DNA of 64,000 nt from Halosimplex aquaticum (lineage in GTDB: Archaea; Halobacteriota; Halobacteria; Halobacteriales; Haloarculaceae), in NCBI RefSeq assembly GCF_028747785.1, contig NZ_CP118158.1, positions 3,906,001 to 3,970,000 on the forward strand, given 5' to 3'. The notes below the pieces were generated by a model. That model did no database searches, was not told the DNA's origin, and saw only the letters and a program-made list of their open reading frames with translations. The position numbers and the translations under genes were made by a program. Shown here piece by piece: positions 1 to 64,000 of this stretch (the stretch's first letter is position 1; each line of letters opens with the position of its first letter).

Positions 1-317
1 ACGGGGCGCGGAGCGCCCGCCGACTGGCGCTGGCCGACGCGCTCCCGCACTCGGTACCGGTGGGGGTGTGTTCGCTCAACTGCGAGTCGGCCTGCCGGAT
101 CGCACTGGAACTACACGGGCTGGACGGCCACGTCGACGCCGTCGTCGGCCGCGACTCCCACGAACTCGTCAAGCCGGACCCGGAACCGCTGCTCTACGCC
201 GTGGAGTCGCTGGGCGCCGTGCCCGAACGCTCGCTGTTCGTCGGCGACTCGGCGTCGGACAGAGAGGCGGCAGAAGCGGCCGGCGTCGACTTCCAGTGGG
301 TCGAAGACCGGGTCTGA
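1..317 (+). CDS. HAD-family hydrolase, C-terminal part (5' end outside window)
   Basis: The open frame runs in from the left edge with no start codon in the window and ends at a TGA at 315-317, so only about 104 C-terminal residues are present. They contain a Lys-Pro-Asp-Pro stretch (motif III) and a VGDS-x-SD stretch (motif IV, Mg-binding acidic pair), in the order and spacing of phosphoglycolate phosphatase-like HAD enzymes. The nucleophile motif and cap domain would lie outside the window. Inference: a small-molecule phosphatase. The substrate cannot be told from this fragment. Confidence 0.85.
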   Translation, partial: GARSARRLALADALPHSVPVGVCSLNCESACRIALELHGLDGHVDAVVGRDSHELVKPDPEPLLYAVESLGAVPERSLFVGDSASDREAAEAAGVDFQWVEDRV

Positions 318-351
318 GCGATACCTGACCGTCACGGCGCGATACCGAGGT

Positions 352-585
352 CTACGCTTCTCGGCGGCGCTCGTACGCGAATATCGACAGTGCGGTGACG
401 ATCCAGACGACGGCGCCGACCCGGACGGCGAAGAGGACGCGGTCGGTCCAGGTCGGCAGCGCGACGACGAGCGAGAGACCGGCGACGAGCGGCGCTCCCG
501 CGATGATGGTGACCACGAAGGTGAGCTGCATCACCCGACCGTAGTCGACGCCGTCGGGATCGGTCCGCTCGACGCGCGCTGGCAC
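352..585 (-). CDS. Small two-TM haloarchaeal membrane protein (DUF5822-like)
   Basis: A 77-residue protein if it starts at the GTG at 585. The frame stays open upstream to an ATG at 651, but the segment before the GTG is basic and unlike the rest. A short polar N-terminus (about 20 residues, with an ERTDPDGVDYG-type motif) is followed by two hydrophobic helices (roughly residues 20-40 and 50-70) and a basic Arg-rich tail, which suggests a helical hairpin with both ends cytosolic. The pattern matches what I recall of the haloarchaeal DUF5822 family; function unknown. It stands convergent to the HAD gene and downstream of the alpha/beta hydrolase gene on the same strand. Confidence 0.65.
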   Translation of the reverse strand: MPARVERTDPDGVDYGRVMQLTFVVTIIAGAPLVAGLSLVVALPTWTDRVLFAVRVGAVVWIVTALSIFAYERRREA

Positions 586-660
586 GACAGGGACTTTCGG
601 CGACGGCCCCTTGAGTCTCCTGTTTTGCCCCTGCGTCCCTGCTCGCGGCACGAACCGGCG

Positions 661-1458
661 TCAGCCGTCCGTCGACCGGAGGAACTCGCCGACGGTCCGG
701 TTGAACACGTCAGGGCGCTCGGCCATCGCGAGGTGGGCGGCGTCCGGGATCTCGGCGTACTCGCCGTTCGGCAGGTTCTCCGCGAGGTACTCGTGATAGG
801 CCGGCGGCGTGAGCGAGTCGTGTTCGCCGACGACGGCGAGGGCGGGCGCGTCGATCCCGTCGAGTCGGTCGCGCACGTCGAACGCGTGGCACGTCAGAAA
901 GTCCCTGCGAGTGACCTCCCGACCGGTCGCGCGCAGTTGCGACTTCGACCGGCCGAGCGCGCGCTCGTCGGCGTCGTGGAAGAGCCGATCCTCGCCGTGC
1001 AGGAACTCGACGGCGCGGTCGAAGTCGGTGACCAGCCACTCGCGGAGGTCCTCGTGGACGGCGAGCCGCGCGCCCGTCCCGGTCAGCACGAGCGCTTCGG
1101 GGTCGAGATCGGTATCCAGGGCGACGTGCAGGACGACGGCGCCGCCAAGCGAGTTACCCACGAGCACGTCCGCGCCCGTCTCGCGCGCGACGGCGACCAC
1201 GTCCCGTCCGTACGCCGCGAGCGCGTCGGCACTCGGACCGGTGTCGACGTCCTCGGAGTCACCGTGACCGCTCAGGTCGAGAGCGGCGGCCGGATGGACT
1301 GGCCCGTCGGCGCCGTACTGGGCGGCCCACACGCGGTGCGTGGCGCCGCTCCCGTGGACGTAGAGGGCCCGGACGGTATCGGCCCCGGATTCCGCTCTCG
1401 CACCGCCGTCGGCGACCCTGTACGCCGTCTGCCGGCCGTCGTGGCGAACCGTCTCCAT
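661..1458 (-). CDS. Alpha/beta-fold hydrolase
   Basis: A 265-residue protein starting at the ATG at 1458; the frame extends upstream but that part is not protein-like. The alpha/beta hydrolase layout is clear: an oxyanion-hole HGSG near residue 35, a nucleophile elbow GNSLGG with Ser at about 103, an acidic residue in GEHDSLTP at about 214, and the catalytic His in a DAAH context at about 242. A lid-like helical insert lies between the nucleophile and the acid. Family knowledge covers esterases, haloperoxidase-like enzymes and C-C hydrolases, so the substrate is unresolved. It is monocistronic or paired with the small membrane protein downstream. Confidence 0.85.
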   Translation of the reverse strand: METVRHDGRQTAYRVADGGARAESGADTVRALYVHGSGATHRVWAAQYGADGPVHPAAALDLSGHGDSEDVDTGPSADALAAYGRDVVAVARETGADVLVGNSLGGAVVLHVALDTDLDPEALVLTGTGARLAVHEDLREWLVTDFDRAVEFLHGEDRLFHDADERALGRSKSQLRATGREVTRRDFLTCHAFDVRDRLDGIDAPALAVVGEHDSLTPPAYHEYLAENLPNGEYAEIPDAAHLAMAERPDVFNRTVGEFLRSTDG

Positions 1459-1612
1459 GGAAGACGGTCCGGCGCTGTCGGGGAAAATCCCTCGGCCGCG
1501 CCCGGCACCACAACTGTCGGCCCGGCTGACTCCCCAGACCGTTGTCAGTGTGAACCGCAATTCCACCAGTACGGCCGTAGATGCGGACGTGGAGGGGGTA
1601 TTTAGAGAAAGA

Positions 1613-1620
1613 TTTATATA
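1613..1620 (+). promoter_or_regulatory. Archaeal TATA box for the DUF7127-like/cdc48 operon
   Basis: TTTATATA, preceded by a purine-rich GAAAGA segment that can serve as BRE. Its centre lies about 29 nt before the ATG at 1646, so transcription should begin at or next to the start codon and yield a leaderless mRNA, the usual haloarchaeal form. This is the clearest promoter in the window. Confidence 0.75.
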
Positions 1621-1645
1621 CTTATCGCGCTAACTACGAGTTAGT

Positions 1646-1873
1646 ATGACTGGAAAACAGCAGCTGGCTGACGACGTCGGTCTCCGTCGGTACGACTACG
1701 GCGACGAGACCGTGCTGGCGGCGGACCTCGGTCCGGGCCGGGACGCGTCCGTGGACGTACTCGACGACGCGGTCATCGTCGTCGTCGACGACGAGCAGTA
1801 CGATCTCGACCTTGCTGGAGACGCGAAAGCGTTTATCCGCAACGGCGTCCTCACCATCGAGGTGAACGCATGA
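1646..1873 (+). CDS. Small Hsp20-like beta protein coupled to CDC48 (DUF7127-like)
   Basis: A 75-residue acidic protein. After about 15 N-terminal residues it shows alternating beta-strand patterns (ADLGPG, then a run of Val/Ile and Asp, then GVLTIEV) that resemble the last strands of the alpha-crystallin fold, including the LTIEV strand typical of Hsp20. It is far shorter than a normal Hsp20 and lacks an IXI tail. Its TGA overlaps the ATG of cdc48 by 4 nt, so the two are translationally coupled and share one leaderless promoter. Haloarchaeal genomes often carry this gene next to cdc48 (my recollection, DUF7127). Inference: an adaptor or regulator of the CDC48 unfoldase. Confidence 0.8.
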
Positions 1874-4137
1874 GACTCACTGTCAAGCCCCTGAAACAGA
1901 AGGACGCGGGTCGCGGACTCGCCGCTATCGACCGCGCGGCGATGGCCGAACTCGACCTGGAGAACGGTGACTACATCGTCATCGAGGGGAAGGAGTCCCG
2001 CGCGGTCGCGCGGGTCTGGCCCGGCTACCCCGAGGACGAGGGGCGCGGCGTCATCCGCATCGACGGTCGCCTCCGCCAGGAGGCCGACGTGGGGATCGAC
2101 GACAACGTCGACGTCGAGAAGGCCGACGTGAAGCCGGCGACCAAGGTCAGCGTCGCCCTGCCGCAGAACCTCCGCGTTCGCGGGAACGTCGGCCCGATGA
2201 TCCGCAACAACCTCAGCGGGCAGGCCGTCACGGAGGGTCAGACCGTGCCAGTCAGCTTCGGGCTCGGTCCGCTCTCCTCGATGAGCGGCCAGAAGATCCC
2301 GCTGAAGATCGCCGAGACCGACCCGTCGGGGACCGTGGTCGTCACGGACTCCACGGAGGTCGACGTGGCCGAGAAGCCCGCCGAGCAGATCCAGGAGGGC
2401 GCCGGCCCCGCCGAGGCGGGCGGCACTCCCGACATCACCTACGAGGACATCGGCGGCCTGGACGACGAGCTCGAACAGGTCCGCGAGATGATCGAGCTGC
2501 CGATGCGCCACCCGGAGCTGTTCGAGACGCTCGGCATCGAGCCGCCGAAGGGCGTGCTCCTCCACGGCCCGCCCGGCACCGGGAAGACGCTCATGGCGAA
2601 GGCCGTCGCCAACGAGATCGACGCGTACTTCACCGACATCTCCGGGCCGGAGATCATGTCGAAGTACTACGGGGAGAGCGAGGAGCAGCTCCGCGAGATC
2701 TTCGACGAGGCCGAGGAGAACTCGCCCGCCATCGTCTTCATCGACGAGATCGACTCCATCGCGCCCAAGCGCGGCGAGACCCAGGGCGACGTGGAACGAC
2801 GCGTCGTCGCACAGCTCCTGAGCCTGATGGACGGGCTGGAGTCGCGCGGCCAGGTCATCGTCATCGGCGCGACCAACCGGGTCGACGCCGTCGACCCGGC
2901 GCTGCGCCGCGGCGGTCGCTTCGACCGCGAGATCGAGATCGGCGTCCCGGACAAGAACGGCCGCAAGGAGATCCTGCAGGTCCACACCCGCGGGATGCCC
3001 CTCGTCGAGGGCATCGACCTCGACCAGTACGCCGAGAACACCCACGGCTTCGTCGGCGCGGACCTCGAGTCGCTGGCCAAGGAGTCGGCGATGAACGCGC
3101 TGCGTCGCATCAGGCCGGAACTCGACCTCGAGTCCGACCAGATCGACGCCGAAGTGCTCGAACACCTGGAAGTCACGGAAGACGACTTCAAGCAGGCGCT
3201 GAAAGGGATCGAACCGTCGGCCCTGCGCGAGGTGTTCGTCGAGGTGCCCGACGTGACCTGGGACCAGGTCGGCGGGCTCGAAGACACCAAAGAGCGCCTG
3301 CGCGAGACGATCCAGTGGCCGCTGGACTACCCCGAGGTGTTCGAGGCCATGGACATGGAGGCCGCGAAGGGCGTCCTCATGTACGGCCCGCCCGGCACGG
3401 GGAAGACCCTGCTCGCCAAGGCCATCGCCAACGAGGCCCAGTCGAACTTCATCTCGATCAAGGGTCCCGAACTGCTGAACAAGTTCGTCGGCGAGTCCGA
3501 GAAGGGCGTCCGCGAGGTGTTCGAGAAGGCCCGTGCGAACGCACCCACCGTGGTGTTCTTCGACGAGATCGACTCGATCGCCGGTGAACGCGGCGGCAAC
3601 ACCACCGACTCCGGCGTCGGCGAACGTGTCGTCTCCCAGCTGCTGACGGAGCTCGACGGCCTCGAAGAACTGGAGGACGTGGTCGTCATCGCGACCACCA
3701 ACCGGCCGGACCTCATCGACTCCGCGCTGCTGCGCCCGGGTCGACTCGACAGGCACGTTCACGTGCCCGTCCCGGACGAGGAGGCTCGCCGGAAGATCCT
3801 CGAAGTCCACACGCGGGACAAGCCGCTCGCGGACGACGTGGACCTGGACGAACTGGCCGAGCGCACCGAGGGCTACGTCGGCGCCGACATCGAAGCGGTC
3901 GCCCGCGAGGCCTCGATGGCCGCGACCCGCGAGTTCATCGCGAGCGTCGACCCCGAGGATATCGACGACTCCGTCCGCAACGTGAAGGTCACGATGGACC
4001 ACTTCGAGCACGCGCTCACCGAGGTCACCCCCAGCGTCGACGAGGAGACCAAGGAGCGCTACGAGGAGATCGAAGAGCGCTTCGGCCCCGGCGAGGCCGA
4101 GGTCGAGGAGAAGGAAGTCGGCCGCACCTTCCACTGA
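1870..4137 (+). CDS. cdc48: CDC48/VCP-type AAA+ ATPase
   Basis: A 755-residue tandem AAA+ ATPase, the full family length. Order: double-psi barrel N-domain (about 1-85), second N-subdomain (about 105-170), D1 ATPase with Walker A GPPGTGKT at 233-240 and Walker B IVFIDE at 288-293, then D2 with Walker A starting at 506 and Walker B VVFFDE at 561-566. SRH arginines are present in both rings. CDC48 unfolds proteins in the cytosol using ATP and can feed the archaeal proteasome. The C-terminus ends in a Thr-Phe-His tail, which only loosely recalls the HbYX proteasome-docking motif. The start is set by the ATGA overlap with the upstream gene. A T-rich stretch follows at 4189-4204. Confidence 0.97.
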
Positions 4138-4186
4138 CGCGGTCGGCTGACTCCGCGGTCGCGAGCGGCGGACGGTTCTCCGCGGT

Positions 4187-4206
4187 CGTATTTTTCGCGC
4201 TTTTGC
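4187..4206 (+). terminator. T-rich termination region after cdc48
   Basis: About 50 nt after the cdc48 stop codon, an ATTTTT run and then a TTTT run sit in an otherwise GC-rich stretch. Archaeal transcription ends at such U-tracts, helped by aCPSF1, which is also encoded in this window. No strong hairpin precedes it. Confidence 0.5.
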
Positions 4207-4286
4207 ACCAGAGAGCGTCGGCGCCGCTCGACCGGGACGGCTTCGAAGCGCAACGCCATTGACCGTCGAGTCCGCAGTGTCGGGCG

Positions 4287-4841
4287 ATGAACGTCAGGGA
4301 GCACGTCCCGGCGGTGTCGGGCATCCTCTCGGTCGCCGCGCTAGCGCTCGTGTTCGCCGCGGCGCTCCAGGCCATCCCGCAGGCGCTCCTCCCACGGGCG
4401 CCCGACGCGGTGTTGCACGCGATCCCGCATCTCAACGCCGCGGTGAGCGCGGCGGCCATCGGCGCCATCGTCGTCGGCTGGCGAGCGATCCGCCGCGGCG
4501 ACGTGGCCGGACACCGCAGGGCGATGCTCGCGACGACCGCGCTGTTCGCGCTGTTCCTCGCCGCGTACCTCTACCGCGTCGCGCTCCTGGGGCCGACGAA
4601 GTTCTCCGGGCCGCCGCTGGTCGAGGGCGCGATCTACCCGGCCGTGCTGGCCATTCACATCGTCCTCGCCATCGTCTCCGTCCCGCTGGTCATCTACGTG
4701 CTCCTCCTCGCGGTGACCCGCTCGGTTCCCGAACTCAGAGAGACGCGCCACCCGACCGTCGGTCGCGTCGCCGCAGCGCTGTGGCTGGTCTCCTTCTCCC
4801 TCGGCGTCGTCGTCTACCTCATGCTGTACGTCCTGTTCTGA
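4287..4841 (+). CDS. DUF420 family membrane protein
   Basis: A 184-residue integral membrane protein with about five hydrophobic helices. Conserved His residues lie in IPHLNA, AGHRRAM and AIHIVLAI contexts, the last with the spacing seen in DUF420 proteins. DUF420 genes in many prokaryotes sit near cytochrome oxidase assembly genes and may bind haem or metal, but here the neighbours are cdc48 and a convergent hydrolase, so context adds nothing. It was probably transcribed separately, since a T-rich terminator region lies between it and cdc48. Confidence 0.85.
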   Translation: MNVREHVPAVSGILSVAALALVFAAALQAIPQALLPRAPDAVLHAIPHLNAAVSAAAIGAIVVGWRAIRRGDVAGHRRAMLATTALFALFLAAYLYRVALLGPTKFSGPPLVEGAIYPAVLAIHIVLAIVSVPLVIYVLLLAVTRSVPELRETRHPTVGRVAAALWLVSFSLGVVVYLMLYVLF

Positions 4842-4850
4842 GCGGTCCAC

Positions 4851-5573
4851 TCACTCGGGCCGGCAGTGATCGACGCGGACGGGGCCGACCAGCGCGTCCG
4901 GTCCGTCTGCGAGCGCGGCGAGCACCCACTCGACGGTCTGATCGCGTGAACTGGACGTGAAGAACTCGTGGCCGCCGTCGTAGACGACGGTCCGCTCGGC
5001 CGGTATGCGTTTTCCGATCGCCTCCACGTCGACGACAGTGTCCGTGAGCGAGCAGAAGACGACGCTGTCCTCACGGACGGGCGGGAGCCGTTCCTGCGCG
5101 TCGGCGACAGTCCGCAGGAACGCCGGCGCGATCCCGTCGGGGCCGTCGGTGAGTTGCTCCTCGGTCGCGAGGTCCCCGAGCGCGTCGGGATCCATCGGGA
5201 CCGGGATGATCGGTCGAGCGGTCGGCAGGGAGACGAGCAGCCGCTGGAGCGGACCGGACTCGCCGGCCATCCCCCACCAGGGGCTCAGGTAGACGCGCGG
5301 TGCCGCCGAGTCGAGGTGGGCGGCGACCAGTCCGCCGGTGCTGTGCGAGAGGATCCTATCGGGCTTGGTCGCGTCGTGGCGGCGCTGGGTCGGCCGGACG
5401 TACTGGGCGCCGAAGTCGTCCCCGTGGTCGGGGATCGTCCCGACGTCGACCGTGTAGCCCGCGGCGACCAGTTCGTCGATCAGCCAGCGGACGTTCTCGT
5501 GGTGCGGTCTGTTCCCCCACCCGAGGACGAAGAGGACGCGCTCGTCGCCGTCGCCGAACTCCGTGAACTCCAT
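4851..5573 (-). CDS. Alpha/beta hydrolase-fold protein
   Basis: A 240-residue protein starting at the ATG at 5573; the open frame continues far upstream in the shadow of the next gene. It opens with a beta-strand and a GWGN turn, has a SHSTGG nucleophile elbow (Ser near residue 97) and ends with a DGGHEFF histidine context, the usual Ser-Asp-His layout. The C-terminal region also has a SLTDTVVD stretch where the acidic residue is expected. Substrate unknown. Its stop lies 10 nt from the end of the convergent DUF420 gene. Confidence 0.8.
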   Translation of the reverse strand: MEFTEFGDGDERVLFVLGWGNRPHHENVRWLIDELVAAGYTVDVGTIPDHGDDFGAQYVRPTQRRHDATKPDRILSHSTGGLVAAHLDSAAPRVYLSPWWGMAGESGPLQRLLVSLPTARPIIPVPMDPDALGDLATEEQLTDGPDGIAPAFLRTVADAQERLPPVREDSVVFCSLTDTVVDVEAIGKRIPAERTVVYDGGHEFFTSSSRDQTVEWVLAALADGPDALVGPVRVDHCRPE

Positions 5574-5683
5574 GCGCGACGACTGGGGAGCGGTGCCACA
5601 AAAGTTCGGGGCCGATCCGGTGCTCCTGGCGTTCGCGTCCGGCCGTCCCCGGGCGCTCGGTCCCGCTGGCTTCCGGCGCTCGC

Positions 5684-6790
5684 TCAGTCGTCGTTCTCGG
5701 CGGGGTCGACTTCGAGGTCGCCGCCCGCGACGAGCGCCTCGAAGGCGTTGTCCTCGGCCTCCAGCGGGAAGTCGACGCGGCCGCGCTTGCGGGCCGACTC
5801 GTAGGCGCCGAAGATGATCTCGGCCGTCTTGAGGCCGTTCCGCGCGCCGAGTTCGGACTCCCGGCCCTCGCGGAGGGCGTCGACCACTTCCGCGGCGGCG
5901 CGGTCGATGTACTCGCTGCCGTACTGGCGGCCCCCGGCGTTCGCGCCGTGGAGGTCCTCGCCGTCGACGTCGAGCCCCTGCCAGTCGGCGTCGCCCGCGC
6001 GGCGGATCTCGAGCATGTTGCCCGTCTCGCTGTCGATCCGGATCTCGCCGTCGGTGCCGCGAATGACGTGCGCGGCGTCGGCGAAGCCGCTTCCCGTCCC
6101 GCCGGAGATGACGCCCTGTACCCCGGTCTCGTACTCCCAGAGCGCCCACGCCTGGTTCTCCTGGTGCATCCCGAAGCGGACGTCCTCCTCGCGGTAGTCG
6201 ATCTGGGCGATGACCCAGGCGGGTTCGGCCTCGCCGGCGAACATGCCCGTCAGGTCGACGGTGTGGGCGCCGGTGTCGTAGAGGTCGCTCCACGTGGTCT
6301 CGACGCGCTGCAGGTTCCCGATCTCGCCGTCGTCGATCAGGCGCCTGGCCTCGCGGAAGGGTTTCCCGAAGCGGCGCTGGCGGTTGAACGTCAACTGCAC
6401 GTCGCGGCGCCAGCAGGCCTGGGCCATCCGCTGGGCCGACCCCCAGGTGTGGGCCATCGGCTTCTCGGCGTGGATCGCGGAGACGACGCCGCTGCGCGCG
6501 CAGTCGACGACGACGTCCTCGTGGATCTGCGGCGGCACCGCGACAGTGACGATATCGGGCTCGACCGCGTCGAGCATCGCCTCGTAGTCCTCGAAGACGT
6601 GCTCGTCGGGGAGATCGAACGTCCGCGCGAACGCCTGCCCGTTCTCGGGAACGATGTCGGCGCAGGCGACGACCTCGCAGTCGGGCTGGTTCCCGAACGA
6701 TTCCGCGTGGCGATACCCCATCGCGAACCCCTCGACGGTAGGGTTCTCCGGGTCCGGTCCCGTTCCGATGACTGCGACCGTTTCGGTCAT
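5684..6790 (-). CDS. Gfo/Idh/MocA family oxidoreductase
   Basis: A 368-residue protein starting at the ATG at 6790. The N-terminal Rossmann fold begins VAVIGTGP (residues 6-12) and carries the family signature EKP at 109-111 (usually needed for cofactor and substrate binding). The C-terminal alpha/beta domain (about 150-345) has a DTGAHTVDL segment, matching the His-containing active-site helix. These enzymes oxidise or reduce sugars and cyclitols with NAD(P). The region between the first strand and the helix is extended by about 15 residues compared with typical members. Substrate unknown. Confidence 0.88.
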   Translation of the reverse strand: MTETVAVIGTGPDPENPTVEGFAMGYRHAESFGNQPDCEVVACADIVPENGQAFARTFDLPDEHVFEDYEAMLDAVEPDIVTVAVPPQIHEDVVVDCARSGVVSAIHAEKPMAHTWGSAQRMAQACWRRDVQLTFNRQRRFGKPFREARRLIDDGEIGNLQRVETTWSDLYDTGAHTVDLTGMFAGEAEPAWVIAQIDYREEDVRFGMHQENQAWALWEYETGVQGVISGGTGSGFADAAHVIRGTDGEIRIDSETGNMLEIRRAGDADWQGLDVDGEDLHGANAGGRQYGSEYIDRAAAEVVDALREGRESELGARNGLKTAEIIFGAYESARKRGRVDFPLEAEDNAFEALVAGGDLEVDPAENDD

Positions 6791-6811
6791 GCCCCACCAG
6801 AGTCGGAACGC

Positions 6812-6824
6812 GCAAAAGCCTCTT
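6812..6824 (-). promoter_or_regulatory. Possible TATA-like element for the Gfo/Idh/MocA gene
   Basis: On the minus strand a GGCTTTTGCG element is centred about 28 nt before the ATG at 6790, the spacing of a leaderless haloarchaeal promoter. It is a weak match to the TATA consensus. Confidence 0.35.
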
Positions 6825-6954
6825 TCGGTCGATTTCGTCACGCAGAGTCTATGTGTAGCCCGATAGTGGCAAATCGAGGCGGCCGCCGGTCGAGCTGTCA
6901 CGGGAACTGGTGGAGTCAGTTACCAAAATACGCAATCGTACCAGACGAGTTCAA

Positions 6955-6966
6955 TAAGATATATCA
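6955..6966 (+). promoter_or_regulatory. TATA-like element for the orphan gene at 7006
   Basis: AAGATATATCAC lies in an AT-rich patch (about 6925-6970), about 45 nt before the ATG at 7006. Transcription would start near 6987 and leave a short 5' leader of about 20 nt. Confidence 0.5.
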
Positions 6967-7005
6967 CTGACTTCTCACCAACGTTACAACAGCTGAGCTA
7001 TCGAC

Positions 7006-7596
7006 ATGCCTACGATAACTGTCGACGGATCCGAATTTGAGTACGAGAGACAGGCGAAGAACAGATCGGAGAGCGTCTTCGAGGCCAGAGTCATCTGCGA
7101 GTCCCGGACCGGCGAGCGGTCCATCAGGTCCTTCGAGATCGACGTGAAGGCTCGCGACGACCTCACGGCCACCCAGATAGAGACCGCGCTCGAGGAGTGG
7201 AAGCGGACCCACCCGACGCTGACGGTCGAACAGATCGTCATCGAGGAGACCAAACGCTGCGGGTTCGGCCAGCGGACCGGCGAGGCGACCGCGGACGCGT
7301 CGTCCGACGGGGCTACCGGCCAGACGCAGCCGCTGTACCGCGGCGGCGGGCGTTCTGTGCCCCGTTCACCGGTCGGGTTCGGCGACGTGCCCGTCGAGCG
7401 CGGCGAGGAGGTCACGTTCCACGTCGCGGGTCCGGACTCGTCGGTCTACGGCACCAGCAGCGGAACGGTGACCGGCGTCAAGACCGGCACCGAGGACTAC
7501 AACGTCCTCATCATCGAGACGGACTCGGGGACCAAGCGCGTCCGCGAGGACTGGATCGTCGACGAGAGCGACGACGGCGAAGACGACGACGCGTAG
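7006..7596 (+). CDS. Haloarchaeal protein of unknown function
   Basis: A 196-residue soluble acidic protein that I do not recognise. The N-terminal half (about 1-85) has alternating charged beta and alpha patterns ending in a possible two-Cys-free turn KRCGFGQ. A Gly/Ser/Gln-rich linker (about 86-120) follows, then a second small beta-rich domain (about 125-185) with repeated VTGVKTG-type turns, and a run of Asp/Glu at the end. There is no signal peptide or membrane helix. It has its own AT-rich promoter region and is convergent with the sdh operon, separated by strong inverted repeats. Two-domain architecture is inferred only from composition. Confidence 0.75.
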   Translation: MPTITVDGSEFEYERQAKNRSESVFEARVICESRTGERSIRSFEIDVKARDDLTATQIETALEEWKRTHPTLTVEQIVIEETKRCGFGQRTGEATADASSDGATGQTQPLYRGGGRSVPRSPVGFGDVPVERGEEVTFHVAGPDSSVYGTSSGTVTGVKTGTEDYNVLIIETDSGTKRVREDWIVDESDDGEDDDA

Positions 7597-7757
7597 ACGA
7601 GACAGGGTGGTTCCGGGATGTGGGGTTCCGGAACGCGGCACTGATCGTTCTCCGTGGGTGATCGTGGCGCCGTAGCCTGATCGGTTGCGCTGTGGAGTGC
7701 GTTCAGAATCAGCGGCGGCCGCGTAGCATCCGCGCGAACGAAGTGAGCGCGGTTCAT

Positions 7758-7785
7758 GCGAGCGCCTACGGCGCTCGCGCTTTTT
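7758..7785 (+). terminator. Hairpin plus T-tract after the orphan gene
   Basis: Perfect 9-bp inverted repeat GCGAGCGCC / GGCGCTCGC (7758-7766 and 7770-7778) with a 3-nt loop, followed within 2 nt by TTTTT. It has the form of an intrinsic terminator for plus-strand transcripts, although it lies about 160 nt after the stop codon of the orphan gene. Confidence 0.5.
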
Positions 7786-7788
7786 CAC

Positions 7789-7857
7789 CCATGTTTTTTG
7801 TCGGGGGTTCCCGCAGCGAGCGCAGCGAGCCAGGAAACTCCCCGACCAAAAAGATGG
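7789..7857. terminator. Long inverted repeat between convergent genes, probable bidirectional terminator
   Basis: Arms 7789-7806 and 7840-7857 pair at 16 of 18 positions. Each arm holds a T5-T6 run outside a TCGGGG/CCCCGA core, so an RNA from either strand would form a hairpin followed by U residues. It lies 13 nt from the sdhA stop codon at 7870 and can stop both the sdh operon and readthrough from the plus strand. The loop contains a GCGAGCGCAGCGAGC simple repeat common in haloarchaeal intergenic DNA. Confidence 0.55.
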
Positions 7858-7869
7858 AAACTAGATGGT

Positions 7870-9693
7870 TTAGTAGGAGCGTTCTTTCGGCTCGTACTCC
7901 TTCTCGCCTTCGAGGAGGACAGGCTTGTAGTAGAGGCGCGGGTTGCCGTCGTTCCAGGCGAGCAGGGTGTGTTTGAGCCAGTTCTCGTCGTCGCGGAACT
8001 GGTACTGCTCGCGCCAGTGGGCGCCGCGGAACTCCTCGCGGGCGAGGGCGCCGACGGTGATGGCCTCGGCGACGTCGATGATGTTGCGGGTCTCGATCGT
8101 GTGCATCAGGTCGGTGTTGTAGGTTCGCGAGGGGTCCGAGGCGGCGACGTGCTGGTAGCGCTCGCGGGCCTCGCGGATGTCCGCGAGGGCGTCCTTGAGG
8201 TTCTCCTCGCGGCGGAAGACGTTGACGTTGGCCGTCATCGTCTCCTGGATGTCGTCGCGGACGTGGGCGTGGTTGATTCCGTCCTCCTCGAGGAGGGTCT
8301 CGATGCGCTCGCGCTGGCGCTCGACCTCGGCTTCGACGACGCTCTGGGCGTCCACAGCCGCGCCGTCGGCGGCGACGCTCTCGTCGGTCGACCCGACGGC
8401 GCCGACCTCGACGCCCTCGGGGATCTCGCCGGCCTCGCTCTCCGCGCTCGGGCCGGTCTGGATCTCGGCTTCCTTCATGTCGCCGCCGGCGGCGTGCTTG
8501 CCGGCGCGGGCGCCGAACACGAGCAGTTCGGGCAGGGCGTTGCCGCCGAGGCGGTTGCCGCCGTGCAGGGAGACGCAGGCCGTCTCGCCGGCCGCGTAGA
8601 GGCCGTCGATGCAGGTGTGACCGTTCTCGTCGACCTCGACGCCGCCCATCTGGTAGTGCTGGCCGGGCTTGACCGGCATGGGCTCGTCGAGGCCGTCGAC
8701 GCCCTCGAAGTCCTCCGCGAGGTGGAGGATGTTCTCGAGCCTGTCGAGGATGCGCTCCTCGCCGAGGTGGCGCATGTCGAGGTGGACGTACTCGTCCTCG
8801 ATGCCGCGACCGGCGTTGATCTCCGTCAGCTCCGCCCGGGAGACGACGTCGCGGGAGGCGAGTTCGCCCTCGTTGTTCGCGTAGCCGTGCTCGAACATGA
8901 ACCGCTCCTCGTCGCCGTTGTAGAGGATGCCGCCCTCGCCGCGGACCCCCTCGGAGATGAGCACGCCCGTGGAGGGGAGCGTGGTGGGGTGGAACTGGAC
9001 GAACTCCATGTCCTCCAGCGGGACGCCGGCGCGGTAGGCCATCGCGTAGCCGTCGCCTGTGTTGGCGACGGCGTTGGTGGTGTGGTCGAACACCTGGCCG
9101 GGGCCGCCGGTGGCGAGGATGACGCCGTTGGTGGCGCGGTACCCCTTGATCTCGCCGCTGGCGATGTCGTAGGCGACGACGCCGTGGCACTCGCGGTCCT
9201 CGACGTCGTCGTGGTCGGTGACCGCCAGGTCGAGGACCTGCTGTTCCTCGTAGACGGTGATGCCCCGCTTGACGACCTGCTCGTACATCGTGTGGAGCAG
9301 GTGGTGGCCGGTCTCGGCGCCGGCGTAGGTGGTACGGGGGTGTGAGAGGCCGCCGAACGGCCGCTGGGAGACGGTGCCGTCCTCCTCGCGGGAGAAGGGC
9401 ATCCCCCAGTGCTCCAGCTGGATGACCTCGTCGGGGGCGTCCTGGGCGAACGTCTCGACCGCGGGGGCGTCCCCGAGGTAGTCCGACCCCTTCATCGTGT
9501 CGTAGGCGTGCAGTTCCCAGGAGTCCTCGGGGTGGAGCGCGGCGTTGATGCCGCCCTCCGCGGCCCCCGTGTGGGACCGGACGGGGTGGAGCTTCGTGAC
9601 CATGGCCACGTCGGCTCCCTCCTCGTGGGCCTCGATCGCTGCTCGCAGGCCGGCGCCGCCGGCGCCGACGACGAGTACGTCGTGTTCGTGCAT
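7870..9693 (-). CDS. sdhA: Succinate dehydrogenase flavoprotein subunit
   Basis: A 607-residue flavoprotein subunit of complex II, starting at the ATG at 9693. It has the FAD-binding GAGGAGLRAAIEA motif at the N-terminus, an RSHTGAAEGG segment whose His is the covalent FAD-attachment site in the family, a HLDMRHLG segment of the active site and the QMGGVEVD substrate loop. It oxidises succinate to fumarate and passes electrons to SdhB. It is the last gene of sdhCDBA and starts 2 nt after the sdhB stop. A Glu/Ala-rich insert around residues 410-450 is a haloarchaeal feature. Confidence 0.97.
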   Translation of the reverse strand: MHEHDVLVVGAGGAGLRAAIEAHEEGADVAMVTKLHPVRSHTGAAEGGINAALHPEDSWELHAYDTMKGSDYLGDAPAVETFAQDAPDEVIQLEHWGMPFSREEDGTVSQRPFGGLSHPRTTYAGAETGHHLLHTMYEQVVKRGITVYEEQQVLDLAVTDHDDVEDRECHGVVAYDIASGEIKGYRATNGVILATGGPGQVFDHTTNAVANTGDGYAMAYRAGVPLEDMEFVQFHPTTLPSTGVLISEGVRGEGGILYNGDEERFMFEHGYANNEGELASRDVVSRAELTEINAGRGIEDEYVHLDMRHLGEERILDRLENILHLAEDFEGVDGLDEPMPVKPGQHYQMGGVEVDENGHTCIDGLYAAGETACVSLHGGNRLGGNALPELLVFGARAGKHAAGGDMKEAEIQTGPSAESEAGEIPEGVEVGAVGSTDESVAADGAAVDAQSVVEAEVERQRERIETLLEEDGINHAHVRDDIQETMTANVNVFRREENLKDALADIREARERYQHVAASDPSRTYNTDLMHTIETRNIIDVAEAITVGALAREEFRGAHWREQYQFRDDENWLKHTLLAWNDGNPRLYYKPVLLEGEKEYEPKERSY

Positions 9694-9695
9694 AG

Positions 9696-10586
9696 TTACC
9701 AGAATTTGAGGTTCGACTTGACTGCTTCGCGTTTCAGTTCCTGGATGTGCTCGGTGAGCGGGATGTCCTTCGGGCACACCTCGGTGCAGGAGAACTGGGT
9801 CTGACAGCGCCAGACGCCGTGTTCCTGCTCGATGATCTCCAGGCGGTCCTCCTTCTGGATCTCGCCCTCGCGCTCGTCCATCGCGAACCGGTAGGCCTTG
9901 TTGATGGCCGCCGGGCCGAGGTACTCGTTGTCGCCCGCGGCGATGTTACACGAGGACATGCAGGCGCCGCACCAGATACAGCGCGTGGACATCTTGACCT
10001 TCTCGCGGTTCTCGGGGGACTGGCGCTGTTCCTCGCGCTCGCCCTCCGGCAGCTCGTCGGGCTGGAAGTACGGCTCGACGGCGTGCATCTGCTCGTAGAA
10101 GTGCTCCATGTCCACGACGAGGTCCTTGACCACGTCCTGGTGGGGGAGCGGCTCGATGCGCACCGGGTCGTCGAGGTCCGCGATCTGGGTCTTGCACCCG
10201 AGCCGCTGCTGGCCGTTGACGAACAGGGCGTCGGAACCGCAGACGGCCTGTCGGCAGGAGTGGCGGAAGGTGAGCGAGGAGTCGTAGTGGTCCCGCGCGT
10301 AGATGAGCGCGTCGAGGACGGTCATCCCCTTGAAGAAGGGGACGGCGAAGTCGTCGAACCGGGGCTCTTCCTTGCCCTCGACCTCGGGGTCGTAGCGGAA
10401 CACTTTGATCTGGACGGTGTTCTCCGCGTCCCGGACTTCCTCGCGGGCCTGTTCCTCGCGCTCGCGCGCCTCGGCGCGAGCGCGCTTCTCGGAGAGGCGA
10501 CGCTCCTGCTGGGGCTGTTCGGTCTCCGCGGCCGCGTCGGCCTCGGACTCGTCTTCGGTCTGGTCTTGTTCGATTTGCGTGCTCAT
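9696..10586 (-). CDS. sdhB: Succinate dehydrogenase iron-sulfur subunit
   Basis: A 296-residue protein. An N-terminal highly charged extension of about 55 residues (Glu/Gln/Arg-rich, possibly coiled) precedes the ferredoxin-like domain with the [2Fe-2S] motif CRQAVCGSDA and a further Cys. The C-terminal domain has CIWCGACMSSC for the [4Fe-4S] centre and later Cys residues (CQTQFSCTEVCP) that complete the [3Fe-4S] and [4Fe-4S] clusters. It carries electrons from SdhA to the membrane subunits. Its start overlaps the sdhD stop by 4 nt. Confidence 0.97.
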   Translation of the reverse strand: MSTQIEQDQTEDESEADAAAETEQPQQERRLSEKRARAEAREREEQAREEVRDAENTVQIKVFRYDPEVEGKEEPRFDDFAVPFFKGMTVLDALIYARDHYDSSLTFRHSCRQAVCGSDALFVNGQQRLGCKTQIADLDDPVRIEPLPHQDVVKDLVVDMEHFYEQMHAVEPYFQPDELPEGEREEQRQSPENREKVKMSTRCIWCGACMSSCNIAAGDNEYLGPAAINKAYRFAMDEREGEIQKEDRLEIIEQEHGVWRCQTQFSCTEVCPKDIPLTEHIQELKREAVKSNLKFW

Positions 10587-10948
10587 AGTAGATCAGTCAT
10601 CGCGAGCGCCACGCGGGTTCCCTGAACGATCAGTGCTAGGCTGGCCAGCGCCAAAACGGCCCCGACTGCCTTCTTGCGGGCGCCGGTCAGGCCCTGGTTG
10701 ATCAGGGCGTTGTAGACGCCGTTGACGCCGTGGAAGGTCGCGGTGACGAGGAACAGCCACATCGTCGCGAAGTAGCCGACCTGACTCATCCGCGTCTGGG
10801 TGCCGGCGAAGGTGATCTCCGCGGCGTGGTTGACGAAGTGCAGGAGGAAGAAGTGGAAGGCGAGAACGCCGATCAGGAAGACGGCTGTCAGCCGCTGGAG
10901 GAGCCACTTGGTGCCGCCGCGCTCGAAGGAGGAGTAGTGTTCCGCCAT
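10583..10948 (-). CDS. sdhD: Succinate dehydrogenase membrane anchor subunit
   Basis: A 121-residue membrane subunit with three hydrophobic helices (about 15-40, 50-75 and 90-115) and His residues in the first two (FHFFLLHFVNHA, ATFHGVNG) able to take part in haem b or quinone binding. It overlaps sdhB by 4 nt and starts 3 nt after sdhC, so the four genes form one tightly coupled operon. Naming as SdhD rather than SdhC rests on gene order in haloarchaea. Confidence 0.9.
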   Translation of the reverse strand: MAEHYSSFERGGTKWLLQRLTAVFLIGVLAFHFFLLHFVNHAAEITFAGTQTRMSQVGYFATMWLFLVTATFHGVNGVYNALINQGLTGARKKAVGAVLALASLALIVQGTRVALAMTDLL

Positions 10949-10951
10949 CGG

Positions 10952-11344
10952 TCACACCCCCGCGAGGAACGTCGGCACGCTCGCGACGACGATGGCGGCC
11001 GTCACGACGAGCGACGCGTAGAAGCTCTTGTCCTGGTTCTCCAGTCCGAACCCGAGGTCGACGAACAGCAGTCGCACGCCGTTGAGGATGTGGAAGACGG
11101 CCACCGACAGCAGGCCGACCTCCAGGACGCGGACGACGAGCAGTTCCTCGAGTCCCTGGAGCGTGTTCGTGTACACGGTCGGGTCGTTGGCGGTCGCCGT
11201 GCTCAACACGGCAATGTGCGTAAAGAGATAGCCGACGAGCACCCAGCCGGTGAACTTGTGGAAGATCCAGGCCCACATGCCCGGCTGGAACTCCTGCCAC
11301 CGGCCGAAGTCCTCGACCGCCCCGCGGTCGTACGTCTCGCTCAT
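10952..11344 (-). CDS. sdhC: Succinate dehydrogenase cytochrome b556 subunit
   Basis: A 130-residue protein, first gene of the operon. The pattern [15 protein letters not shown], then [13 protein letters not shown], gives the His-bearing helices of the SdhC cytochrome b family. Three hydrophobic helices place haem b and the quinone site in the membrane. The start ATG at 11344 lies about 28 nt after a TATA-like element, so the mRNA is probably leaderless. Confidence 0.95.
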
Positions 11345-11368
11345 ACACCGGGCGCAAAGGCGGCGGGG

Positions 11369-11380
11369 GGTATAGTAGTT
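11369..11380 (-). promoter_or_regulatory. TATA-like element of the sdhCDBA operon
   Basis: On the minus strand AAACTACTATAC is centred about 29 nt upstream of the sdhC ATG, the position expected for a leaderless transcript. The element interrupts a G/C-rich stretch. Confidence 0.5.
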
Positions 11381-11540
11381 TCTACACCGACCCGTTTCGG
11401 CCGCCGAACACGTTCAGAGGCGTCCACGATTGGCCGATTTCGGTCGGTATTTCCCGATTTTCCGGGATCGATCGCGGCCGTCGTGAAATCGCGTTGTCAC
11501 AGCCGGTCGGAACGTGGTGAGCACGCGGCAGGCGCGAACC

Positions 11541-11573
11541 GCACCGCGGGCAGACGCGGAACGTCCGCGGTGC
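11541..11573. terminator. GC hairpin downstream of the AstE-like gene
   Basis: Perfect 9-bp arms GCACCGCGG (11541-11549) and CCGCGGTGC (11565-11573) with a 15-nt loop, 31 nt after the stop codon of the AstE-like gene on the minus strand. No T-tract follows, so its role as terminator or 3'-end structure is uncertain. The rest of 11381-11603 holds no gene that I can support. Confidence 0.35.
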
Positions 11574-11603
11574 TGCCACGGGCGGCCTGGCGACGCACGT
11601 CGG

Positions 11604-12662
11604 TCACTCCGCGGCGGTCACGTCGTCGTGCGAGTCTCGGCGTTCGGCGGTCGCCCCGACGCCGCCGTTGCGCTCGATGGCTTCGAGGGTCTTGTCGTCG
11701 AGTTTGACGAGGTGACAGAGCGGGTTACCCGGGTAGACCACCGGGTTCTCCAGCACGCCGACGAGGAGGCCGGTGAACGGCGCCTCGACGCGCACCGAGT
11801 CGGTCTTGAAGGGGTTGGCGATGGTGCAGATGGTCTCGCCCTCGCGGACGACGCCGCCGCGTTCCTCGTGCATGTCGACGAGGCCGCCGGCGTCGGCCCG
11901 GAGCCAGGTCTTCTCGCCGGAGCCCTCGATGACGGTTCGCCAGCCGGGCCAGCGGACGCGCTCGGTGGGCAGGAGGCCGAACTCCGCGAGGACGCTCTCG
12001 GCCCCGACGAGGGCGCGGTCGATGAGCGACCGCTGGAAGCGGTGTGCCTCGCCCATCTCGACGGTGATCGTCGGGGTGTCGCGCTCGCTGGCCTCGCGGC
12101 GGAGCGTCCCCTCGGACCCCTCGTTGTCGATGATGACGTTCGAGGCGAACGCCCGCGCCACGCGCTCGACGGCCGGGTCCTCCATGTCGGCGCGGACGTG
12201 GAGCATGTTCGTCCGCCCGCGGGTGGAGGTGTGGAAGTCGATGCCCAGGTCGCAGGGCCTGACGAAGTTGTCGAAGATCCGCTGGGCCATCCGCTTGGCG
12301 CTGGTCGACCCCTTCTTGCCGGGGAACGACCGGTTGAGGTCGCGGTCGTAGACCGGGAGGTACCGCTCCTGGGCGATGAATCCGGGGACGTTCAGCACGG
12401 GGAGACAGATGAGCGTCCCGCGGAGGTCGTCGAGGTTCCACTCGTGGGCGACCTCGCGGACGACTTCGACCCCGTTGAGTTCGTCGCCGTGGGAGGCGGC
12501 GCTGAGAAACGCCGTCGGTCCGGGAGCGTCGCCGTTGACGATCGTGACGGGGATCTTGACGGGATCGCCGAGATACGTCTCGCTGACGGAGTACCGCACG
12601 TTGGCCGTCGCACCCGGGTCAACGCGACCGCCGTCGTAGGTGAACGGCTCGGCCTCGTCCAT
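11604..12662 (-). CDS. Succinylglutamate desuccinylase/aspartoacylase-type (M14-like) zinc peptidase
   Basis: A 352-residue enzyme starting at the ATG at 12662. Zinc ligands of the AstE/AspA fold are visible: SHGDE gives His58 and Glu61, and DFHTS gives His144. The catalytic Glu lies in a VEMGEAHR context. The C-terminal part (about 270-340) is a beta-rich lipoyl-like barrel seen in this branch. It would hydrolyse an amide or peptide bond on a small acidic substrate. It is divergent from a RimK-retropepsin fusion gene, and M14-like peptidases recur with RimK ligases in published comparative genomics of amidoligases, so the substrate is probably the RimK product rather than succinylglutamate. 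Confidence 0.85.
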   Translation of the reverse strand: MDEAEPFTYDGGRVDPGATANVRYSVSETYLGDPVKIPVTIVNGDAPGPTAFLSAASHGDELNGVEVVREVAHEWNLDDLRGTLICLPVLNVPGFIAQERYLPVYDRDLNRSFPGKKGSTSAKRMAQRIFDNFVRPCDLGIDFHTSTRGRTNMLHVRADMEDPAVERVARAFASNVIIDNEGSEGTLRREASERDTPTITVEMGEAHRFQRSLIDRALVGAESVLAEFGLLPTERVRWPGWRTVIEGSGEKTWLRADAGGLVDMHEERGGVVREGETICTIANPFKTDSVRVEAPFTGLLVGVLENPVVYPGNPLCHLVKLDDKTLEAIERNGGVGATAERRDSHDDVTAAE

Positions 12663-12824
12663 ACCTGCCACTACGGCCGGGGGTTGAAACGTGTGGCGAC
12701 CCCGTTCGCCGAACTGATAGCGGGGTGAGGGCGACGCCGTTCTCGTCGGCTGACCGTCAGATCGGGGCCGTGACGCCCGGAGGGCGACCGTCAGTTCTTT
12801 CGGCCGCGGTCGAGTGGTTTCGGC

Positions 12825-14168
12825 ATGGCGACTTCTGACTCCGTCTCGGTGGGGGTGTTGAGTCTCCACAACAGCAAGGAGACCAAGTCGATCCTGAACG
12901 CCGTCGAGGACCTGGGCCACGATCCCGAGTGGCTCCGCCGCGAGAACACGACGCTCAGGATCGAGGACTCCGAGCCGACGCTCGAACCCGCGGTGGACGT
13001 GATCGCGAACCGACTCCTGCTCTCGAAGTCGACCGAGCCCTGCGAGGAGATGGGGCTGGCGAACACGCTCGAACAGCTCTGTCCGATGCTCAACGAGCCC
13101 GCGAAGACGCTCACGTCGATGCACAAGGTGGCCTCGGCCGTCGCGCTCTCTGACGCCGACGTGCGGGTGCCGGACGCGCTGCTGGCGCTCTCCTCGGAGC
13201 GGCTCAACTTCGAGCGCGAGTCCTTCGGCGAGGAGGCGGTCTACAAGACGGCCATCGGGACCAACGGCGGCGGCACGTGGAAGGTCGACGCGACCGAGCG
13301 CGTCAACGCCCGCGTCGGCAACCGCTACGCGTTCCTCCAGAAGCTCCTGGAGCGGGGCGACGTGCCGACCCGCGACCTGCGCGTCTACGTCGTCGACGGC
13401 GAGGTCGTCGGATCGATGTTCCGCTACGCGCCCGAGAACGAGTGGCGGACCAACGTCGCGCTCGGCGGCCGCGTCGAGGACGCCACCGGCGACGTGCCAG
13501 ACGAGGTCGTCGCGACCGCGAAGACGGCCGTCGAGGCTGTCGGGCTCGACTACGCCGGCGTCGACCTCATGGAGGGCGACGACGGCTGGTACGTCCTCGA
13601 AGTGAACCCGACGGCCGGGTTCAAGGGCCTCTACGAGGCCACGGGGACCAGCCCGGCGCCCTACATCGCGAAGGTCGCGATCGAACGCGTCGGCGGCGAG
13701 GTGGACGACGAGCGCGTCGAAGAGCTCGCGGGATTCCTCGACGATTCGGTGCCAGCGTGCAAGCCGCCGGCGGTCTCCTCGGGCTCGGCCGATCCGCTCG
13801 TCATCGGCTACACCGAGGAGGTACTCATCAGCGGGACGAAGGGCTCGGAGTCGGTAGTCGCGAAGTCCGACACCGGCGCCACCCGGACGAGCATCGACAC
13901 GCAACTCGCCGCGAACATCGGCGCCGGCCCGATCAAGTCCATCACGAAGGTCCGCTCGGGGTCCTCGAAGAGTTCGAAGAGCCGGCCGCTCGTGGACGTG
14001 GTCGTCGGCGTCGGCGGCACCCGCCACACCGTCACCGCCAGCGTCGAGGACCGCAGCCACATGAACTACCCCGTCATCCTCGGCCGCGACATCCTCGGCG
14101 ACTACCAGGTCGACGTGAGCCGCAAGGCCGACCGGGAGTCCGACTCCGAGATCGAATCCGAGGAATAG
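12825..14168 (+). CDS. RimK-type ATP-grasp ligase fused to a retropepsin-like (RimB/zinc protease-type) domain
   Basis: A 447-residue fusion. Residues about 1-95 form a preATP-grasp domain, and about 100-300 an ATP-grasp domain with a Gly-rich loop (TNGGGTW), RDLRVYVV and the metal-binding LEVNP with Glu259. Residues about 325-440 form a retropepsin-like domain with DTGA at 349-352 and a C-terminal LGRDILGDY strand-turn, as in the proteins called ATP-dependent zinc proteases. RimK ligases add glutamate or similar amino acids to peptides or small molecules; the aspartyl-peptidase-like partner may trim the product. Fusion in one chain strengthens that link. A divergent AstE-like peptidase lies 162 nt away. 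Confidence 0.9.
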   Translation: MATSDSVSVGVLSLHNSKETKSILNAVEDLGHDPEWLRRENTTLRIEDSEPTLEPAVDVIANRLLLSKSTEPCEEMGLANTLEQLCPMLNEPAKTLTSMHKVASAVALSDADVRVPDALLALSSERLNFERESFGEEAVYKTAIGTNGGGTWKVDATERVNARVGNRYAFLQKLLERGDVPTRDLRVYVVDGEVVGSMFRYAPENEWRTNVALGGRVEDATGDVPDEVVATAKTAVEAVGLDYAGVDLMEGDDGWYVLEVNPTAGFKGLYEATGTSPAPYIAKVAIERVGGEVDDERVEELAGFLDDSVPACKPPAVSSGSADPLVIGYTEEVLISGTKGSESVVAKSDTGATRTSIDTQLAANIGAGPIKSITKVRSGSSKSSKSRPLVDVVVGVGGTRHTVTASVEDRSHMNYPVILGRDILGDYQVDVSRKADRESDSEIESEE

Positions 14169-14198
14169 ACCCGCGTGTGCTCGCCGGCGTTCGCGGCC

Positions 14199-14498
14199 TC
14201 ACTCGGCGTCCGCGATGCGATCGGCGAGCGTCTTCGCCCGCTCGACGTGTTCGTCGGCCGCGGCGTCGCCCGTCTCCTCGACGTGGTCGAGCAGCGTCGC
14301 GACGTGGCCGACGCGTTCCCGAACGACGGCTGTCGACCCCTCGGTCGCGGCCACGTCCGCGGCGTCGCCGGCGACCGCCTGGGCTTCGCCTATCCAGCGG
14401 CTCGCCTCGCGTTCGACCGGTCGCTCTTCGGTCGCTCGCAACTCGCCGTGGAGGCGGTCGACTCGCTCGGCCAGCGAGCCGTCGGTATCGTCCGTCAC
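14199..14498 (-). CDS. Small helical haloarchaeal protein
   Basis: A 99-residue acidic Ala-rich protein starting at a GTG (14498). The pattern is almost wholly alpha-helical, with heptad-like spacing (LAERVDRLHGEL near the start, ADRIADAE at the end), so a helical bundle or coiled coil is likely. No enzyme motif is seen. It lies 73 nt downstream of the TFB gene on the same strand and may be cotranscribed. Function unknown. Confidence 0.65.
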   Translation of the reverse strand: MTDDTDGSLAERVDRLHGELRATEERPVEREASRWIGEAQAVAGDAADVAATEGSTAVVRERVGHVATLLDHVEETGDAAADEHVERAKTLADRIADAE

Positions 14499-14571
14499 GG
14501 AGAAAGAGACGGGCTCGGTCCCCTTCGGTCTGGGGATTCGGGCGGCGTCGTCATCGGTTCCGACCGGGCCC

Positions 14572-15582
14572 TCAGGCCATCGTCGGCTGCTCGGACGCTT
14601 CCAGCAGCTCCTGGTAGCGATTGCGGATGGTCACCTCGGAGATGTCGGCGACCTCGCTGACTTCGGCCTGCGTGATCTTCTCGTTGCACAGCAGCGGTGC
14701 GGCGTACACCGCGGCGGCCGCGAGACCGACAGGGCTCTTGCCGACGTGGACCTGCTGGTCCTTCGCGGTGTCGAGCAGTTCGCGAGCGCGGCGCTCGGCC
14801 TCGTCGGAGAGGTCGAGGTCCGAGGCGAACCGGCCGACGTAGCTCGCGGGGTCGGCCGGTTCGATCTCCAGGCCGAGTTCGCGGACGATGTAGCGGTAGG
14901 TCCGCTGGAACTCCATCTCGTCGATCCGGCTGACGGCGACGATCTCGTCGATGCTGCGCGGGGTGCTGGCCATTCGAGCGGCGCCGTAGACCGCGCTGGA
15001 GGCGACGCCCTCGATGGAGCGGCCGGGCAGCAGGTCCTCGTCGAGCGCGCGGCGGTAGATGACCGACGCGGTCTCGCGGACGTTCTCGGGCAGGCCGAGC
15101 GCGCTCCCCATGCGTTCGATCTCGCCGAGCGCTTGTTTGAGGTTGCGCTCTTTCGAGTCGCGGGTGCGGAAGCGCTCGTTCCACGTGCGCAGGCGTTGCA
15201 TCTTCTGGCGCTGGTTCGAGTTCAGCGAGTTGCCGTAGGCGTCCTCGTTCTGCCAGCCGATGTTGGTCGAGAGGCCCTTGTCGTGCATCATGTTCGTCGT
15301 CGGCGCACCGACGCGGGACTTGTCGTCTTTCTCCGAGGAGTTGAACGCCCGCCACTCGGGGCCGGGGTCGATCTCGTCCTCGTCGACGACGAGGCCGCAG
15401 TCCTCGCAGACCGTCTCGCCGCGGGTGTCGTCGCTGACGAGCGAGCCGGCGCACTCCGGGCAGACTCGCTCGTCGGTCGATTCCGTCTGCTGGCGTTCCG
15501 ATTGGGCCTCCGTCTCGGTTCGCGTCTCCGGGGCCGATACGCGAGTCTCCGCCTCGCCGGTTGTGGTGCGCGTGTCTGTCAT
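14572..15582 (-). CDS. tfb: Transcription initiation factor IIB (TFB)
   Basis: A 336-residue TFB, close to the usual 300-340. After a polar N-terminal extension comes a zinc ribbon with Cys41, Cys44, Cys59 and Cys62, a B-finger/linker region with the WRAFN and SRVGAP segments, then two cyclin-fold repeats (about 130-225 and 230-330). It recruits RNA polymerase to TBP-TATA-BRE complexes. The reader/linker region is canonical, which suggests a general-purpose TFB. A second TFB gene lies at 24292-25248 in the oxidase cluster. Confidence 0.97.
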   Translation of the reverse strand: MTDTRTTTGEAETRVSAPETRTETEAQSERQQTESTDERVCPECAGSLVSDDTRGETVCEDCGLVVDEDEIDPGPEWRAFNSSEKDDKSRVGAPTTNMMHDKGLSTNIGWQNEDAYGNSLNSNQRQKMQRLRTWNERFRTRDSKERNLKQALGEIERMGSALGLPENVRETASVIYRRALDEDLLPGRSIEGVASSAVYGAARMASTPRSIDEIVAVSRIDEMEFQRTYRYIVRELGLEIEPADPASYVGRFASDLDLSDEAERRARELLDTAKDQQVHVGKSPVGLAAAAVYAAPLLCNEKITQAEVSEVADISEVTIRNRYQELLEASEQPTMA

Positions 15583-15690
15583 GGTGAGTCACCTGCGTGG
15601 AGGGCAGGATGCGCGGGCGGTGGCTACCGGCGGGGGAAAACCGAAAAATCCGGTGACCGCCCCTGCTAACCCATTGTAAGGGCGAAAGGT

Positions 15691-15717
15691 ACTTAAATGT
15701 TTCGCGGCCCTTTAAGT
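15691..15717 (-). promoter_or_regulatory. Probable promoter region of tfb
   Basis: Two A/T islands on the minus strand, ATTTAAGT (15691-15698) and CTTAAA (15711-15717), are the only TATA-like elements upstream of tfb. Either one implies a 5' leader of roughly 80-110 nt, longer than usual for haloarchaea. Which one is used cannot be decided by eye. Confidence 0.4.
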
Positions 15718-15774
15718 GAAGATGCGCGAGGGACGACGCGGTAAGCGCGGTTCGCCGCCGGATCCGCTTCTCGC

Positions 15775-16377
15775 TCAGGCCTGCCCGACTTCGGTCTCGC
15801 CGCCCTCGTAGTGGTTCCAGATGTACAGCGACGCGTACGAGCGGTAGGGGCGCCAGCGCTCGGCGGCGTCGACCATCTCGGCGCGCGTCATCTCGGCGTC
15901 GAACAACAGGTCCATCCCCTTGCGGATGCCCAGGTCGCCGACCGGGAAGACGTCCTCGCGTCCGAGTCCGAACAGCAGGAACATGTCCGCTGTCCACGGG
16001 CCGACGCCGTGGATCTCAGTCAGTTCGGCCTTGACCGCGTCGTCGCTCATCTCGGCGAAGGTCTGCCGGTCCCAGCCGTGGTCGACGAACGCCTGCGCCG
16101 CGGTCTTGACGTACTCGGCTTTCGCCTGGGAGAGCCCCGCGTCGAGGAGCACCTCGCGGTCGGCGGCGAGTATCCCCTCGGGCGTGACCTCGACGGCCTC
16201 GAACAGCCGCTCGCGGATCGCCGCCGCAGAGGCCATCGACACCTGCTGGCGGATCAGGGAGATCACCAGCCGCTCGTAGAGGTCCTCGGCCGGTTCGAGT
16301 TCGAGCGGTCCGTGTTCGGCCACGACCGGACCGAGTATCTCGTCGGCCGCGAGCGCCTCGATGGGGTCCGCTGTCAT
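15775..16377 (-). CDS. DNA-3-methyladenine glycosylase family protein (AlkA-like, HhH-GPD)
   Basis: A 200-residue HhH-GPD glycosylase. The helix-hairpin-helix lies at about 119-133 (EIHGVGPWTAD), and the catalytic Asp is Asp148 in the FPVGDLG context. There is no FeS cluster loop and no N-terminal TBP-like domain, so it corresponds to the short AlkA/MAG type that removes alkylated purines from DNA. The C-terminus ends in a WRPYRSYASLYIWN segment typical of AlkA-type enzymes. Confidence 0.92.
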   Translation of the reverse strand: MTADPIEALAADEILGPVVAEHGPLELEPAEDLYERLVISLIRQQVSMASAAAIRERLFEAVEVTPEGILAADREVLLDAGLSQAKAEYVKTAAQAFVDHGWDRQTFAEMSDDAVKAELTEIHGVGPWTADMFLLFGLGREDVFPVGDLGIRKGMDLLFDAEMTRAEMVDAAERWRPYRSYASLYIWNHYEGGETEVGQA

Positions 16378-16527
16378 CGCCAGGGGTTCGGTGCCGGCCG
16401 GGCAAGGCCGTTTCGGACCGCATCGCTCCGCGTCGAGGTATCCGCTCGCGTCGAACTTCCCGTCCGCGTCGGACGTGCCCCGTCCGCGTCGCTCACGGAC
16501 GCGTCCACGGTGGAGAAGAGTCGTCCC

Positions 16528-17220
16528 TCAGTCGGCGTGGCCGGCCGTCCCGCAGCACGCCGGCGGGTCAGCGGGCGTCGTTTCGTCGGCGTCGCCGTCG
16601 GTGACCGACTCGTCGTCGATCGCTTCGGCATCCCGCCCCGACTCGGCACCGTCGTCGCCGACCTCCACGTCGTCCGCAATCGGTTCGCGCTCGGCCGCTT
16701 CTTCGTCGCCGTCCCGCTCGACCACTTTTGCCGGGTTCCCGACGACCGTCGCGCCGGCCGGCACGTCCTCGACGACGACCGCGCCCGCGCCGACGGTCGC
16801 GCCGTCGCCGATGGTGATGTCGCCCACGAGCGTCGACTGCGCGCCAAGCGTCACACCGTCGCCGACCGTCGGGTGGCGCTTGACCGGCCGCGGGTCGTCC
16901 CCGCCCAGCGTCACGCCGTGGTACATCGCCACGTCGTCTCCCACCTCGGCCGTCTCGCCGATGACGACGCCCATCCCGTGGTCGACGAAGACCCGCCGCC
17001 CGAGTTCGGCCCCGGGGTGGATCTCCACGCCGGTGAAAAAGCGGGCTACCTGGGAGACGAGTCGCGCGGTGAAGTGGAACTCGTGCGTCCAGAGCCAGTG
17101 AGCCAGCCGGTAGGCCCAGACGGCGTGCAGTCCGGCGTAGAGGAACACCTCGGTGGTACTCTTGGCGGCGGGGTCGGTCTCGCGGGCTGTGCGTACGTCC
17201 TCGCGGAGTCTGTCGAACAT
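16528..17220 (-). CDS. cysE: Serine O-acetyltransferase
   Basis: A 230-residue protein starting at the ATG at 17220. Residues 1-65 match the short N-terminal helical part, and residues about 66-165 form the left-handed beta-helix with hexapeptide repeats, including [10 protein letters not shown] and YHGVTLGG (catalytic His) and the GNPAK end. It makes O-acetylserine from serine and acetyl-CoA for cysteine synthesis. Residues 170-230 are an acidic low-complexity tail that ends with a Cys-Cys pair (222-223), absent from bacterial CysE. The upstream region carries an inverted repeat. Confidence 0.93.
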
Positions 17221-17553
17221 GATGTGTCGGTGTGTGGATCGGTGAATCGAGCGGGCGATGCGAACGAGAAAGAGCGGGCGCTCAACAACAGCGACGCCGA
17301 ACAGTGTTCGGCTGGTCGGCACCCGTGCGACCGGACGAGCGCGAGCGCCCGTTGTGCATATCTCTCACTCGATTTCCCAGCGGCTTAAATCGTGCGACAC
17401 TCCCCGGAACCGTACGGTCTATCGATTCCCGGTCACTTGTCACCGAGAGTCGCTCGCTCAGAGTTGCTTCGACCGCGCTCGACAGTGAGTGCTGGAGGGA
17501 CGGAGCCTGCTCGCTAGCAGTCGGAACAGCAGTCGACAGCATGCGATGAAAGC
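17221..17553. other. Upstream region of cysE with inverted repeat; no gene seen
   Basis: No coding sequence here is convincing in either strand. A TATA-like ATTTAAG on the minus strand (17384-17390) would place the cysE start site near 17357 and give a leader of about 135 nt. Within that leader is the 15-nt inverted repeat CCGAACAGTGTTCGG (17297-17311), 7-bp arms around a single base, a possible operator. Confidence 0.4.
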
Positions 17554-17830
17554 CCTCGGCCCGCTCGGGACGCCGCGGCTCTCACGGTTCGCTTCGCTCA
17601 CCGTTCGAGCGGCCGTGGCGCTCCCGTCGGTCGCGCCACGCGCTCGCTGCGCGCGCTCACTTCGTTCGCGTGCTTACTTCCCCGGGGCGCCGCCGACCGG
17701 GCCTCGCCCTTTCAGTCCGCCAGGACCGCAACGCACAGGACGGCAGACGCCCTCACGCCTCCCCAACCGACTGCGCTTCTCGCTCACGCCGTTCGCTGCG
17801 ATGCTCATCCCTCGCACGACTACGTCGCGG
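17554..17830 (-). repeat. Haloarchaeal intergenic repeat module (copy B)
   Basis: Read on the minus strand, 17817-17701 begins GTGCGAGGGATGAGC, has a central CGGTTGGGGAGG and ends GGACTGAAAGGGCGAGGC. The same order occurs on the plus strand at 43266-43399. The flank out to 17547 reads GATGAAAGCCCTCGGCCCG on the plus strand, which pairs partly with the TGAAAGGGCGAGGCCCGG end, so the element is bounded by inverted TGAAAG ends. Internal GAACGAAGTGAGC-type simple repeats are present. No reading frame is supported. Confidence 0.55.
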
Positions 17831-17898
17831 CACGGAGGCCGCGACAGCGCGCGCCACAGCCGTTGACAGGCTGGTAAACGAAACGCCCGGTAACTGAA

Positions 17899-19056
17899 TC
17901 AGGCGATGCCTTTGCCGAGCAGTTCGCGGGCGATGATGTTCTTCTGGATCTCCGTGGTGCCCTCGTAGATCTGGGTAATCTTGGCGTCGCGGTAGAACCG
18001 CTCGACGTCGAAGTCGTTGACGTAGCCGGCGCCGCCGTGGATCTGGACGGCCTCGTCCGCGGCCTCGACCGCGACGCGGGAGGCGTACTCCTTGGCCATG
18101 GAGGCGAGCTGGGTGAGCTGGTCGTCGGCGTGGTCGACGCTCCAGGCGGACTTGTACGTCAGCTGCCGCGCGGCCTCGGTCTTGGTGTGCATGTCCGCGA
18201 GCTTGTGCTGAATGGCCTGGAACTCGCTGATGGACTGGCCGAACTGCTCGCGCTCCTGGGCGTAGTCGAGGGCGCGCTCGGCGGCGCCGCGGGCGATGCC
18301 GACGCCCTGAGCAGCGACGGCGGTACGGGTCTCGTCGAAGAACTGCATCAGCTGGAGGAACCCGGCGCCGCGAGTACCGACGAGGTTCTCCTCGGGGACG
18401 CGCACGTCGTCGAACAGCAGTTCCGCGGTGTCCGAGGCACGGATACCGAGCTTGCCGGTGATCTTCTCGGCCTCGAAGCCGTCCCGGTCCGACTCGACGA
18501 TGATCTGTGAGAAGCCGTTGTACCGGCCGTCGGCGTCCGGGTCGGTCTTGCAGAGGACGACGAAGAAGTCGCCGACCGACCCGTTCGTGATCCACATCTT
18601 GTTGCCGTTGATCACCCACTCGTCCCCGTCCTTCTCGGCCGTCGTGGAGACCGACGACACGTCAGAGCCCACGTCGGGTTCGCTGATGGCCGAGCCCATG
18701 ATGGCCTCGCCCTCGGCGACCGGCCGGAGGTACTCCTCTTTCTGCTCCTCGGTGCCGAACTCGACGAGCGCGTCGGCGCCGAAGGCGGCCGAGGAGATGG
18801 AGAGGCCGATACCCGGGTCGGCGGCGAACAGCTCCTCGACGATGACGATGTTCGTCAGGTAGTCGTAGCCGACGCCCCCGTATTCGAGGGGGATGTTCGA
18901 CCCGACCAGCCCCAGTTCCGCGGCCCGCTCGACCAGGTCGTGGGGGAACTTCTCTTCGGTATCGTACTCCGTCGCGACCGGCACGATCTCGTTCTCGGCG
19001 AAGCGGCGGACCTCGTCACGGACCTGTTTCTGCTCGTCTGAGAGCGCGAAGTCCAT
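17899..19056 (-). CDS. Acyl-CoA dehydrogenase
   Basis: A 385-residue flavoprotein of full family length. Residues 1-120 are the N-terminal helical domain, about 121-215 the beta domain with the KMWITNG segment, and about 230-385 the C-terminal helical domain with REQFGQ and QIHGGAGY. The catalytic glutamate is in the YEGTTEI segment near residue 370, the position used by short/medium-chain enzymes. It oxidises acyl-CoA to trans-2-enoyl-CoA, giving electrons to ETF. It is divergent from the next enzyme of beta-oxidation, with 114 nt between them. Confidence 0.95.
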
Positions 19057-19076
19057 GTGTCAATTGTCACCCGTTA

Positions 19077-19088
19077 GCATACATAACG
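19077..19088 (-). promoter_or_regulatory. TATA box of the acyl-CoA dehydrogenase gene
   Basis: TTATGTAT on the minus strand (19079-19086), centred 26-27 nt before the ATG at 19056, indicating a leaderless transcript. The spacer up to the divergent gene is AT-rich compared with its surroundings. Confidence 0.6.
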
Positions 19089-19170
19089 CTTCGTAATCAA
19101 CTATCAACTCGTCAACCGTTTCCTCACGAGAGAAACCTTGAAACGGCAGCCGAGAGACGATGCACACGCT

Positions 19171-21135
19171 ATGAACTTCGAGGATATCGAACAGGTCGCG
19201 GTATTGGGTGCCGGCAACATGGGCCACGGCATCGCCGAGGTCGCGGCCCTGGCGGGGTACGACGTGACGATGCGGGACATCAAAGAGGAGTTCGTCGAGG
19301 ACGGCTACGAAAACATCGAGTGGTCGCTCGGCAAGCTCGCCGAGAACGGCCAGATCTCCGAGGAGGAGGCCGACGAGGTCCTGCATCGGATCGAACCGCT
19401 CGTCGACTTCGAGGCCGCCGTCGCCGAGGCCGACGTGGTCATCGAGGCCGTCCCCGAGCGGATGGACGTCAAGAAGGACGTCTACGCCGAACTGGAAGAG
19501 TACGCCCCCGACGAGGCCATCGTCGCGACGAACACGTCGAGCCTCTCGATCACCGAACTCTCGGAGGTGACCGAGCGGCCCGAGCAGTTCTGCGGGATGC
19601 ACTTCTTCAACCCGCCCGTCCGGATGGCGCTGGTCGAGGTCATCCGCGGCGAGCACACCAGCGACGAGACGCTCGACGCCGTCGAGGAACTCGCCGAGGC
19701 CTTCGACAAGTCGCCCGTCCGCGTCCGCAAGGACTCGCCCGGCTTCATCGTGAACCGGGTGCTCGTCCCGCAGATGAACGAGGCGTGCTGGCTCGTCCAC
19801 GACGACGTCGCAACCGTCGCCGAGGTCGACTCGACGACGAAGTTCGACATGGGCCTCCCGATGGGCGCGTTCGAACTCGGCGACCAGGTCGGCCACGACG
19901 TGACCCTGCACGTCCTCGAGTACCTCCACGAGGTCCTCGGCGACGCCTACGAGCCCTGCCCGCTCCTCGAAGAGACCGTCGAGTCCGAGAAGCTCGGCAA
20001 GAAGACCGGCGAGGGCTTCTACGACTACGAGAACGGCGGCGTCGACATCCCTGCCGACGCCGGCCGCGACGACGTGGAGGCGCGCCTGCTCGCCGTGATG
20101 GCCAACGAGGTCGGCAAGCTCGTCCAGGACGACGTCGCCCCCGTCGGCGACATCGACGAGGCGATGATGCTCGGCGCCGGCTACCCCGAGGGTCCCGGCA
20201 AACGCGCCGACGCATACGGCCTCGACGACCTGATCGAGACGCTCGAATCGGCCCGCGAGGAGACCGGTGCGGCCCGCTACGAGGTCTCCGACGGCCTCCG
20301 GAACGCCGCGGAGGAGGGCGGCTTCTACGGCGGCGCGGAGGAAGGCGAGACCGTCTCCTTCGAGCAGATCGAGGTCGAGGTCGACGGAGCGGTCGGCCAC
20401 ATCACGCTCGACCGCCCGGCGCGGATGAACACGATCACCGTCCAGATGATCGACGAGATCGACGCCGCGCTCGACCAGTTCGACGCGGACGACGATGTGC
20501 GCGCCGTCATCCTCGAAGGCGGCGGCGACCGGGCGTTCTCCGCCGGGTTCGACGCCGCGAGCGCGGCGCCCGGCAGCGGGCTCGAAGCCAGCGAGATGTC
20601 CCGCAAGGGCCAGCAGGTGTTCGGCCGCCTCGAAGAGGTCGGGATGCCGGTCGTCGCGGCCGTCGACGGCTACTGCCTCGGCGGCGGCATGGAACTGGCG
20701 ACCGCCGCGGACATGCGCATCGCCAGCGAGGGCGCCCAGTTCGGCCAGCCCGAGCACAACCTCGGGCTCCTGCCTGGCTGGGGCGGTACCCAGCGACTGA
20801 AACACGTCGTCGGCGAGGGCCGCGCCAAGGAGATCATCTTCACCGCGCGCAACGACTACGACCCCGAGACGATGGCCGACTACGGCTTCGTCAACGAGGT
20901 CCTCGGCCCCGACGAGTTCGACGACCGCAAGTGGGAACTCGCCCGCGACCTGGCCGCCGGCCCGCCCATCGCCCAGAAGCTCACCAAGCGCGCGATGCTC
21001 GCCGGCCGCGACGACACCGACGCCGGTCTCGAGTACGAGGCCTCCGCCTTCGGTCACCTGTTCACGACCGACGACGTCTGGGAGGGCCTCGCCGCGTTCC
21101 AGCAGGACCGCGAGCCAGAGTTCGAAGGGAAGTAA
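19171..21135 (+). CDS. 3-hydroxyacyl-CoA dehydrogenase / enoyl-CoA hydratase fusion
   Basis: A 654-residue bifunctional beta-oxidation enzyme with the dehydrogenase first, opposite to bacterial FadB. Residues 1-185 form the NAD-binding domain (GAGNMGHGIAEVA near residue 13, catalytic His in MHFFNPP), about 186-385 the C-terminal dehydrogenase domain, and about 400-650 the crotonase domain with the oxyanion motif FSAGFDA, DGYCLGGGMELA and PEHNLGLLPGWGGTQ. It hydrates enoyl-CoA and oxidises the 3-hydroxyacyl-CoA. I use the ATG at 19171 because the preceding 11 in-frame residues are not conserved in style and the NAD motif then sits at the normal distance. It is divergent from acyl-CoA dehydrogenase. 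Confidence 0.95.
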   Translation: MNFEDIEQVAVLGAGNMGHGIAEVAALAGYDVTMRDIKEEFVEDGYENIEWSLGKLAENGQISEEEADEVLHRIEPLVDFEAAVAEADVVIEAVPERMDVKKDVYAELEEYAPDEAIVATNTSSLSITELSEVTERPEQFCGMHFFNPPVRMALVEVIRGEHTSDETLDAVEELAEAFDKSPVRVRKDSPGFIVNRVLVPQMNEACWLVHDDVATVAEVDSTTKFDMGLPMGAFELGDQVGHDVTLHVLEYLHEVLGDAYEPCPLLEETVESEKLGKKTGEGFYDYENGGVDIPADAGRDDVEARLLAVMANEVGKLVQDDVAPVGDIDEAMMLGAGYPEGPGKRADAYGLDDLIETLESAREETGAARYEVSDGLRNAAEEGGFYGGAEEGETVSFEQIEVEVDGAVGHITLDRPARMNTITVQMIDEIDAALDQFDADDDVRAVILEGGGDRAFSAGFDAASAAPGSGLEASEMSRKGQQVFGRLEEVGMPVVAAVDGYCLGGGMELATAADMRIASEGAQFGQPEHNLGLLPGWGGTQRLKHVVGEGRAKEIIFTARNDYDPETMADYGFVNEVLGPDEFDDRKWELARDLAAGPPIAQKLTKRAMLAGRDDTDAGLEYEASAFGHLFTTDDVWEGLAAFQQDREPEFEGK

Positions 21136-21170
21136 CGGCGTCCGCGCCGCGCATTTCTCTCGCTGTCTCG

Positions 21171-22586
21171 TCAGATCGGCGCGAGGTCGGCGACGACGCT
21201 GCGAGTCGCCGGCGACAGTAGGAGGACGCCGACGTAGACGGCCCCGCCGAGCGACGCCACGACGGCCAGCGAGAGCACCGAGGTCCGCGGGAGCAGCGGG
21301 GCGACGAGCGCGACGGTCGCGTACGTCACGACCCCGCCGACGGCCTGGAGGCCGAGTTCCCGCGGGACTGCCAGCGCGTCGACGTGCGTCCTGAGCACCA
21401 GCGCGCCGAGCGCCAGCCAGGCGGACTGTGCGGCGACGGTCGCGACGACGACGCCGACCGGCCCCGTGGCGAAGAAGGCCGCGACGCCGAGGAGCACGTC
21501 CAGGGCGAAACAGACGACCGACAGCCGGACGACGACGTCCGGGCGGTCGAGCCCCTTGAGCGCCGCGGCGACCGGCCGTGACTGGCTGACCAGCAACTGG
21601 TAGACGGCGAGGCCGACGAGGAACGGCGCTGCGCCCGCGTACGCCGGGCCGTACAGCGCCAGGACGACCCGTTCCGGGGCGGCGGCGACCGCGGCGAGCA
21701 TCGGGACGGCGAGGACGGACGAGTGCGCGAGCGCGTCCCGGATCACGCCGGCGACGCGCTCGTCGCTCCGGTGGCGGTCGCTGACCTGCGCCATCACGCC
21801 GGCGGCGGTCGCGCCGACGACGAACAGCGCGGGCGAACTGAGGTCGCGGGCGACGGTGAACCGGCCGGTGACCGCCGAGGTCGCCAGCCAGCCGAGCAGG
21901 ACGAGGTTGACGCGGTTCCACGTCTGCACGGTGGCCCGCTCGACGACGGCGTATCGCGCGTACCGCCAGAGCGATCGGAGCGTCGCTCGCTCGGGGATCG
22001 CCGGCCGGGCGACTGCACGCAACGGGTACTGGATGGCGAGCAGCGTCCCCCCGGTGAGACCGGCGGCCATGCCGGCCGCGCCGCCCAGGAGCGCGACCCC
22101 TCCGGCCTGCAGCAACACCGTCTGGACTCGATGGAGGAGGTCGTGGAACGTCTCGCGGTCGACGCGCCCGTCGGCGGTCATGACCACCTGTAGCGACTCG
22201 AAGGCGCCGAGCGACGCGAACAGCAGGGCGAACCACAGCCCGGCGTGGGAGACGCCGGTGAAGGCGACGAGCCAGTCGTCGGCGACCGCTCCGAGGATTC
22301 CGCCGGCGACGGCGGCGAGGATCGCCGTCAGGACGGTGGCGCCGACGGCCTCACCGGGCGGAACGGCGCCGCCGCTGATGCGTTTTTTCGCCGCCTCGCC
22401 GACGCCCGACACGGACCGGTTGCAGATCTCGGCGAGCGCATAGAGGAGGGCGTACGATCCGAAGGCGTCGGGGCCGAGCCGGCGCGCGAACAGGACGCTG
22501 CCGGCGAGCCCGACCGCGCCGATCGCCGCCTGGTACAGCGCCGCTCGCCCGACTTCCTGCCGGAGGTGGGTGGCGTTCTCGTCCAT
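21171..22586 (-). CDS. Polysaccharide/oligosaccharide flippase-like membrane protein
   Basis: A 471-residue protein with about 12-14 hydrophobic helices, starting at the ATG at 22586. The N-terminal segment FARRLGPDAFGSYALLYAL is the hallmark of the MATE-like Wzx/RfbX flippase family, followed by ISGG and a central LLGWLAT helix. Such proteins move lipid-linked glycans across the membrane, for surface glycoprotein or polysaccharide assembly. No glycosyltransferase genes are nearby; it ends the oxidase gene block on the same strand, 80 nt after subunit III, so it may be a readthrough passenger. Confidence 0.85.
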   Translation of the reverse strand: MDENATHLRQEVGRAALYQAAIGAVGLAGSVLFARRLGPDAFGSYALLYALAEICNRSVSGVGEAAKKRISGGAVPPGEAVGATVLTAILAAVAGGILGAVADDWLVAFTGVSHAGLWFALLFASLGAFESLQVVMTADGRVDRETFHDLLHRVQTVLLQAGGVALLGGAAGMAAGLTGGTLLAIQYPLRAVARPAIPERATLRSLWRYARYAVVERATVQTWNRVNLVLLGWLATSAVTGRFTVARDLSSPALFVVGATAAGVMAQVSDRHRSDERVAGVIRDALAHSSVLAVPMLAAVAAAPERVVLALYGPAYAGAAPFLVGLAVYQLLVSQSRPVAAALKGLDRPDVVVRLSVVCFALDVLLGVAAFFATGPVGVVVATVAAQSAWLALGALVLRTHVDALAVPRELGLQAVGGVVTYATVALVAPLLPRTSVLSLAVVASLGGAVYVGVLLLSPATRSVVADLAPI

Positions 22587-22665
22587 GGTATCGGCGTGTG
22601 CGTGTCCGCTGGCGCCCGACCGACCCGCGTGCTGTCGCGGCGACGTCGCCGCCGTCGACCGGGAC

Positions 22666-23436
22666 TCACGGCCAGACGCGGACGCCGACGTACAGCGTCG
22701 CGACAAGCACCAGCCAGACGGCGTCGACGAAGTGCCAGTACCGGCCGACCGCCGCCGCGGCCTGTTCGCTCGCGGTTCCGCGGCGGCGGCCGACCGCGCG
22801 GAGCGCCGCCATCGCGCCGAGACCCCCCAGGACGTGCAGGCCGTGCAACCCGGTCAGCCCGTAGAACGCGGCGGCGTAGGCGCCGCTCGTCGGCGTGACG
22901 CCCGCCGCGTACAGCTCGTGGTACTCGCCGGCCTGGCCGACCAGGAAGAGGGCGCCCAGGCCGATGGTCACGGAGAGGTACCGATCGAATGCCCCGGTAC
23001 CGTCTCGCCGGGCCGCCGCGCGCGCCTCGTGGAGCGTGGCGCTACTGGCGAGGAGCACCAGCGTCGCGGCCAGCGTGGCCGGCGGCCTGATCGGCGGGAG
23101 CGGCCGGAGCGACCACGGCCCCGCCCAGAGGAACAGGAACGCGGCGAACGCGCAGCCGAACGTCGCCGCCTCGGTGACGAGGAACGCCGCGACGGCGACG
23201 TCGAGCGAGCGAGAGCGGGTCGGCTCGCCCGCTCCGGACAGCGTCCACCGGCAGACCCAGCCGCCGACGCCGACCGCGAGCGATCCGACGGCGAGCGCGG
23301 CCGCGACCGCGACGCTCCAGGGCGGGACCGCGTCGCCAAGCACGGCGAGCGCCGCCGTGGCGTACAGTCCGGCGACGCCCAGGGCCGTCGGGACCGGCCA
23401 GACGCTGGCCGCCTCGGCCGTCCCGTCGCCGGTCAT
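22666..23436 (-). CDS. coxC: Haem-copper oxidase subunit III
   Basis: A 256-residue protein with seven hydrophobic helices. Family marks are FLVTEAATFGCAF with the conserved Glu, GQAGEYHEL, FYGLTGLHGLHVLGG and YWHFVDAVWL. Subunit III stabilises the catalytic core and the proton uptake path. It overlaps the subunit II gene by 4 nt (ATGA), a coupled pair. The C-terminal VGVRVWP is a normal end. Confidence 0.94.
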   Translation of the reverse strand: MTGDGTAEAASVWPVPTALGVAGLYATAALAVLGDAVPPWSVAVAAALAVGSLAVGVGGWVCRWTLSGAGEPTRSRSLDVAVAAFLVTEAATFGCAFAAFLFLWAGPWSLRPLPPIRPPATLAATLVLLASSATLHEARAAARRDGTGAFDRYLSVTIGLGALFLVGQAGEYHELYAAGVTPTSGAYAAAFYGLTGLHGLHVLGGLGAMAALRAVGRRRGTASEQAAAAVGRYWHFVDAVWLVLVATLYVGVRVWP

Positions 23437-24206
23437 CAGCCGTTCGAGGAGCGCCCACGAACTGTTTCCGACGCCCGTGCGCGGCGCGTCCAGTTCTCGA
23501 ACCCGTCAGGCGAGCGGACCTCGGCGGTCGCGGTCATCTGCGAGTGGCCGACGCCGCAGAACTCGGTACACTGGACGCGGTACTCGCCGGTGCTCGTCGG
23601 CGTCGTCCGGACGTACGTGTACTGCCCGGGGAAGACGTCCTGTTTGAGCCCCAGCCCCGGGACGGAAAAGGAGTGAACCACGTCCCGCGAAGTCAATCGG
23701 ACAGTGACGGTCCGGTTCGTCGGCAGGACGAGCCTGTCGCTGGTGACGTTGGCCGCCGGGTATCGAAACGTCCAGTCCCACTGCGCTGCGGTCGCGTGGA
23801 CCACGACGACGCCGTCGTCGCCGGCGGCGCCCTCGCCGACCGCCGGCCCGACGGCGGCCGTCTGGAGCATCGCCTGGTAGGAGAGGACGCCGACGAGGAC
23901 GAACAGCGCCCCGACCGCGACGGTCCAGCCGACTTCGAGCCACCGCCGCTCGGTGACCGGGGCGGCCGGCCCGTCGCCGGTGAACCTGACGACCGCGTAG
24001 GCCAGGGCGCCCTCGAAGAGGATCGCGGCGGGGAGCCCGACCGCCAGCAGCGTCCGGTGGAGCGACCGGCGGAGCGCCTCCGTCGTCGAGTCGTAGGCGC
24101 CCCGCGTCGCCACGACCGCGAGGACGAGCCCCGACAGTCCGGCCGCGACGACCGTCGCGACCGCGATCGTTCGGGCCAGCCGATCGGCGTCGAGAGCGCC
24201 TCTCAT
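23436..24206 (-). CDS. coxB: Haem-copper oxidase subunit II (CuA)
   Basis: A 256-residue protein. Two to three N-terminal hydrophobic helices (about 10-35, 50-72, 93-115) anchor a periplasmic-side cupredoxin domain (about 130-235). All CuA ligands are present: His178, Cys213, Glu215, Cys217, His221 and Met224 in the QCTEFCGVGHSQM stretch. The aromatic entry site QWDWTFRYP is at 142-150. It takes electrons, likely from a halocyanin, and passes them to subunit I. Cytochrome c binding is not needed in halophiles. Confidence 0.96.
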   Translation of the reverse strand: MRGALDADRLARTIAVATVVAAGLSGLVLAVVATRGAYDSTTEALRRSLHRTLLAVGLPAAILFEGALAYAVVRFTGDGPAAPVTERRWLEVGWTVAVGALFVLVGVLSYQAMLQTAAVGPAVGEGAAGDDGVVVVHATAAQWDWTFRYPAANVTSDRLVLPTNRTVTVRLTSRDVVHSFSVPGLGLKQDVFPGQYTYVRTTPTSTGEYRVQCTEFCGVGHSQMTATAEVRSPDGFENWTRRARASETVRGRSSNG

Positions 24207-24291
24207 CTGTCGATGTCGTCGCGTCCGCTCGTCGCCGGTCGATCCGGTCGCGGTCCGGCCCGGCGGGAAGTCAGGCAGTTCGGGTCGAGCG

Positions 24292-25248
24292 TCACGCGTC
24301 GGCGCGCCACTCGTCGAGCATCGCCGAGTAGTGGTCGCGGATCGTGACGGCGCAGACGTCCGCGGCGTCGCTGATCTCGAGCTGGGTCAGCCCGGCCTCC
24401 TCGATGAGGCTCGCGGCGTACACCGCGGCGGCGGCCATTCCGGACGGGTGCTTGCCGACGTGGTAGTCGTCGCGTTTCGCCCGGTCCAGCAGGGACCGCG
24501 CCCGCCGCGTCACCGCGTCGCTCGCGTCGAGGTCCGAGGCGATGGACGCGACGTGGTCCGACGGGTCCGGCGGGCCGATCTCCAGCGAGAGCTCGCGGAT
24601 CGTCTCGCGGTACGCGCGGACGAACGACCGCCGGTCGACCCGGCTCGCCTCGGCGACGGTGTCGATCGTCAGCGGGAGGCCCTCGCTGCGGGCGGCCGCG
24701 TAGAGCGCCGCGCTCGCCGCCGCTTCGAGCGACCTGCCGCGCTGGACGCCGGCCTCGTGGGCGCGTCTGAACAGCACGCTGGCGACCTCGCGGACCGAGT
24801 CCGACAGGCCCACGGCAGAGGCCATCCGCTCCAGTTCGGAGAGGCCGAACTGGAGCGACCGCTCGGCCCCGTTGCGCGCCAGACAGCGGGCGTTCCAGGT
24901 CCGCAACCGCCGGATCCGGCTCAGTTTGCGCTGGGAGAGCCGGTTCCCGTTCGCGTCGCGCTCGCCGCCGTCGATGACCGTCGTCAGGCCCCGGTCGTGG
25001 AACCGGGGCGACGTCGGCGACCCGACGCGGCCGACGTCGGAGTCGTCCCCCGGGTCGGTCCGCGCCCGGTTGCTGACGAGGACGGTCTCGTCGACGACCA
25101 GCCCGCAGTCCCGACAGACGACTTCCCCCCGCGGTTCGTCCGTGCGGGTCGGGCCCCGGCACTCGGGGCAGGCGTCGCCGGCGCTGGTCGGTTCGTGCGT
25201 CGATTCGACTCGCTCGCGGCTCGTCGTGGATAGCTTTGTGGGTGACAT
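24292..25248 (-). CDS. tfb: Transcription initiation factor IIB, second copy inside the oxidase block
   Basis: A 318-residue TFB with zinc ribbon Cys27, Cys30, Cys45 and Cys48, a B-finger with SDVGRVGSP and two cyclin repeats. Against the TFB at 14572-15582 the first part differs: the WRAFN segment is replaced by a Thr/Asp-rich stretch and the ribbon is shorter. Haloarchaea use several TFBs to shape expression of gene sets. Its position 85 nt upstream of coxB and among the oxidase genes suggests that it steers this cluster or its response to metals or oxygen. That link is inferred. Confidence 0.95.
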   Translation of the reverse strand: MSPTKLSTTSRERVESTHEPTSAGDACPECRGPTRTDEPRGEVVCRDCGLVVDETVLVSNRARTDPGDDSDVGRVGSPTSPRFHDRGLTTVIDGGERDANGNRLSQRKLSRIRRLRTWNARCLARNGAERSLQFGLSELERMASAVGLSDSVREVASVLFRRAHEAGVQRGRSLEAAASAALYAAARSEGLPLTIDTVAEASRVDRRSFVRAYRETIRELSLEIGPPDPSDHVASIASDLDASDAVTRRARSLLDRAKRDDYHVGKHPSGMAAAAVYAASLIEEAGLTQLEISDAADVCAVTIRDHYSAMLDEWRADA

Positions 25249-25301
25249 AGTGCGGAGATCGCGCTCTCGCGTCGGCGCAGCTCGCGCGGATAGCGGGCGG
25301 C

Positions 25302-25616
25302 TCAGGGACCGTGCGCCGCCTTGTGTTCCTTGTACAGCACGCCGGTGAACAGGGCGAACGGGATCAGGCCGACCACGGTCAGCAACAGGCCGACCACCAG
25401 CAGCCCCGGGACGGACACGTGGACGAGGAAGTACGTGAGGACGCTGACGCCGGTGGCGATGAACGAGACGACGCTGACGATCACGAGGCCGAAGCTCAGC
25501 TTTCTGAGCCGCCAGGGCAGGTTCTCGGACTTGCGGAGCATCTGGATGAGGACGGCGATCGGCGGGATCGTCAGCGCGACGAGTTGCAACAGCGCGAGCG
25601 CGACGTCCAGGCTCAC
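25302..25616 (-). CDS. Small three-TM membrane protein in the oxidase block
   Basis: A 104-residue protein with three hydrophobic helices (about 5-25, 43-68, 70-92) and basic loops (RKSENLPWRLRK) that put the first loop on the cytosolic side. Its ATG overlaps the stop of the propeller gene upstream by 4 nt, so it is made together with that protein. It could be an extra oxidase subunit or the membrane anchor of the propeller; no family is recognised. Confidence 0.75.
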   Translation of the reverse strand: MSLDVALALLQLVALTIPPIAVLIQMLRKSENLPWRLRKLSFGLVIVSVVSFIATGVSVLTYFLVHVSVPGLLVVGLLLTVVGLIPFALFTGVLYKEHKAAHGP

Positions 25617-26704
25617 GCGTCGTCCCCCCGTTCGATGGCCGTTCCGTCGGCGCCGACCGCCACCGACGGGGAGCCGAGCGCGACCGCCCGCAGTTGCGCG
25701 CTGACCGGCGTCGGCGTCGGTCGCCAGCCGTAGCTGCCGCGACGCCGCTCGAAGGCGCTGCCGTTGGCGCCGACGGCGACCGTCCGCTCGCCGTCGTCGT
25801 CGATGCCGAGCAGGGCTACGTCACCGGCCTGGACCGGCGTCCAGTTCTCGCAGACGCGGTCGTAGCGGTAGACGAGCCCGCCGTCCCCGGCGACCAGCAC
25901 GCGGTCGCCGGAGGCCGTCACGTCGTGGAAGTTGACCTGCGCGTTCCTGATGCCGATCTCCCGCCACTCGGCGTCCTCCGGCCGCTCGTCGGCGGCGTCG
26001 TCGGCTCCGGCCTCCGCGTCGTTCGTTCCGTCGACGGCAGCGCCGTCGGTGTCGCCGTCAGCGCAGGGGTGGCCCTCGATCTCGTCCTCGGCCGACCGGT
26101 CCGGAGCGGTCGAGCGGGCCTCGCCGTCAGTCGCCGGATCGCCCGAGGGATCGTCACCGACGGACTCGACGGGCTTGGCGAACACGTTGCCGCTGGTGTC
26201 GATGGCGTACACCGTGTCGCCGCCGACGTCGAGGCCGGTGATCGTCGATCCGCTGCCCGGCTTGACGACGTCGCCGAAGCGCGGGCAGCCGTCGGGTCCG
26301 ATCGTCGCCGCGAGGACCTCTCCGGACCCGTTCGCGACGAGGAGTCGCTCGCTACCGCGTTCGCCGGTGACGGCGATCGCTTCCCACGTGCTCGTCTTCC
26401 CTCCGGGGGCGCTGTAGTCGTGTTTGCGCCTGTTCGCCGTGTCGTACATGCCGAGCGCGCCGCTGGACCCCGCGAACCAGACGCGCTCGCCGTCGGCCGT
26501 CGCGTCGACCGACGTGAGCACGTTCCGCTTGGTCGCGGGACCGACCGGCACGACGATGTGCCACGTCCCGTCGCGCCGTCCGAGGACGACGCCGTCCGTG
26601 CCGACGGCGTACGGGCCGTCGGCGGTCTGTGCGACGTCGCGGAGGTTCAGGTCGAGCGGGGTCTCCGCTTCGGTCCAGTCGCTGTCGTCTTGTGAGTCTG
26701 TCAT
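25613..26704 (-). CDS. Beta-propeller protein without signal peptide (oxidase-linked paralog 1)
   Basis: A 363-residue protein of repeating beta-strand units (SVDATADGERVWFAGSSGALGMYD-type blades). It is related over its length to the Tat lipoprotein at 32677-33669: shared blocks are GP-x-AVG, GSSGA/GSGGA, STW, GSERLLVANGSGE and VVKPGSG/VTKPTGG. Between blades 4 and 5 it has an acidic insert of about 60 residues (about 175-240) that the lipoprotein lacks. There is no signal peptide, so it should be cytosolic. It is coupled to the small membrane protein downstream by a 4-nt overlap. Function unknown; a role as a scaffold for oxidase assembly is only a guess. Confidence 0.85.
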   Translation of the reverse strand: MTDSQDDSDWTEAETPLDLNLRDVAQTADGPYAVGTDGVVLGRRDGTWHIVVPVGPATKRNVLTSVDATADGERVWFAGSSGALGMYDTANRRKHDYSAPGGKTSTWEAIAVTGERGSERLLVANGSGEVLAATIGPDGCPRFGDVVKPGSGSTITGLDVGGDTVYAIDTSGNVFAKPVESVGDDPSGDPATDGEARSTAPDRSAEDEIEGHPCADGDTDGAAVDGTNDAEAGADDAADERPEDAEWREIGIRNAQVNFHDVTASGDRVLVAGDGGLVYRYDRVCENWTPVQAGDVALLGIDDDGERTVAVGANGSAFERRRGSYGWRPTPTPVSAQLRAVALGSPSVAVGADGTAIERGDDA

Positions 26705-26809
26705 GGGTGTGAAGTTCCGTTTTGGATCCGTCTCGCTGTGCTTGCGCGCTGGTTGGGCGGCGCCGGGCTCGCGGTCCGCGGGGCGACGATCGAGCCGCCG
26801 ACGGGACCG

Positions 26810-27157
26810 TCAACCGAGTCCGAGGGCGGCGAAGAAGGCGACCGTGAGGAGCCAGGAGACGCCGCCGAGCAGCAGTGCCGGCGGCCAGTCGCTCCCGCCC
26901 GCGTACTTCACGACGGCCGCCCAGGCGAGCGGGGAGGCGAACGGGCCGACAACCGGTATCCACCCGACCAGCAGGTCGACCAGACCGGCGACGAACACGC
27001 CCGTCACGGCGACGGTGACGGCGACCGGGAACGAGCCGACGCGGTCGAACCGCCCGGACCGTCCGGCCGCGTAGACCGCCGGCGCGACGAACAGCAGGGC
27101 TGCGACGAGCCCGCCGATCGCTCCCTCGACGGCAGCGGCGACGAGGTGGTGGAACAT
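26810..27157 (-). CDS. Four-TM membrane protein coupled to the PadR regulator
   Basis: A 115-residue protein starting at the ATG at 27157, which overlaps the PadR stop codon by one base (TGATG). Four hydrophobic helices fill nearly all of it (about 5-28, 38-62, 65-82, 92-113). Gly/Ala-rich helices without charged residues do not suggest a transporter of ions. PadR regulators often control an adjacent membrane gene, so this may be the direct target and partner. Confidence 0.7.
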   Translation of the reverse strand: MFHHLVAAAVEGAIGGLVAALLFVAPAVYAAGRSGRFDRVGSFPVAVTVAVTGVFVAGLVDLLVGWIPVVGPFASPLAWAAVVKYAGGSDWPPALLLGGVSWLLTVAFFAALGLG

Positions 27158-27579
27158 CACTGGAATCCCCCGTTCGTCGACTGCGACCGCGGACAGGCGC
27201 GCTCTCCCGAGAGACAGCAGATCGCCCACCGGAGATACGTCCGCATATCGGTTCTCGCCTCGTCGGTGAGGTGGTAGCTGTACGTCCGGCCGTCGATCGG
27301 GTGTTTCCGGAGGTAGCCCTCGTCGTGCAGGTGACGGAGGCTCCGGTACAGCGTCCCGTGGCTGGCCTCGCGCAGGTACTCCGCGTCCAGCACGGACTTG
27401 ATGTCGCTCCCGCTCGGGTCCGTCTCGGCGAGGTCGGCGACGACGAACAGGAGGTCTCGCTGGAACCCGGTCAGCAGGATGAACGGCTGCAACCGGTCGT
27501 GGTCCAGCGCGTCGCAACTGTCCGGGCCGAAGATGTCTGAGAGCGGCGCGTCCGTTCCAGGGAAGTTATCATTGGACAT
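27157..27579 (-). CDS. PadR-family winged-helix transcriptional regulator
   Basis: A 140-residue protein. A winged-helix domain (about 33-112) has the PadR pattern: TGFQRDLLFVVADL, GTLYRSLRHLHDEGYL and the wing YHLTDEAR. The C-terminal part has a Cys-Cys pair and a further Cys (AICCLSGERAC), unusual for PadR and able to bind metal or sense redox. The start codon lies within a palindrome (GACATaaATGTC at 27575-27586), a possible self-operator. It is 74 nt downstream of the coxA stop and may control coxA or the coupled membrane gene. Confidence 0.9.
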   Translation of the reverse strand: MSNDNFPGTDAPLSDIFGPDSCDALDHDRLQPFILLTGFQRDLLFVVADLAETDPSGSDIKSVLDAEYLREASHGTLYRSLRHLHDEGYLRKHPIDGRTYSYHLTDEARTDMRTYLRWAICCLSGERACPRSQSTNGGFQ

Positions 27580-27601
27580 AAATGTCAGCGGGAATCCCCG
27601 C
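27575..27601. promoter_or_regulatory. Palindromes at the PadR start, possible operator
   Basis: GACAT-AA-ATGTC (27575-27586) covers the start codon, and GCGGG-AATC-CCCGC (27588-27601) lies just upstream of it on the minus strand. Winged-helix dimers often bind palindromes of this size over their own start site. Either could also be a weak RNA hairpin at the end of the coxA transcript. Confidence 0.4.
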
Positions 27602-27653
27602 TACGGTCGCGTCCGGGCATTGCACCCGGCGACGGCGTGGGTACCGAACGCGA

Positions 27654-29216
27654 TCAGGGATCGCGGTCCGACCACCCCTCCCACGCTCGGCCGAACCGGT
27701 CGTCGCGCGCTCGCCGTCGGATCTCCGAGTCGGCGGCGCGGCCGAGCAGCACCGATCTGGTCACGTTCCACACCCACACTACCTGTCCGATTCCCATGAG
27801 ATACGCGCCGAGCGTCGCGAACACCTGGAGTGGCGCCAGCGCCCCGGGGTAGGTCGCGCTCCGGCGCGGCAGCGCGAGCAGCCCGAGCGCGAGCAACAGC
27901 AGGAACGTCACCAGGGTTCCGACGGCGGTGAACCAGAAGTGCACCCGCGCGAGCCGCCGGTCGTAGCGCTTCCCGGTCGCCAGCGGGAACCAGTGGTACC
28001 CCGCCGCGAACAGCGCGAAGACGACCGTCCCGACGAGCACCAGGTGGAAGTGGCCGACGACGTAGTACGTCCCGTGGAACAGCCGGTCGACCGGGACGGC
28101 GGCGAGGAACACGCCCGTCACGCCGCCGAGGACGAAGTTGCCGAAGGCGCCCAGGCAGAACAGCATCGGCGGCGTCAGTTCGATGTCACCGCCCCACAGC
28201 GTCGCGAGCCAGTTGAACGCCTTGATCGCGCTCGGGGCGGCGATGGCGAGCGAGACGGCCATGAAACTCGCCTGCAACCGGGGGTCCATCCCGGTCGTGA
28301 ACATGTGGTGGGCCCACACGCCGAAGCTCAGGACGCCGATGGCCAGCGTCGAGTAGACGACGGCGCGGAACCCGAACAGCCGCCGGCCGGCGTAGACGGG
28401 GAGCACGTGGCTGACGATTCCCAGCGCCGGGAGCGCGAGGATGTACACCTCGGGATGACCGAAGAACCAGAAGAGGTGCTGCCAACGGACCGGCCCGCCC
28501 GACGAGACGGCGAAAAACGCCGTGCCGACCGACCTGTCGAGGAGCAACATCACGAGCGCGCTTCCGAGCACGGGGAACGCGAAGATCACGAGGCCGGCGG
28601 TCGTCAGCATCGACCAGGTGAACGCGTCGACGCGGTCCCAGCCGACCTCCCGCTCGACGAGGATCGTCACGAGCAGGTTGATCGCACTCAGGACCGTGCT
28701 CACGCCGCTCAGGTGGAGCCCGATCAGGAGCACGTCGAGACTGGCGCCGGCGGCAGTGCGGGCCAGCGGGACGTACAGCGTCCACCCGACGGCGGGCGGC
28801 GCCAGATCCGGGACGCCGAGCAGGTGGCCGACGACGCCGGCGCGCGCGAGGAGTAACGCGGGCGGCAACAGCCAGAACGCGGTTGCGTTGAGCCGGGGGA
28901 ACGCCAGGTCGTCGGCGCCGACCAGCGGCGGGACGACGACGTTCGCGAGCCCGAAGACGACCGGCGTGGCGAAGAAAAACAGCATCGTCAGCCCGTGAGT
29001 CGTGAAGAAAGCGTCGTAGGTCGTCGCCGACCACACCGCCTGTCCGGGCGTGAGGAGTTCCGTCCGGAGCGCCATCGCGTCGGCGGCGCCCCACAGCCCG
29101 GCGACCGCCCCGAACGCGAGGTAGAGCCGCCCCACGTCCGCGTGGTCGGTCGTCGTGAGCCAGTGACGCGCTCGGCTACCGATCGCCCGCACGCGGCCGT
29201 TCGTCCGGCGGGTCAC
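27654..29216 (-). CDS. coxA: Haem-copper oxidase subunit I (type A)
   Basis: A 520-residue catalytic subunit with 12 helices. All metal ligands are seen: low-spin haem His74 and His391, high-spin haem His389, CuB His254, His303 and His304, and the cross-linked Tyr258 of HPEVY. Glu256 of GHPEV and Asp103 of GADDLAFPR are the D-channel marks, so it is an A1-type proton-pumping oxidase that reduces O2 to water. The GTG start at 29216 is chosen because it overlaps the upstream stop by 4 nt (GTGA) and gives the normal N-terminus ending in TTTDHADVGRLYL. Confidence 0.97.
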   Translation of the reverse strand: MTRRTNGRVRAIGSRARHWLTTTDHADVGRLYLAFGAVAGLWGAADAMALRTELLTPGQAVWSATTYDAFFTTHGLTMLFFFATPVVFGLANVVVPPLVGADDLAFPRLNATAFWLLPPALLLARAGVVGHLLGVPDLAPPAVGWTLYVPLARTAAGASLDVLLIGLHLSGVSTVLSAINLLVTILVEREVGWDRVDAFTWSMLTTAGLVIFAFPVLGSALVMLLLDRSVGTAFFAVSSGGPVRWQHLFWFFGHPEVYILALPALGIVSHVLPVYAGRRLFGFRAVVYSTLAIGVLSFGVWAHHMFTTGMDPRLQASFMAVSLAIAAPSAIKAFNWLATLWGGDIELTPPMLFCLGAFGNFVLGGVTGVFLAAVPVDRLFHGTYYVVGHFHLVLVGTVVFALFAAGYHWFPLATGKRYDRRLARVHFWFTAVGTLVTFLLLLALGLLALPRRSATYPGALAPLQVFATLGAYLMGIGQVVWVWNVTRSVLLGRAADSEIRRRARDDRFGRAWEGWSDRDP

Positions 29217-30547
29217 AGCGCCCCGTCGGTCCGGCGGGCGTACCGCCAGAGCTCCCAGACGCCGACCGCGCCGACGGTCGTCGCCGCGCCGAACGCGACG
29301 GTCGGATCGAGCGTGTAGAGCACGCCGCCGACCAGCGGGCTCGGGGCGACCACGAGGGCGCGGGCGGTGCGGTACTGCTGGGGGTCGACGGCGGCGTCGC
29401 TGACGACGGCCTCGACCCGTTCGTCGCGGATCGCCGCGCCCGCACCGCGGACTCCGGCGACCGCGAACAGGGCGGCGACGACTCCCGCGACCGGCGGCAG
29501 ACCGACGAACAGCAGGGGGAACGCGGCCGCGAGCGCGGCGACGCCGACGAGGCGGGCCGCACCGTCGCGGGGCGCGTCGACCCGGCGTGCCGCGGCAGAC
29601 GCGGCGGTCGCGACGGCGAGTTCGGTGAGGACGAGCGCGCCGAACGTCGCGCTCGGGTTCAGCCGGACGCCGAAGAGCGTCGTCCGGAGCCCGAGGACGC
29701 TCGTCACGACGACGATGACGAACACGGACACCAGCGCGACCGAGACGTGGATCAGCGTCTCGCCCACGAGCAGCGACCGCGCGGCCCGCGGCACCGAGCG
29801 CACGGTCCGGACGAACGGCCGGACTCGCGGGACCGGCGGCTCCTCCGGAAGCGGCGGCGTGTCGACCGCGGTTTCGTCGTCGGCCGCGAAGAACCGCAGT
29901 GCCGAGACGACGATCCCGAGCGCGGCACCGAGCGCGAGCAGGGCCTGAAGCGCCGCGCCCAGCGTCCCGGCACCGACGATGAGACCAACCGCGAGTACGA
30001 CGCCGACGCCGGCGGCGGCCGCTTCGCGCCAGTCGTCGGCCGCCGGGCCGACGGCGAACCCGTCGGGTCGCGGTTCGACGGGCGCCGTCTCGCCCGTGAC
30101 CGCGGTGATCCCGAGCGGGACGAGACCGAGCAGGATCCACGCCCAGGCCGGGAGCCCCGACGCCGCCGCGAGCTCCGGCGCTACCAGCCAGACGAGGAGC
30201 CCGGTCGCGCCGAGGAGCGGCGCGGCGACCGACGGCTCGGGCGGCTCGGGCGCGCGGAGCGACGCGGCCATCGGGGCCAGCGCCATCGCGGCCGCGCCGA
30301 ACAGGCCGATGACGAGCGCGGAGCCGCCGAGGATGCCGAGGTACTCGGGCAGGTAGCGGCTCGCCGCGTAGACGAGGCCGTCGAACCCGAGCGCCGCGAC
30401 GAGCAGGCCCGGCGGCTCGCCGTCCCCGAGTCGGTTCCGGGCCCGCGCCGCGACCTCCTCGGCCGGCGAGTCGTCGACGGCCGCCGCGATCCGGTCGGCG
30501 ACTGAGCCCTGGTCGGTGCTGTCGGTCGGTTCGGTCGTGTCTGTCAT
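29213..30547 (-). CDS. MFS-like membrane protein between coxA and the metal permease
   Basis: A 444-residue protein with about 12 hydrophobic helices and a long charged N-terminus (1-55). Parts recall the major facilitator fold: RYLPEYLGILGGSALVIGLFGAA near the first helix pair and ARALVVAPSPLVGGVLY near the end, where MFS transporters have a PLIGG turn. Most other MFS signature residues are missing, and a cytosolic loop of about 40 residues splits it after helix 6. It overlaps both neighbours by 4 nt, so it is translated with subunit I. The MFS protein CcoA imports copper for another oxidase family; a similar role here is a hypothesis. Confidence 0.8.
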   Translation of the reverse strand: MTDTTEPTDSTDQGSVADRIAAAVDDSPAEEVAARARNRLGDGEPPGLLVAALGFDGLVYAASRYLPEYLGILGGSALVIGLFGAAAMALAPMAASLRAPEPPEPSVAAPLLGATGLLVWLVAPELAAASGLPAWAWILLGLVPLGITAVTGETAPVEPRPDGFAVGPAADDWREAAAAGVGVVLAVGLIVGAGTLGAALQALLALGAALGIVVSALRFFAADDETAVDTPPLPEEPPVPRVRPFVRTVRSVPRAARSLLVGETLIHVSVALVSVFVIVVVTSVLGLRTTLFGVRLNPSATFGALVLTELAVATAASAAARRVDAPRDGAARLVGVAALAAAFPLLFVGLPPVAGVVAALFAVAGVRGAGAAIRDERVEAVVSDAAVDPQQYRTARALVVAPSPLVGGVLYTLDPTVAFGAATTVGAVGVWELWRYARRTDGAL

Positions 30548-32163
30548 GATGTGGGGTCCGAGGAACGTTCGTCGGTGTCGGCGGCTGAATCGCCGTCGTC
30601 CGCCGTCTCCGCGGTCGAACCGGGAGCCGTCCCGCCGGTCTGGTCCGCGGTACTCGCGTCCGCGGCCGGTGCGGACCGACCGGTCTCCGCCGAATCGATC
30701 CGGTCGATCACGGCGCGGTTCGCCGCCGCGAGCGCCCGTTCGCCTCGTTTGCCGGCCGACGCGGCGGTCCCGACGGCCCGGACCGCTCTGTCCCGCCAGC
30801 GTCTCCGGTCGTCCGTCCGCTCGGAGCGGTGCTCGGCGACGGCGTCGACGGCGGTTCCGATGGCGGCCGCCACCACGGCGGCGCCGACGGCGAGGACGGC
30901 GCCCGTCAGGCGCACAGAGCGGCGGACGGACGAGTCGACGCGGTCCAGCGTCGCGGCCGTCCGCCGCCGGACGGCGTCGGTCCCGTACGTGACCGCGACC
31001 TGCACCGCGAACACCGGCGTCAGGAGGAGGTTCAGGGCGGTCGTGTAGCCCGACGGGACCGTGCCGCCGACCTCGCCGGCGGGCGGGACGAACCCGACGC
31101 CGGTCGCGACGTAGTGGACCGTCACGCCGGCGACGAGCGCGGCGACCGCCAGTGCCGCGGTCAGCGCGGCGGCCATCCGCGCGCCGTAGTACTGCCGGTA
31201 GATCCGGACGAGCGGCGGGATCAGCAGGTCGGCGTAGACGAACGAGAGCACCGCCCCGAAGGGCAGGCCGTTCTGCCAGAGGACGAGCGCGAAGGGGACG
31301 TTGCCGACCGAGCACATGAACGTCGCGACGCCGATGCCGATGGCGACCGCGGTCGCCAGCGTGACGCCGGCGAGGCCCGACCCGCCGGGGACCAGCGCGG
31401 TCCACCACGCGTCGGGGACGAACCCGCCGACGAGGCCCGCGATAACGAACCCGAGGGCCACGTCCCGCCAGACCATCTCCCAGTCTTTCATCGCGGCGCG
31501 GAAGGCGCTCTCCCAGCCGTCGCGGGTCGCCAGTCGGTCGCGCAGGCGGGCGTCGTCCGACCCGGTCTCGCGGGCCTCGAACACGCGGCGACAGCCGCCG
31601 CAGCAGAAGTGTTCGAGGCCGGTCGCCGTCTCCATCGAGACCGCGTCCTCGTCGGTCGGGTCGACGGTCACGTCGCAGGTGGGGCAGGCCGTCCGGTCGG
31701 TCGCGCGGACGTGCTCGCGGGCGCTCTCGACCCACTCGGCGGGGACGACGTGTCGGAACAGGAGCGCGAGGACGGCGACGGCGACGACGCCGCCGAGGTA
31801 CTCGCCGACGACGAACTGCCAGCCGAGCAGCACCCAGATGACGAGGCCGAGTTCGACCACGAGGTCGGTGCTGGCGAACATGAACGCGCCGAGGGTGGCG
31901 ACGCCGGAGCCGCCTTTCTTGAACAGCGTCTTCGTCGTGCCGACGGCGGAGTACGAACACGACGACGACGCCGCGCCGAGGAGCGCCCCGAGGCCGACCT
32001 CCCGCCAGCCGTCGCCACCGAGGGCGCCGGTCATCCGGTCCTCGCTGACGAACGCCTCGACGGCGCCCGAGAGCGTGAACCCGAGGACGAGCGCCCACCA
32101 GGTGTCCCAGGCCATCTCGGCGATCAACGCTGCCGCTCTGAGTGTGCTATCGAAGAGCCACAT
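30544..32163 (-). CDS. Metal permease (DUF318/SO_0444 copper-zinc efflux type) with internal Cys cluster
   Basis: A 539-residue integral membrane protein. Two half-repeats each carry a Cys motif in the membrane part, SSSCSYSA (Cys69) and MCSVGNVPFA, the mark of the permease family. A hydrophilic insert (about 155-200) holds CPTC (160-163) and CCGGC (187-191), a likely metal-binding domain. After the last helix (about 400) comes a cytosolic tail of about 135 residues rich in Ala, Asp and Thr that is not part of the family. Members export copper or zinc. Placed next to a CopZ-like gene and the oxidase, it may balance copper for the enzyme. Confidence 0.85.
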   Translation of the reverse strand: MWLFDSTLRAAALIAEMAWDTWWALVLGFTLSGAVEAFVSEDRMTGALGGDGWREVGLGALLGAASSSCSYSAVGTTKTLFKKGGSGVATLGAFMFASTDLVVELGLVIWVLLGWQFVVGEYLGGVVAVAVLALLFRHVVPAEWVESAREHVRATDRTACPTCDVTVDPTDEDAVSMETATGLEHFCCGGCRRVFEARETGSDDARLRDRLATRDGWESAFRAAMKDWEMVWRDVALGFVIAGLVGGFVPDAWWTALVPGGSGLAGVTLATAVAIGIGVATFMCSVGNVPFALVLWQNGLPFGAVLSFVYADLLIPPLVRIYRQYYGARMAAALTAALAVAALVAGVTVHYVATGVGFVPPAGEVGGTVPSGYTTALNLLLTPVFAVQVAVTYGTDAVRRRTAATLDRVDSSVRRSVRLTGAVLAVGAAVVAAAIGTAVDAVAEHRSERTDDRRRWRDRAVRAVGTAASAGKRGERALAAANRAVIDRIDSAETGRSAPAADASTADQTGGTAPGSTAETADDGDSAADTDERSSDPTS

Positions 32164-32400
32164 GAAGGGGTGAACGGAGGGTCGGGGCGGGCCCGACCGA
32201 CGAAAACCGCGACCGGTCGCAGTTCGACGGCGGGTCGCGGACGGGGCCGGACCCGCGGTCGGTCTGTACCACGCGGAGGGGTCGCGTCAGCGACGGGGGT
32301 GCGCCAGCGTCGGACCGCATCAGCGCAGGGCCGCGTCAGCGGGCGGGACCGTCAGCAGGACCCGTCGGCGGTCCCGTCAGCGGGAATCCGTCGACGGGGG
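32164..32400. other. Spacer between chaperone and permease, with degenerate CGTCAGCG repeats
   Basis: No gene. From 32285 to 32395, imperfect copies of CGTCAGCG(G/A) recur (for example at 32285, 32334, 32349 and 32375), with spacing of 10-30 nt. Their function is unknown; they could be protein-binding sites or relics of GC-rich slippage. Confidence 0.35.
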
Positions 32401-32613
32401 TCACTCGCCGGCGCCGGGGACGTCGAAACCGAGCCCGTCGATACACTCGCGCACCGCCGCGCGGTCTGACTCGGCGCACTCGACGGTGACGCAGCCGTCC
32501 TCGGCGTCAGCGGTGACCGACCGGACGCTCTCGAACGACGACACGGCCGAGCAGACCGTCTTCTCACAGCTCGGGCAGACCATACCGTCGACGTCGATGG
32601 TGAACTCGGGCAT
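32401..32613 (-). CDS. HMA-domain copper chaperone (CopZ-like)
   Basis: A 70-residue protein, a full HMA domain of the ferredoxin-like fold. The metal loop GMVCPSC gives Cys13 and Cys16, followed by the usual helix, strand and GFDVPG end. It carries copper(I) in the cytosol and would hand it to the permease or to oxidase assembly. The TATA-like CTTACAA on the minus strand near 32642-32648 is about 30 nt upstream and suggests that the permease/chaperone part of the block has its own promoter. Confidence 0.92.
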   Translation of the reverse strand: MPEFTIDVDGMVCPSCEKTVCSAVSSFESVRSVTADAEDGCVTVECAESDRAAVRECIDGLGFDVPGAGE

Positions 32614-32637
32614 CGCACTGCGAGGTACCCCGGTCGC

Positions 32638-32650
32638 CCTTGTAAGGGGG
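32638..32650 (-). promoter_or_regulatory. Promoter-like element of the HMA chaperone gene
   Basis: CCCCTTACAAGGG on the minus strand contains a TATA-like CTTACAA about 31 nt before the ATG at 32613. It lies inside a near-palindrome (CCCTT-ac-AAGGG), which may be where a metal-responsive repressor binds. Leaderless transcription is predicted. Confidence 0.45.
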
Positions 32651-32676
32651 CGAGACCGTCCCGCGCGCTGACCCGT

Positions 32677-33669
32677 TCAGCCGAACCGTTCGAGGATCGT
32701 CGCGCCCGCGCCGACGGCGACGTCCGCGTAGGAGTCGGTCGCCACCGCGCAGCCGTGCAGGGTGTTCGACGTGGGCGTCTCCGCTCGCTCCCACTGGTGG
32801 TTCGAGACCTCGTAGATCGCCCCGTCGACGCCGGCGGTCAGCGCGTTTCCGCCGCGCCGGTCGATGGCGTGGAGCGACCCGTCGGCGACGTCGGTGCGGA
32901 ACCAGCTTTGCCCGTCGTACCGGTAGCTGGTCCCGTCGTCGGTCACGACCTCGACCTGGTCGGGTGCGACCGCGACGAGGTCGCGCAGGCTCGTCTCGAC
33001 GCCGCGGATCCCGACGGTCTTCCACCCCGGCTCGTCGGGCTTCGTCGGATCGATGGGTCCGGTGTGGCCGTAGACGCCGCCGCCCGAGTCGGTGACGACC
33101 GTCGTCCGTCCGACGGCGTCGACGGCCGTCCCGCTCACGCCGCCGGTCGGCTTGGTCACCTCGCTCCAGCGGACGGTTCCCTCGCGGGCGCGACCGGCGA
33201 GCAACTCGCCGGAGCCGTTCAACAGCGCGATCCGCTCGGAACCCGCTCGCCCAGAGACGGCGACGTCCGTCCAGGTGCTCGTGTTCCCGGCGGGCCCCGA
33301 GAAGTCGATCATCTCGCCGCTGGCGGGGTCGTACGCGCCCGCGGCGCCGCCGGAGCCGGCGACCCAGAGCCGCCGGCCGTCGTCGGTCACGTCGACGCCG
33401 TACAGCCCGGTGGACTGGCCGGCCGGCCCGTCGGAGACGACCGTCTCCCACGTGTCGCTCCGCCGCGCGACGATGGCGCCGCTCTCGCCGACGGCGTGCG
33501 GGCCAGCGGTCGTGACGACCACGTCGCGGAGCGTGCCGTCGACCGGCGCCCCGACGTCGAGCCAGCCGTGTTTGACCGAGCGACCCCCGCAGCCGGCGAG
33601 CCCCGCCGCGAGCGCGCTCGCGCCACCGAGCAGGAACGCTCGCCGCGAAGAGAGATCCTTCGAAGGCAT
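32677..33669 (-). CDS. Tat-lipoprotein beta-propeller (oxidase-linked paralog 2)
   Basis: A 330-residue protein. The N-terminus has a twin-arginine signal (SSRRAFLLGG) followed by a lipobox LAGC with the modified Cys at about 27, so it should be exported folded and anchored by lipid outside the membrane. The mature part consists of repeating beta blades and is related to the protein at 25613-26704, but without the acidic insert. One stop-adjacent base separates it from the DUF2182 gene upstream. The pair thus offers an outer and an inner version of the same fold in one gene cluster. Confidence 0.88.
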   Translation of the reverse strand: MPSKDLSSRRAFLLGGASALAAGLAGCGGRSVKHGWLDVGAPVDGTLRDVVVTTAGPHAVGESGAIVARRSDTWETVVSDGPAGQSTGLYGVDVTDDGRRLWVAGSGGAAGAYDPASGEMIDFSGPAGNTSTWTDVAVSGRAGSERIALLNGSGELLAGRAREGTVRWSEVTKPTGGVSGTAVDAVGRTTVVTDSGGGVYGHTGPIDPTKPDEPGWKTVGIRGVETSLRDLVAVAPDQVEVVTDDGTSYRYDGQSWFRTDVADGSLHAIDRRGGNALTAGVDGAIYEVSNHQWERAETPTSNTLHGCAVATDSYADVAVGAGATILERFG

Positions 33670-33670
33670 C

Positions 33671-34474
33671 TCAGGGAATCAGCCCCGGGAACAGGACGAC
33701 TGCGATTCCGCCGACGCCGGCGGCGACGCCGACCGCCGTGGCGACCTCCCCGCGCCAGGGCGGGAGCCGCTCGGCCACCACGACGACGGTCAGCGCGAGC
33801 ATGACGGCGGCGTTCATCGACCCGGAGACGACCAGGAGCGCGAACAGCGGCCAGGTGGCCCGCACGCACTGGAGGCCGTGTTCGAGCCCGCGGCGCGCCC
33901 CCTCCCGGACCGACAGGCCCGAGTCGTCCAGATCCGGGACCCGGCAGCAGTTCCGGAGGGAGGCGCGTTTCAGTTCCGTCTGCTGGTAGCCGGCGACGAA
34001 CAGTCCGAGCGCCCCGACGAGTAGCGGCCCGTGCGCCGCCGCGAGTCCGCGGATGCTCACGAGGGTGTCGAGGGCCAGCGGGACGGTCCCCGTGGCCGTC
34101 CAGGCGAGGCTGTACGTCGCGAGCACGGCGACGATGCCGGCGTTCTCCGCGACTCCCGCGTCGTCGTGGCCGCGGACGTACTCCCGAACGAGCGGGAGCA
34201 TCGACGGGTACATCATCGCCGACATCATCGTCCCCCACATCGCGAGGTACGCGATGACCCCGGCGGCACCGTTCGACGTGCCCATCGCCTCGGGGACGCC
34301 CGGAGCGGTCATCGGCCCCGGCATCGGCGGGTGGGGGAGCCGCCCGCCGAGGACGACCGCCCAGAGGGCGACCGTGACGAGCGTCACCCCGACCGCGGCG
34401 GGCGGGACGCGCTCCGGGAGGACGGCGTCGGTGAGTCTGTCTCGATACTGGCGTAGCTGTTTCTCTGCTGTCAT
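33671..34474 (-). CDS. DUF2182 membrane protein (Met-rich, predicted metal-binding)
   Basis: A 267-residue protein with about six hydrophobic helices. The diagnostic DUF2182 stretch AMWGTMMSAMMYPSMLP (79-95) has six Met residues, and a Cys-Cys pair lies in LRNCCR (near 178) where the family keeps Cys. DUF2182 is described as a predicted metal-binding integral membrane protein (COG5486). Met-rich helices and a Cys pair fit copper(I). It is followed directly by the lipoprotein propeller. Confidence 0.85.
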   Translation of the reverse strand: MTAEKQLRQYRDRLTDAVLPERVPPAAVGVTLVTVALWAVVLGGRLPHPPMPGPMTAPGVPEAMGTSNGAAGVIAYLAMWGTMMSAMMYPSMLPLVREYVRGHDDAGVAENAGIVAVLATYSLAWTATGTVPLALDTLVSIRGLAAAHGPLLVGALGLFVAGYQQTELKRASLRNCCRVPDLDDSGLSVREGARRGLEHGLQCVRATWPLFALLVVSGSMNAAVMLALTVVVVAERLPPWRGEVATAVGVAAGVGGIAVVLFPGLIP

Positions 34475-34626
34475 GAGTGGTCGTGAACGGTTAGATCAGT
34501 CCAGTGGTGGATCGGTGGATCAAGTGGCGTGTCGGCCGGTTCGACGGGCCCTCGGCCTCGCCGCCGCTCAGCGGGGTGACGGCTCTCGGCCGTGTCACCG
34601 GAGCGCCCGCGCGAGCGAAAGCGGTG

Positions 34627-35787
34627 TCAGTCGCCGTGGATCGGCGGCGTCTCGCTCCGGTGGGTCGCGTAGTCCGGCGTCTCGCGCTCGGGCGTGAACG
34701 GCCCGGGCGCCGCGGTCCGCTTGGCGATGGTCGCGACTCTGAGGATGAACGACAGCAGGACCGCGAACGGCAGGAATATCGCGGCGAAGGCGGCGCTGAG
34801 CAGCCCGTCGAGCAGGATCGGGTGGCCGCCCAGCGGCTGCCCGTTCGCGAACGCCATGATGACGAGCGTCGCGACGACGAACGCGCCGACGCCGGTGTAC
34901 CCGATGAGCCGCGAGAGGTACGACAGCTCCTGGGTGAGGTACAGCGCCTTGAAGTACTGGCGCAGGACCGCCAGCGCGACGAACGACTCTTCGAGGTCCT
35001 CGAGCCTGTCCCGTGCGTCGACCGGCAGTTCGCCGCTGAACCGGTCGCGGATCCGGCGGGCGTCGTTGACGTTCCGCGAGTAGCTGTCGCCCATCATCGG
35101 CGGCAGCACCTCGATGAGCGGCTGGTGGCTCCCGTCGAGGTGCTCGCTGACGTGGGTCACCTGTTCGCGCACGACGGCGACGTACGCGTCGACGACGCCC
35201 CGGGCGTCGCCGTCGACTGTCTCGACCGACCGCTCCAGCGCGTCGGCCTGGTTCGCGACCACCTCGACCGCGAGGGCGAGGAACTTCGCGGGCTCCGTCG
35301 GACTGACCGACTCCGTCGGGTGGTCGTCCTCGAACTCGCGGCGGAAGGCGTCCACGTCCTGGACCTGCTGGCGGAACTGCTCGGGCGAACCGAACAGCCG
35401 AGACACGGTGAGCTGGTTGACGGCGATGACGATCGGCACGAACGAGAACAGCCCGGAGATGGCCGCGCCGAACGTCGTCGCGACGAACGACCCCTCGGCG
35501 ACGCCGACGGCGTCCACGAGGCTCAGCAGGAACGTCCCGCCGCCGACCCCGGCGACCATGAGCGCGACGAGGCGCCACCGGTCGCCTTCGAGGAGCAGCC
35601 AGCGGCGGGCGCGCGAGCGGTGTTCGGCGTCGGTGACGACCGAGGCGGCCACGGCGACGCCCGCCGCGCCGAGGCGGACGACCAGCCACAGGAACCGGAC
35701 CGCCCACAGGAACGCCCGGATCGACAGCCGTCGGTCGCCGCCGTCGGTCGCGCTCTCGGTCGAGTGCCGTTCGTCTTCGTCGGTCAT
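34627..35787 (-). CDS. Membrane protein of unknown function (paralog of the protein at 45896)
   Basis: A 386-residue protein with two N-terminal helices, a large soluble middle (about 130-290, helical), and two C-terminal helices (about 300-350). Shared signature with 45896-46960: VNQLTVSRLFG/LNQLVLSQEFG after helix 2, EARRIR/DARRIRDRF in the middle, and LSFILRVATIAKRT/LAYILRIASVTKRT with GPFT near the end. It overlaps the DUF389 gene by 4 nt. Function unknown; the long soluble part and conserved Arg/Lys end may contact a partner. Confidence 0.75.
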   Translation of the reverse strand: MTDEDERHSTESATDGGDRRLSIRAFLWAVRFLWLVVRLGAAGVAVAASVVTDAEHRSRARRWLLLEGDRWRLVALMVAGVGGGTFLLSLVDAVGVAEGSFVATTFGAAISGLFSFVPIVIAVNQLTVSRLFGSPEQFRQQVQDVDAFRREFEDDHPTESVSPTEPAKFLALAVEVVANQADALERSVETVDGDARGVVDAYVAVVREQVTHVSEHLDGSHQPLIEVLPPMMGDSYSRNVNDARRIRDRFSGELPVDARDRLEDLEESFVALAVLRQYFKALYLTQELSYLSRLIGYTGVGAFVVATLVIMAFANGQPLGGHPILLDGLLSAAFAAIFLPFAVLLSFILRVATIAKRTAAPGPFTPERETPDYATHRSETPPIHGD

Positions 35788-36956
35788 GGTATCACCGTCA
35801 GGATGGGGAGGTCCGCGCCGGAGACGTGCGCGAGGACGGTCGCCGCGATGGCGATGACCGTGATCAGTATCACGACGCGGGTCAGCATGACGCGGCGGGC
35901 GCGCCGGAGCGCTTCCAGGCTCTCGGGGTGGTAGCCGAGGTACCAGAGGCTGATGACGGCCGCGAACGTCACCGCGAAGAGGTTCATCACGACGACCGCG
36001 AGCGAGCCGACGACGATACCCGCCTCCAGCCAGGCGACGCCGACGCCGGCGATCCCGATCGGCGGGATGAGGGCGGCCGCGATCATGACGCCGACGAGGT
36101 CGATCGTCCCGCCGGTCGAGAGGCTCAGCGCGCCGGCGAATCCGGCGCCGAGCGCGACGACCAGCAACAGCGTGTTCGGCGCGGTGTGACTGCTGAGCCG
36201 GAGCAGTTCGCTTATCTCGAACGACGGGGAGACGAGCGAGCTGAACCGGATGACGGTAGCGAAGGCGATCGAACTGGCGAGCCCGCCGGCGCCGCCGATG
36301 AGCTGGTACTTGACGCTCTTCTCGAACAGCCGGTCGTCGTTGACGACGGTGCTGACCGCCGTCGCGACGATCGGACCGATGAGCGGCGCGATGACCATCG
36401 ACCCGATGAGGACGCCGATGGAGTTGAGCAACACGCCGGCGGTCGCGACGACGGCGCTTATCACCGTCAGCAGGACGTAGATGCTCAGGTCCGGGAGCAG
36501 GTCGGCGGTCTTGCCCTGCAGCTCAGTCCGGGAGATCCCCTGGTAGCCGAGCCCCTTCACCTCGTGGTACAGCTCGGCCTTCCCGTCGAAGCGGTCCGAG
36601 ATTATCACTTCGGGGTCGACGATGACCGTGTAGAGCCCGTCGTCGATACCCAGCGCCTCGAAGCGGTCCTGCACGTGCTCGACCGTCTCCGCCGGTAGCG
36701 GGAACCGGATGACCGCCGACCCGTCGCCGTCGGTCTGGTCCGAGACGACGTAGTCGAGGTCGAACTCCTCCAGCACCGTGACGACCTGCTCGTAGCTGTC
36801 GGGATCGAGTATCAGTACCTCGACCGCACGCAGGTCCTCTTCGACCACGAACGCCCGTTCGAGGTCGTCCTGTGCGTCCATCGAGAGCGTCCCACCGGCG
36901 CCGGGGTCGACTCCTCCCCCGGGCGGCGGGGCGCCCGTGTCGTTGTTATCTGCCAT
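35784..36956 (-). CDS. DUF389 / TIGR00341 family membrane protein
   Basis: A 390-residue protein, the most upstream gene of the block. The N-terminal soluble half (about 30-165) has the ferredoxin-like features of TIGR00341 proteins, and six to seven hydrophobic helices follow, with the family motifs SIGVLIGSMVIAPLIGPI and GVMIAAALIPPIG. Family function is unknown. It is coupled with the 34627 gene by an ATGA overlap. The two genes and their 45896 paralog suggest a membrane complex, but nothing ties them to the oxidase except order. Confidence 0.9.
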   Translation of the reverse strand: MADNNDTGAPPPGGGVDPGAGGTLSMDAQDDLERAFVVEEDLRAVEVLILDPDSYEQVVTVLEEFDLDYVVSDQTDGDGSAVIRFPLPAETVEHVQDRFEALGIDDGLYTVIVDPEVIISDRFDGKAELYHEVKGLGYQGISRTELQGKTADLLPDLSIYVLLTVISAVVATAGVLLNSIGVLIGSMVIAPLIGPIVATAVSTVVNDDRLFEKSVKYQLIGGAGGLASSIAFATVIRFSSLVSPSFEISELLRLSSHTAPNTLLLVVALGAGFAGALSLSTGGTIDLVGVMIAAALIPPIGIAGVGVAWLEAGIVVGSLAVVVMNLFAVTFAAVISLWYLGYHPESLEALRRARRVMLTRVVILITVIAIAATVLAHVSGADLPILTVIP

Positions 36957-37067
36957 GATGTCGTATACACCGCCACCGGCGCCGCCGCTCGTTGCCGGTG
37001 ATCGGTCGTCGCCGATACCGCCTCCCGGACGCGTCCGCTCTCGACACCGCGCGGTCGGACGTCGCCC

Positions 37068-37637
37068 TCAGAACTGCAGGAACTCCTCGGGCCCCGGACA
37101 GTCCTCGCCGTCGAAGGCATCGGCGTACAGCGAGGCGAGGGTCTCACGGATCTCGACGAGCGCGTCGCCGGTCTGCCCGTCGCAGTCGACGCCGCAGCGC
37201 GCCACGACCGTCCCCGAATCCGTCGTCCGGAAGCGGAGTCGACCGTGACAGCCGGGGCACCTGATGGCCGTGTGGCAGTGCATCCAGTCGACGTCGTACC
37301 CCGTGGCGTCGAGACGCCGGTTCAGCGCCAGCCAGACGTGGACGTCCCACTCCTGGCGGCCGTCGGCGCTCGACTTCAGCCGCCTGAGGGCGAGCGAGGC
37401 GCGCCGGTAGAGGTCGTCGGCCGGTTCGGCGTGGCGGGCGTGACACCGCCGGAAGTACGCGAGCAACGCGGTCTGTGCGGACCGCACGGCTCCATTCGTC
37501 AGTTCGCCGACCGTCCCAGTCGCGGACGACCCGTCGGTCGCGGTGACCGCGCGTTTGCTCCGTCCGCGCTCGTCGTAGTGACGGTCGCGCGTGAGCGCAG
37601 CGCCACTTTTCGGACAGAATGAATCGATTCCGATCAT
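37068..37637 (-). CDS. Zinc-binding haloarchaeal protein, function unknown
   Basis: A 189-residue protein starting at the ATG at 37637. The N-terminus reads IDSFCPKSG. A helical middle (about 45-120) follows, and the C-terminal third has a zinc-ribbon-like CHTAIRCPGCHG and CGVDCDG. Cys and His spacing fits one structural zinc. There is no DNA-binding or catalytic motif that I know. An A/T-rich spacer lies upstream. Confidence 0.7.
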   Translation of the reverse strand: MIGIDSFCPKSGAALTRDRHYDERGRSKRAVTATDGSSATGTVGELTNGAVRSAQTALLAYFRRCHARHAEPADDLYRRASLALRRLKSSADGRQEWDVHVWLALNRRLDATGYDVDWMHCHTAIRCPGCHGRLRFRTTDSGTVVARCGVDCDGQTGDALVEIRETLASLYADAFDGEDCPGPEEFLQF

Positions 37638-37900
37638 GTTTCTACACCGGGATCTACTCGGGCCGGGGGTCATCCGCGCGATCGACGGCGCGTCGCCCGG
37701 ACCGGACTACGCCCCATCTTACCGACCGATGGGTAAAAGGACAGGAGACGCTACCAATTTGTGGACTATCGACATAAGACAAACGCGGGATTTTAGATCT
37801 GCGCCTAAACTCTCTGAAACAGTTATTTTCACCAACTGCCGTCGAAGAAACTGATTCAGTAATCTAGAAATGCTATAGTATTTTCATCTCGTGGCAGCGG
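37638..37900. other. A/T-rich spacer with no supported gene
   Basis: Between 37735 and 37890 the base composition drops well below that of the window, with ATTTTAGATC, GTTATTTTC and ATAGTATTTTC runs. It lies between two minus-strand genes and holds T/A-rich promoter-like stretches for the gene at 37637 and possible termination signals for the ABC exporter's end, but no clear reading frame. Confidence 0.4.
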
Positions 37901-39862
37901 TCAGTCGTCCTCGGCGGCGTCGAGCGCCTGCTGTGCGACGCGCTCGCTGGCCTGTTCGACGAACTCGTCGGGGAGTTCCTCGATCTCGCCGGCCTGGACG
38001 CGCCAGAGGTTGGCGTAGAGGCCGTCGGTCTCCAGCAGCTCGTCGTGCGTGCCCCGCTCGACGATCTCGCCCTGTTCGAGGACGAGGATCTTGTCGGCGT
38101 CGCGGACCGTCGAGAGACGGTGGGCGATGATGAACGTCGTCCGGTCGGCGGCGAGTTCGTCGATGGAACGCTGGATCAGCATCTCGGTCTCCGTGTCGAC
38201 CGCCGAGGTCGCCTCGTCGAAGATCATGATCGAGGGGTGCTGGAGGATCGTCCGTGCGACGGCGATCCGCTGGCGCTGCCCGCCCGAGAGCTTCACGCCG
38301 CGTTCGCCGATGTCCTGGTCGTAGCCGTCGGGGAGGTTGGTGATAAAGTCGTGGGCCTCGGCGCGCTTGCAGGCCTCGACGACGTCCTCGCGGGTGGCGT
38401 CGAAGTGGCCGTACTTGACGTTCTCCTCGACCGTGCCGTCGAAGAGGAAGTTGTCCTGGCCGACGTAGCCCATCGACCCGCGCAGGCTGGCGAGGGTCAC
38501 GTCGCGCACGTCGTGGCCGTCCACGCGGACTGCTCCCTCGTTCACGTCGTAGAGCCGCAGGAGGAGCTTGACGATGGTGGTCTTCCCGGCGCCGGTCGGA
38601 CCGACGAGGCCGACCGTCTCACCGGGTTCGACGTCGATGTCGATGTCCTCGAGGACGGTCTCGTCCTCGTCGTAGGCGAAGGTCACGTCGTCGTACTCGA
38701 CGTGGCCGTCGACGTCTTCGAGGTCGACGGCGTCGGACTTGTCCTGGATGTGGACGGGCAGGCTCATCAGGCCGAGGATGCGCTTGGTCGAGGCCTTGGC
38801 GTCCTCGTAGCGCTCGATGATGTTGCCCATCTGCGCGAGCGGGTTGACTAGCCGCTGGGTGAGCAGGAGGAAGGTGACGAGCGTCCCGGCGGTGAGTTCC
38901 CCGTAGTCCCGACCGAGGAAGGTGAAATCGTTGGTTATCGGCCCCGGCGGCCCCTGGAGGAGCCAGATCCCGCCGACGATGAACGTGGCGATAAAGGACA
39001 GCGAGGTGAGCACGCGCAGGCCCGGCCGGTAGATGAATCCGAGACGGAGCGCGAGCCAGTCGAGCCGGAAGTAGCGGTAGGAGTGTTCCTCGACGCGGTC
39101 GTCCTCGTACTCTTCCGTGTTCGACGACTTGATGACCTGGATGCCGTTGAGGTTGTTCTCCAGGCGGCTGTTGAGGCTCCCGACGGACTCGCGGATGTCG
39201 GCGTAGCGCTCCTCGGCGAGGCGCATGTACCACAGGGTGAACACCGCCGACAGCGGGATGACCAGCAGCGTCACCGCCGCGAGCTGCGGGTTGAGCCAGA
39301 GCAGGATGACCGCGGTCCCGCCCATCAACACGATGAGCTGGATCAGCTCGCCCATCATCGAGTCGAGGAACTGCTCCAGCCGGTTGGTGTCGTTCGAGAG
39401 GATAGAGATGAGTTCGCCCGTCTGCACCTCGTTGAAGAAGTCCATGTCGAGCCGCTGCATCTGCTGGTACGTGGCCGTCCGGGCCTCGTGTTTCACGCGG
39501 TGGGAGAAGAGATTCAGCGACGACGCCCTGACGAAGATCAGGAGGGCCTGTCCGACCATCGCGACGCCCATGGCGCCGATGGCGAACCAGAACTGCGCCA
39601 TCTTGGTTGTGGGGAGCCACGCTGTGGGGATGAACGGGAGCGTGAAGGGGGCGGTGTCGTGAAACAGCGCGTCGATGGCTACGCCGAGGAGGACGGGCGG
39701 AACCAGCGAGAGAAAGCGAGAGCCGATACTGGCTAGCACCCCCACGACGAACCACCGCCGGTTCCCCTCCCCGAACTGCATGAACAGCTGCCACAGCGGA
39801 TGCTCGATGTCCTCTCGATGCTGTCGTATGTACTCCGAATCTATCGCTTGATCTGGGCTCAC
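37901..39862 (-). CDS. ABC transporter, fused permease and ATPase (ABCB-type exporter)
   Basis: A 653-residue half-transporter starting at a GTG (39862). Residues about 40-350 form the six-helix TMD with the coupling-helix segments, and about 390-630 the ATPase: Walker A GPTGAGKTT near residue 420, signature LSGGQRQR near 525, Walker B IMIFDEATS near 543 and the H-loop IAHRLSTV near 573. It would act as a homodimer or heterodimer exporting lipids or drugs. The Asp/Glu-rich end is typical of halophiles. Substrate not known. Confidence 0.94.
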   Translation of the reverse strand: MSPDQAIDSEYIRQHREDIEHPLWQLFMQFGEGNRRWFVVGVLASIGSRFLSLVPPVLLGVAIDALFHDTAPFTLPFIPTAWLPTTKMAQFWFAIGAMGVAMVGQALLIFVRASSLNLFSHRVKHEARTATYQQMQRLDMDFFNEVQTGELISILSNDTNRLEQFLDSMMGELIQLIVLMGGTAVILLWLNPQLAAVTLLVIPLSAVFTLWYMRLAEERYADIRESVGSLNSRLENNLNGIQVIKSSNTEEYEDDRVEEHSYRYFRLDWLALRLGFIYRPGLRVLTSLSFIATFIVGGIWLLQGPPGPITNDFTFLGRDYGELTAGTLVTFLLLTQRLVNPLAQMGNIIERYEDAKASTKRILGLMSLPVHIQDKSDAVDLEDVDGHVEYDDVTFAYDEDETVLEDIDIDVEPGETVGLVGPTGAGKTTIVKLLLRLYDVNEGAVRVDGHDVRDVTLASLRGSMGYVGQDNFLFDGTVEENVKYGHFDATREDVVEACKRAEAHDFITNLPDGYDQDIGERGVKLSGGQRQRIAVARTILQHPSIMIFDEATSAVDTETEMLIQRSIDELAADRTTFIIAHRLSTVRDADKILVLEQGEIVERGTHDELLETDGLYANLWRVQAGEIEELPDEFVEQASERVAQQALDAAEDD

Positions 39863-39988
39863 GGGTTAGACTGTCACGCGTGTTAGCGATCCCGTCGCAA
39901 AAAGGGGTCGGTCGGCCACAGTCTCTCCGCTAGTTTTTCGGCCCGCGACGCCGGGCGCGCTCGCTCCGGGCCGGCCGTCCCCCGCGGC

Positions 39989-40180
39989 TCAACACATCTC
40001 GCCGAGGTCGCGCCACTCCTCGGTGTGGACGCCGACGTCGAGTTCGCGCCCGCATCCCTCGCAGTAGAAGGTCCCGCTGCGGCGGTCCGGCGGGAACTCC
40101 GTCGACTCGCCGTGCTCGTCGCACGAGACGCGGATCCCGCGTTCTTCACCGTCCAGGAGTTCGACTGAGTAACTGGTCAT
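39989..40180 (-). CDS. Small zinc-ribbon protein
   Basis: A 63-residue protein starting at the ATG at 40180. It carries one CDEH pair and one YCEGCG pair (Cys, Cys and a His in DVGVH), enough for a single zinc site. It has no other domain. It lies between Lhr and the ABC exporter, on the same strand as both; function unknown. Confidence 0.7.
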   Translation of the reverse strand: MTSYSVELLDGEERGIRVSCDEHGESTEFPPDRRSGTFYCEGCGRELDVGVHTEEWRDLGEMC

Positions 40181-40272
40181 TCGAGCAGACACCTGTCGGG
40201 GACGGGCGAAGATAAACCCGACGCCGACACGCCCGCGCCCCGGCGCCGTTCGACCCGCGACGCCGTCCCGCC

Positions 40273-43149
40273 TCAGTCCCAGAAACTTCTCGTTCGCGCG
40301 TACTCGCGCTCGCGTCGGAGGATGTCCCGGTAGAACTCGTCCTCGTCCTCGCGGAGCTTGTTGATGATCCGCGCGGCGTTGCGCGGGCCGACGCCGCGGG
40401 CCGCGAGCGCGATTACCGCCTGCTTGCCGTGCGTCTGGACGAGGCTCGCCGACGTGTACGCCCGCTCGGTCATCTTCTCCTGCTCGTCGTCTTTCTCCGC
40501 CGCCTTCACCGCGGAGACGACCTCGTCGGCCCACGGATTGAGGGCGGCGATGCGCGTCGACCCGCACTCGGGACACTCCGGCCGATCGCGGATTCGCTTG
40601 ACCGGTTTCTTGCGCTCCCAGTCCTGGCAGTGCAGGCAGAAGAGGATCATCCGGTCGTTCTGGATGCGCTCGCGGACGGTCTGGATGACGCTCGCGTCGG
40701 CGTGGTCCGGGGAGAGCAGTTCCTGCCCGGCACTGCGGCCGCCGAGGCCGATGGGCGTCCGCTCGCCGAGGAGTTCGACCGAGAGGTCGCCGGACTGGAC
40801 CCGTTCCAGCACCGCGGCGGCCCCATCGACGTCCAGTTCCTCGTGGAGCATCTCCCGCACGGCCTCGTCGTACACCGGCGTCCCCTCCAGGGCGTCCATG
40901 AGGCGGTCGCGACCGAACTTGCCGCTCGACCCGCGGCCGCGCCAGCGCTTGAGAGCGCCGAACTTCGTCGCGACCTGGGCGACCTTGAACTTCAGCGAGT
41001 CGGCGTTCTTCAGGCTCAACTCGATCAGTTCCGGGAGGTGCTCGGGGTCGGTCTCTTCGAGCACCTCCAACACGTCCGTCGCCGAGACGTTCCGCGGCAC
41101 CTCCAGTTCGATCCGGTAGGGGTCGATCTCCATGGCCACCGAAGACCCGGTGCGCTGGCCGAGCAGCGCCGACAGCAGGCGCCCGAGCGTCTCGTTTATC
41201 TTGTGGCCGAACGCGGCGTTGACGACGAGTTCGCGCCCCCGGAACTCGACGAGGAGGTCGCGGTCGGTCGGGATCGGGTGCTCGTGGTCGGCGACCTGTT
41301 CGAGACCGCCGGCGATCGTGTCGGCGTCGCCGTCGTAGCGGGCGGTGAACTCCCGGGCGACGGAGTCGACCGGCGCGCCCGACTGGAGTTGCCGCCCCGC
41401 GATCCCGCGCATCTCGCCGACCTCCTGCGCGACGGCGTACGGAACGGGAATCTCGGAACCGGTCCACGACGGGACCTCGCCGCCGGGGTCCTCGACGGGC
41501 GAGACGGTGACCGTCTCCTCCTCCTCGTCGATCTCGGTGATGCGCCACATCTCGCCGCGCTGGATGAACACCTCGCCCGGGGTGGCGAAGTTGACCACGA
41601 AGCGCTCGTCGAGCGTCCCGACGTCGCGGCCGCTGGCGACGTCCTCGACGCTGTAGGTCGCCTCGTCGGGGATCATCGAGAGGTTGTGGTAGAAGTACTG
41701 CCAGGTCCCCCGGCGCTTCTGGATCTCGTCGGTCTCCTCTTCCAGCCAGATTACCTTGTTGCCCGCAAGCTCCCGGACGACGGACTTGAACTCCCGCTCG
41801 GAGAGGTCGCGGAAGGGGTACGCCCGCGTCATGATCTCGTAGGCCCGCATCGCCCGGATGTCCCCGAAGTCCATGACGAGCCCGGCGATCTGGTTGGCGA
41901 CGGTGTCGAGGCTGCCGTCGTGGATGTCCGCCGACTCGACCTCGCCAGCGCGGGCCTTCCGCGCGATGGCGAGCGCTTCGAGCGTGTCGTCGGGGTGGGA
42001 GGTGACGATGGTGCCCCGGGAGACCAGGTCCCGGCGGTGGCCCGCGCGGCCGACGCGCTGGAGGAGCCGCGTCACCTGCCGGGGGCTGTTGTACTGGATC
42101 ACGTGGTCGACGTGGCCCACGTCGATCCCCAGTTCCATCGACGACGTGCAGAGCAGCCCGTCGAGTTCGCCCGCCTTGAACTGGTCCTCGACTTCGATCC
42201 GTGACTCCTTGGCGAGCGAGCCGTGGTGGACGCCGATGTTCGCGTCGAGTTCCTTGAACCGCGATCCGAGCGCTTCCGCGAGCTGGCGGGTGTTGACGAA
42301 GATCAGCGTCGAGTCGTACTCCTCCACCAGGTCGCGGATGTACCTGACGTGACTGGCGAAGTCGGGATCGGTCATCAGTTCGCCGGCCAGTCCCTCGTCG
42401 CCGTCCTGCACCTGCGGCGAGCGGACGCGCACGTCGAGGCGGCTCCCCACGTCGATCTCGACGACCGAACAGCCCCTGTCGCCGGTCAGGAACTGTCCGA
42501 CTTCCGCGGGGTCGCCCACCGTCGCAGAGAGGCCGATCCGCTGGAAGCCGTCGGCGAGTTCGAGCAGCCGCTCCAGCCCGACCGTCATCTGCGCGCCGCG
42601 CTTGGACACCGCGAGTTCGTGGACCTCGTCGACGACGACGTGGTCGACGTCGGCGAGTGCGGTCCGCAGCTTCGACCCCGTGAGCATCGCCTGCAGCGTC
42701 TCCGGCGTCGTGACGAGGACGTCCGGCGGGTCGTTCGCCTGCTTCTGGCGCTGGTAGTCGGTCGTGTCCCCGTGGCGGACCTGGACGTCCAGGTCCAGTC
42801 GGTCGCCCCACCACTCCAGGCGCTCGCGCATGTCCCGGTTGAGCGCCCGCAGCGGCGTGATGTAGAGCGCGCCGATGCCGAACCGATCTTCCCCTTCGAG
42901 GGCGTCGAAGACGGGGAGCATCGCCGTCTCGGTCTTCCCCGTTCCGGTGGGCGCGACCACGAGGACGTTCTCGCCGTCGACCAGCGGCGGGATGGCCTTG
43001 CGCTGTGGCTCCGTGGGCGTCGTGAACCCGCGTTCGGACAGCGCCGCCCGGACCTCCGAGCCCAGCGCGGCGAACGCCCCCGGGTCGCCGTCGTCGGCGG
43101 CGCCGCTCGACTCGCCGACGGCCTCACCCGCTGCTCCGGCGTCTGTCAT
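40273..43149 (-). CDS. lhr: Lhr-family ATP-dependent helicase
   Basis: A 958-residue superfamily 2 helicase of the Lhr-core type. Walker A APTGTGKT is at 66-73, the DEVH box at 174-177, motif III in SATVGD, and the RecA-2 motifs include QRVGRAGHR. The middle holds the winged-helix and HTH beta-barrel domains of Lhr. The C-terminal Cys pairs (CLHC and CPEC, about 838-865) are characteristic of archaeal Lhr1-type enzymes. These proteins act at DNA and DNA-RNA forks in repair. The predicted TATA-like CTTAAT lies about 25 nt upstream. Confidence 0.93.
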   Translation of the reverse strand: MTDAGAAGEAVGESSGAADDGDPGAFAALGSEVRAALSERGFTTPTEPQRKAIPPLVDGENVLVVAPTGTGKTETAMLPVFDALEGEDRFGIGALYITPLRALNRDMRERLEWWGDRLDLDVQVRHGDTTDYQRQKQANDPPDVLVTTPETLQAMLTGSKLRTALADVDHVVVDEVHELAVSKRGAQMTVGLERLLELADGFQRIGLSATVGDPAEVGQFLTGDRGCSVVEIDVGSRLDVRVRSPQVQDGDEGLAGELMTDPDFASHVRYIRDLVEEYDSTLIFVNTRQLAEALGSRFKELDANIGVHHGSLAKESRIEVEDQFKAGELDGLLCTSSMELGIDVGHVDHVIQYNSPRQVTRLLQRVGRAGHRRDLVSRGTIVTSHPDDTLEALAIARKARAGEVESADIHDGSLDTVANQIAGLVMDFGDIRAMRAYEIMTRAYPFRDLSEREFKSVVRELAGNKVIWLEEETDEIQKRRGTWQYFYHNLSMIPDEATYSVEDVASGRDVGTLDERFVVNFATPGEVFIQRGEMWRITEIDEEEETVTVSPVEDPGGEVPSWTGSEIPVPYAVAQEVGEMRGIAGRQLQSGAPVDSVAREFTARYDGDADTIAGGLEQVADHEHPIPTDRDLLVEFRGRELVVNAAFGHKINETLGRLLSALLGQRTGSSVAMEIDPYRIELEVPRNVSATDVLEVLEETDPEHLPELIELSLKNADSLKFKVAQVATKFGALKRWRGRGSSGKFGRDRLMDALEGTPVYDEAVREMLHEELDVDGAAAVLERVQSGDLSVELLGERTPIGLGGRSAGQELLSPDHADASVIQTVRERIQNDRMILFCLHCQDWERKKPVKRIRDRPECPECGSTRIAALNPWADEVVSAVKAAEKDDEQEKMTERAYTSASLVQTHGKQAVIALAARGVGPRNAARIINKLREDEDEFYRDILRREREYARTRSFWD

Positions 43150-43265
43150 CGCCCGCGCTAGGGATTTGAACCGATTAAGCCCGCCGGTTTCCGGTGCTGT
43201 TTCGCGCTCGATTCACTCCGTTCCGGCGCGCGCTGTCGCGCGCTTTCATGCGCGCGACGGGAACC
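43150..43265. other. Upstream region of lhr and left flank of repeat module A
   Basis: The minus-strand GGCTTAATCGG (about 43169-43179) is the likely TATA element for lhr (25 nt from the ATG). After it come GC-rich alternating runs (CGCGCGCTTTCATGCGCGCG) that start the dispersed repeat. A GGTTCAAATCC sequence on the minus strand looks like a tRNA T-arm but does not pair (see rejected list). Confidence 0.4.
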
Positions 43266-43399
43266 GTGCGAGGGATGAGCGACCGCAGGGAGCGAATCGG
43301 CTGGGGAGGTCCGTGGCTGTCTGCGGTGCCGGGCGGGGCGGTCGCGGTGCTGGGCGAGGCGGTTGCGGTGCTGTTCCTGGTGGACTGAAAGGGCGAGGC
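43266..43399 (+). repeat. Haloarchaeal intergenic repeat module (copy A)
   Basis: It begins GTGCGAGGGATGAGC, has a central CGGCTGGGGAGG and ends GGACTGAAAGGGCGAGGC, in the same order as the minus-strand copy at 17817-17701 but with a different middle. The run of G(C/T)GGTGCTG units inside is simple-sequence-like. No reading frame with haloarchaeal protein style is found. Confidence 0.55.
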
Positions 43400-43600
43400 G
43401 CGCGTGGCGGCGTAGCCGCCACGGCATGCGGAGGTCGGCGAAGCCGACCTCCCGGCTCGCGTTTATGTAGTCGTCTGAGCGGCCCCTATCCGAAGCGGCC
43501 GCAGGCCGCGAGGATATGCCGCTCAGCGACCGCGAGCGCGCCGAGGGCGTTCGACGCTCAACCGCCCTGAGATACCGAGTCTCCTGCTGTCATCGACCGC
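43400..43600. repeat. Hairpin cluster between lhr and the GNAT gene
   Basis: Three perfect or near-perfect small hairpins lie in series: TGGCGGC-gta-GCCGCCA (about 43409-43425), GAGGTCGGC-gaa-GCCGACCTC (43431-43451) and GCGGCC-gca-GGCCGC (43495-43509). A GTTTATGTAGT segment (43461-43471) between them resembles an archaeal TATA box. This could be a structured small RNA locus or part of the dispersed repeat. No protein is supported. Confidence 0.4.
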
Positions 43601-44161
43601 TCAGCCCTCGTCCGCTCCATCTAGCCACTCCTCGCGAAGCAGCCCGTACTGGACCATGTCGCGGTATTCGCCGTCGACGAACATGAACTTCCGGCGGCGG
43701 CCCTCCTGGGTGAACCCGAGGGACTCCAGCAGCCCGCGGGAGGCGTCGTTGTGGTCGAACGCGCCCGCACCGATCGCCGGCTTGTCGTACTCACGGAAGA
43801 GGCAGTCGACCACCAACCCCACGGCCTCTTTCCCGTACCCCTGTCCGTGGACCTCGGGGATCAGCCAGTAGCCGAGTTCCGGCCGGCGGTAGTGCATCTC
43901 CTCGGCGTTTACGGCGCCGATACGTCGGATCTCGTCCTCGTCGGGTTGGCCGGGTCCCGCGTCCTCGCCGTCGAGACAGACGAGAAAGCGGTCGGTTCCC
44001 CGCTCCTCGGAGACGTCCATCGCCTCCTGGTTCCGCAGGTAGCTACCGAGCGGGTAGCGGATCTCGGGATTCGCGCTCGCCCGCTGGAGGAAGGGGACGT
44101 CTTCCTCCTCGACCGAGCGGAGCGTGACGCGCTCGCCGCTGGCGATGCGTGCGCCTGGCAT
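43601..44161 (-). CDS. GNAT family N-acetyltransferase (RimJ/RimL type)
   Basis: A 186-residue protein starting at the ATG at 44161. The acetyl-CoA-binding signature is EVHGQGYGKEAV (motif A) and is followed by NDASRGLLESLGFTQEG (motif B), with the ERVTLRSVEEEDVPFL opening of the RimJ/RimL group. The acceptor could be a protein N-terminus or a small molecule. No operon partner is close. Confidence 0.9.
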   Translation of the reverse strand: MPGARIASGERVTLRSVEEEDVPFLQRASANPEIRYPLGSYLRNQEAMDVSEERGTDRFLVCLDGEDAGPGQPDEDEIRRIGAVNAEEMHYRRPELGYWLIPEVHGQGYGKEAVGLVVDCLFREYDKPAIGAGAFDHNDASRGLLESLGFTQEGRRRKFMFVDGEYRDMVQYGLLREEWLDGADEG

Positions 44162-44285
44162 GCGACACACGAGGGCGTCCCTGGGGCATCTGTCTTCCGG
44201 TCTCCGGGATAAAATCCGAGTTGTCGCCCGCCCTCCCGTGAGACGGCGGGCGAGACGAAATCGACGGAGCGTCGGCCGTCGGGCC

Positions 44286-44597
44286 TCAGGGGTCCGCTTC
44301 GCCGATGGCGCCCTCGCTGAGCGGTGTGAGGCGGACCGAATCGCCGGCGGCGACTTCGACGAGGAACCCCTGATATCGGAACGAGACTCGGCAGTCCGAG
44401 TCGCCGCTCCCGTCGAGGAGCGCGTCGAGGGCGTCGGTGTCGACGGTCCGCCCGAGCGGGTCGAGGGACTCGGGCTCGGTGTCTGTGAGTGCGGCGACGG
44501 CCCTGTAGACGGCGACGCTCGCTGACTCGGGCGCGACGGACTCCAGGTCGGCTTCGTACGCGTGGGGACTGTCGGCCCAGGCTCTCTGATTGATCAT
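44286..44597 (-). CDS. HalOD1 output-domain protein
   Basis: A 103-residue protein starting at the ATG at 44597. The C-terminal two thirds have the HalOD1 pattern (LDPLGRTVDTDALDALL, then GFLVEVAAGD). HalOD1 domains are haloarchaeal output modules that follow receivers or stand alone; their target is unknown. A TATA-like TAAATATC on the minus strand at 44652-44659 gives a short leader of about 30 nt. Confidence 0.88.
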   Translation of the reverse strand: MINQRAWADSPHAYEADLESVAPESASVAVYRAVAALTDTEPESLDPLGRTVDTDALDALLDGSGDSDCRVSFRYQGFLVEVAAGDSVRLTPLSEGAIGEADP

Positions 44598-44651
44598 GGT
44601 TCGGTGTGGTGGCGACGTCGTCCGCATCGCGCCGACGTTGACAAACAGCGA

Positions 44652-44659
44652 TATTTAGG
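44652..44659 (-). promoter_or_regulatory. TATA-like element of the HalOD1 gene
   Basis: TAAATATC on the minus strand lies about 58 nt before the ATG at 44597. It is well placed in an A/T island that is rare in this window. Confidence 0.5.
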
Positions 44660-44732
44660 TAAGTACCTGGCGTCTACATGATTAGGTGTCTGGCGGCACC
44701 CCGTTCGCGCCGCCCGCGCCGGAAGAGAGAAA

Positions 44733-44740
44733 TCCTTTTG
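44733..44740 (+). promoter_or_regulatory. TATA-like element of the DUF5785-like gene
   Basis: TCCTTTTG, after the purine-rich GAGAGAAA, is centred 28 nt before the ATG at 44765. This fits a leaderless transcript. Confidence 0.45.
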
Positions 44741-44764
44741 CGTGATTCGTCCGCACGTGGGGGT

Positions 44765-45064
44765 ATGGACTGGCCGCACGACCCCGACGGCGACGAGGGG
44801 AGCGAGGGGCGCCGCAAGTACGGGCAGGCGGTGCTCGCGAAGAAGATCGACGAGGACGAGGACTTCCCGCTGACCCAGTCGGAGTTCGTCGACGCCTACG
44901 GCGACCACCCGATCCGGATCGACTACCAGACGGTCGTCAGCGTCGCCGAGATCTTCGAGCACGTCGACCAGGAGGAGTACGAGGACTTCCCCGACTTCCA
45001 CAAGGCGGTCGGGGAGGCGCTCCGCGAGGCCGACTACTGGCCGTACCGCCTCGAACACGCCTGA
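44765..45064 (+). CDS. Small conserved haloarchaeal protein (DUF5785-like)
   Basis: A 99-residue acidic soluble protein starting at the ATG at 44765. It opens MDWPHDPDGDEGSEGRRKYG and has mixed helix and strand patterns with conserved Trp, Tyr and His residues (HPIRIDYQ, DFHKAVGEAL, DYWPYRL). I recall this as DUF5785, a family restricted to haloarchaea. Function unknown. Confidence 0.85.
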   Translation: MDWPHDPDGDEGSEGRRKYGQAVLAKKIDEDEDFPLTQSEFVDAYGDHPIRIDYQTVVSVAEIFEHVDQEEYEDFPDFHKAVGEALREADYWPYRLEHA

Positions 45065-45158
45065 ACGCGACGGCGACCCGTTCTCTCTGCCGACGCGTCT
45101 CTCGTTCCCGTGACGTTCTCCGAGTCGCCTGAGCGTCGACCGGTGGGTCGGCCGACCG

Positions 45159-45734
45159 CTACGCGTCGGCGGGCTCCCGCTCCTCGACGACCGGGTAGGC
45201 CGCGCGGTAGCCCCTCGCGCGCCCGAGCGCCCCGAGGACGGTCGCGAGCGGCCGCTGGACCGACAGCGGGAGGCCGGCGACGGCGAACTCCTCGCGGTAG
45301 GCGTCCGCGAGGACGGCGAACTGGAGCGGCCCGGGGAGACCGATCCGGGTCGCCCGCCCCGCGGCTGCCAGCCCGAACGTGGTCTCGAAGAACGTCTCGA
45401 CGTCCAGCGCGGGCGAGAGCGTGACGACCGCGTGCATCTCCTCGTCGCCGTCGTTCCACACCGTGTGGGCGGTCCCGGGCGGGACGGCGAACCGCGTCCC
45501 GGGCGTCGCCGTCCACTCGTCGCCGTCGGTCCGGACGCCCAGACGGCCCGACCGGACCTCGATCTGCTCGGTCTGGCGCGGGTGGCGGTGGTCGACCTTC
45601 CCGAGGCCGAACCCGCTGGGCCGGAGGACGTAGTCGAACGTTACCCGGTCGCCGCCCGTCTCCGCGGCGGTCTCTCGGAACTCGATTCGCTCCCCGGTCT
45701 CCGGGTTTTCGAGCGCCGTCCCTGGTCGCGTCAT
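45159..45734 (-). CDS. Cupin-domain protein
   Basis: A 191-residue protein. The cupin barrel (about 25-115) has the two motifs, HRHPRQTEQIEVRSGRLGV and VPPGTAHTVWN, with the His and Glu/Gln ligands of a metal site. A helical C-terminal extension of about 75 residues follows, common in haloarchaeal members. The substrate is not known. Confidence 0.87.
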   Translation of the reverse strand: MTRPGTALENPETGERIEFRETAAETGGDRVTFDYVLRPSGFGLGKVDHRHPRQTEQIEVRSGRLGVRTDGDEWTATPGTRFAVPPGTAHTVWNDGDEEMHAVVTLSPALDVETFFETTFGLAAAGRATRIGLPGPLQFAVLADAYREEFAVAGLPLSVQRPLATVLGALGRARGYRAAYPVVEEREPADA

Positions 45735-45895
45735 CGGCGGGAGTTGGCGACGGACGCGGATACGTGTCCGGTCAGCGCTATCCGGTCGGTCGTCGCTCGG
45801 CCCGGACGCGGCCGGCGTTCGGTCCCAACCGACCCCTGCACCTGCCCGGGTAGCGTTTAGGGGCTGTCCGCTCTTCCTCCGATCGAGAGCTTCTC

Positions 45896-46960
45896 GTGGC
45901 AGACTCGGACTCCGCGGACGAGGCGAGGGAGGTGACGGGCGCAGACCTGGTCGCCGAGAGCGCCGACAGCCTCCGCGAACGCGCCGGGGAGAACCGCGTC
46001 AAGCTCTGGCTGTTCATCGAGGCCGACCGCCGGCTGGTGGCCGCCGCCGCGGCGCTGTTCGTCTTCGGCTCCCTCGCGACGATCGGCGCCCTCGTCTCGA
46101 ACCCGATCGCGTTGCTCCGGTCGGGCGACCCGGTCGAGACGACGTTCCAGGCGCTGCTCGGCGCCATCATCACCGGCGTCACGCTCGTCGTGACGCTCAA
46201 CCAGCTCGTCCTCTCCCAGGAGTTCGGGACGATCGACCAGCAGCGCGACCGGTTCGACGCGACGATGTCCGTCCGCGAGTCCGTCGGCGACCACGTCGAC
46301 CCCGAGATCGCGCCGTCCGATCCCTCGCGGTTCGTCCGCTCGATCGTCTCCGCGGCCGCTGACGACGCCGACGCCGCTCGCGCGGCGACCCACGCGGGCA
46401 CCCCCGCGGACGCGAGCGCCGCGGTCGCCGCGCTCGCCGACGGCATCCGGTCCAACGCCGACGTCGTGACCGAACAGCTCGACGGCGCCTCCTTCGGGAC
46501 GTTCGACGTGCTGTCGGCCGCGCTGGACTTCAACTACTCCGCGAAAATCTACGAGGCCCGCCGGATCCGGGCCCGATACGCCGACGACCTGCCCGACTCG
46601 GCGGTCGACGCACTCGACGAACTGCTCGCGACCCTCGAACTGTTCGCTCCCGCTCGCGAGCACGTCAAGACGCTGCTCATCCAGTGGGAACTCATCGACC
46701 TCTCGCGGTACGTCCTCCTGAGCGCGGTCCCGGCGCTGATCGTCACGCTCTACATGCTACTGTTCCACGCCCCGGGGACGCCGGCCGACCCCGTCTTCGG
46801 CGTCCCGCTGGCCGTCTTCGTCGTCAGCGCCGCCGTCACGGTCGCGCTGGTCCCGTTCCTCGTCCTCCTCGCGTACATCCTCCGGATCGCCAGCGTGACC
46901 AAGCGCACGCTCGCCATCGGCCCGTTCACGATCCGCGACACCGCCGACACGAACGAGTGA
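45896..46960 (+). CDS. Membrane protein of unknown function (paralog of the protein at 34627)
   Basis: A 354-residue protein starting at a GTG at 45896. It has two helices near the N-terminus (about 40-62 and 78-105), a helical soluble middle (about 110-255) and two helices near the end (about 268-325). Shared signature with 34627-35787: LNQLVLSQEFG, EARRIR and ILRIASVTKRT followed by GPFT. It stands alone here, without a DUF389 partner. The function is unknown, but the paralogy is clear. Confidence 0.8.
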   Translation: MADSDSADEAREVTGADLVAESADSLRERAGENRVKLWLFIEADRRLVAAAAALFVFGSLATIGALVSNPIALLRSGDPVETTFQALLGAIITGVTLVVTLNQLVLSQEFGTIDQQRDRFDATMSVRESVGDHVDPEIAPSDPSRFVRSIVSAAADDADAARAATHAGTPADASAAVAALADGIRSNADVVTEQLDGASFGTFDVLSAALDFNYSAKIYEARRIRARYADDLPDSAVDALDELLATLELFAPAREHVKTLLIQWELIDLSRYVLLSAVPALIVTLYMLLFHAPGTPADPVFGVPLAVFVVSAAVTVALVPFLVLLAYILRIASVTKRTLAIGPFTIRDTADTNE

Positions 46961-47001
46961 GGCCGCGAGGCGCGATACCTCGCGGACCGGACCACCGGCG
47001 A

Positions 47002-48345
47002 TTACACGAGCTGGATGGTGTTGCCGTTCGACGTGACGTGCAGGTCCCGTCCGAGCTTGTACCCCTCGCTGGACGCGAGGTCGACGTACCCGGAGAAGCC
47101 GGCCATGTCCTGGTGGGCCGGGATGACGTGCTGGGGCTGGAGCGCGTCCAGCATCTCGTAGTGGCCCTCTTTCCGGAGGTGGCCCGAGACGTGGACGTCG
47201 TCGTAGATGCGCGCGCCCTGCATGCCGAGCAGCTTCTCGGACTGGTAGCGCTGGCCCTCGTTGGTCGGCTCCGGGATGACTCGCGCCGAGAAGATGACCT
47301 TGTCGCCGTCGTCGATCTGGTACGGCGTCTCGCCGCGGCCCATGCGGGTGAGCATTGCGCGCGGTTCGCCCTGGTGGCCCGTTACGACCGGCAGGAAGTT
47401 CTCCTTGCCCTCGTTCATGATGCGTTCGAACGCGCGGTCGACCGACTGGCGGTGGCCGTACATCCCCAGGTCGTCCGGGAACTCCACCGCGCCGATGCGC
47501 TCGGCGGTGCCGGAGTACTTCTCCATCGAGCGGCCGAGCAGGACGGGTTCGCGACCGATCTCCTCGGCGAACTCGACGAGCGAGGTGACCCGCGCGATGT
47601 GCGAGGAGAACGTCGTCGCGACGATGCCGCCGTCGTAGTCTTCGAGGCTCCGCATCACGTCGCGGAGGTGGCTCCGGGCGACTGACTCGCTCGGGGTTCG
47701 CCCCTTCTTGTTCGCGTTCGTGCAGTCCTCGATGTAACAGAGAACCCCGTTGTCCTCACGACCGATCTCGCGGAAGCGCTTCATGTCGATGGGGTCGCCG
47801 ATGACCGGCGTGTGGTCCATCCGCTTGTCGAGGCCGTAGACGATGGCGCCCTCGGGCGTGTGCAGGACCGGGTTGATCGCGTCGATGATCGAGTGAGTGA
47901 CGTTGACGAACTCCAGTTCGTTCTTGTCCCCGATCGACATCGTCTCGCCCGCGTCCATCTCGACGAGGTCGTTGCCGACCTCGAACTTGTCCTCGTCCTG
48001 GATCTCTTCTTTGACGAGTTCGAGCGTGAACGGCGAGGCGACGATGGGCGCGTCGTAGCGGTGGGCCAGCTTCGAGATGGCGCCGATGTGGTCGAGGTGG
48101 CCGTGCGTCGGCACGATGGCCTTCACGTCGCCCTCTAAGTCGGACATGACGCGGTCGTCGGGGATCGCGCCCATGTCGATCAGGTCGAGGCTGTGCATGC
48201 GCTCGGTTTGGACGTTGTCGTGGATCAGTACCTTCGAGAGGTTGAGGCCCATGTCGAAGACGACGATGTCGTCTCCGGCACGGACGGCCGTCATCTGGCG
48301 GCCGACTTCCTCGTAGCCGCCGATAGTTGCGATTTCGATTTCCAT
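47002..48345 (-). CDS. rnj: Ribonuclease J (beta-CASP metallo-beta-lactamase)
   Basis: A 447-residue RNase J starting at the ATG at 48345. Motif 2 is HGHLDH at 81-86 (zinc site). The beta-CASP region has [13 protein letters not shown], typical of archaeal RNase J, with [10 protein letters not shown] and the terminal PAHQDM. It degrades RNA 5' to 3', with preference for 5'-monophosphate ends. The promoter region lies about 160 nt upstream, and its leader holds a strong hairpin (see next entries). Confidence 0.94.
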
Positions 48346-48437
48346 AGTGTGGGTCCGATCAGAGTGATCCCAGAACCCCTTGCAGAGTCCGCCAACGGAG
48401 GAGAGTCGGAGGTGAAACGGCACTTCGACGGCCGGAC

Positions 48438-48466
48438 GGGGCGGGCCGCTCGTCGCGGCCCGCCCC
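48438..48466 (-). other. Perfect 12-bp hairpin in the RNase J leader
   Basis: Arms GGGGCGGGCCGC (48438-48449) and GCGGCCCGCCCC (48455-48466) with a 5-nt loop. It lies about 93 nt upstream of the start codon and inside the predicted leader. Such a stable stem at a 5' end can block 5'-exonuclease attack, so it may serve feedback control of RNase J. Confidence 0.5.
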
Positions 48467-48529
48467 GAACGCACAGCCTTCCCGGGGATAACGCGTGTTT
48501 CGGTTACGTAGTGGTCCGCGCTCGCGACG

Positions 48530-48536
48530 TAAATAG
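48530..48536 (-). promoter_or_regulatory. TATA-like element of RNase J
   Basis: CTATTTA on the minus strand, the only clear A/T island upstream of the gene. It predicts a start site near 48507. Confidence 0.45.
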
Positions 48537-48743
48537 CCGACGGACCGAGTCTACCACCGCTCACCGACGTACGTTGCTTCCGGGGGTCGCCGACGCGGCC
48601 TGTCGTCGGTCGGCCCGGTAAGCGGTGGCGTCCGAGGACGGTTTGAACTCGTCAACCCCGACCGTGCCGTCCGGCTCGTCTCCGCCGCGTCTCCGAACCG
48701 TCCGGCTCGCTTCGCCGCGGTGTACTCCCTCGCGACATCCGCT

Positions 48744-48926
48744 TCAGGCGTCGTCGGCCGAGTCCTTGATGTCAGACAGCCGGTCGACGAGGTCGTCGGT
48801 CGAGGCCTCGGTCTCGAACGTGATCTCCCCCTCGTGGTCGTTCTCGTGGACGCTCACACCCTCGCCTTCGTCAGCGTCGACGCTCTGATCCTGTTGCTCG
48901 GATTCGTCGTAGCTTCCAAAACCCAT
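48744..48926 (-). CDS. Small acidic haloarchaeal protein (DUF5786-like)
   Basis: A 60-residue protein with MGFGSYDESEQ at the N-terminus, an acidic middle (HENDHEGEITFE) and a helical C-terminus (DLVDRLSDIKD). I recall this as DUF5786, a short haloarchaeal family. A GTTGTTTTTTCC element on the minus strand near 48950-48960 suggests a leaderless promoter. Function unknown. Confidence 0.85.
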   Translation of the reverse strand: MGFGSYDESEQQDQSVDADEGEGVSVHENDHEGEITFETEASTDDLVDRLSDIKDSADDA

Positions 48927-49134
48927 ACGTGATCGATCCCAACTCTCGCGGAAAAAACAACCGATAGCCGGTCGGGGACAGTCGAGAATCTGACCGGGGA
49001 CGGACGGCGGTGTCTCCCGGCCGGCTCACCGAGGAGCGGAATCGAAGACGAACGGGGGATCACAGACGGCATCCGACCTCCGAGTGCTGCCGGGCAATCC
49101 CACGCGGACAGCGCAGGCGGGCGCGTCGGAGTGT

Positions 49135-49815
49135 TCAGCGCGGTCGACGGGAGAACTCCTCAAATCGACCTCTCGCCGGCTCGTACTCGAGGTCCAGTGT
49201 CCCGTCCGATCCCGGCGCGACCCAGAGGATACCGTCGACTCGTTCGGCCAGCGCCGCCATCGTCTCCTCGTCGTGCGCGGTGTAGTCGACGCCGACGAGC
49301 GTGACGCCCGAATCGGTCCGGATCCCCGATATCTGCGCGAGCATCGAACACACCTGATCGGTCGGCACGGTCGCGAGGACCGGCGTGAGCGACCTGACCA
49401 GGAGGTGGCGCGCGCCCGTCGCCGGCGGACCGTCCGCGGACAGTTCGGTGAGCCCGACGACCAGCCGCTCCAGGTCGCCGGGAGACGGCGTGTAGACGGT
49501 CGGGACCTCCCCGGCTGGTGCGGCGATCGACTGCTGTCTCGACGACGTGTCGACCACGCCGAGTCGGGGGCTGTCTCCGTCCGGATACACGCGCTCGGCG
49601 GCTTCGACCGTCTCGCCGGCGCTCTCGGTCGTCGTGACGGCCAGTACCGCGTCGTCGGCGTCGCCGAGCCGAGAGACGATCTGAAAGCCGACGGCGTGGT
49701 GGGAGGGGTCGGTCGAACCCGCGACGAGAACGGTCGCCCCCGTCGAGAGACCCTGCGGGAGCGCGCCGACGGACCTCGGCTCACGCCCGCTCGACGAGTC
49801 GGGGAGGTCGGTCAC
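49135..49815 (-). CDS. RecA-superfamily-like haloarchaeal protein (DUF7504-like)
   Basis: A 226-residue protein starting at a GTG (49815). It has the order of strands of RecA/KaiC-like proteins: GATVLVAGST, then AVLAVTTTES, GVVDTSS, LLVRSLTPVL and TLVGVDYTAHDEE. The P-loop is absent (a GST-DPSHH stretch takes its place), so ATP binding is doubtful. Haloarchaea have many such proteins near signalling genes. It lies 3 nt downstream of a small zinc ribbon gene and must be cotranscribed with it. Confidence 0.8.
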   Translation of the reverse strand: MTDLPDSSSGREPRSVGALPQGLSTGATVLVAGSTDPSHHAVGFQIVSRLGDADDAVLAVTTTESAGETVEAAERVYPDGDSPRLGVVDTSSRQQSIAAPAGEVPTVYTPSPGDLERLVVGLTELSADGPPATGARHLLVRSLTPVLATVPTDQVCSMLAQISGIRTDSGVTLVGVDYTAHDEETMAALAERVDGILWVAPGSDGTLDLEYEPARGRFEEFSRRPR

Positions 49816-49818
49816 TGA

Positions 49819-50028
49819 TCAGTCGCTCCGGCGCCGCCGAGAGGCGTTCGACCGTCCCGCCAGTTGCGAGACCGTTCGATGCGGGTAGTAACGCGCCCCA
49901 CAGGTGTCACACCGGGCGATGCGAGCGCTGGACTGTCCGTCGGTCTCGATCGGCAGATCCGCGGTGAAGACGACGCGTTCGACGAGCGATGCCCCGCAGT
50001 CCGAACAGGGGAGGTCAGTTTCTCTCAT
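49819..50028 (-). CDS. Zinc-ribbon small protein
   Basis: A 69-residue protein starting at the ATG at 50028, with CSDCG near the start and CDTCGARYYPHRT in the middle, forming one zinc site, and a basic Arg-rich tail. It is coupled with the DUF7504-like gene (spacing 3 nt). Nothing suggests an enzyme. Confidence 0.75.
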   Translation of the reverse strand: MRETDLPCSDCGASLVERVVFTADLPIETDGQSSARIARCDTCGARYYPHRTVSQLAGRSNASRRRRSD

Positions 50029-50316
50029 GGGTGTGTGTGGCCGGTCCCGTCGGTGAGACCCAGGGCCCGCCATGAAAGGGTCGCATCCGGCACGGCGCAT
50101 CTCAGAGCAGTGCCATCGAGGGACGCCTCGCAGCGGTGGCGAACCGATGGGCGAACGAAGAACGGACCGGACGAAGTCCGCAGTACGACAGACCGTTTCG
50201 CTGTACGTCGTAAATATGTTTCGCTCAGTCGGTCCGTCCACGGCGGGTCAGATTCTCGTCCGATCGCAGGAAACCGGGACCGCCCGCTCAGTCGAAGCAG
50301 CCTATCTAGAGGCCGC
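50029..50316. other. Spacer between aCPSF1 and the zinc-ribbon gene; no supported gene
   Basis: On the minus strand ACATATTTACG (about 50209-50219) is a TATA-like element that would give the zinc-ribbon/DUF7504-like pair a leader of about 160 nt. A GACCCTTTCATGG (minus strand, near 50070) belongs to the same TGAAAGGG class seen in the dispersed repeats. Confidence 0.35.
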
Positions 50317-52236
50317 TCAGTCGAAGCGGAACGTTTCGAGGTTCCGGGGGGCGTGGGTCCGGACGTTGAGTTCCTGGTAGAGCGCCGAGGAGAGCTGGTC
50401 CGTCGCCGTCTCGTCGCCGTGGACGCAGAGGACCTCTTCCGGGCGCGGGCTCATCGTCCCGACGAAGTCCTCCAGGCCGTTGCGGTCGGCGTGGCCGGAG
50501 AACCCGCTCACCGACTCGACGTCGAATCGCAACGTCATCTGCTCGCTCCGGCTGCCGCGGTCGCTGAACGGGATCTCGCGGCGGCCGCTCTGGATCCGGC
50601 GGCCGAGCGTCCCCTGGGCCTGGTACCCGACGAACAGTAGCGTGTTCTCCGGGTCGCCGCCCAGCAGCCGCAGCCAGGACATGATCGGCCCGCCGGTCAC
50701 CATCCCCGACGTCGAGAGGATGATGCACTCCTCGCCGTCGGCGATGTCCTCGCGCATCTCCTCGCCGCCGTCGACCTGCTGGAACTGGTCGGCGAGGAAC
50801 GGGTTCTCGTCCTCGTGGAGGATGCGCTCGCGCAGCCCGTCGCGGAGGAACTCCGGGTAGGCCGTGTGGATCGCCGTCGCCTCGCGGATCATCCCGTCGA
50901 GGTACACCGGCATCGTCGGGATCCGGCCCTCGCGCATCGCCTCTTCGAGGACGAGCATCAGCTCCTGGGAGCGGCCCACCGCGAACGCGGGGATGACGAC
51001 CTTGCCGCCCTCCTCGTAGGTCTCGTTGACGAGTTCGGTGAGCTTGCGCTCGCTGTCCTCCTGGTCGGTCTGGTAGTCGTCGCGCTTCCCGTAGGTCGAC
51101 TCCATGACGAGCGTCTCCGCCCGCGGGAAGTCGTTGGATGCGCCGTTGAACAGCCGCGTGTCCTTGTAGTGGATGTCGCCGGAGAAGACGACGTTGTGGA
51201 AGCCGTTCCCGATGTGGAAGTGCGAGACGGCGCTCCCGAGGATGTGCCCCGCGTTGTGCATCGTGAGCTTGACGTCCGGCGCGATGTCCGTCACGTCGCC
51301 GTACTCGACCGGGATAGTGTGTTTGAGCTCCTTGCGGACCATCTCGGACTCGTAGGGCGGCGAGCGCCCCTCCTTGGCGGCGACGTCGAGGTAGTCCAGC
51401 TGGAGCAGGCCCATCAGGTCCCGCGTGGCCTGCGTCGTGTAGATGGGGCCGTCGAAGCCGTACTTGAACAACAGCGGGAGCAGCGCCGAGTGGTCGAGGT
51501 GGGCGTGAGTCAGGACGACGGCGTCGAGGTCGGGGATCGGGTTCGCCTCGGGGACCTGGAGGTAGGGGACCTCCCCCTCGGCGCCCGGTTTGTCGCCGCA
51601 GTCGATCAGGATCCGCGTCTCCGGCGTCGAGAGGATGAAGGAGGCGCGGCCGACCTCGCGACAGCACCCGAGCGTCGTCACGCGGACCCAGTCGGTCTCT
51701 TCCTGTTGCTCGCGGTGGATCCGCTCGCCGACGCGTTCGAGGAACTCCCGGCGCTCGTCGCGCTCCTGGATGAGGAAGTTCCGGACGTTGTCGACGGTCG
51801 AGGACTCCATCGGCGGCGTCCGCAGGACCTCCGCGGTCCAGCCGACCTCCCGCTGGATCTCCCGGAGCGTGCTCCCGCGGTTGCCGATGACCATGCCGGG
51901 CTTCTCCGCCTCGATCACGACCTCGCCGGTCCCCGGGTAGAACCGCAGGTTCTCGATCCCGGCTTCCTCCGGGATGAGACTGCGGATCTGCGCCTCGGCG
52001 TCGCGCTCGCGGACCTGCGTGCCCGGCGCCGGGCGGACGGTGATTCGCTTGCGGACGGAACTGGCCAGTCGCGGGACCAGTCCGTCCTGCTCGGCGAACT
52101 TCTGGGGCGTCTCGGTGTAGATGACGAGTTCGGGGCCTTCGAAGGTGACCCGCGAAATCTCGAGTTCGTCGGGTATCTCGGCCTCGATGGTCTCTCGCAT
52201 CGCCTCGATCGGGTTCGTGCTGTCGTCAGTACTCAT
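50317..52236 (-). CDS. Transcription termination nuclease aCPSF1 (FttA)
   Basis: A 639-residue archaeal CPSF1 orthologue. Two KH domains occupy about 1-70 and 75-145 (VIGNRG loop at 116-121), then a metallo-beta-lactamase domain with HAHLDH at 244-249 and a beta-CASP domain with ESTYGKRDDYQ and AFAVGRSQELML, followed by the C-terminal SGFSGHAD motif. It cleaves nascent RNA at U-rich sites to end transcription. It lies upstream of nothing in the same operon and has a long upstream region. It and RNase J, 3 kb away, give the window two beta-CASP nucleases. Confidence 0.96.
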   Translation of the reverse strand: MSTDDSTNPIEAMRETIEAEIPDELEISRVTFEGPELVIYTETPQKFAEQDGLVPRLASSVRKRITVRPAPGTQVRERDAEAQIRSLIPEEAGIENLRFYPGTGEVVIEAEKPGMVIGNRGSTLREIQREVGWTAEVLRTPPMESSTVDNVRNFLIQERDERREFLERVGERIHREQQEETDWVRVTTLGCCREVGRASFILSTPETRILIDCGDKPGAEGEVPYLQVPEANPIPDLDAVVLTHAHLDHSALLPLLFKYGFDGPIYTTQATRDLMGLLQLDYLDVAAKEGRSPPYESEMVRKELKHTIPVEYGDVTDIAPDVKLTMHNAGHILGSAVSHFHIGNGFHNVVFSGDIHYKDTRLFNGASNDFPRAETLVMESTYGKRDDYQTDQEDSERKLTELVNETYEEGGKVVIPAFAVGRSQELMLVLEEAMREGRIPTMPVYLDGMIREATAIHTAYPEFLRDGLRERILHEDENPFLADQFQQVDGGEEMREDIADGEECIILSTSGMVTGGPIMSWLRLLGGDPENTLLFVGYQAQGTLGRRIQSGRREIPFSDRGSRSEQMTLRFDVESVSGFSGHADRNGLEDFVGTMSPRPEEVLCVHGDETATDQLSSALYQELNVRTHAPRNLETFRFD

Positions 52237-52530
52237 TCATATCGTGTGTTCCGCGTGTGGTCGGGGATGGTCTCTCGGTCGGCCGACGACGGCCGTCGGC
52301 GCGAGCGCTCAGAGCGGTTCGTTCGAACGGATCCGGCCGCGAGTCGCCGCCTCGGCCGCCCTCGCCGTGGAATCTGGCCCGGACGGAGAGAAGAACCGAA
52401 ACCGGCGGTTCGGTGCCCGCGAACGGACGACGTCGTTCGCTTTCAGGTAGTCGAGTCACAGTATAAACCGTTTCCGACACTCGCCTCGGCGCACCCCAGC
52501 CCCCGCCCCGTCGCTCTCGGCTCTCGTCAT
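52237..52530. other. Upstream region of aCPSF1 with predicted leader
   Basis: No gene. A TATA-like TTTATAC on the minus strand (52462-52468) is about 225 nt from the ATG and predicts a leader of about 200 nt. The start region holds an 8-bp stem (52419-52426 with 52433-52440, around a 6-nt loop), which would lie at the 5' end of the mRNA. Confidence 0.4.
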
Positions 52531-54192
52531 TCACTGCTCCCGGTCGCGCTGGCGCATGCTCTGGCGAGTGAACTGCGGCTGGGCGCGGATCCCGCGGCGC
52601 CTGCGGAACGAGAAGTACAGCAGGGCGGCGACGAGAACGGCGAGCGCGACGGTGACGGCGGCGGCGACCAGTTGCTCGAACGCGAAGAGCACGGCCGAGG
52701 AGAAGACGGCGCTCGCGAGGACCATCCCGTAGATGAGCCGCCGGGTCACGCGCCCGAGGAGGTTCTGGGAGTCCCGGAAGTCCACCTCGACCTGGAGGTC
52801 CTCGTGGATCGCCAGATCGAGCACTTCTTCGATCTTCGGGGGCGTCCTGACGGCGGACTTGGTCGCCTCCTGGACCTCGTCGACGCGGTCCTCGACGTAC
52901 TCGCGGGCGGTGTCGGCGAGGAAGCCCTGCCGGCGGAGGTAGTCCGTCGCCACGTCGATGAAGTCGAAGTCCTCGTCGAGGGTGACGCAGACCCCCTCGA
53001 CGACGGTGGCCACGCGGAGGACCAGTGCGAGGTTCGCGGGCAGGCGGAACGGGAAGTCGTAGATGGTGTCCTCGACCTGCTGGACGATCTGCTGGACGCG
53101 GTACTGCTCGATGTCCTCGCCGCGGGCGTCGGCGATGGCGAGTTCGAGCACGTCGGCCATCACCTTCCGGTCGGCGTCCGGACTGAGGGTCCCCATCTCG
53201 ATCAGCGCGTCGAGGATCGCCTGGATGTCCTGGTTGGCGACGGCGACGTAGAAGTCGACGATCTTCTCCTGGATGAACGGGTCGACGTACCCGCTCATGC
53301 CGAAGTCGTAGAAGACGAGCGTGCCGTCGTCCTGGACGGCGAGGTTGCCGGGGTGCGGGTCGGCGTGGAAGACGCCGTCCTCGATGATCATCTGGAGGTA
53401 CGCCTCCTGGAGCGTCCGGGCCAGCTCAGTGCGGTCGAGGTGGCGGTCGTCGAGTTCCTCGAGGTCGGTTATCTTCGTCCCGGGGACGTACTCCATCGTC
53501 AGGACGCGGTCGGTCGACCGGGACTCGTCGACCTCGGGCATGCAGATGTCCGGGTCGCCGGCGAAGTTCGCGCGGATCTCCGCGAGCATCCGCGCCTCGC
53601 GCTCGTAGTCCATCTCCTGGCGGATCGTGCGGTCGAACTCGTCGGCCAGCGTCTCCAGCGAGAACGCCCGCGACTCGTCGACGAAGTACAGCAGGATCGG
53701 CAGCGCCCACTTGACCACCCGCAGGTCCGCTTCGACGAGGTCTTCCACGCCCGGCCGGCGCACCTTGACGGCGACCTCGCCGTCTTCTGTCCGCGCGTGG
53801 TACACCTGGCCGAGGCTCGCGCCGCTGATCGCCTCGGTGTCGAACTCGGCGAAGCGGCTGTCGACGGGGCCGAGTTCCTCTTCGAGGACGACGCGGGCGC
53901 GCTCCCAGTCGGCCGGGGGCACGCGGTCCTGGAGCTCCTCGAGCTCCTCGATGTACTCCGGCGGGAGCACGTCGGGCCGGGTCGAGAGCAGCTGGCCCAG
54001 CTTGATGAACGTCGGTCCGAGCGTCAGGAGGGTGTCGAGGAGGGTCCGGGCGCGCTCGCGCTGGGTCTCCGGCGAGACCGACCGGCGGCGGCCGAAGAGG
54101 AAGAACCGGTTGCGGTCGCGGACGTACGCCACCGCGAGCGGCAGGAACTGCCACGTGACGACGACGAACCGCCAGTATGCGCGTATGTTCAC
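52531..54192 (-). CDS. ABC1 kinase-like protein (AarF/UbiB family)
   Basis: A 553-residue atypical kinase starting at a GTG at 54192. The family marks are in place: KLGQ (64-67), Ala-rich loop SGASLGQV (123-130) in place of the Gly-rich loop, HADPHPGN (276-283) and YDFG (295-298). Two C-terminal helices (about 495-535) anchor it. UbiB-like proteins take part in quinone or lipid biosynthesis or transport. Its start lies 6 nt after the Hsp20-like gene, so the two are one operon. Confidence 0.94.
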   Translation of the reverse strand: MNIRAYWRFVVVTWQFLPLAVAYVRDRNRFFLFGRRRSVSPETQRERARTLLDTLLTLGPTFIKLGQLLSTRPDVLPPEYIEELEELQDRVPPADWERARVVLEEELGPVDSRFAEFDTEAISGASLGQVYHARTEDGEVAVKVRRPGVEDLVEADLRVVKWALPILLYFVDESRAFSLETLADEFDRTIRQEMDYEREARMLAEIRANFAGDPDICMPEVDESRSTDRVLTMEYVPGTKITDLEELDDRHLDRTELARTLQEAYLQMIIEDGVFHADPHPGNLAVQDDGTLVFYDFGMSGYVDPFIQEKIVDFYVAVANQDIQAILDALIEMGTLSPDADRKVMADVLELAIADARGEDIEQYRVQQIVQQVEDTIYDFPFRLPANLALVLRVATVVEGVCVTLDEDFDFIDVATDYLRRQGFLADTAREYVEDRVDEVQEATKSAVRTPPKIEEVLDLAIHEDLQVEVDFRDSQNLLGRVTRRLIYGMVLASAVFSSAVLFAFEQLVAAAVTVALAVLVAALLYFSFRRRRGIRAQPQFTRQSMRQRDREQ

Positions 54193-54198
54193 GTGAAC

Positions 54199-54552
54199 TC
54201 AGCCGTCGATGGGGATCTCCGTCTCCGGCGCGGCCTCGGCCTTGGGGAGTTCGAGTTCGAGGACGCCCCTGTCGATCGACCCGGAGGCGCCGGCGCCGGT
54301 GACCCCCGGTGGCAGCGGCAGTTCGACGTCGAGGAACAGCGAGCGCTCCTCCTCGACGTATTCGAAGTCGGCGGGGACGTCTTTCTCGCGGCGCGCCTCG
54401 ACGCGCAGCCGACTGCCGTCGACCGCCGCGTCAACTGTCGCCTCGGACGCACCGGGCAGGTCGAGCACCAGCAGGTACGCGTCGTCGCTCTCCAGCACGT
54501 CGGCGAAGACGGCGTCGGGCAGGTCCCTGAGCGCGTCGCGCAACGATGTCAT
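54199..54552 (-). CDS. Hsp20-like (alpha-crystallin) protein
   Basis: A 117-residue protein with the alpha-crystallin core: YLLVLDLPG, then a strand RLRVEARRE and the final GVLELELPKAE. It lacks an IXI tail and has a Pro/Glu end. As the first gene of the operon with the ABC1 kinase, it may aid that protein; the pairing is only positional. Confidence 0.85.
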   Translation of the reverse strand: MTSLRDALRDLPDAVFADVLESDDAYLLVLDLPGASEATVDAAVDGSRLRVEARREKDVPADFEYVEEERSLFLDVELPLPPGVTGAGASGSIDRGVLELELPKAEAAPETEIPIDG

Positions 54553-54632
54553 GGGCGGTGCTTGGGATGCGACGGCGAAAAAGGCCGCGGTGTCTCAGCC
54601 CCGACGGGCGGCCGAACGGCTGCGACGCACCG

Positions 54633-54639
54633 CTTATTG
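54633..54639 (+). promoter_or_regulatory. TATA-like element of the moeA operon
   Basis: CTTATTG centred about 26 nt upstream of the ATG at 54662, which fits a leaderless transcript. Confidence 0.45.
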
Positions 54640-54661
54640 GCCGGGCGCCGGAACCGTCGGT

Positions 54662-55882
54662 ATGACCGAGTCACGCCGGTCGGCTCCCGACCGGACTTCG
54701 CCGTCGACGGCCCGCGAGCGACTCCGCGCGGTCGTCGCCCCCATCGACAGGACCGAGACGCTCCCGGTCAGCACCGCCGTCGACCGCCCGCTCGCCGAGC
54801 CGGTGACCGCCCACCGCGCGGTCCCCTCGTTCGACCAGGCCGCACGCGACGGCTTCGCCGTCCGCGCCGCCGACACGGCCGACGCGCGGGTAGAACTCGC
54901 CGTGGCGACCGCCTCGGCCGACGGGGGCGCCACCGCGTCCGTGGAACCCGGGACGGCCGTGCCCGTGGAGGCGGGTGACGAACTGCCGGACGGGGCCGAC
55001 GCAGTGGTCTATCCGGACGCGACGGGCGAATCCCTCGCAGTCGTGCGCCCGGTCGACCCGGAGGTCGGAGTCCGCCGCGCCGGCGCGGACGTCGCCGCCG
55101 ACGAGACGGTCAGGCCGGCGGGCCACCGGTTGCGACCGTCCGATCCCGCGCTCTGCACCGCGGTCGGTCGGACGCGCGTCGAAGTCGTCCAGCGGCCCGC
55201 CGTCGGCATCGTCCCGACCGGCGGAGGGATCGCGGACGGCGGCTCTCGGCCCGAGGAGACCGTCGAGACGAACGGGACGACCGTCGCGGAGTTCGCCGAG
55301 CGCTTCGGCGGCAAGGTGACCTACCGGGATCCGGTCACGCCCGACCCGCACGCCCTCCGCGCCGCCGTCCAGCGCGACCTGACGAAGGACCTACTCGTCA
55401 CCGTCGGCGGGACGGGGCCGGGCGAATCGGACCGCATCGTCGACGTCATCGCCGACCTCGGCGAGGTGGAGGTCGACGGCGTGGCGGTCGAACCCGCCGA
55501 GACCACGGCCCTGAGCGTCGTGAACGACCGACCGATCCTCTCGCTCCCCGGCGACCCCGTCGCGGCGTTCGTCGCGACGACGCAGTTCGTCGCGCCCGCC
55601 GTCGCCCGCCTCGCCGGCCGCGACCCGCCCGTACCGGTGACCGCGGACGCCGCGCTCGCGACCGCCCTCGACGGCGAGGCCGGCGTGACCTCGGTCGTCC
55701 CCGTCGAATTCGAGGAAGGGGACGAATCCGACACCGAGACGGAGCGGACCGCACGTCCCGTCGCCGACGAACCGCTGTCGACGCTCGCCCGCGCCGACGG
55801 GTGGATGGTCGTCCCGCCGACGCGCGAGCGACTGGCCGCGGGCGAAACGGTTTCCGTCGAGCGCTGGGAGGCGTCGGTATGA
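54662..55882 (+). CDS. MoeA-like protein with degenerate active-site motifs
   Basis: A 406-residue MoeA homologue starting at the ATG at 54662. The overall order of MoeA is kept, but the conserved stretches are changed: AARDGFA in place of AMDGYA (60-66), PTGGGI for TGDEL, VGGTG for the SGG loop, and EPAETT in place of KPGKP. Enzymatic molybdenum insertion is therefore doubtful. It overlaps the next gene, which has intact motifs, by 4 nt, so the two may form a complex or one may be a regulator. Confidence 0.88.
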   Translation: MTESRRSAPDRTSPSTARERLRAVVAPIDRTETLPVSTAVDRPLAEPVTAHRAVPSFDQAARDGFAVRAADTADARVELAVATASADGGATASVEPGTAVPVEAGDELPDGADAVVYPDATGESLAVVRPVDPEVGVRRAGADVAADETVRPAGHRLRPSDPALCTAVGRTRVEVVQRPAVGIVPTGGGIADGGSRPEETVETNGTTVAEFAERFGGKVTYRDPVTPDPHALRAAVQRDLTKDLLVTVGGTGPGESDRIVDVIADLGEVEVDGVAVEPAETTALSVVNDRPILSLPGDPVAAFVATTQFVAPAVARLAGRDPPVPVTADAALATALDGEAGVTSVVPVEFEEGDESDTETERTARPVADEPLSTLARADGWMVVPPTRERLAAGETVSVERWEASV

Positions 55883-57843
55883 GCGACCGCAAGGAGTTCC
55901 GCGACCTCGCCGACCCGGAGCGGGCCCGCGAGACTGTCGCCTCCCTGAATCTGTCGACGGGGAGCGAGCGCATCCCACTGGAAGACGCTCGGGGGCGCGT
56001 CCTCGCCGAACGGGTCGACGCGACCCTCGACGTGCCGGGATTCGACCGCGCCGCGATGGACGGGTACGCGGTCCGCGCGCCGGACACTTACGGCGCCGAC
56101 GACTCCCCGGTCGCGCTCCCCGTCGTCGGGAGCGTACACGCCGGCGAGACCCCCGGCCTGTCCCTCGACGCCGGCGAAGCGGCGGAGATATCGACGGGCG
56201 CCGTCATGCCGGAAGGGGCCGACGCGGTCGTGATCGTCGAGCGGACGGAAGAAGTGGCCGGGAGCGAGGTCGACGGCGACAGCCCGTCGGATCGGGGTGT
56301 CCGCGTCGAGACGGCGGTCACGCCCGGCGAGAACGTCATGCTCGCCGGCGCCGACATCGCCGCCGGCGAGCGGGCGCTCGGACCGGGCACGCGTCTCACT
56401 CCCCGGGAGATCGGACTGCTCTCGGCGCTCGGCGTCGACGAGGTGCCGGTCCGCGCCGAGCCCCGGGTCGCCATCGTCTCGACCGGCGACGAACTCGTCC
56501 GGCCGGGCGGCGACCTCGACCACCGCTCCGGCCAGATATACGACGTGAACAGCTACGCCGTCGCCTCCGCCGTCGAGGAAGCGGGCGGCGACCCGGTCGT
56601 CTACCCCCACGTCGGCGACGACATGGACGCGATGGAGCGGACGCTCGTCGAGGCCGCCGCCGACTGCGACCTGGTGCTCACCTCCGGGTCCACGAGCGCC
56701 AGCGCGGTCGACGTCGTGTATCGAGTCATCGAGGAGCGCGGCGAACTCCTGCTCCACGGCGTGGCGATAAAGCCCGGCAAGCCGATGCTCGTCGGTCGGA
56801 TCGGCGGCGAGGACGGACCCGCCGACGCGAACCCCGACAGTGGCGCCGCCTACGTGGGCCTCCCCGGCTACCCCGTCTCGGCGCTGACCATCTTCCGCAC
56901 GTTCGTCGCGCCCGCCATCCGTTCCGCCGTGGGACTGCCCGAACCGCAGACCGCCCGCGTCGACGGCCGGATGGCCGTCTCCGAGCGCTCGGAGGAAGGC
57001 CGGCGCCGCCTGCTCGCGGTCGGCCTCGTCGAGGACGAATCGGGCGAGACGCTCGTCTACCCCGTCGACAAGGGCAGCGGCGCGACGACGACGCTCACCG
57101 CGGCGGACGGCGTTGTCGACGTGCCCGCGGACACGAACCGCCTCGCCGCCGGCGACTCGGTCACCGTCGACCTGTTCTCGCCGGACGTCCGCCCGCCGAC
57201 GCTGCTGGGCGTCGGCGAAGACGACCCCGCGCTCTCGGGACTGCTGGACCGGCTCGACCGCCCGCGGTATCTCGCTCGCGGGTCGCGCGGCGGACTCCGA
57301 CAGCTTCGCGACGGACTGCCGGACGTCGCCGTCGTCGCCGGCCCGTTCGACGCCGAGCAGGAGGACGTGACCGACGCCGTCGACCTCGGCGGCTGGACGC
57401 GCGAGTGGGGCCTCGTCGTTCCCGACGGGAACCCCGAGAGCGTCGACGGGCTCGGCGATCTGGTCGACCGCGACCTCGCGTTCGTCAACCGCGGGTCCGA
57501 GTCCGGCCTCCGGACCAGTCTCTCGAACGCCCTCGCCGAACTGGCCGAGGAGCGAGGGGTGGAACGGCGGGACGTGACCGACGCCATCTCCGGGTTCGAC
57601 CTGGCCGCGCGGGCGTTCGAGAGCCCCGCGCGGTCCGTGGCCGCCGGCGACGCCGACGCCGGGCTCGGGCTCCGCGCGACGGCCTCGAAGTTGGGACTTG
57701 ATTTCGTCCCCGTCGGCGTCCAGTCCGTCCGCGTGCTGGCGAACCCGGACCGGACGGAGAAAGCGAGCGTGAGGGAATTGAGCGACTGCCTCGACGACCT
57801 CTCGGACGTTCTCGACGGCCTCGACGGCTTCGAGAGCGAGTGA
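55879..57843 (+). CDS. moeA: MoeA fused to a periplasmic-binding-like (PBP) domain
   Basis: A 654-residue protein. The N-terminal part (about 1-405) is a complete MoeA with AMDGYA (59-64), STGDEL, TSGSTSASAVD and KPGKP. The C-terminal part (about 420-650) is a type 2 periplasmic-binding-like domain (VGEDDPALSGLL, FVNRGSESGLR, AAGDADAGLG), in the pattern of MoeA proteins that sense molybdate or a molybdenum cofactor. It inserts molybdenum into the adenylated pterin. The upstream MoeA-like gene is coupled to it. Confidence 0.92.
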   Translation: MSDRKEFRDLADPERARETVASLNLSTGSERIPLEDARGRVLAERVDATLDVPGFDRAAMDGYAVRAPDTYGADDSPVALPVVGSVHAGETPGLSLDAGEAAEISTGAVMPEGADAVVIVERTEEVAGSEVDGDSPSDRGVRVETAVTPGENVMLAGADIAAGERALGPGTRLTPREIGLLSALGVDEVPVRAEPRVAIVSTGDELVRPGGDLDHRSGQIYDVNSYAVASAVEEAGGDPVVYPHVGDDMDAMERTLVEAAADCDLVLTSGSTSASAVDVVYRVIEERGELLLHGVAIKPGKPMLVGRIGGEDGPADANPDSGAAYVGLPGYPVSALTIFRTFVAPAIRSAVGLPEPQTARVDGRMAVSERSEEGRRRLLAVGLVEDESGETLVYPVDKGSGATTTLTAADGVVDVPADTNRLAAGDSVTVDLFSPDVRPPTLLGVGEDDPALSGLLDRLDRPRYLARGSRGGLRQLRDGLPDVAVVAGPFDAEQEDVTDAVDLGGWTREWGLVVPDGNPESVDGLGDLVDRDLAFVNRGSESGLRTSLSNALAELAEERGVERRDVTDAISGFDLAARAFESPARSVAAGDADAGLGLRATASKLGLDFVPVGVQSVRVLANPDRTEKASVRELSDCLDDLSDVLDGLDGFESE

Positions 57844-57879
57844 TAGCGTATCGATACCTGCTGAAACCGCTCGACGAGC

Positions 57880-58512
57880 TCAGAGGTCGTCGAAGCCGCC
57901 GATGCGGCGGTCGCCCAGGACGCACTGACCGCGTTCGACCGCGTCGACGCGGTCGACGTGGATCGCGTCGATGCCGGCGTTCCACGCCGCGCCTGTGTCG
58001 TCGGGGTCGTCGCCGACGAGGGCTCCCTCGTGGCCGTTGTACCCGACGCCGAGGCGGTCCATCGCCAGTTCGACCGGTTTCGGGTCGGGCTTCCAGCCGA
58101 TGTCGTCGTCGCAGCAGACGACGGCGTCGAACCAGTCGGCGATGTCGTGGTGGTCGAGCAGCGGCCCGGTCAGGTACGACTGGCAGTGGGTGACCACGCC
58201 GGTCGGACAGTCGAGGCCGCTGATGAACGCCGCCGCGTCCTCGTAGACGAACGACGACTCCGCGCGGGCGATCGGGTCTTCGACCTCGTGGAACGTCTCC
58301 CAGAACACGTCGGGGTCGAGGCCGCGCCGGGAGAAGACGTCGGATCGCGCGCCTCCGACGCCGTACCACAGGTGGTCGGCCTCGCGGTCGGTAAAGCTGT
58401 ACCCGAGCCGGTCCCCCACTTCGCCGATGACCTCGCGGGGGTAGTCGGGGTCGACGTCGACGACCGTGCCGTCGAGGTCGAACAACCAGAAATCGTACGC
58501 GTCGCCGGCCAT
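57880..58512 (-). CDS. HAD-family hydrolase
   Basis: A 210-residue HAD phosphatase of the beta-phosphoglucomutase/phosphoglycolate phosphatase type. Motif I FDLDGTVVD, motif II VVTHCQ, motif III KPDPKP and motif IV VGDDPDD are present, with a helical cap between I and II. A minus-strand TATA-like ACTTACA (58539-58545) about 30 nt upstream implies a leaderless transcript. Substrate unknown. Confidence 0.9.
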   Translation of the reverse strand: MAGDAYDFWLFDLDGTVVDVDPDYPREVIGEVGDRLGYSFTDREADHLWYGVGGARSDVFSRRGLDPDVFWETFHEVEDPIARAESSFVYEDAAAFISGLDCPTGVVTHCQSYLTGPLLDHHDIADWFDAVVCCDDDIGWKPDPKPVELAMDRLGVGYNGHEGALVGDDPDDTGAAWNAGIDAIHVDRVDAVERGQCVLGDRRIGGFDDL

Positions 58513-58538
58513 TGGATCGATACTATAGGAGTCTGGAC

Positions 58539-58545
58539 TGTAAGT
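58539..58545 (-). promoter_or_regulatory. TATA-like element of the HAD gene
   Basis: ACTTACA on the minus strand, centred 30 nt before the ATG at 58512. Confidence 0.5.
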
Positions 58546-58638
58546 ACCTTCTGGCGAGCACCAGCAGCGGCCGCCCGCTGTCCGGCGATCCCCCGACCAG
58601 GATCGCTCGGCGAAGCGTGGCGGCCGGGACCGACCGGA

Positions 58639-58645
58639 TTTATGA
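58639..58645 (+). promoter_or_regulatory. TATA box of the YIP1-like gene
   Basis: TTTATGA centred 30 nt before the ATG at 58672, in a locally A/T-rich stretch. Confidence 0.5.
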
Positions 58646-58671
58646 CATAGACGGTCCAGCGTGCGGACACC

Positions 58672-59358
58672 ATGGGCCTGTCAACGCTGGTCACCGACCC
58701 GCGGACGTTCTTCGCGCGGCGGCGGGACGACCCCTCGCTTGTCGGCCCCGCGCTCGTCGTCGTCGCGCACGCCCTCCTCGTGATCGCCCCGACGGCGCTG
58801 CTCCTCCGGACGTTCGGCCGCCTGCTGTCCGAAATCGACCTGGGTACGCTCGTCTACGCCACCGCGAGCCAGCGCGTCAGCGCGCCTGGGTCGTTCGTCC
58901 TCCTGCTGTGGGTCAACGCCGTCGCCTACTTCGCGATCTGGCTCGCGGTCGCGGCGGTGATCTACCTCGTCTCCCTGTACTTCGACGGCGAGGGGCCCTT
59001 CCGGCGCGTGCTCGCGTTCGTCGGATGGACGCTCGCGCCGACGCTGATCCCGGCGGCCGCGTCCGCAGTCGCGATGACCGCGATCTTCCTCGACGCGCCC
59101 ACGTTCGCGTCGGAGGCGGCGCTCAATCAGTGGGTTCGCTCGACCGTCGTGGACCATCCGGCCCGGGTGGCCGTCGACTTCGCCCGGCCGCTGTTCACCC
59201 TCTGGGTCGTCTACCTGTGGACGCTGGCCGCCGAGTACGGCCGTGATCTCACGCAGCGTCAGGCGCTGCTCTGCATCGCGCTCCCCGGAGGGATCGCGGT
59301 GCTGAACGCCGTCGGAACCTACGTCGCGTTCCTCGCGCAGGTTCTCGGACTGGTCTGA
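58672..59358 (+). CDS. YIP1 family membrane protein
   Basis: A 228-residue protein with five helices (about 25-45, 75-95, 120-145, 165-185, 200-225). The N-terminal DPRTFFARRRDDPSL segment and the WTLAPTLIPAAAS helix match the Yip1 domain used by haloarchaeal proteins. The function of prokaryotic members is unknown. It is divergent from the HAD gene with about 160 nt between them. Confidence 0.85.
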   Translation: MGLSTLVTDPRTFFARRRDDPSLVGPALVVVAHALLVIAPTALLLRTFGRLLSEIDLGTLVYATASQRVSAPGSFVLLLWVNAVAYFAIWLAVAAVIYLVSLYFDGEGPFRRVLAFVGWTLAPTLIPAAASAVAMTAIFLDAPTFASEAALNQWVRSTVVDHPARVAVDFARPLFTLWVVYLWTLAAEYGRDLTQRQALLCIALPGGIAVLNAVGTYVAFLAQVLGLV

Positions 59359-59400
59359 ATCGGCGTGAAAACTGGCGAGCCGAATCGAAAACGGGCGGGC

Positions 59401-59835
59401 TCACACCTCACTGGTCACGTGGATCGAGCTTCCGAGGTACTTCGAGAGCACTTCGTCGACGGTCGAGGCATTGAACAGGTCCAGGTTGTCGGCGATCGTC
59501 TCGCGGAGGTCGTCGAGATACCCCTGCGTCGTCCGGAGTTCGCTGAAGGAGACGCTCGCGACCGTGGTCCCCAGCGCGTCCTCGGTCACCTCGCGCATGT
59601 ACGACTCGTCGCCGCACTCGCCCCTCCACAGGTTGTCCCGGAAGTACAGCCACCCGGGCTCGCCCGGGGGATCCGCCGCGCGGAACACCGTCGTCTCGAA
59701 GGTGTCCGGCGTCGCCCACACCCCCTCGACGCCGGGTTCGAGCCGTACCGTCACCCGGAACACGTACGCCGCGTTCGCGTCGGTCGCCGCCGTAGAGCCG
59801 TCACCGCCCCGCCCCTCGTCGTCACCCGTCGCCAT
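59401..59835 (-). CDS. LWR-salt protein
   Basis: A 144-residue protein with the NLWRGECGD motif that names the haloarchaeal LWR-salt family. Mixed alpha/beta pattern (AYVFRVTVRLEPG, then VWATPDTFETTVFRAADPP). It directly follows the pterin dehydratase gene (no spacer), with which it is cotranscribed. Function unknown. Confidence 0.88.
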   Translation of the reverse strand: MATGDDEGRGGDGSTAATDANAAYVFRVTVRLEPGVEGVWATPDTFETTVFRAADPPGEPGWLYFRDNLWRGECGDESYMREVTEDALGTTVASVSFSELRTTQGYLDDLRETIADNLDLFNASTVDEVLSKYLGSSIHVTSEV

Positions 59836-60111
59836 CTACTGCAGGTCGTCGAACCGCTCGGCGAGTTCGATGTCCTTGTCGGTGATGCCCCCCTCGTCGT
59901 GCGTGGTCAGCCGCACTTCGACCTCGCGCCAGCCGATCGTCATCTCGGGGTGATGGAAGGCGTCCTGTGCGACCCCGCCCGCGCCCGCCGCGAAGCCGAC
60001 GCCGTCGAGGTACGCGTCGAACTCGTAGGTCCGCACGATCTCGTCGCCGTCGCGTTCCCATTCCTCCGGGAGCCGTTCCTCGATCTCGTCGTCAGAGAGC
60101 AGGTCTGCCAT
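59836..60111 (-). CDS. 4a-hydroxytetrahydrobiopterin dehydratase (PCD/DCoH)
   Basis: A 91-residue protein starting at the ATG at 60111. The catalytic HHPEM and the TTHDEGGIT stretch with a following Asp, as in the PCD family, are seen, and the length is normal. It dehydrates carbinolamine pterin, or acts in an archaeal folate/pterin pathway. A TATA-like AACTTTCAT on the minus strand (about 60136-60145) lies about 30 nt upstream. Confidence 0.92.
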   Translation of the reverse strand: MADLLSDDEIEERLPEEWERDGDEIVRTYEFDAYLDGVGFAAGAGGVAQDAFHHPEMTIGWREVEVRLTTHDEGGITDKDIELAERFDDLQ

Positions 60112-60216
60112 GTTCGAACAGTGGAGCGGTACCCGCATGAAAGTTCGGCCGAGGAGTGAGAACCGCTCGCGACGATCTGCCCGGGATCGAGACAACCGCT
60201 ATTCGAACCGGGACCG

Positions 60217-60480
60217 CGAACAGCGTGAAAGCCCCCGGACGCTCCGGTCCCGGGGCTCGCTGCGCTCCTCACTCCGTTGCGGTGCTTGCGTCGCCCGGGT
60301 TCCCGGAGCGTCCGGCCCCTTTCATTCCCACCCGCGTAGCTTGGCCGATCAGTCTGTGCGGGCGGGAATGAAAGGGGCGGCGCGTTCGACGAAGGCAGAC
60401 GAAGCAAGCACCGCAGGCCGAAGGCCGAGGAGCGCAGCGAGTCTCCCGAGTCGAACGCGCCGGGGCTTTCACGCTGTTCG
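60217..60480. repeat. Nested inverted-repeat element (TGAAAG modules)
   Basis: Outer arms CGAACAGCGTGAAAGCCCC (60217-60235) and its exact complement (60462-60480), 19 bp. Middle arms pair 20 of 21 (60315-60335 with 60358-60378, GCCCCTTTCATTCCC). Each half also pairs inside itself: CCGGACGCTCCGG with CCGGAGCGTCCGG on the left, GGCGCGTTCGAC with GTCGAACGCGCC on the right. The TGAAAG(GGG/CCC) ends are the same as in the elements at 17.7 and 43.3 kb. It fills the whole gap between hemA and the pterin dehydratase gene. No frame is supported. Confidence 0.6.
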
Positions 60481-60561
60481 CAGTCACGACTGAGCCGGCG
60501 GTCGCTGTCGAGTTAGCGGTCTCTCTGAGCCAGGCGCGGCCGAACTGAGAACTAAAACCAC

Positions 60562-61896
60562 CTAGTCGTCGCTCAGCTGGTCGAAGACGGCGTCGGGCAT
60601 CTGGTCGCGGATGTGTTCGGGGATCTCCTCGCCGTCGACCGCGTCCCCTTCGCTCTCACTCTCGCCGCCGAACTCGGGGTCGAACAGCTGGAGCGCGGTG
60701 TTGATGGTCGACCAGTCGTCCTCCTCGGCGGCGTCGCGCAGGCTCTTGGTCGGCGCGGCGAGCAACTGGTTGACGATGGCGTCGGCCATCGCCTCGACCA
60801 CTTCGCGCTGGTCCTCGCCGAGGTCGGCCTTGCCGAGCGCCGTCTCGACCTCCTGGGCCTTGACGCGCTCGGCGCTCTCGTACATCGCCGAGATGACTCG
60901 ATCCGCCCGCTTTCGCTTGTACTGGGCGAGCAAGCGGTCGAACTCGACGTCGATCATCTCCTCGACGACCGTCGCCGCCTCCGCGCGCTGGGCGCGGTTC
61001 TCGTCGGTGACGGTCTTCAGCGCGTCCAGATCGCGGACGGTCACGTCGGGGAGTTCGGTCACCGTCGGCGGCACGTCCCGCGGCTGGGCGATGTCGACGA
61101 CGAACGTCTCGCCGGCGTCGGCGACGGTGGGCTTCTCGAAGACGTAGTCCGGGCTCCCCGTGGCCGTCACGACGACGGTGGCCTCCCCGACTGCATCGGC
61201 CACGTCGTCCATCCCGACGACCGTCGCGTCCGCGTCGACGGTGTCGGCGAGGTGCTCGGCGCGCTCGGCCGTCCGGTTGGCCACGTAGAGGCGGTCGACG
61301 CGCGGCGCGAGCGACTGGGCGGCGAGCCGCCCCATCTCGCCGGCGCCGACGACGAGGGCGTCCGCCCCGTCGACGCCGACCTCCTCGTCGGCGAGTTTGA
61401 CCGCGGCGCTGGCGAGCGAGACGGAGCCCTCGTTGATCGCGGTCTCCGTCCGGGCGCGCTCGCCGACGTGGACGGCCTTCGTGACGCCGGCTTCGAGAAT
61501 CCGGCCGATGCCGCCGGCGGCGAGGGCGTCCTCGTATGCGGTGCTGACCTGGCCGAGGATCTGGTCCTCGCCGACGACGATCGATTCGAGGCCCGCGGCG
61601 ACTCGCATCAGGTGCCGCAGGCTCTCCTCGTGTCCCAACTCGACGAGGACGTCGTCGGGGACGCCCTCGAAGAAGACGTCGAGCGCAGCGCGACCCTCCG
61701 GTCCGTCGCCGGTGACGACGTAGGCCTCGACCCGGTTGCAGGTCTGGAGGACGTACGCCTCCTCGACCGCCGGCACCGAGAGCAACCGGTCGACGGCCTC
61801 CCGCTGGCTCTCGACGGTCGCCGATTCGAGCTCGTCGACCGTCGCGCGGTCGATGTCGACGCTCGCGCCGGAGATGACGCCCGTTCCGACAGTCAC
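60562..61896 (-). CDS. hemA: Glutamyl-tRNA reductase
   Basis: A 444-residue protein starting at a GTG (61896). The catalytic Cys is in QTCNRVEAYV (Cys53), and the NADP-binding GAGEMG lies near 187. The C-terminal dimerisation helices and an acidic tail follow. It reduces glutamyl-tRNA to glutamate-1-semialdehyde, the first step of tetrapyrrole synthesis. Its start overlaps the stop of the siroheme synthase gene by 4 nt. Confidence 0.96.
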   Translation of the reverse strand: MTVGTGVISGASVDIDRATVDELESATVESQREAVDRLLSVPAVEEAYVLQTCNRVEAYVVTGDGPEGRAALDVFFEGVPDDVLVELGHEESLRHLMRVAAGLESIVVGEDQILGQVSTAYEDALAAGGIGRILEAGVTKAVHVGERARTETAINEGSVSLASAAVKLADEEVGVDGADALVVGAGEMGRLAAQSLAPRVDRLYVANRTAERAEHLADTVDADATVVGMDDVADAVGEATVVVTATGSPDYVFEKPTVADAGETFVVDIAQPRDVPPTVTELPDVTVRDLDALKTVTDENRAQRAEAATVVEEMIDVEFDRLLAQYKRKRADRVISAMYESAERVKAQEVETALGKADLGEDQREVVEAMADAIVNQLLAAPTKSLRDAAEEDDWSTINTALQLFDPEFGGESESEGDAVDGEEIPEHIRDQMPDAVFDQLSDD

Positions 61897-62555
61897 GCTG
61901 TCTCACCCGTCACGTCCGCGATTACGTCCGCTGCCACTTGTCGAGCTTTGGGTATCCCACTATCTAAAGCCTTCCAAACCGCGTCCGACCTGACAACCGC
62001 CCGCACGGCCGCTCGACGGCGGTCCGGCGCGACCCCGTCCCGCTGTAACTCCTCGCGTAGCTCGCCGGTCAACTCGGCCATCGCACCCGCGTCGGCGATC
62101 TCCGTCTCGATCCGCTCGCGGAGGTGCCGACTCAGCGCCGGGCTCGCGCCGCCCGTCGCTACCGCGGCCACGACGGGGTCGTCACGCACTGTCGCTGGGA
62201 CGACGACGCTGCCCGCCTCCCGCTCGCCGTGCTGGTCGGCCCGGTTGACGAGGACGCCTCGCTCGCGGGCCACCGCTTCGACCCGCTCGTTCAGTTCGGC
62301 GTCGCTCGTCGCCGCGACCGCCAGCGCCGGGTCAGTCCGGTCGAACCACTCTGACACGTCGTCGGGGTCGGGCGCCTCGCGGACCAGCTCGGCGTCGCCG
62401 AAGTCCACCCGTTCGCCGTCCGCCGTCGCGAACTCCGGGCTCACCACGACCACGCGGGCTTCCCGGGCGAACCGCCGGGCCTTCCTGGCGCCGACGCGTC
62501 CGCCCCCGAAGACGAGGACGGTCTCGCCCCCGAAGTCGTGGAGCAGGGGAATCAT
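61893..62555 (-). CDS. Precorrin-2 dehydrogenase / sirohydrochlorin ferrochelatase (siroheme synthase N-domain type)
   Basis: A 220-residue protein starting at the ATG at 62555. The Rossmann fold opens FGGGRVGARKARRFA (16-30), then SPEF and ATSDAELN, with the TGGASPALSRHLRERIE segment of the CysG/Met8p family. It makes sirohydrochlorin and siroheme from precorrin-2. It lies between the fused Ahb gene upstream and hemA, so the three work in one pathway. Confidence 0.94.
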   Translation of the reverse strand: MIPLLHDFGGETVLVFGGGRVGARKARRFAREARVVVVSPEFATADGERVDFGDAELVREAPDPDDVSEWFDRTDPALAVAATSDAELNERVEAVARERGVLVNRADQHGEREAGSVVVPATVRDDPVVAAVATGGASPALSRHLRERIETEIADAGAMAELTGELREELQRDGVAPDRRRAAVRAVVRSDAVWKALDSGIPKARQVAADVIADVTGETA

Positions 62556-62576
62556 GTTGGAGTCCTTGCCACTGCC

Positions 62577-62588
62577 GGTAAGTAAGCG
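62577..62588 (-). promoter_or_regulatory. TATA-like element of the siroheme synthase/hemA operon
   Basis: CTTACTTA on the minus strand (62579-62586), centred 27 nt before the ATG at 62555. The two-gene operon thus has its own promoter apart from the ahb gene. Confidence 0.5.
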
Positions 62589-62681
62589 TTCTTCTGGCGA
62601 TGGCCCCGCTGAGGCCGGACGTGCCACCGTTTCGCAGGCGCTCTTTGGCACGTGTTCGGACGGCAGACGCCCCAGAGCGGG

Positions 62682-63740
62682 TCAGGAGTCGACGTTCGCG
62701 TCGGCGCGCTCCTCGATGCGGATGCCCGTCTTCTTGAGGATGCCCGTCGAGAACAGCGTGTCCCAGTCGTCGTCGGTCACGTCCCAGTGCTCGGCCATCT
62801 TCTCGCGGACCTGCTCGACGCGGGCCTCGCTCTCGTCCTCGCTGCGGCCGTGGGTCATCGCGAAGAAGTTGTACGGCCAGACGCCCTCGTGGCGGGGCCG
62901 CCGGTAGCAGTGGGTGACGAAGTCGAACGCGGAGATCTCCGGACCGACCTCGTCGACCACGTCGTCGGGGACGTTCCAGACGGTCATCCCGTTCTCCGAG
63001 TAGCCCAGCGAGTAGTGGTTCGGGATGACGCCGACGCGCCGGACCTTCCCCTCCGCGTCGAAGCGTTTGATCGTCGAGAGCACCCACTCCACGTCCTCGC
63101 CGAGCGCCTCGGCCACGTCGCGGTAGGGCGTCCGCGTCGTCGGAAGCCCACCCTGGATCTCGACCACCAGATCGCGCTCGCGCGGCGTCAGGCCGTCGCG
63201 GTCGACGAGCTCCACGTCGGGGCCCAAGTCCGAGAGGTCGATCCCGCCGTCCACGTCTTCCAGCGTCCCCTCGACGGGGAACTTCGCGCCGACGTGGAAC
63301 TCCCGCTGTTTCGGGAGGTTGTACGTCTCCTGGCCGGTCTCCTCCTCGATCTCGGCGAGGACCTCGTCGACGCGGTCCTCCTCGGCGACGCTCACGACGA
63401 ACCACATGTTGAGGTGAGGGTGTTCGCGCTCGTAGTTGTGCGCGACTTCGGCGTGCGCGTTGACTCGCTCTGCCACCTCGTCGAACCGGTCTTCGGGCGC
63501 GTGCATCGCGACGAGCGTCGCCGTCCCGCCGATCGCCTCGGCGTTTATCAGCGCGCCGAACCGGGTGAGCACGCCCTCCTCGTCCAGCGCGGCGAGGCGC
63601 TCGTGGAGTTCCGCGGCGGTCACGTCGACGCCGTGGTCGCGCAGCGCAGCGGCCGCCGGCCCGTAGGGGTCCGCGACGACCGGGAACCCGCCCTGGTAGG
63701 CGTTCAGGATCGCCCGGTCGACGGAATCGAGGTCGGTCAT
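62682..63740 (-). CDS. ahbAB: Siroheme decarboxylase, AhbA-AhbB fusion
   Basis: A 352-residue protein starting at the ATG at 63740. Two Lrp/AsnC-type modules lie in tandem (about 1-170 and 190-352), each with a winged helix and a ligand domain: N-module NYEREHPHLNMWFVV, C-module HCYRRPRHEGVWPYNFF. In other organisms AhbA and AhbB are separate proteins that make didecarbosiroheme; here both are in one chain. It belongs to the siroheme-dependent haem pathway, with the siroheme synthase gene next to it. Confidence 0.92.
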   Translation of the reverse strand: MTDLDSVDRAILNAYQGGFPVVADPYGPAAAALRDHGVDVTAAELHERLAALDEEGVLTRFGALINAEAIGGTATLVAMHAPEDRFDEVAERVNAHAEVAHNYEREHPHLNMWFVVSVAEEDRVDEVLAEIEEETGQETYNLPKQREFHVGAKFPVEGTLEDVDGGIDLSDLGPDVELVDRDGLTPRERDLVVEIQGGLPTTRTPYRDVAEALGEDVEWVLSTIKRFDAEGKVRRVGVIPNHYSLGYSENGMTVWNVPDDVVDEVGPEISAFDFVTHCYRRPRHEGVWPYNFFAMTHGRSEDESEARVEQVREKMAEHWDVTDDDWDTLFSTGILKKTGIRIEERADANVDS

Positions 63741-63763
63741 ACCCGCTTCTCGGGAGCCAGCGC

Positions 63764-63770
63764 TCATAAG
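63764..63770 (-). promoter_or_regulatory. TATA-like element of the ahbAB gene
   Basis: CTTATGA on the minus strand centred 27 nt before the ATG at 63740, matching a leaderless start. Confidence 0.5.
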
Positions 63771-63807
63771 CGGCGTGGCTGTCGGACGGCCGCTGCGGAG
63801 CACCGAG

Positions 63808-64000
63808 TCAGGGGCCCTCTGCGCCCCGACGCCGGCGACGATACCGAAAGGCGAGTTCGCCCGCGGCCCAGGTGAGGGCCACCACTCCGGCGAGGACCGC
63901 GGCCGCGAACGCCCAGCTGGACAGCCACGGGGGCGCGAACCGCTCCTCGAATCGCCGGAACGCGACGCCGAGGTCGCGGGCCTGCGCTGCGGCGGGGGTC
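63808..64000 (-). CDS. C-terminal end of a membrane protein (5' part outside window)
   Basis: The frame reads into the right edge and ends at a TGA at 63808-63810. About 63 residues are visible: a soluble helix (RDLGVAFRRFEERFAPPW), then one hydrophobic helix (WAFAAAVLAGVVALTW), then a basic end RYRRRRRG. It is the anchor of a larger membrane protein that cannot be identified. Confidence 0.6.
   Translation of the reverse strand, partial: TPAAAQARDLGVAFRRFEERFAPPWLSSWAFAAAVLAGVVALTWAAGELAFRYRRRRRGAEGP

Follow-up and report, generated by a model that had tools for sequence, protein, structure and literature searches.

A conserved haloarchaeal gene block links a single CoxA clade of A-type haem-copper oxidases to putative copper-handling proteins

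Does the run of genes around an oxidase subunit I gene (coxA) in Halosimplex aquaticum form a module, and which of its neighbours belong to it? The window analysed here is a stretch of 64,000 nucleotides (NZ_CP118158.1, positions 3,906,001 to 3,970,000). On its minus strand, from 36956 to 21171, a first-pass annotation had recognized sixteen consecutive genes, interpreted as a self-contained unit of a three-subunit haem-copper oxidase, its copper supply and a dedicated initiation factor. The sixteen genes are confirmed by the ORF list and by an independent gene caller, which returned these genes again, some of them with different starts. Profile searches also support the families named at that time, namely, COX1, COX2, COX3, ArsP_1, HMA, PF09948, PadR and TFIIB. 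The limits of the module, by contrast, have to be redrawn: the conserved block extends from 37673 to 25302, starting one gene earlier and leaving out TFB, cox2, cox3 and the flippase gene. The features are listed below with profile scores and, where counted, their occurrence in the 38 module loci found in sampled genomes.

37068..37673, minus: 201-aa protein with C-terminal zinc-ribbon-like CxxC...CxxxC; first gene of the block; 35/38 loci
35784..36956, minus: DUF389/TIGR00341 membrane protein; PF04087 103.8 bits; 36/38 loci
34627..35787, minus: unk386, helical 386-aa protein, read as a membrane protein; 37/38 loci
33671..34474, minus: DUF2182/PpoB2-type copper chaperone family; PF09948 132.7 bits, cut-off 28.7
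32677..33669, minus: propA, propeller-type with Tat-lipoprotein-like start; Tectonin match below cut-off; 38/38 loci
32401..32613, minus: HMA metallochaperone, 70 aa, MVCPSC; PF00403 35.7 bits
30544..32163, minus: ArsP_1-family permease with inserted Cys-rich TRASH-like segment; PF03773 226.2 bits; 38/38 loci
29213..30547, minus: predicted MFS-fold transporter; fold match, no Pfam match; 38/38 loci
27654..29216, minus: coxA, A-type haem-copper oxidase subunit I, GTG start; PF00115 459 bits
27157..27579, minus: PadR-type regulator; PF03551 28.0 bits, cut-off 27; 35/38 loci
26810..27157, minus: unk115, 115-aa protein; 14/38 loci
25613..26704, minus: propB, second propeller; HVO_0234-like propeller 26.6 bits, cut-off 27; 19/38 loci
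25302..25616, minus: unk104, 104-aa protein; last gene of the block in the window; 35/38 loci
24292..25248, minus: TFB, apparent local addition; TFIIB repeats 115.3 bits
23436..24206, minus: cox2, CuA-bearing subunit II, apparent local addition; PF00116 70.2 bits, TIGR02866 151.5 vs 147.7
22666..23436, minus: cox3, apparent local addition; PF00510 66.6 bits
21171..22706, minus: polysaccharide-flippase-type gene, outside the module; PF13440 34.9 bits

The many 4-nt overlaps noted earlier amount to four (DUF389/unk386, ArsP/MFS, MFS/coxA and propB/unk104), accompanied by two of 1 nt (PadR/unk115 and cox2/cox3) and by gaps of 1-237 nt elsewhere; a 41-nt overlap between cox3 and the flippase gene holds only with the longest start chosen. 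Similarly, the view that metal genes directly overlap subunit I is true at one remove: coxA is overlapped by the MFS gene, which is in turn overlapped by ArsP, while HMA lies 237 nt from ArsP.

Homologues of the MFS protein, unk386 and the propeller were found in 360, 368 and 215 of 391 sampled genomes, respectively, and were dropped as stand-alone markers; because they are so widespread, linkage rather than presence was used as the criterion. A module locus was defined by co-location of coxA, ArsP, the MFS gene and propA, and these four genes are grouped, by that definition, in 46 haloarchaeal loci with rearranged layouts included, 38 coming from the 391 sampled genomes and eight from named genomes. 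The figure of 38 in 391 is a lower bound, and presence within these 38 denotes a six-frame stretch matching the profile rather than a proven intact gene. Three module stretches are 13-19 kb long. At control coxA loci (five of the stretches are under 20 kb, 10.8-15 kb), ArsP, the MFS gene and propA were each found in 0/54. Two controls, L076 and L096, hold only a distant coxA (38-39% identical), so residues are counted below over 52 CoxAs, and loci over 54. Several loci without the module that are not controls were left out of all counts: L048 and L054 (propeller matches), L055 and L056 (MFS matches), L075 (an MFS paralogue in the genome of the window) and L114-L116 (unk386 matches). L112 is a contig end bearing the missing upstream genes of the genome of L039.

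The module is co-inherited with a particular kind of CoxA. Among the best 51 coxA matches, 50 of which were fetched and none picked by context, 19 carry the module and 31 lack it; the two sets fall on opposite sides of one branch of the tree. Since the split follows a single branch, the association between coxA and the module exceeds chance. The first 22 module CoxAs likewise lie on one side of a branch with support of 96/99, and a single branch (SH-aLRT 96) parts all 46 module CoxAs from the 52 controls. The linkage of oxidase and copper genes stands: it is seen in seven or more haloarchaeal groups of family rank (among them f1, f2, f3, f4, f6, f8 and f9) and is tied to one coxA clade. That metal genes would be unlinked in most species, which had been named as grounds for refutation, is true of the other sampled coxA genes but false for the module clade. 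Gene order is not fixed across the module loci. In L057 and L058, ArsP-HMA-DUF2182 is relocated downstream with linkage kept, and in group f3 the module forms two divergent operons. CoxA identity to the window copy drops to 53-73% among module loci, and two copies in named genomes (L138 and L187) are plasmid-borne. ArsP also occurs alone, 52 of 71 ArsP loci being without the module, although all six loci shorter than 10 kb are among these 52. All 17 module-bearing genomes examined carry additional coxA genes, so that the module CoxA is not their sole oxidase.

The earlier statement that all catalytic ligands are kept proved correct: the window CoxA has all haem and CuB ligands, the helix-VI Tyr and the K-channel Lys, and the cox2 translation contains the CuA motif CTEFCGVGHSQM. 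The COX1 domain, six His ligands and helix-VI Tyr are present in the window protein and in 46/46 module CoxAs, as is the K-channel Lys in 46/46. According to PMC3084760, A1 oxidases have D-channel Asp and Asn together with a helix-VI Glu, and A2 oxidases have Tyr in place of the Glu. The window CoxA retains all three of these A1 residues along with the K-channel Lys. In the 46 module CoxAs, the D-channel Asp is kept in 21 and absent from 25 (10 of which have Glu at this position), the Asn is kept in 23 and absent from 23, and the helix-VI Glu is kept in 26 and absent from 20; in the 52 controls, none of these residues is ever missing. Leu occupies the position of the helix-VI Glu in 18/46, always within FFAHPLVY. 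Assuming that the A2 motif is YS, such CoxAs match neither the A1 Glu nor the A2 form. In addition, the Asp of the Mg site is Gly in 40/46 module CoxAs, compared with 9/52 controls.

Two elements of the original interpretation did not survive the comparison. TFB adjoins the block in only 2/46 loci, those of the window and of Halosimplex pelagicum (1/38 sampled loci, plus L137 with 69% identity), and was for that reason rejected as a dedicated initiation factor in general; in H. aquaticum it looks like a local addition. Nor is a self-contained oxidase supported: a CuA-type cox2 is found in 5/46 module loci, at two different positions, and cox3 in 2/46, the H. pelagicum copy being a 98-aa piece only. 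TFB and cox2 of H. pelagicum are 69% and 61% identical to those of the window. A COX2 match was obtained somewhere in 22/22 genomes searched with PF00116, and cox2 was detected as its own gene in only 15/54 control stretches (the coxA-cox2 fusion of L074 is not counted). The flippase gene is found at none of the 37 other sampled loci and is missing from the H. pelagicum stretch, and was thus rejected as a module member. Neighbours in a single genome, here TFB and cox3, can evidently pass for parts of a module without being such.

Three proteins of the block have families or residues suggestive of copper handling. Cysteines 69, 160, 163, 187, 188, 191 and 284 of ArsP are invariant in 21/21 sequences. 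The Met-rich DUF2182 protein, whose family PF09948 is listed as 'PpoB2, copper chaperone', has Cys176, Cys177 and Cys203 in 12/12 sequences and is encoded in at least 25/46 module loci, whereas HMA, with Cys13 and Cys16 in 11/11, lies within the stretch in 15/38 loci at variable positions. The 'MFS-like' label is borne out at the level of fold: without a Pfam match, the structure model (pLDDT 83) gave 144 PDB matches at E<=0.001 (best E 2e-6, TM-scores 0.40-0.62), the 50 of them listed being, to judge from their titles, MFS proteins. The ArsP gene of L058 and the MFS gene of L102 are each split over two frames, so these copies may be broken or may contain sequence errors.

Regarding the remaining proteins, the start of propA reads as Tat-lipoprotein-like, with the lipobox Cys27 in 20/21 sequences, and propB sits further downstream in longer Natrialbaceae stretches. 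Unk386 has no Pfam match above cut-off, and a fold search with its model (pLDDT 81) gave nothing in the PDB at E<=0.001; the one locus of 38 missing it lies at a contig break, and a second contig from the same genome carries the gene. The 201-aa protein has no Pfam match, and its Cys139, 142, 160 and 164 are present in 17/17 sequences. The DUF389 protein scores 108.5 with TIGR00341 against a cut-off of 94.75. Antiporter- or ion-channel-like genes, read from sequences with no family search, were seen near some module loci.

That one kind of oxidase core lies beside the same membrane and copper genes in many haloarchaea points to a kit dedicated to its assembly and copper supply. We favour, with moderate confidence, a scenario in which 37673-25302 is a conserved module around one A-type CoxA clade whose permease, HMA and PpoB2-type chaperone supply copper to CuB, the CuA subunit coming from elsewhere in most species. 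The copper-loading mechanism we infer from sequence: the Cys-rich permease, HMA and the membrane chaperone would bring copper to the membrane or carry it through and deliver it to CuB, propA and the uncharacterized block proteins might act as assembly or docking factors, and PadR and the zinc-ribbon protein may regulate the block. From its two distinct positions, cox2 would have joined the module on two or more occasions, in the Halosimplex lineage and in Natrialbaceae; in the window, TFB-cox2-cox3 would complete the enzyme locally. For copper loading speak the invariant cysteines of ArsP, DUF2182 and HMA and, by analogy, the copper roles of PpoB2 and SO_0444 elsewhere. Against it count the non-universal DUF2182 and HMA, the lack of a conserved metal-ligand pair in the MFS family and of Sco or CtaG/Cox11 Pfam matches in the window block, the split ArsP of L058 and MFS gene of L102, the ArsP loci without the module and the further coxA genes in module genomes.

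The permease could also export or detoxify metal instead of supplying it, because SO_0444, which it weakly resembles, has been proposed as a Cu/Zn efflux protein. The block would then be a copper or metal stress island, with permease, HMA and DUF2182 expelling excess metal and CoxA serving as a non-pumping or weakly pumping O2 consumer under the same stress, energy conservation not being its main role. The loss of D-channel Asp, Asn and helix-VI Glu from 25, 23 and 20 of the 46 CoxAs, with catalytic residues kept, fits such a role, and so might the antiporter- or ion-channel-like genes. We nevertheless regard it as rather unlikely: the window CoxA retains all four channel residues, the Asp replacement is still acidic in 10 of 25 cases, no P-type ATPase is among the Pfam matches of the window block, and in the one studied case met, the chaperone of PpoB2 type acts in loading.

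It is less probable still that this is an ordinary oxidase with scattered subunit genes, lying beside unrelated membrane genes co-kept through shared ancestry or block transfer. The frequency of coxA without a nearby cox2 in haloarchaea, the patchy distribution of the module (38/391, a lower bound) and its plasmid copies agree with that account, but in seven or more family-level groups the linkage outlasts changes of gene order and orientation. Its persistence through rearrangement, while CoxA identity falls to 53-73%, argues for selection. Finally, the full initial reading, with three subunits, copper supply and dedicated TFB in one unit, describes the window and, except for the truncated cox3, H. 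pelagicum; with TFB in two, cox2 in five and cox3 in two of 46 loci, we consider it highly improbable.

For the insertion of CuB into archaeal A-type oxidases, the preferred copper-loading scenario names candidates: the Cys-rich permease, the PpoB2-type chaperone, the MFS protein and the propeller lipoprotein. Sco, Cox11/CtaG and CcoI are bacterial oxidase copper-assembly genes and, like the module as proposed here, they are copper-handling genes serving an oxidase core, but their families are missing from the Pfam matches of the window block. The comparison literature comprises PMC8305020, PMC2855505, PMC3219624, PMC8239418, PMC3084760 and PMC5829832. The arrangement was not found among titles and shown abstracts on haloarchaeal oxidases and these families, which does not establish its absence from print, and a literature search coupling DUF2182 with copper returned nothing. 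CcoA, the MFS copper importer of cbb3 oxidases, shares with the module protein the fold and a genetic link to a haem-copper oxidase, A-type in our case. CcoA has MxxxM in TM7 and HxxxM in TM8 (PMC5829832). The window protein has neither motif; anywhere in 20 family members, MxxxM occurs in one and HxxxM in none, and apart from the start a single Met and no His are conserved in at least half of them. A CcoA-type importer was therefore rejected. SO_0444 is a remote relative within the ArsP superfamily that Shewanella requires when stressed by Cu and Zn. The window ArsP_1-domain protein differs from it in having the TRASH-like segment and in being linked to coxA; its score with the NCBIfam model NF033936 is 74 bits, short of the 300-bit cut-off.

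PpoB2 (COG5486/DUF2182) of Marinomonas mediterranea offers another parallel. The haloarchaeal protein belongs to the same Pfam family, well over cut-off, and each gene adjoins that of an O2-using copper enzyme. PpoB2 takes part in transferring copper to a tyrosinase; delivery to CoxA is only predicted. With aa3-type (A1) oxygen reductases, the module CoxAs share the COX1 fold, haem and CuB His, helix-VI Tyr and K-channel Lys, and the window enzyme additionally the D-channel Asp, Asn and Glu and an adjoining CuA subunit II. They differ in the absence of cox2 from 41/46 loci, partly eroded D-channel residues, the Gly that most have at the Mg site and the linked accessory set. Members of the clade range from those with all D-channel residues to those without them, making the connection between D channel and proton pumping testable on natural enzymes. 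More tentatively, the module CoxAs may be a distinct A-family branch with its own copper-loading module, losing both its D channel and its subunit I/II Mg site while keeping the catalytic site and K channel: an A-type enzyme possibly moving towards K-channel-only O2 reduction, whose CuA subunit would be shared or exchangeable and whose assembly kit would be unlike those of Sco/Cox11 and CcoA/CcoI.

The locus lies in a 5.16-Mb genome of three contigs (G000), in which the window corresponds to G000:C1:3906001-3970000. All genes are on the minus strand and, in the order of transcription, encode a zinc-ribbon-like protein, DUF389, unk386, DUF2182, propeller A, HMA, ArsP permease, MFS protein and CoxA, followed by PadR, unk115, propeller B, unk104, TFB, Cox2, Cox3 and a flippase. 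The main landmarks are:

37673-25302, minus strand, conserved block around coxA (the module)
37673-37068, minus strand, zinc-ribbon-like protein
29216-27654, minus strand, coxA
22706-21171, minus strand, polysaccharide-flippase-type gene after cox3

In translation, propeller A has RRAFLLGG...AGC near its N-terminus, which we take to be a Tat-lipoprotein pattern. The closest named match to the locus is in Halosimplex pelagicum R2 (81% for ArsP, 78% for CoxA) and, judging from the protein starts, ABC-transporter and 3-hydroxyacyl-CoA dehydrogenase genes flank the locus in both genomes.

With the MFS protein and propeller A as queries, 391 haloarchaeal genomes yielded broad paralogue families, the two genes forming close pairs within a few kb in 11 other genomes. 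The proposed search for conserved gene order bore out the linkage: in 20-kb stretches from 16 relatives the genes are broadly collinear from zinc-ribbon to unk104, although some genes are absent, three loci have additional genes inserted and one (L050) has a divergent layout. CoxA-ranked matches contributed five further module loci, and unk386-ranked matches 16 more, all from family group f3 (including Natrialba, Natrinema, Halobiforma and Natronoglomus), where two operons are divergent. The module is thus present in at least 38 of the 391 genomes, the window included. Profile searches over six-frame translations of the 38 loci, some with genes cut off at the stretch ends, detected coxA, ArsP, MFS and propeller A in all 38, unk386 in 37, DUF389 in 36, zinc-ribbon, PadR and unk104 in 35 each, propeller B in 19, HMA in 15, unk115 in 14 and DUF2182 in 13. 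An ArsP-alignment scan of named genomes yielded 71 loci, 19 of them with the module; 11 had already been counted and eight were new, giving 46 module loci, in which coxA, ArsP, MFS and propeller A are universal by definition, their co-occurrence being the assignment criterion. In the longer named loci of Natrialbaceae, DUF2182 follows propeller B, raising its total to at least 25 of 46. Some copies may be broken: ArsP in L058 (5085-7472) and the MFS gene in L102 (8632-9844) each match in two overlapping frames, reflecting a frameshift or sequencing error. Loci L051, L052 and L053, as read from their sequences, carry a CPA2-type antiporter, a small RCK-like protein and two unnamed genes between coxA and PadR. 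A 55% identical ArsP permease on a 7.3-kb contig labelled as a Bradymonadaceae MAG (L141) reflects either misbinning or transfer.

As controls, 54 other coxA loci from the same genome set were scored with the same profiles. Neither propeller, nor ArsP, MFS, unk104, unk115, zinc-ribbon or DUF2182, was detected at any of the 54, and DUF389 (three), HMA (two), PadR (one) and unk386 (one, weak) were rare; cox2 was found at 15, cox3 at 11 and TFB at four. In a count free of context choice, 50 of the best 51 coxA matches were fetched (the remaining one is a second copy in genome G147), and the module was present in 19 and absent in 31. A single branch parts module CoxAs from the others in a 22-row tree (support 96/99) and likewise splits 46 module from 52 control CoxAs (SH-aLRT 96; quick method, midpoint rooting), several rows having long branches or unusual composition that weaken single placements. 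Four loci of a related, module-less coxA clade have a TFB gene roughly 1-5 kb away from coxA; it shares the strand of coxA in L064 and lies on the opposite one in L062, L065 and L070. Haem-copper oxidase subunit I is encoded at four further places of the window genome (G000:C1:687499, 954306, 967878-969491 and 2056337), and two of these (L072 and L073) have no cox2 in the fetched 20-kb stretch.

The first-pass annotation had proposed a self-contained unit of oxidase, copper supply and dedicated TFB, but the TFB does not belong to the conserved module: it was detected in one of the 38 loci and, among all 46, otherwise only in H. pelagicum. Nor are cox2 and cox3 regular members (three and one of the 38). 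Across the 46, cox2 adjoins the module in the window, H. pelagicum, L102 (Halobiforma nitratireducens), L107 and L176 (Saliphagus infecundisoli), and the Cys...Cys...His..Met CuA pattern is kept in the four inspected besides the window's. In the last three, Natrialbaceae-type loci (L102 1495-2340, L107 11681-12505, L176 about 4427-5554), this CuA-type cox2 adjoins propeller A rather than following unk104 as in the window, and subunit II was therefore probably recruited separately. Beside the window's, the only cox3 is a 98-aa piece in H. pelagicum (L137 18874-19170) matching the N-terminal part of the window protein, apparently a shrinking or degraded subunit III. In 22 module genomes (those other than the 16 from f3), only G000 has a Pfam COX2/COX3 match less than 25 kb from the module coxA; the other genomes have theirs at that distance or more, or on a different contig, with the nearest in G039. 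The flippase was excluded from the module, being absent from the 37 other loci in six-frame profile searches; two short ORFs occupy its place in H. pelagicum.

We compared 46 module with 52 control CoxAs, presuming residue roles (haem/CuB, D/K channel, Mg site) from mitochondrial and bacterial enzymes. As had been noted for the window, the catalytic ligands are intact: the haem a, a3 and CuB His, helix-VI Tyr, K-channel Lys and Arg pair are kept in all 46. The D-channel Asp is retained in 21 of 46 (otherwise Glu 10, Arg 8, Gly 5, Gln 1, Thr 1) versus 52/52 controls, the D-channel Asn in 23 versus 52, the helix-VI Glu in 26 (otherwise Leu 18, Gln 1, Val 1) versus 52, the Mg-site His in 26 versus 51 and the Mg-site Asp in six versus 42. 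All 18 helix-VI Leu sequences come from f3 or named Natrialbaceae. In the window CoxA the D, N, E and K residues and the Mg-site His are all present, and Gly replaces the Mg-site Asp.

The module genes are linked; what they do together we infer, including which way copper flows, which partners touch, how the genes are regulated and what donates the electrons. Most likely, HMA, the permease and the PpoB2-type chaperone (DUF2182 is the PpoB2 family) would pass copper to the CuB site of module CoxA as the enzyme is assembled in the membrane. The propeller and unnamed proteins would be putative assembly partners, and the CuA subunit would come from a cox2 gene that may lie near or far. In Marinomonas, PpoB2 shares an operon with the tyrosinase PpoB1 and takes part in the specific transfer of copper to this enzyme (PMC2855505). 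The main rival is that the module serves detoxification: SO_0444, a proposed efflux protein, is required for growth under Zn or Cu stress (PMC3219624). On the model of that family, whose cut-off is 300 bits, the window permease reaches 74. Seven Cys are invariant in 21 module permeases, five of them within a CxxC...CCxxC segment that gives a weak, below-cut-off match to the TRASH domain. The MFS protein has a supported MFS fold; its identification as CcoA was rejected by the criterion of PMC5829832, which describes CcoA as serving cbb3, not aa3, oxidases.

Haloarchaeal terminal oxidases have been called highly diverse in PMC8305020, the accessible part of which makes no mention of the module arrangement. 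D- and K-channel residues are listed in PMC3084760 and channel variants of family A oxidases are reported in PMC8239418, so K- and D-channel variation in itself is not new. As far as its predicted active site indicates, the module enzyme is an A-type oxidase, unusual in its gene neighbourhood and in the apparent D-channel erosion in part of its clade.
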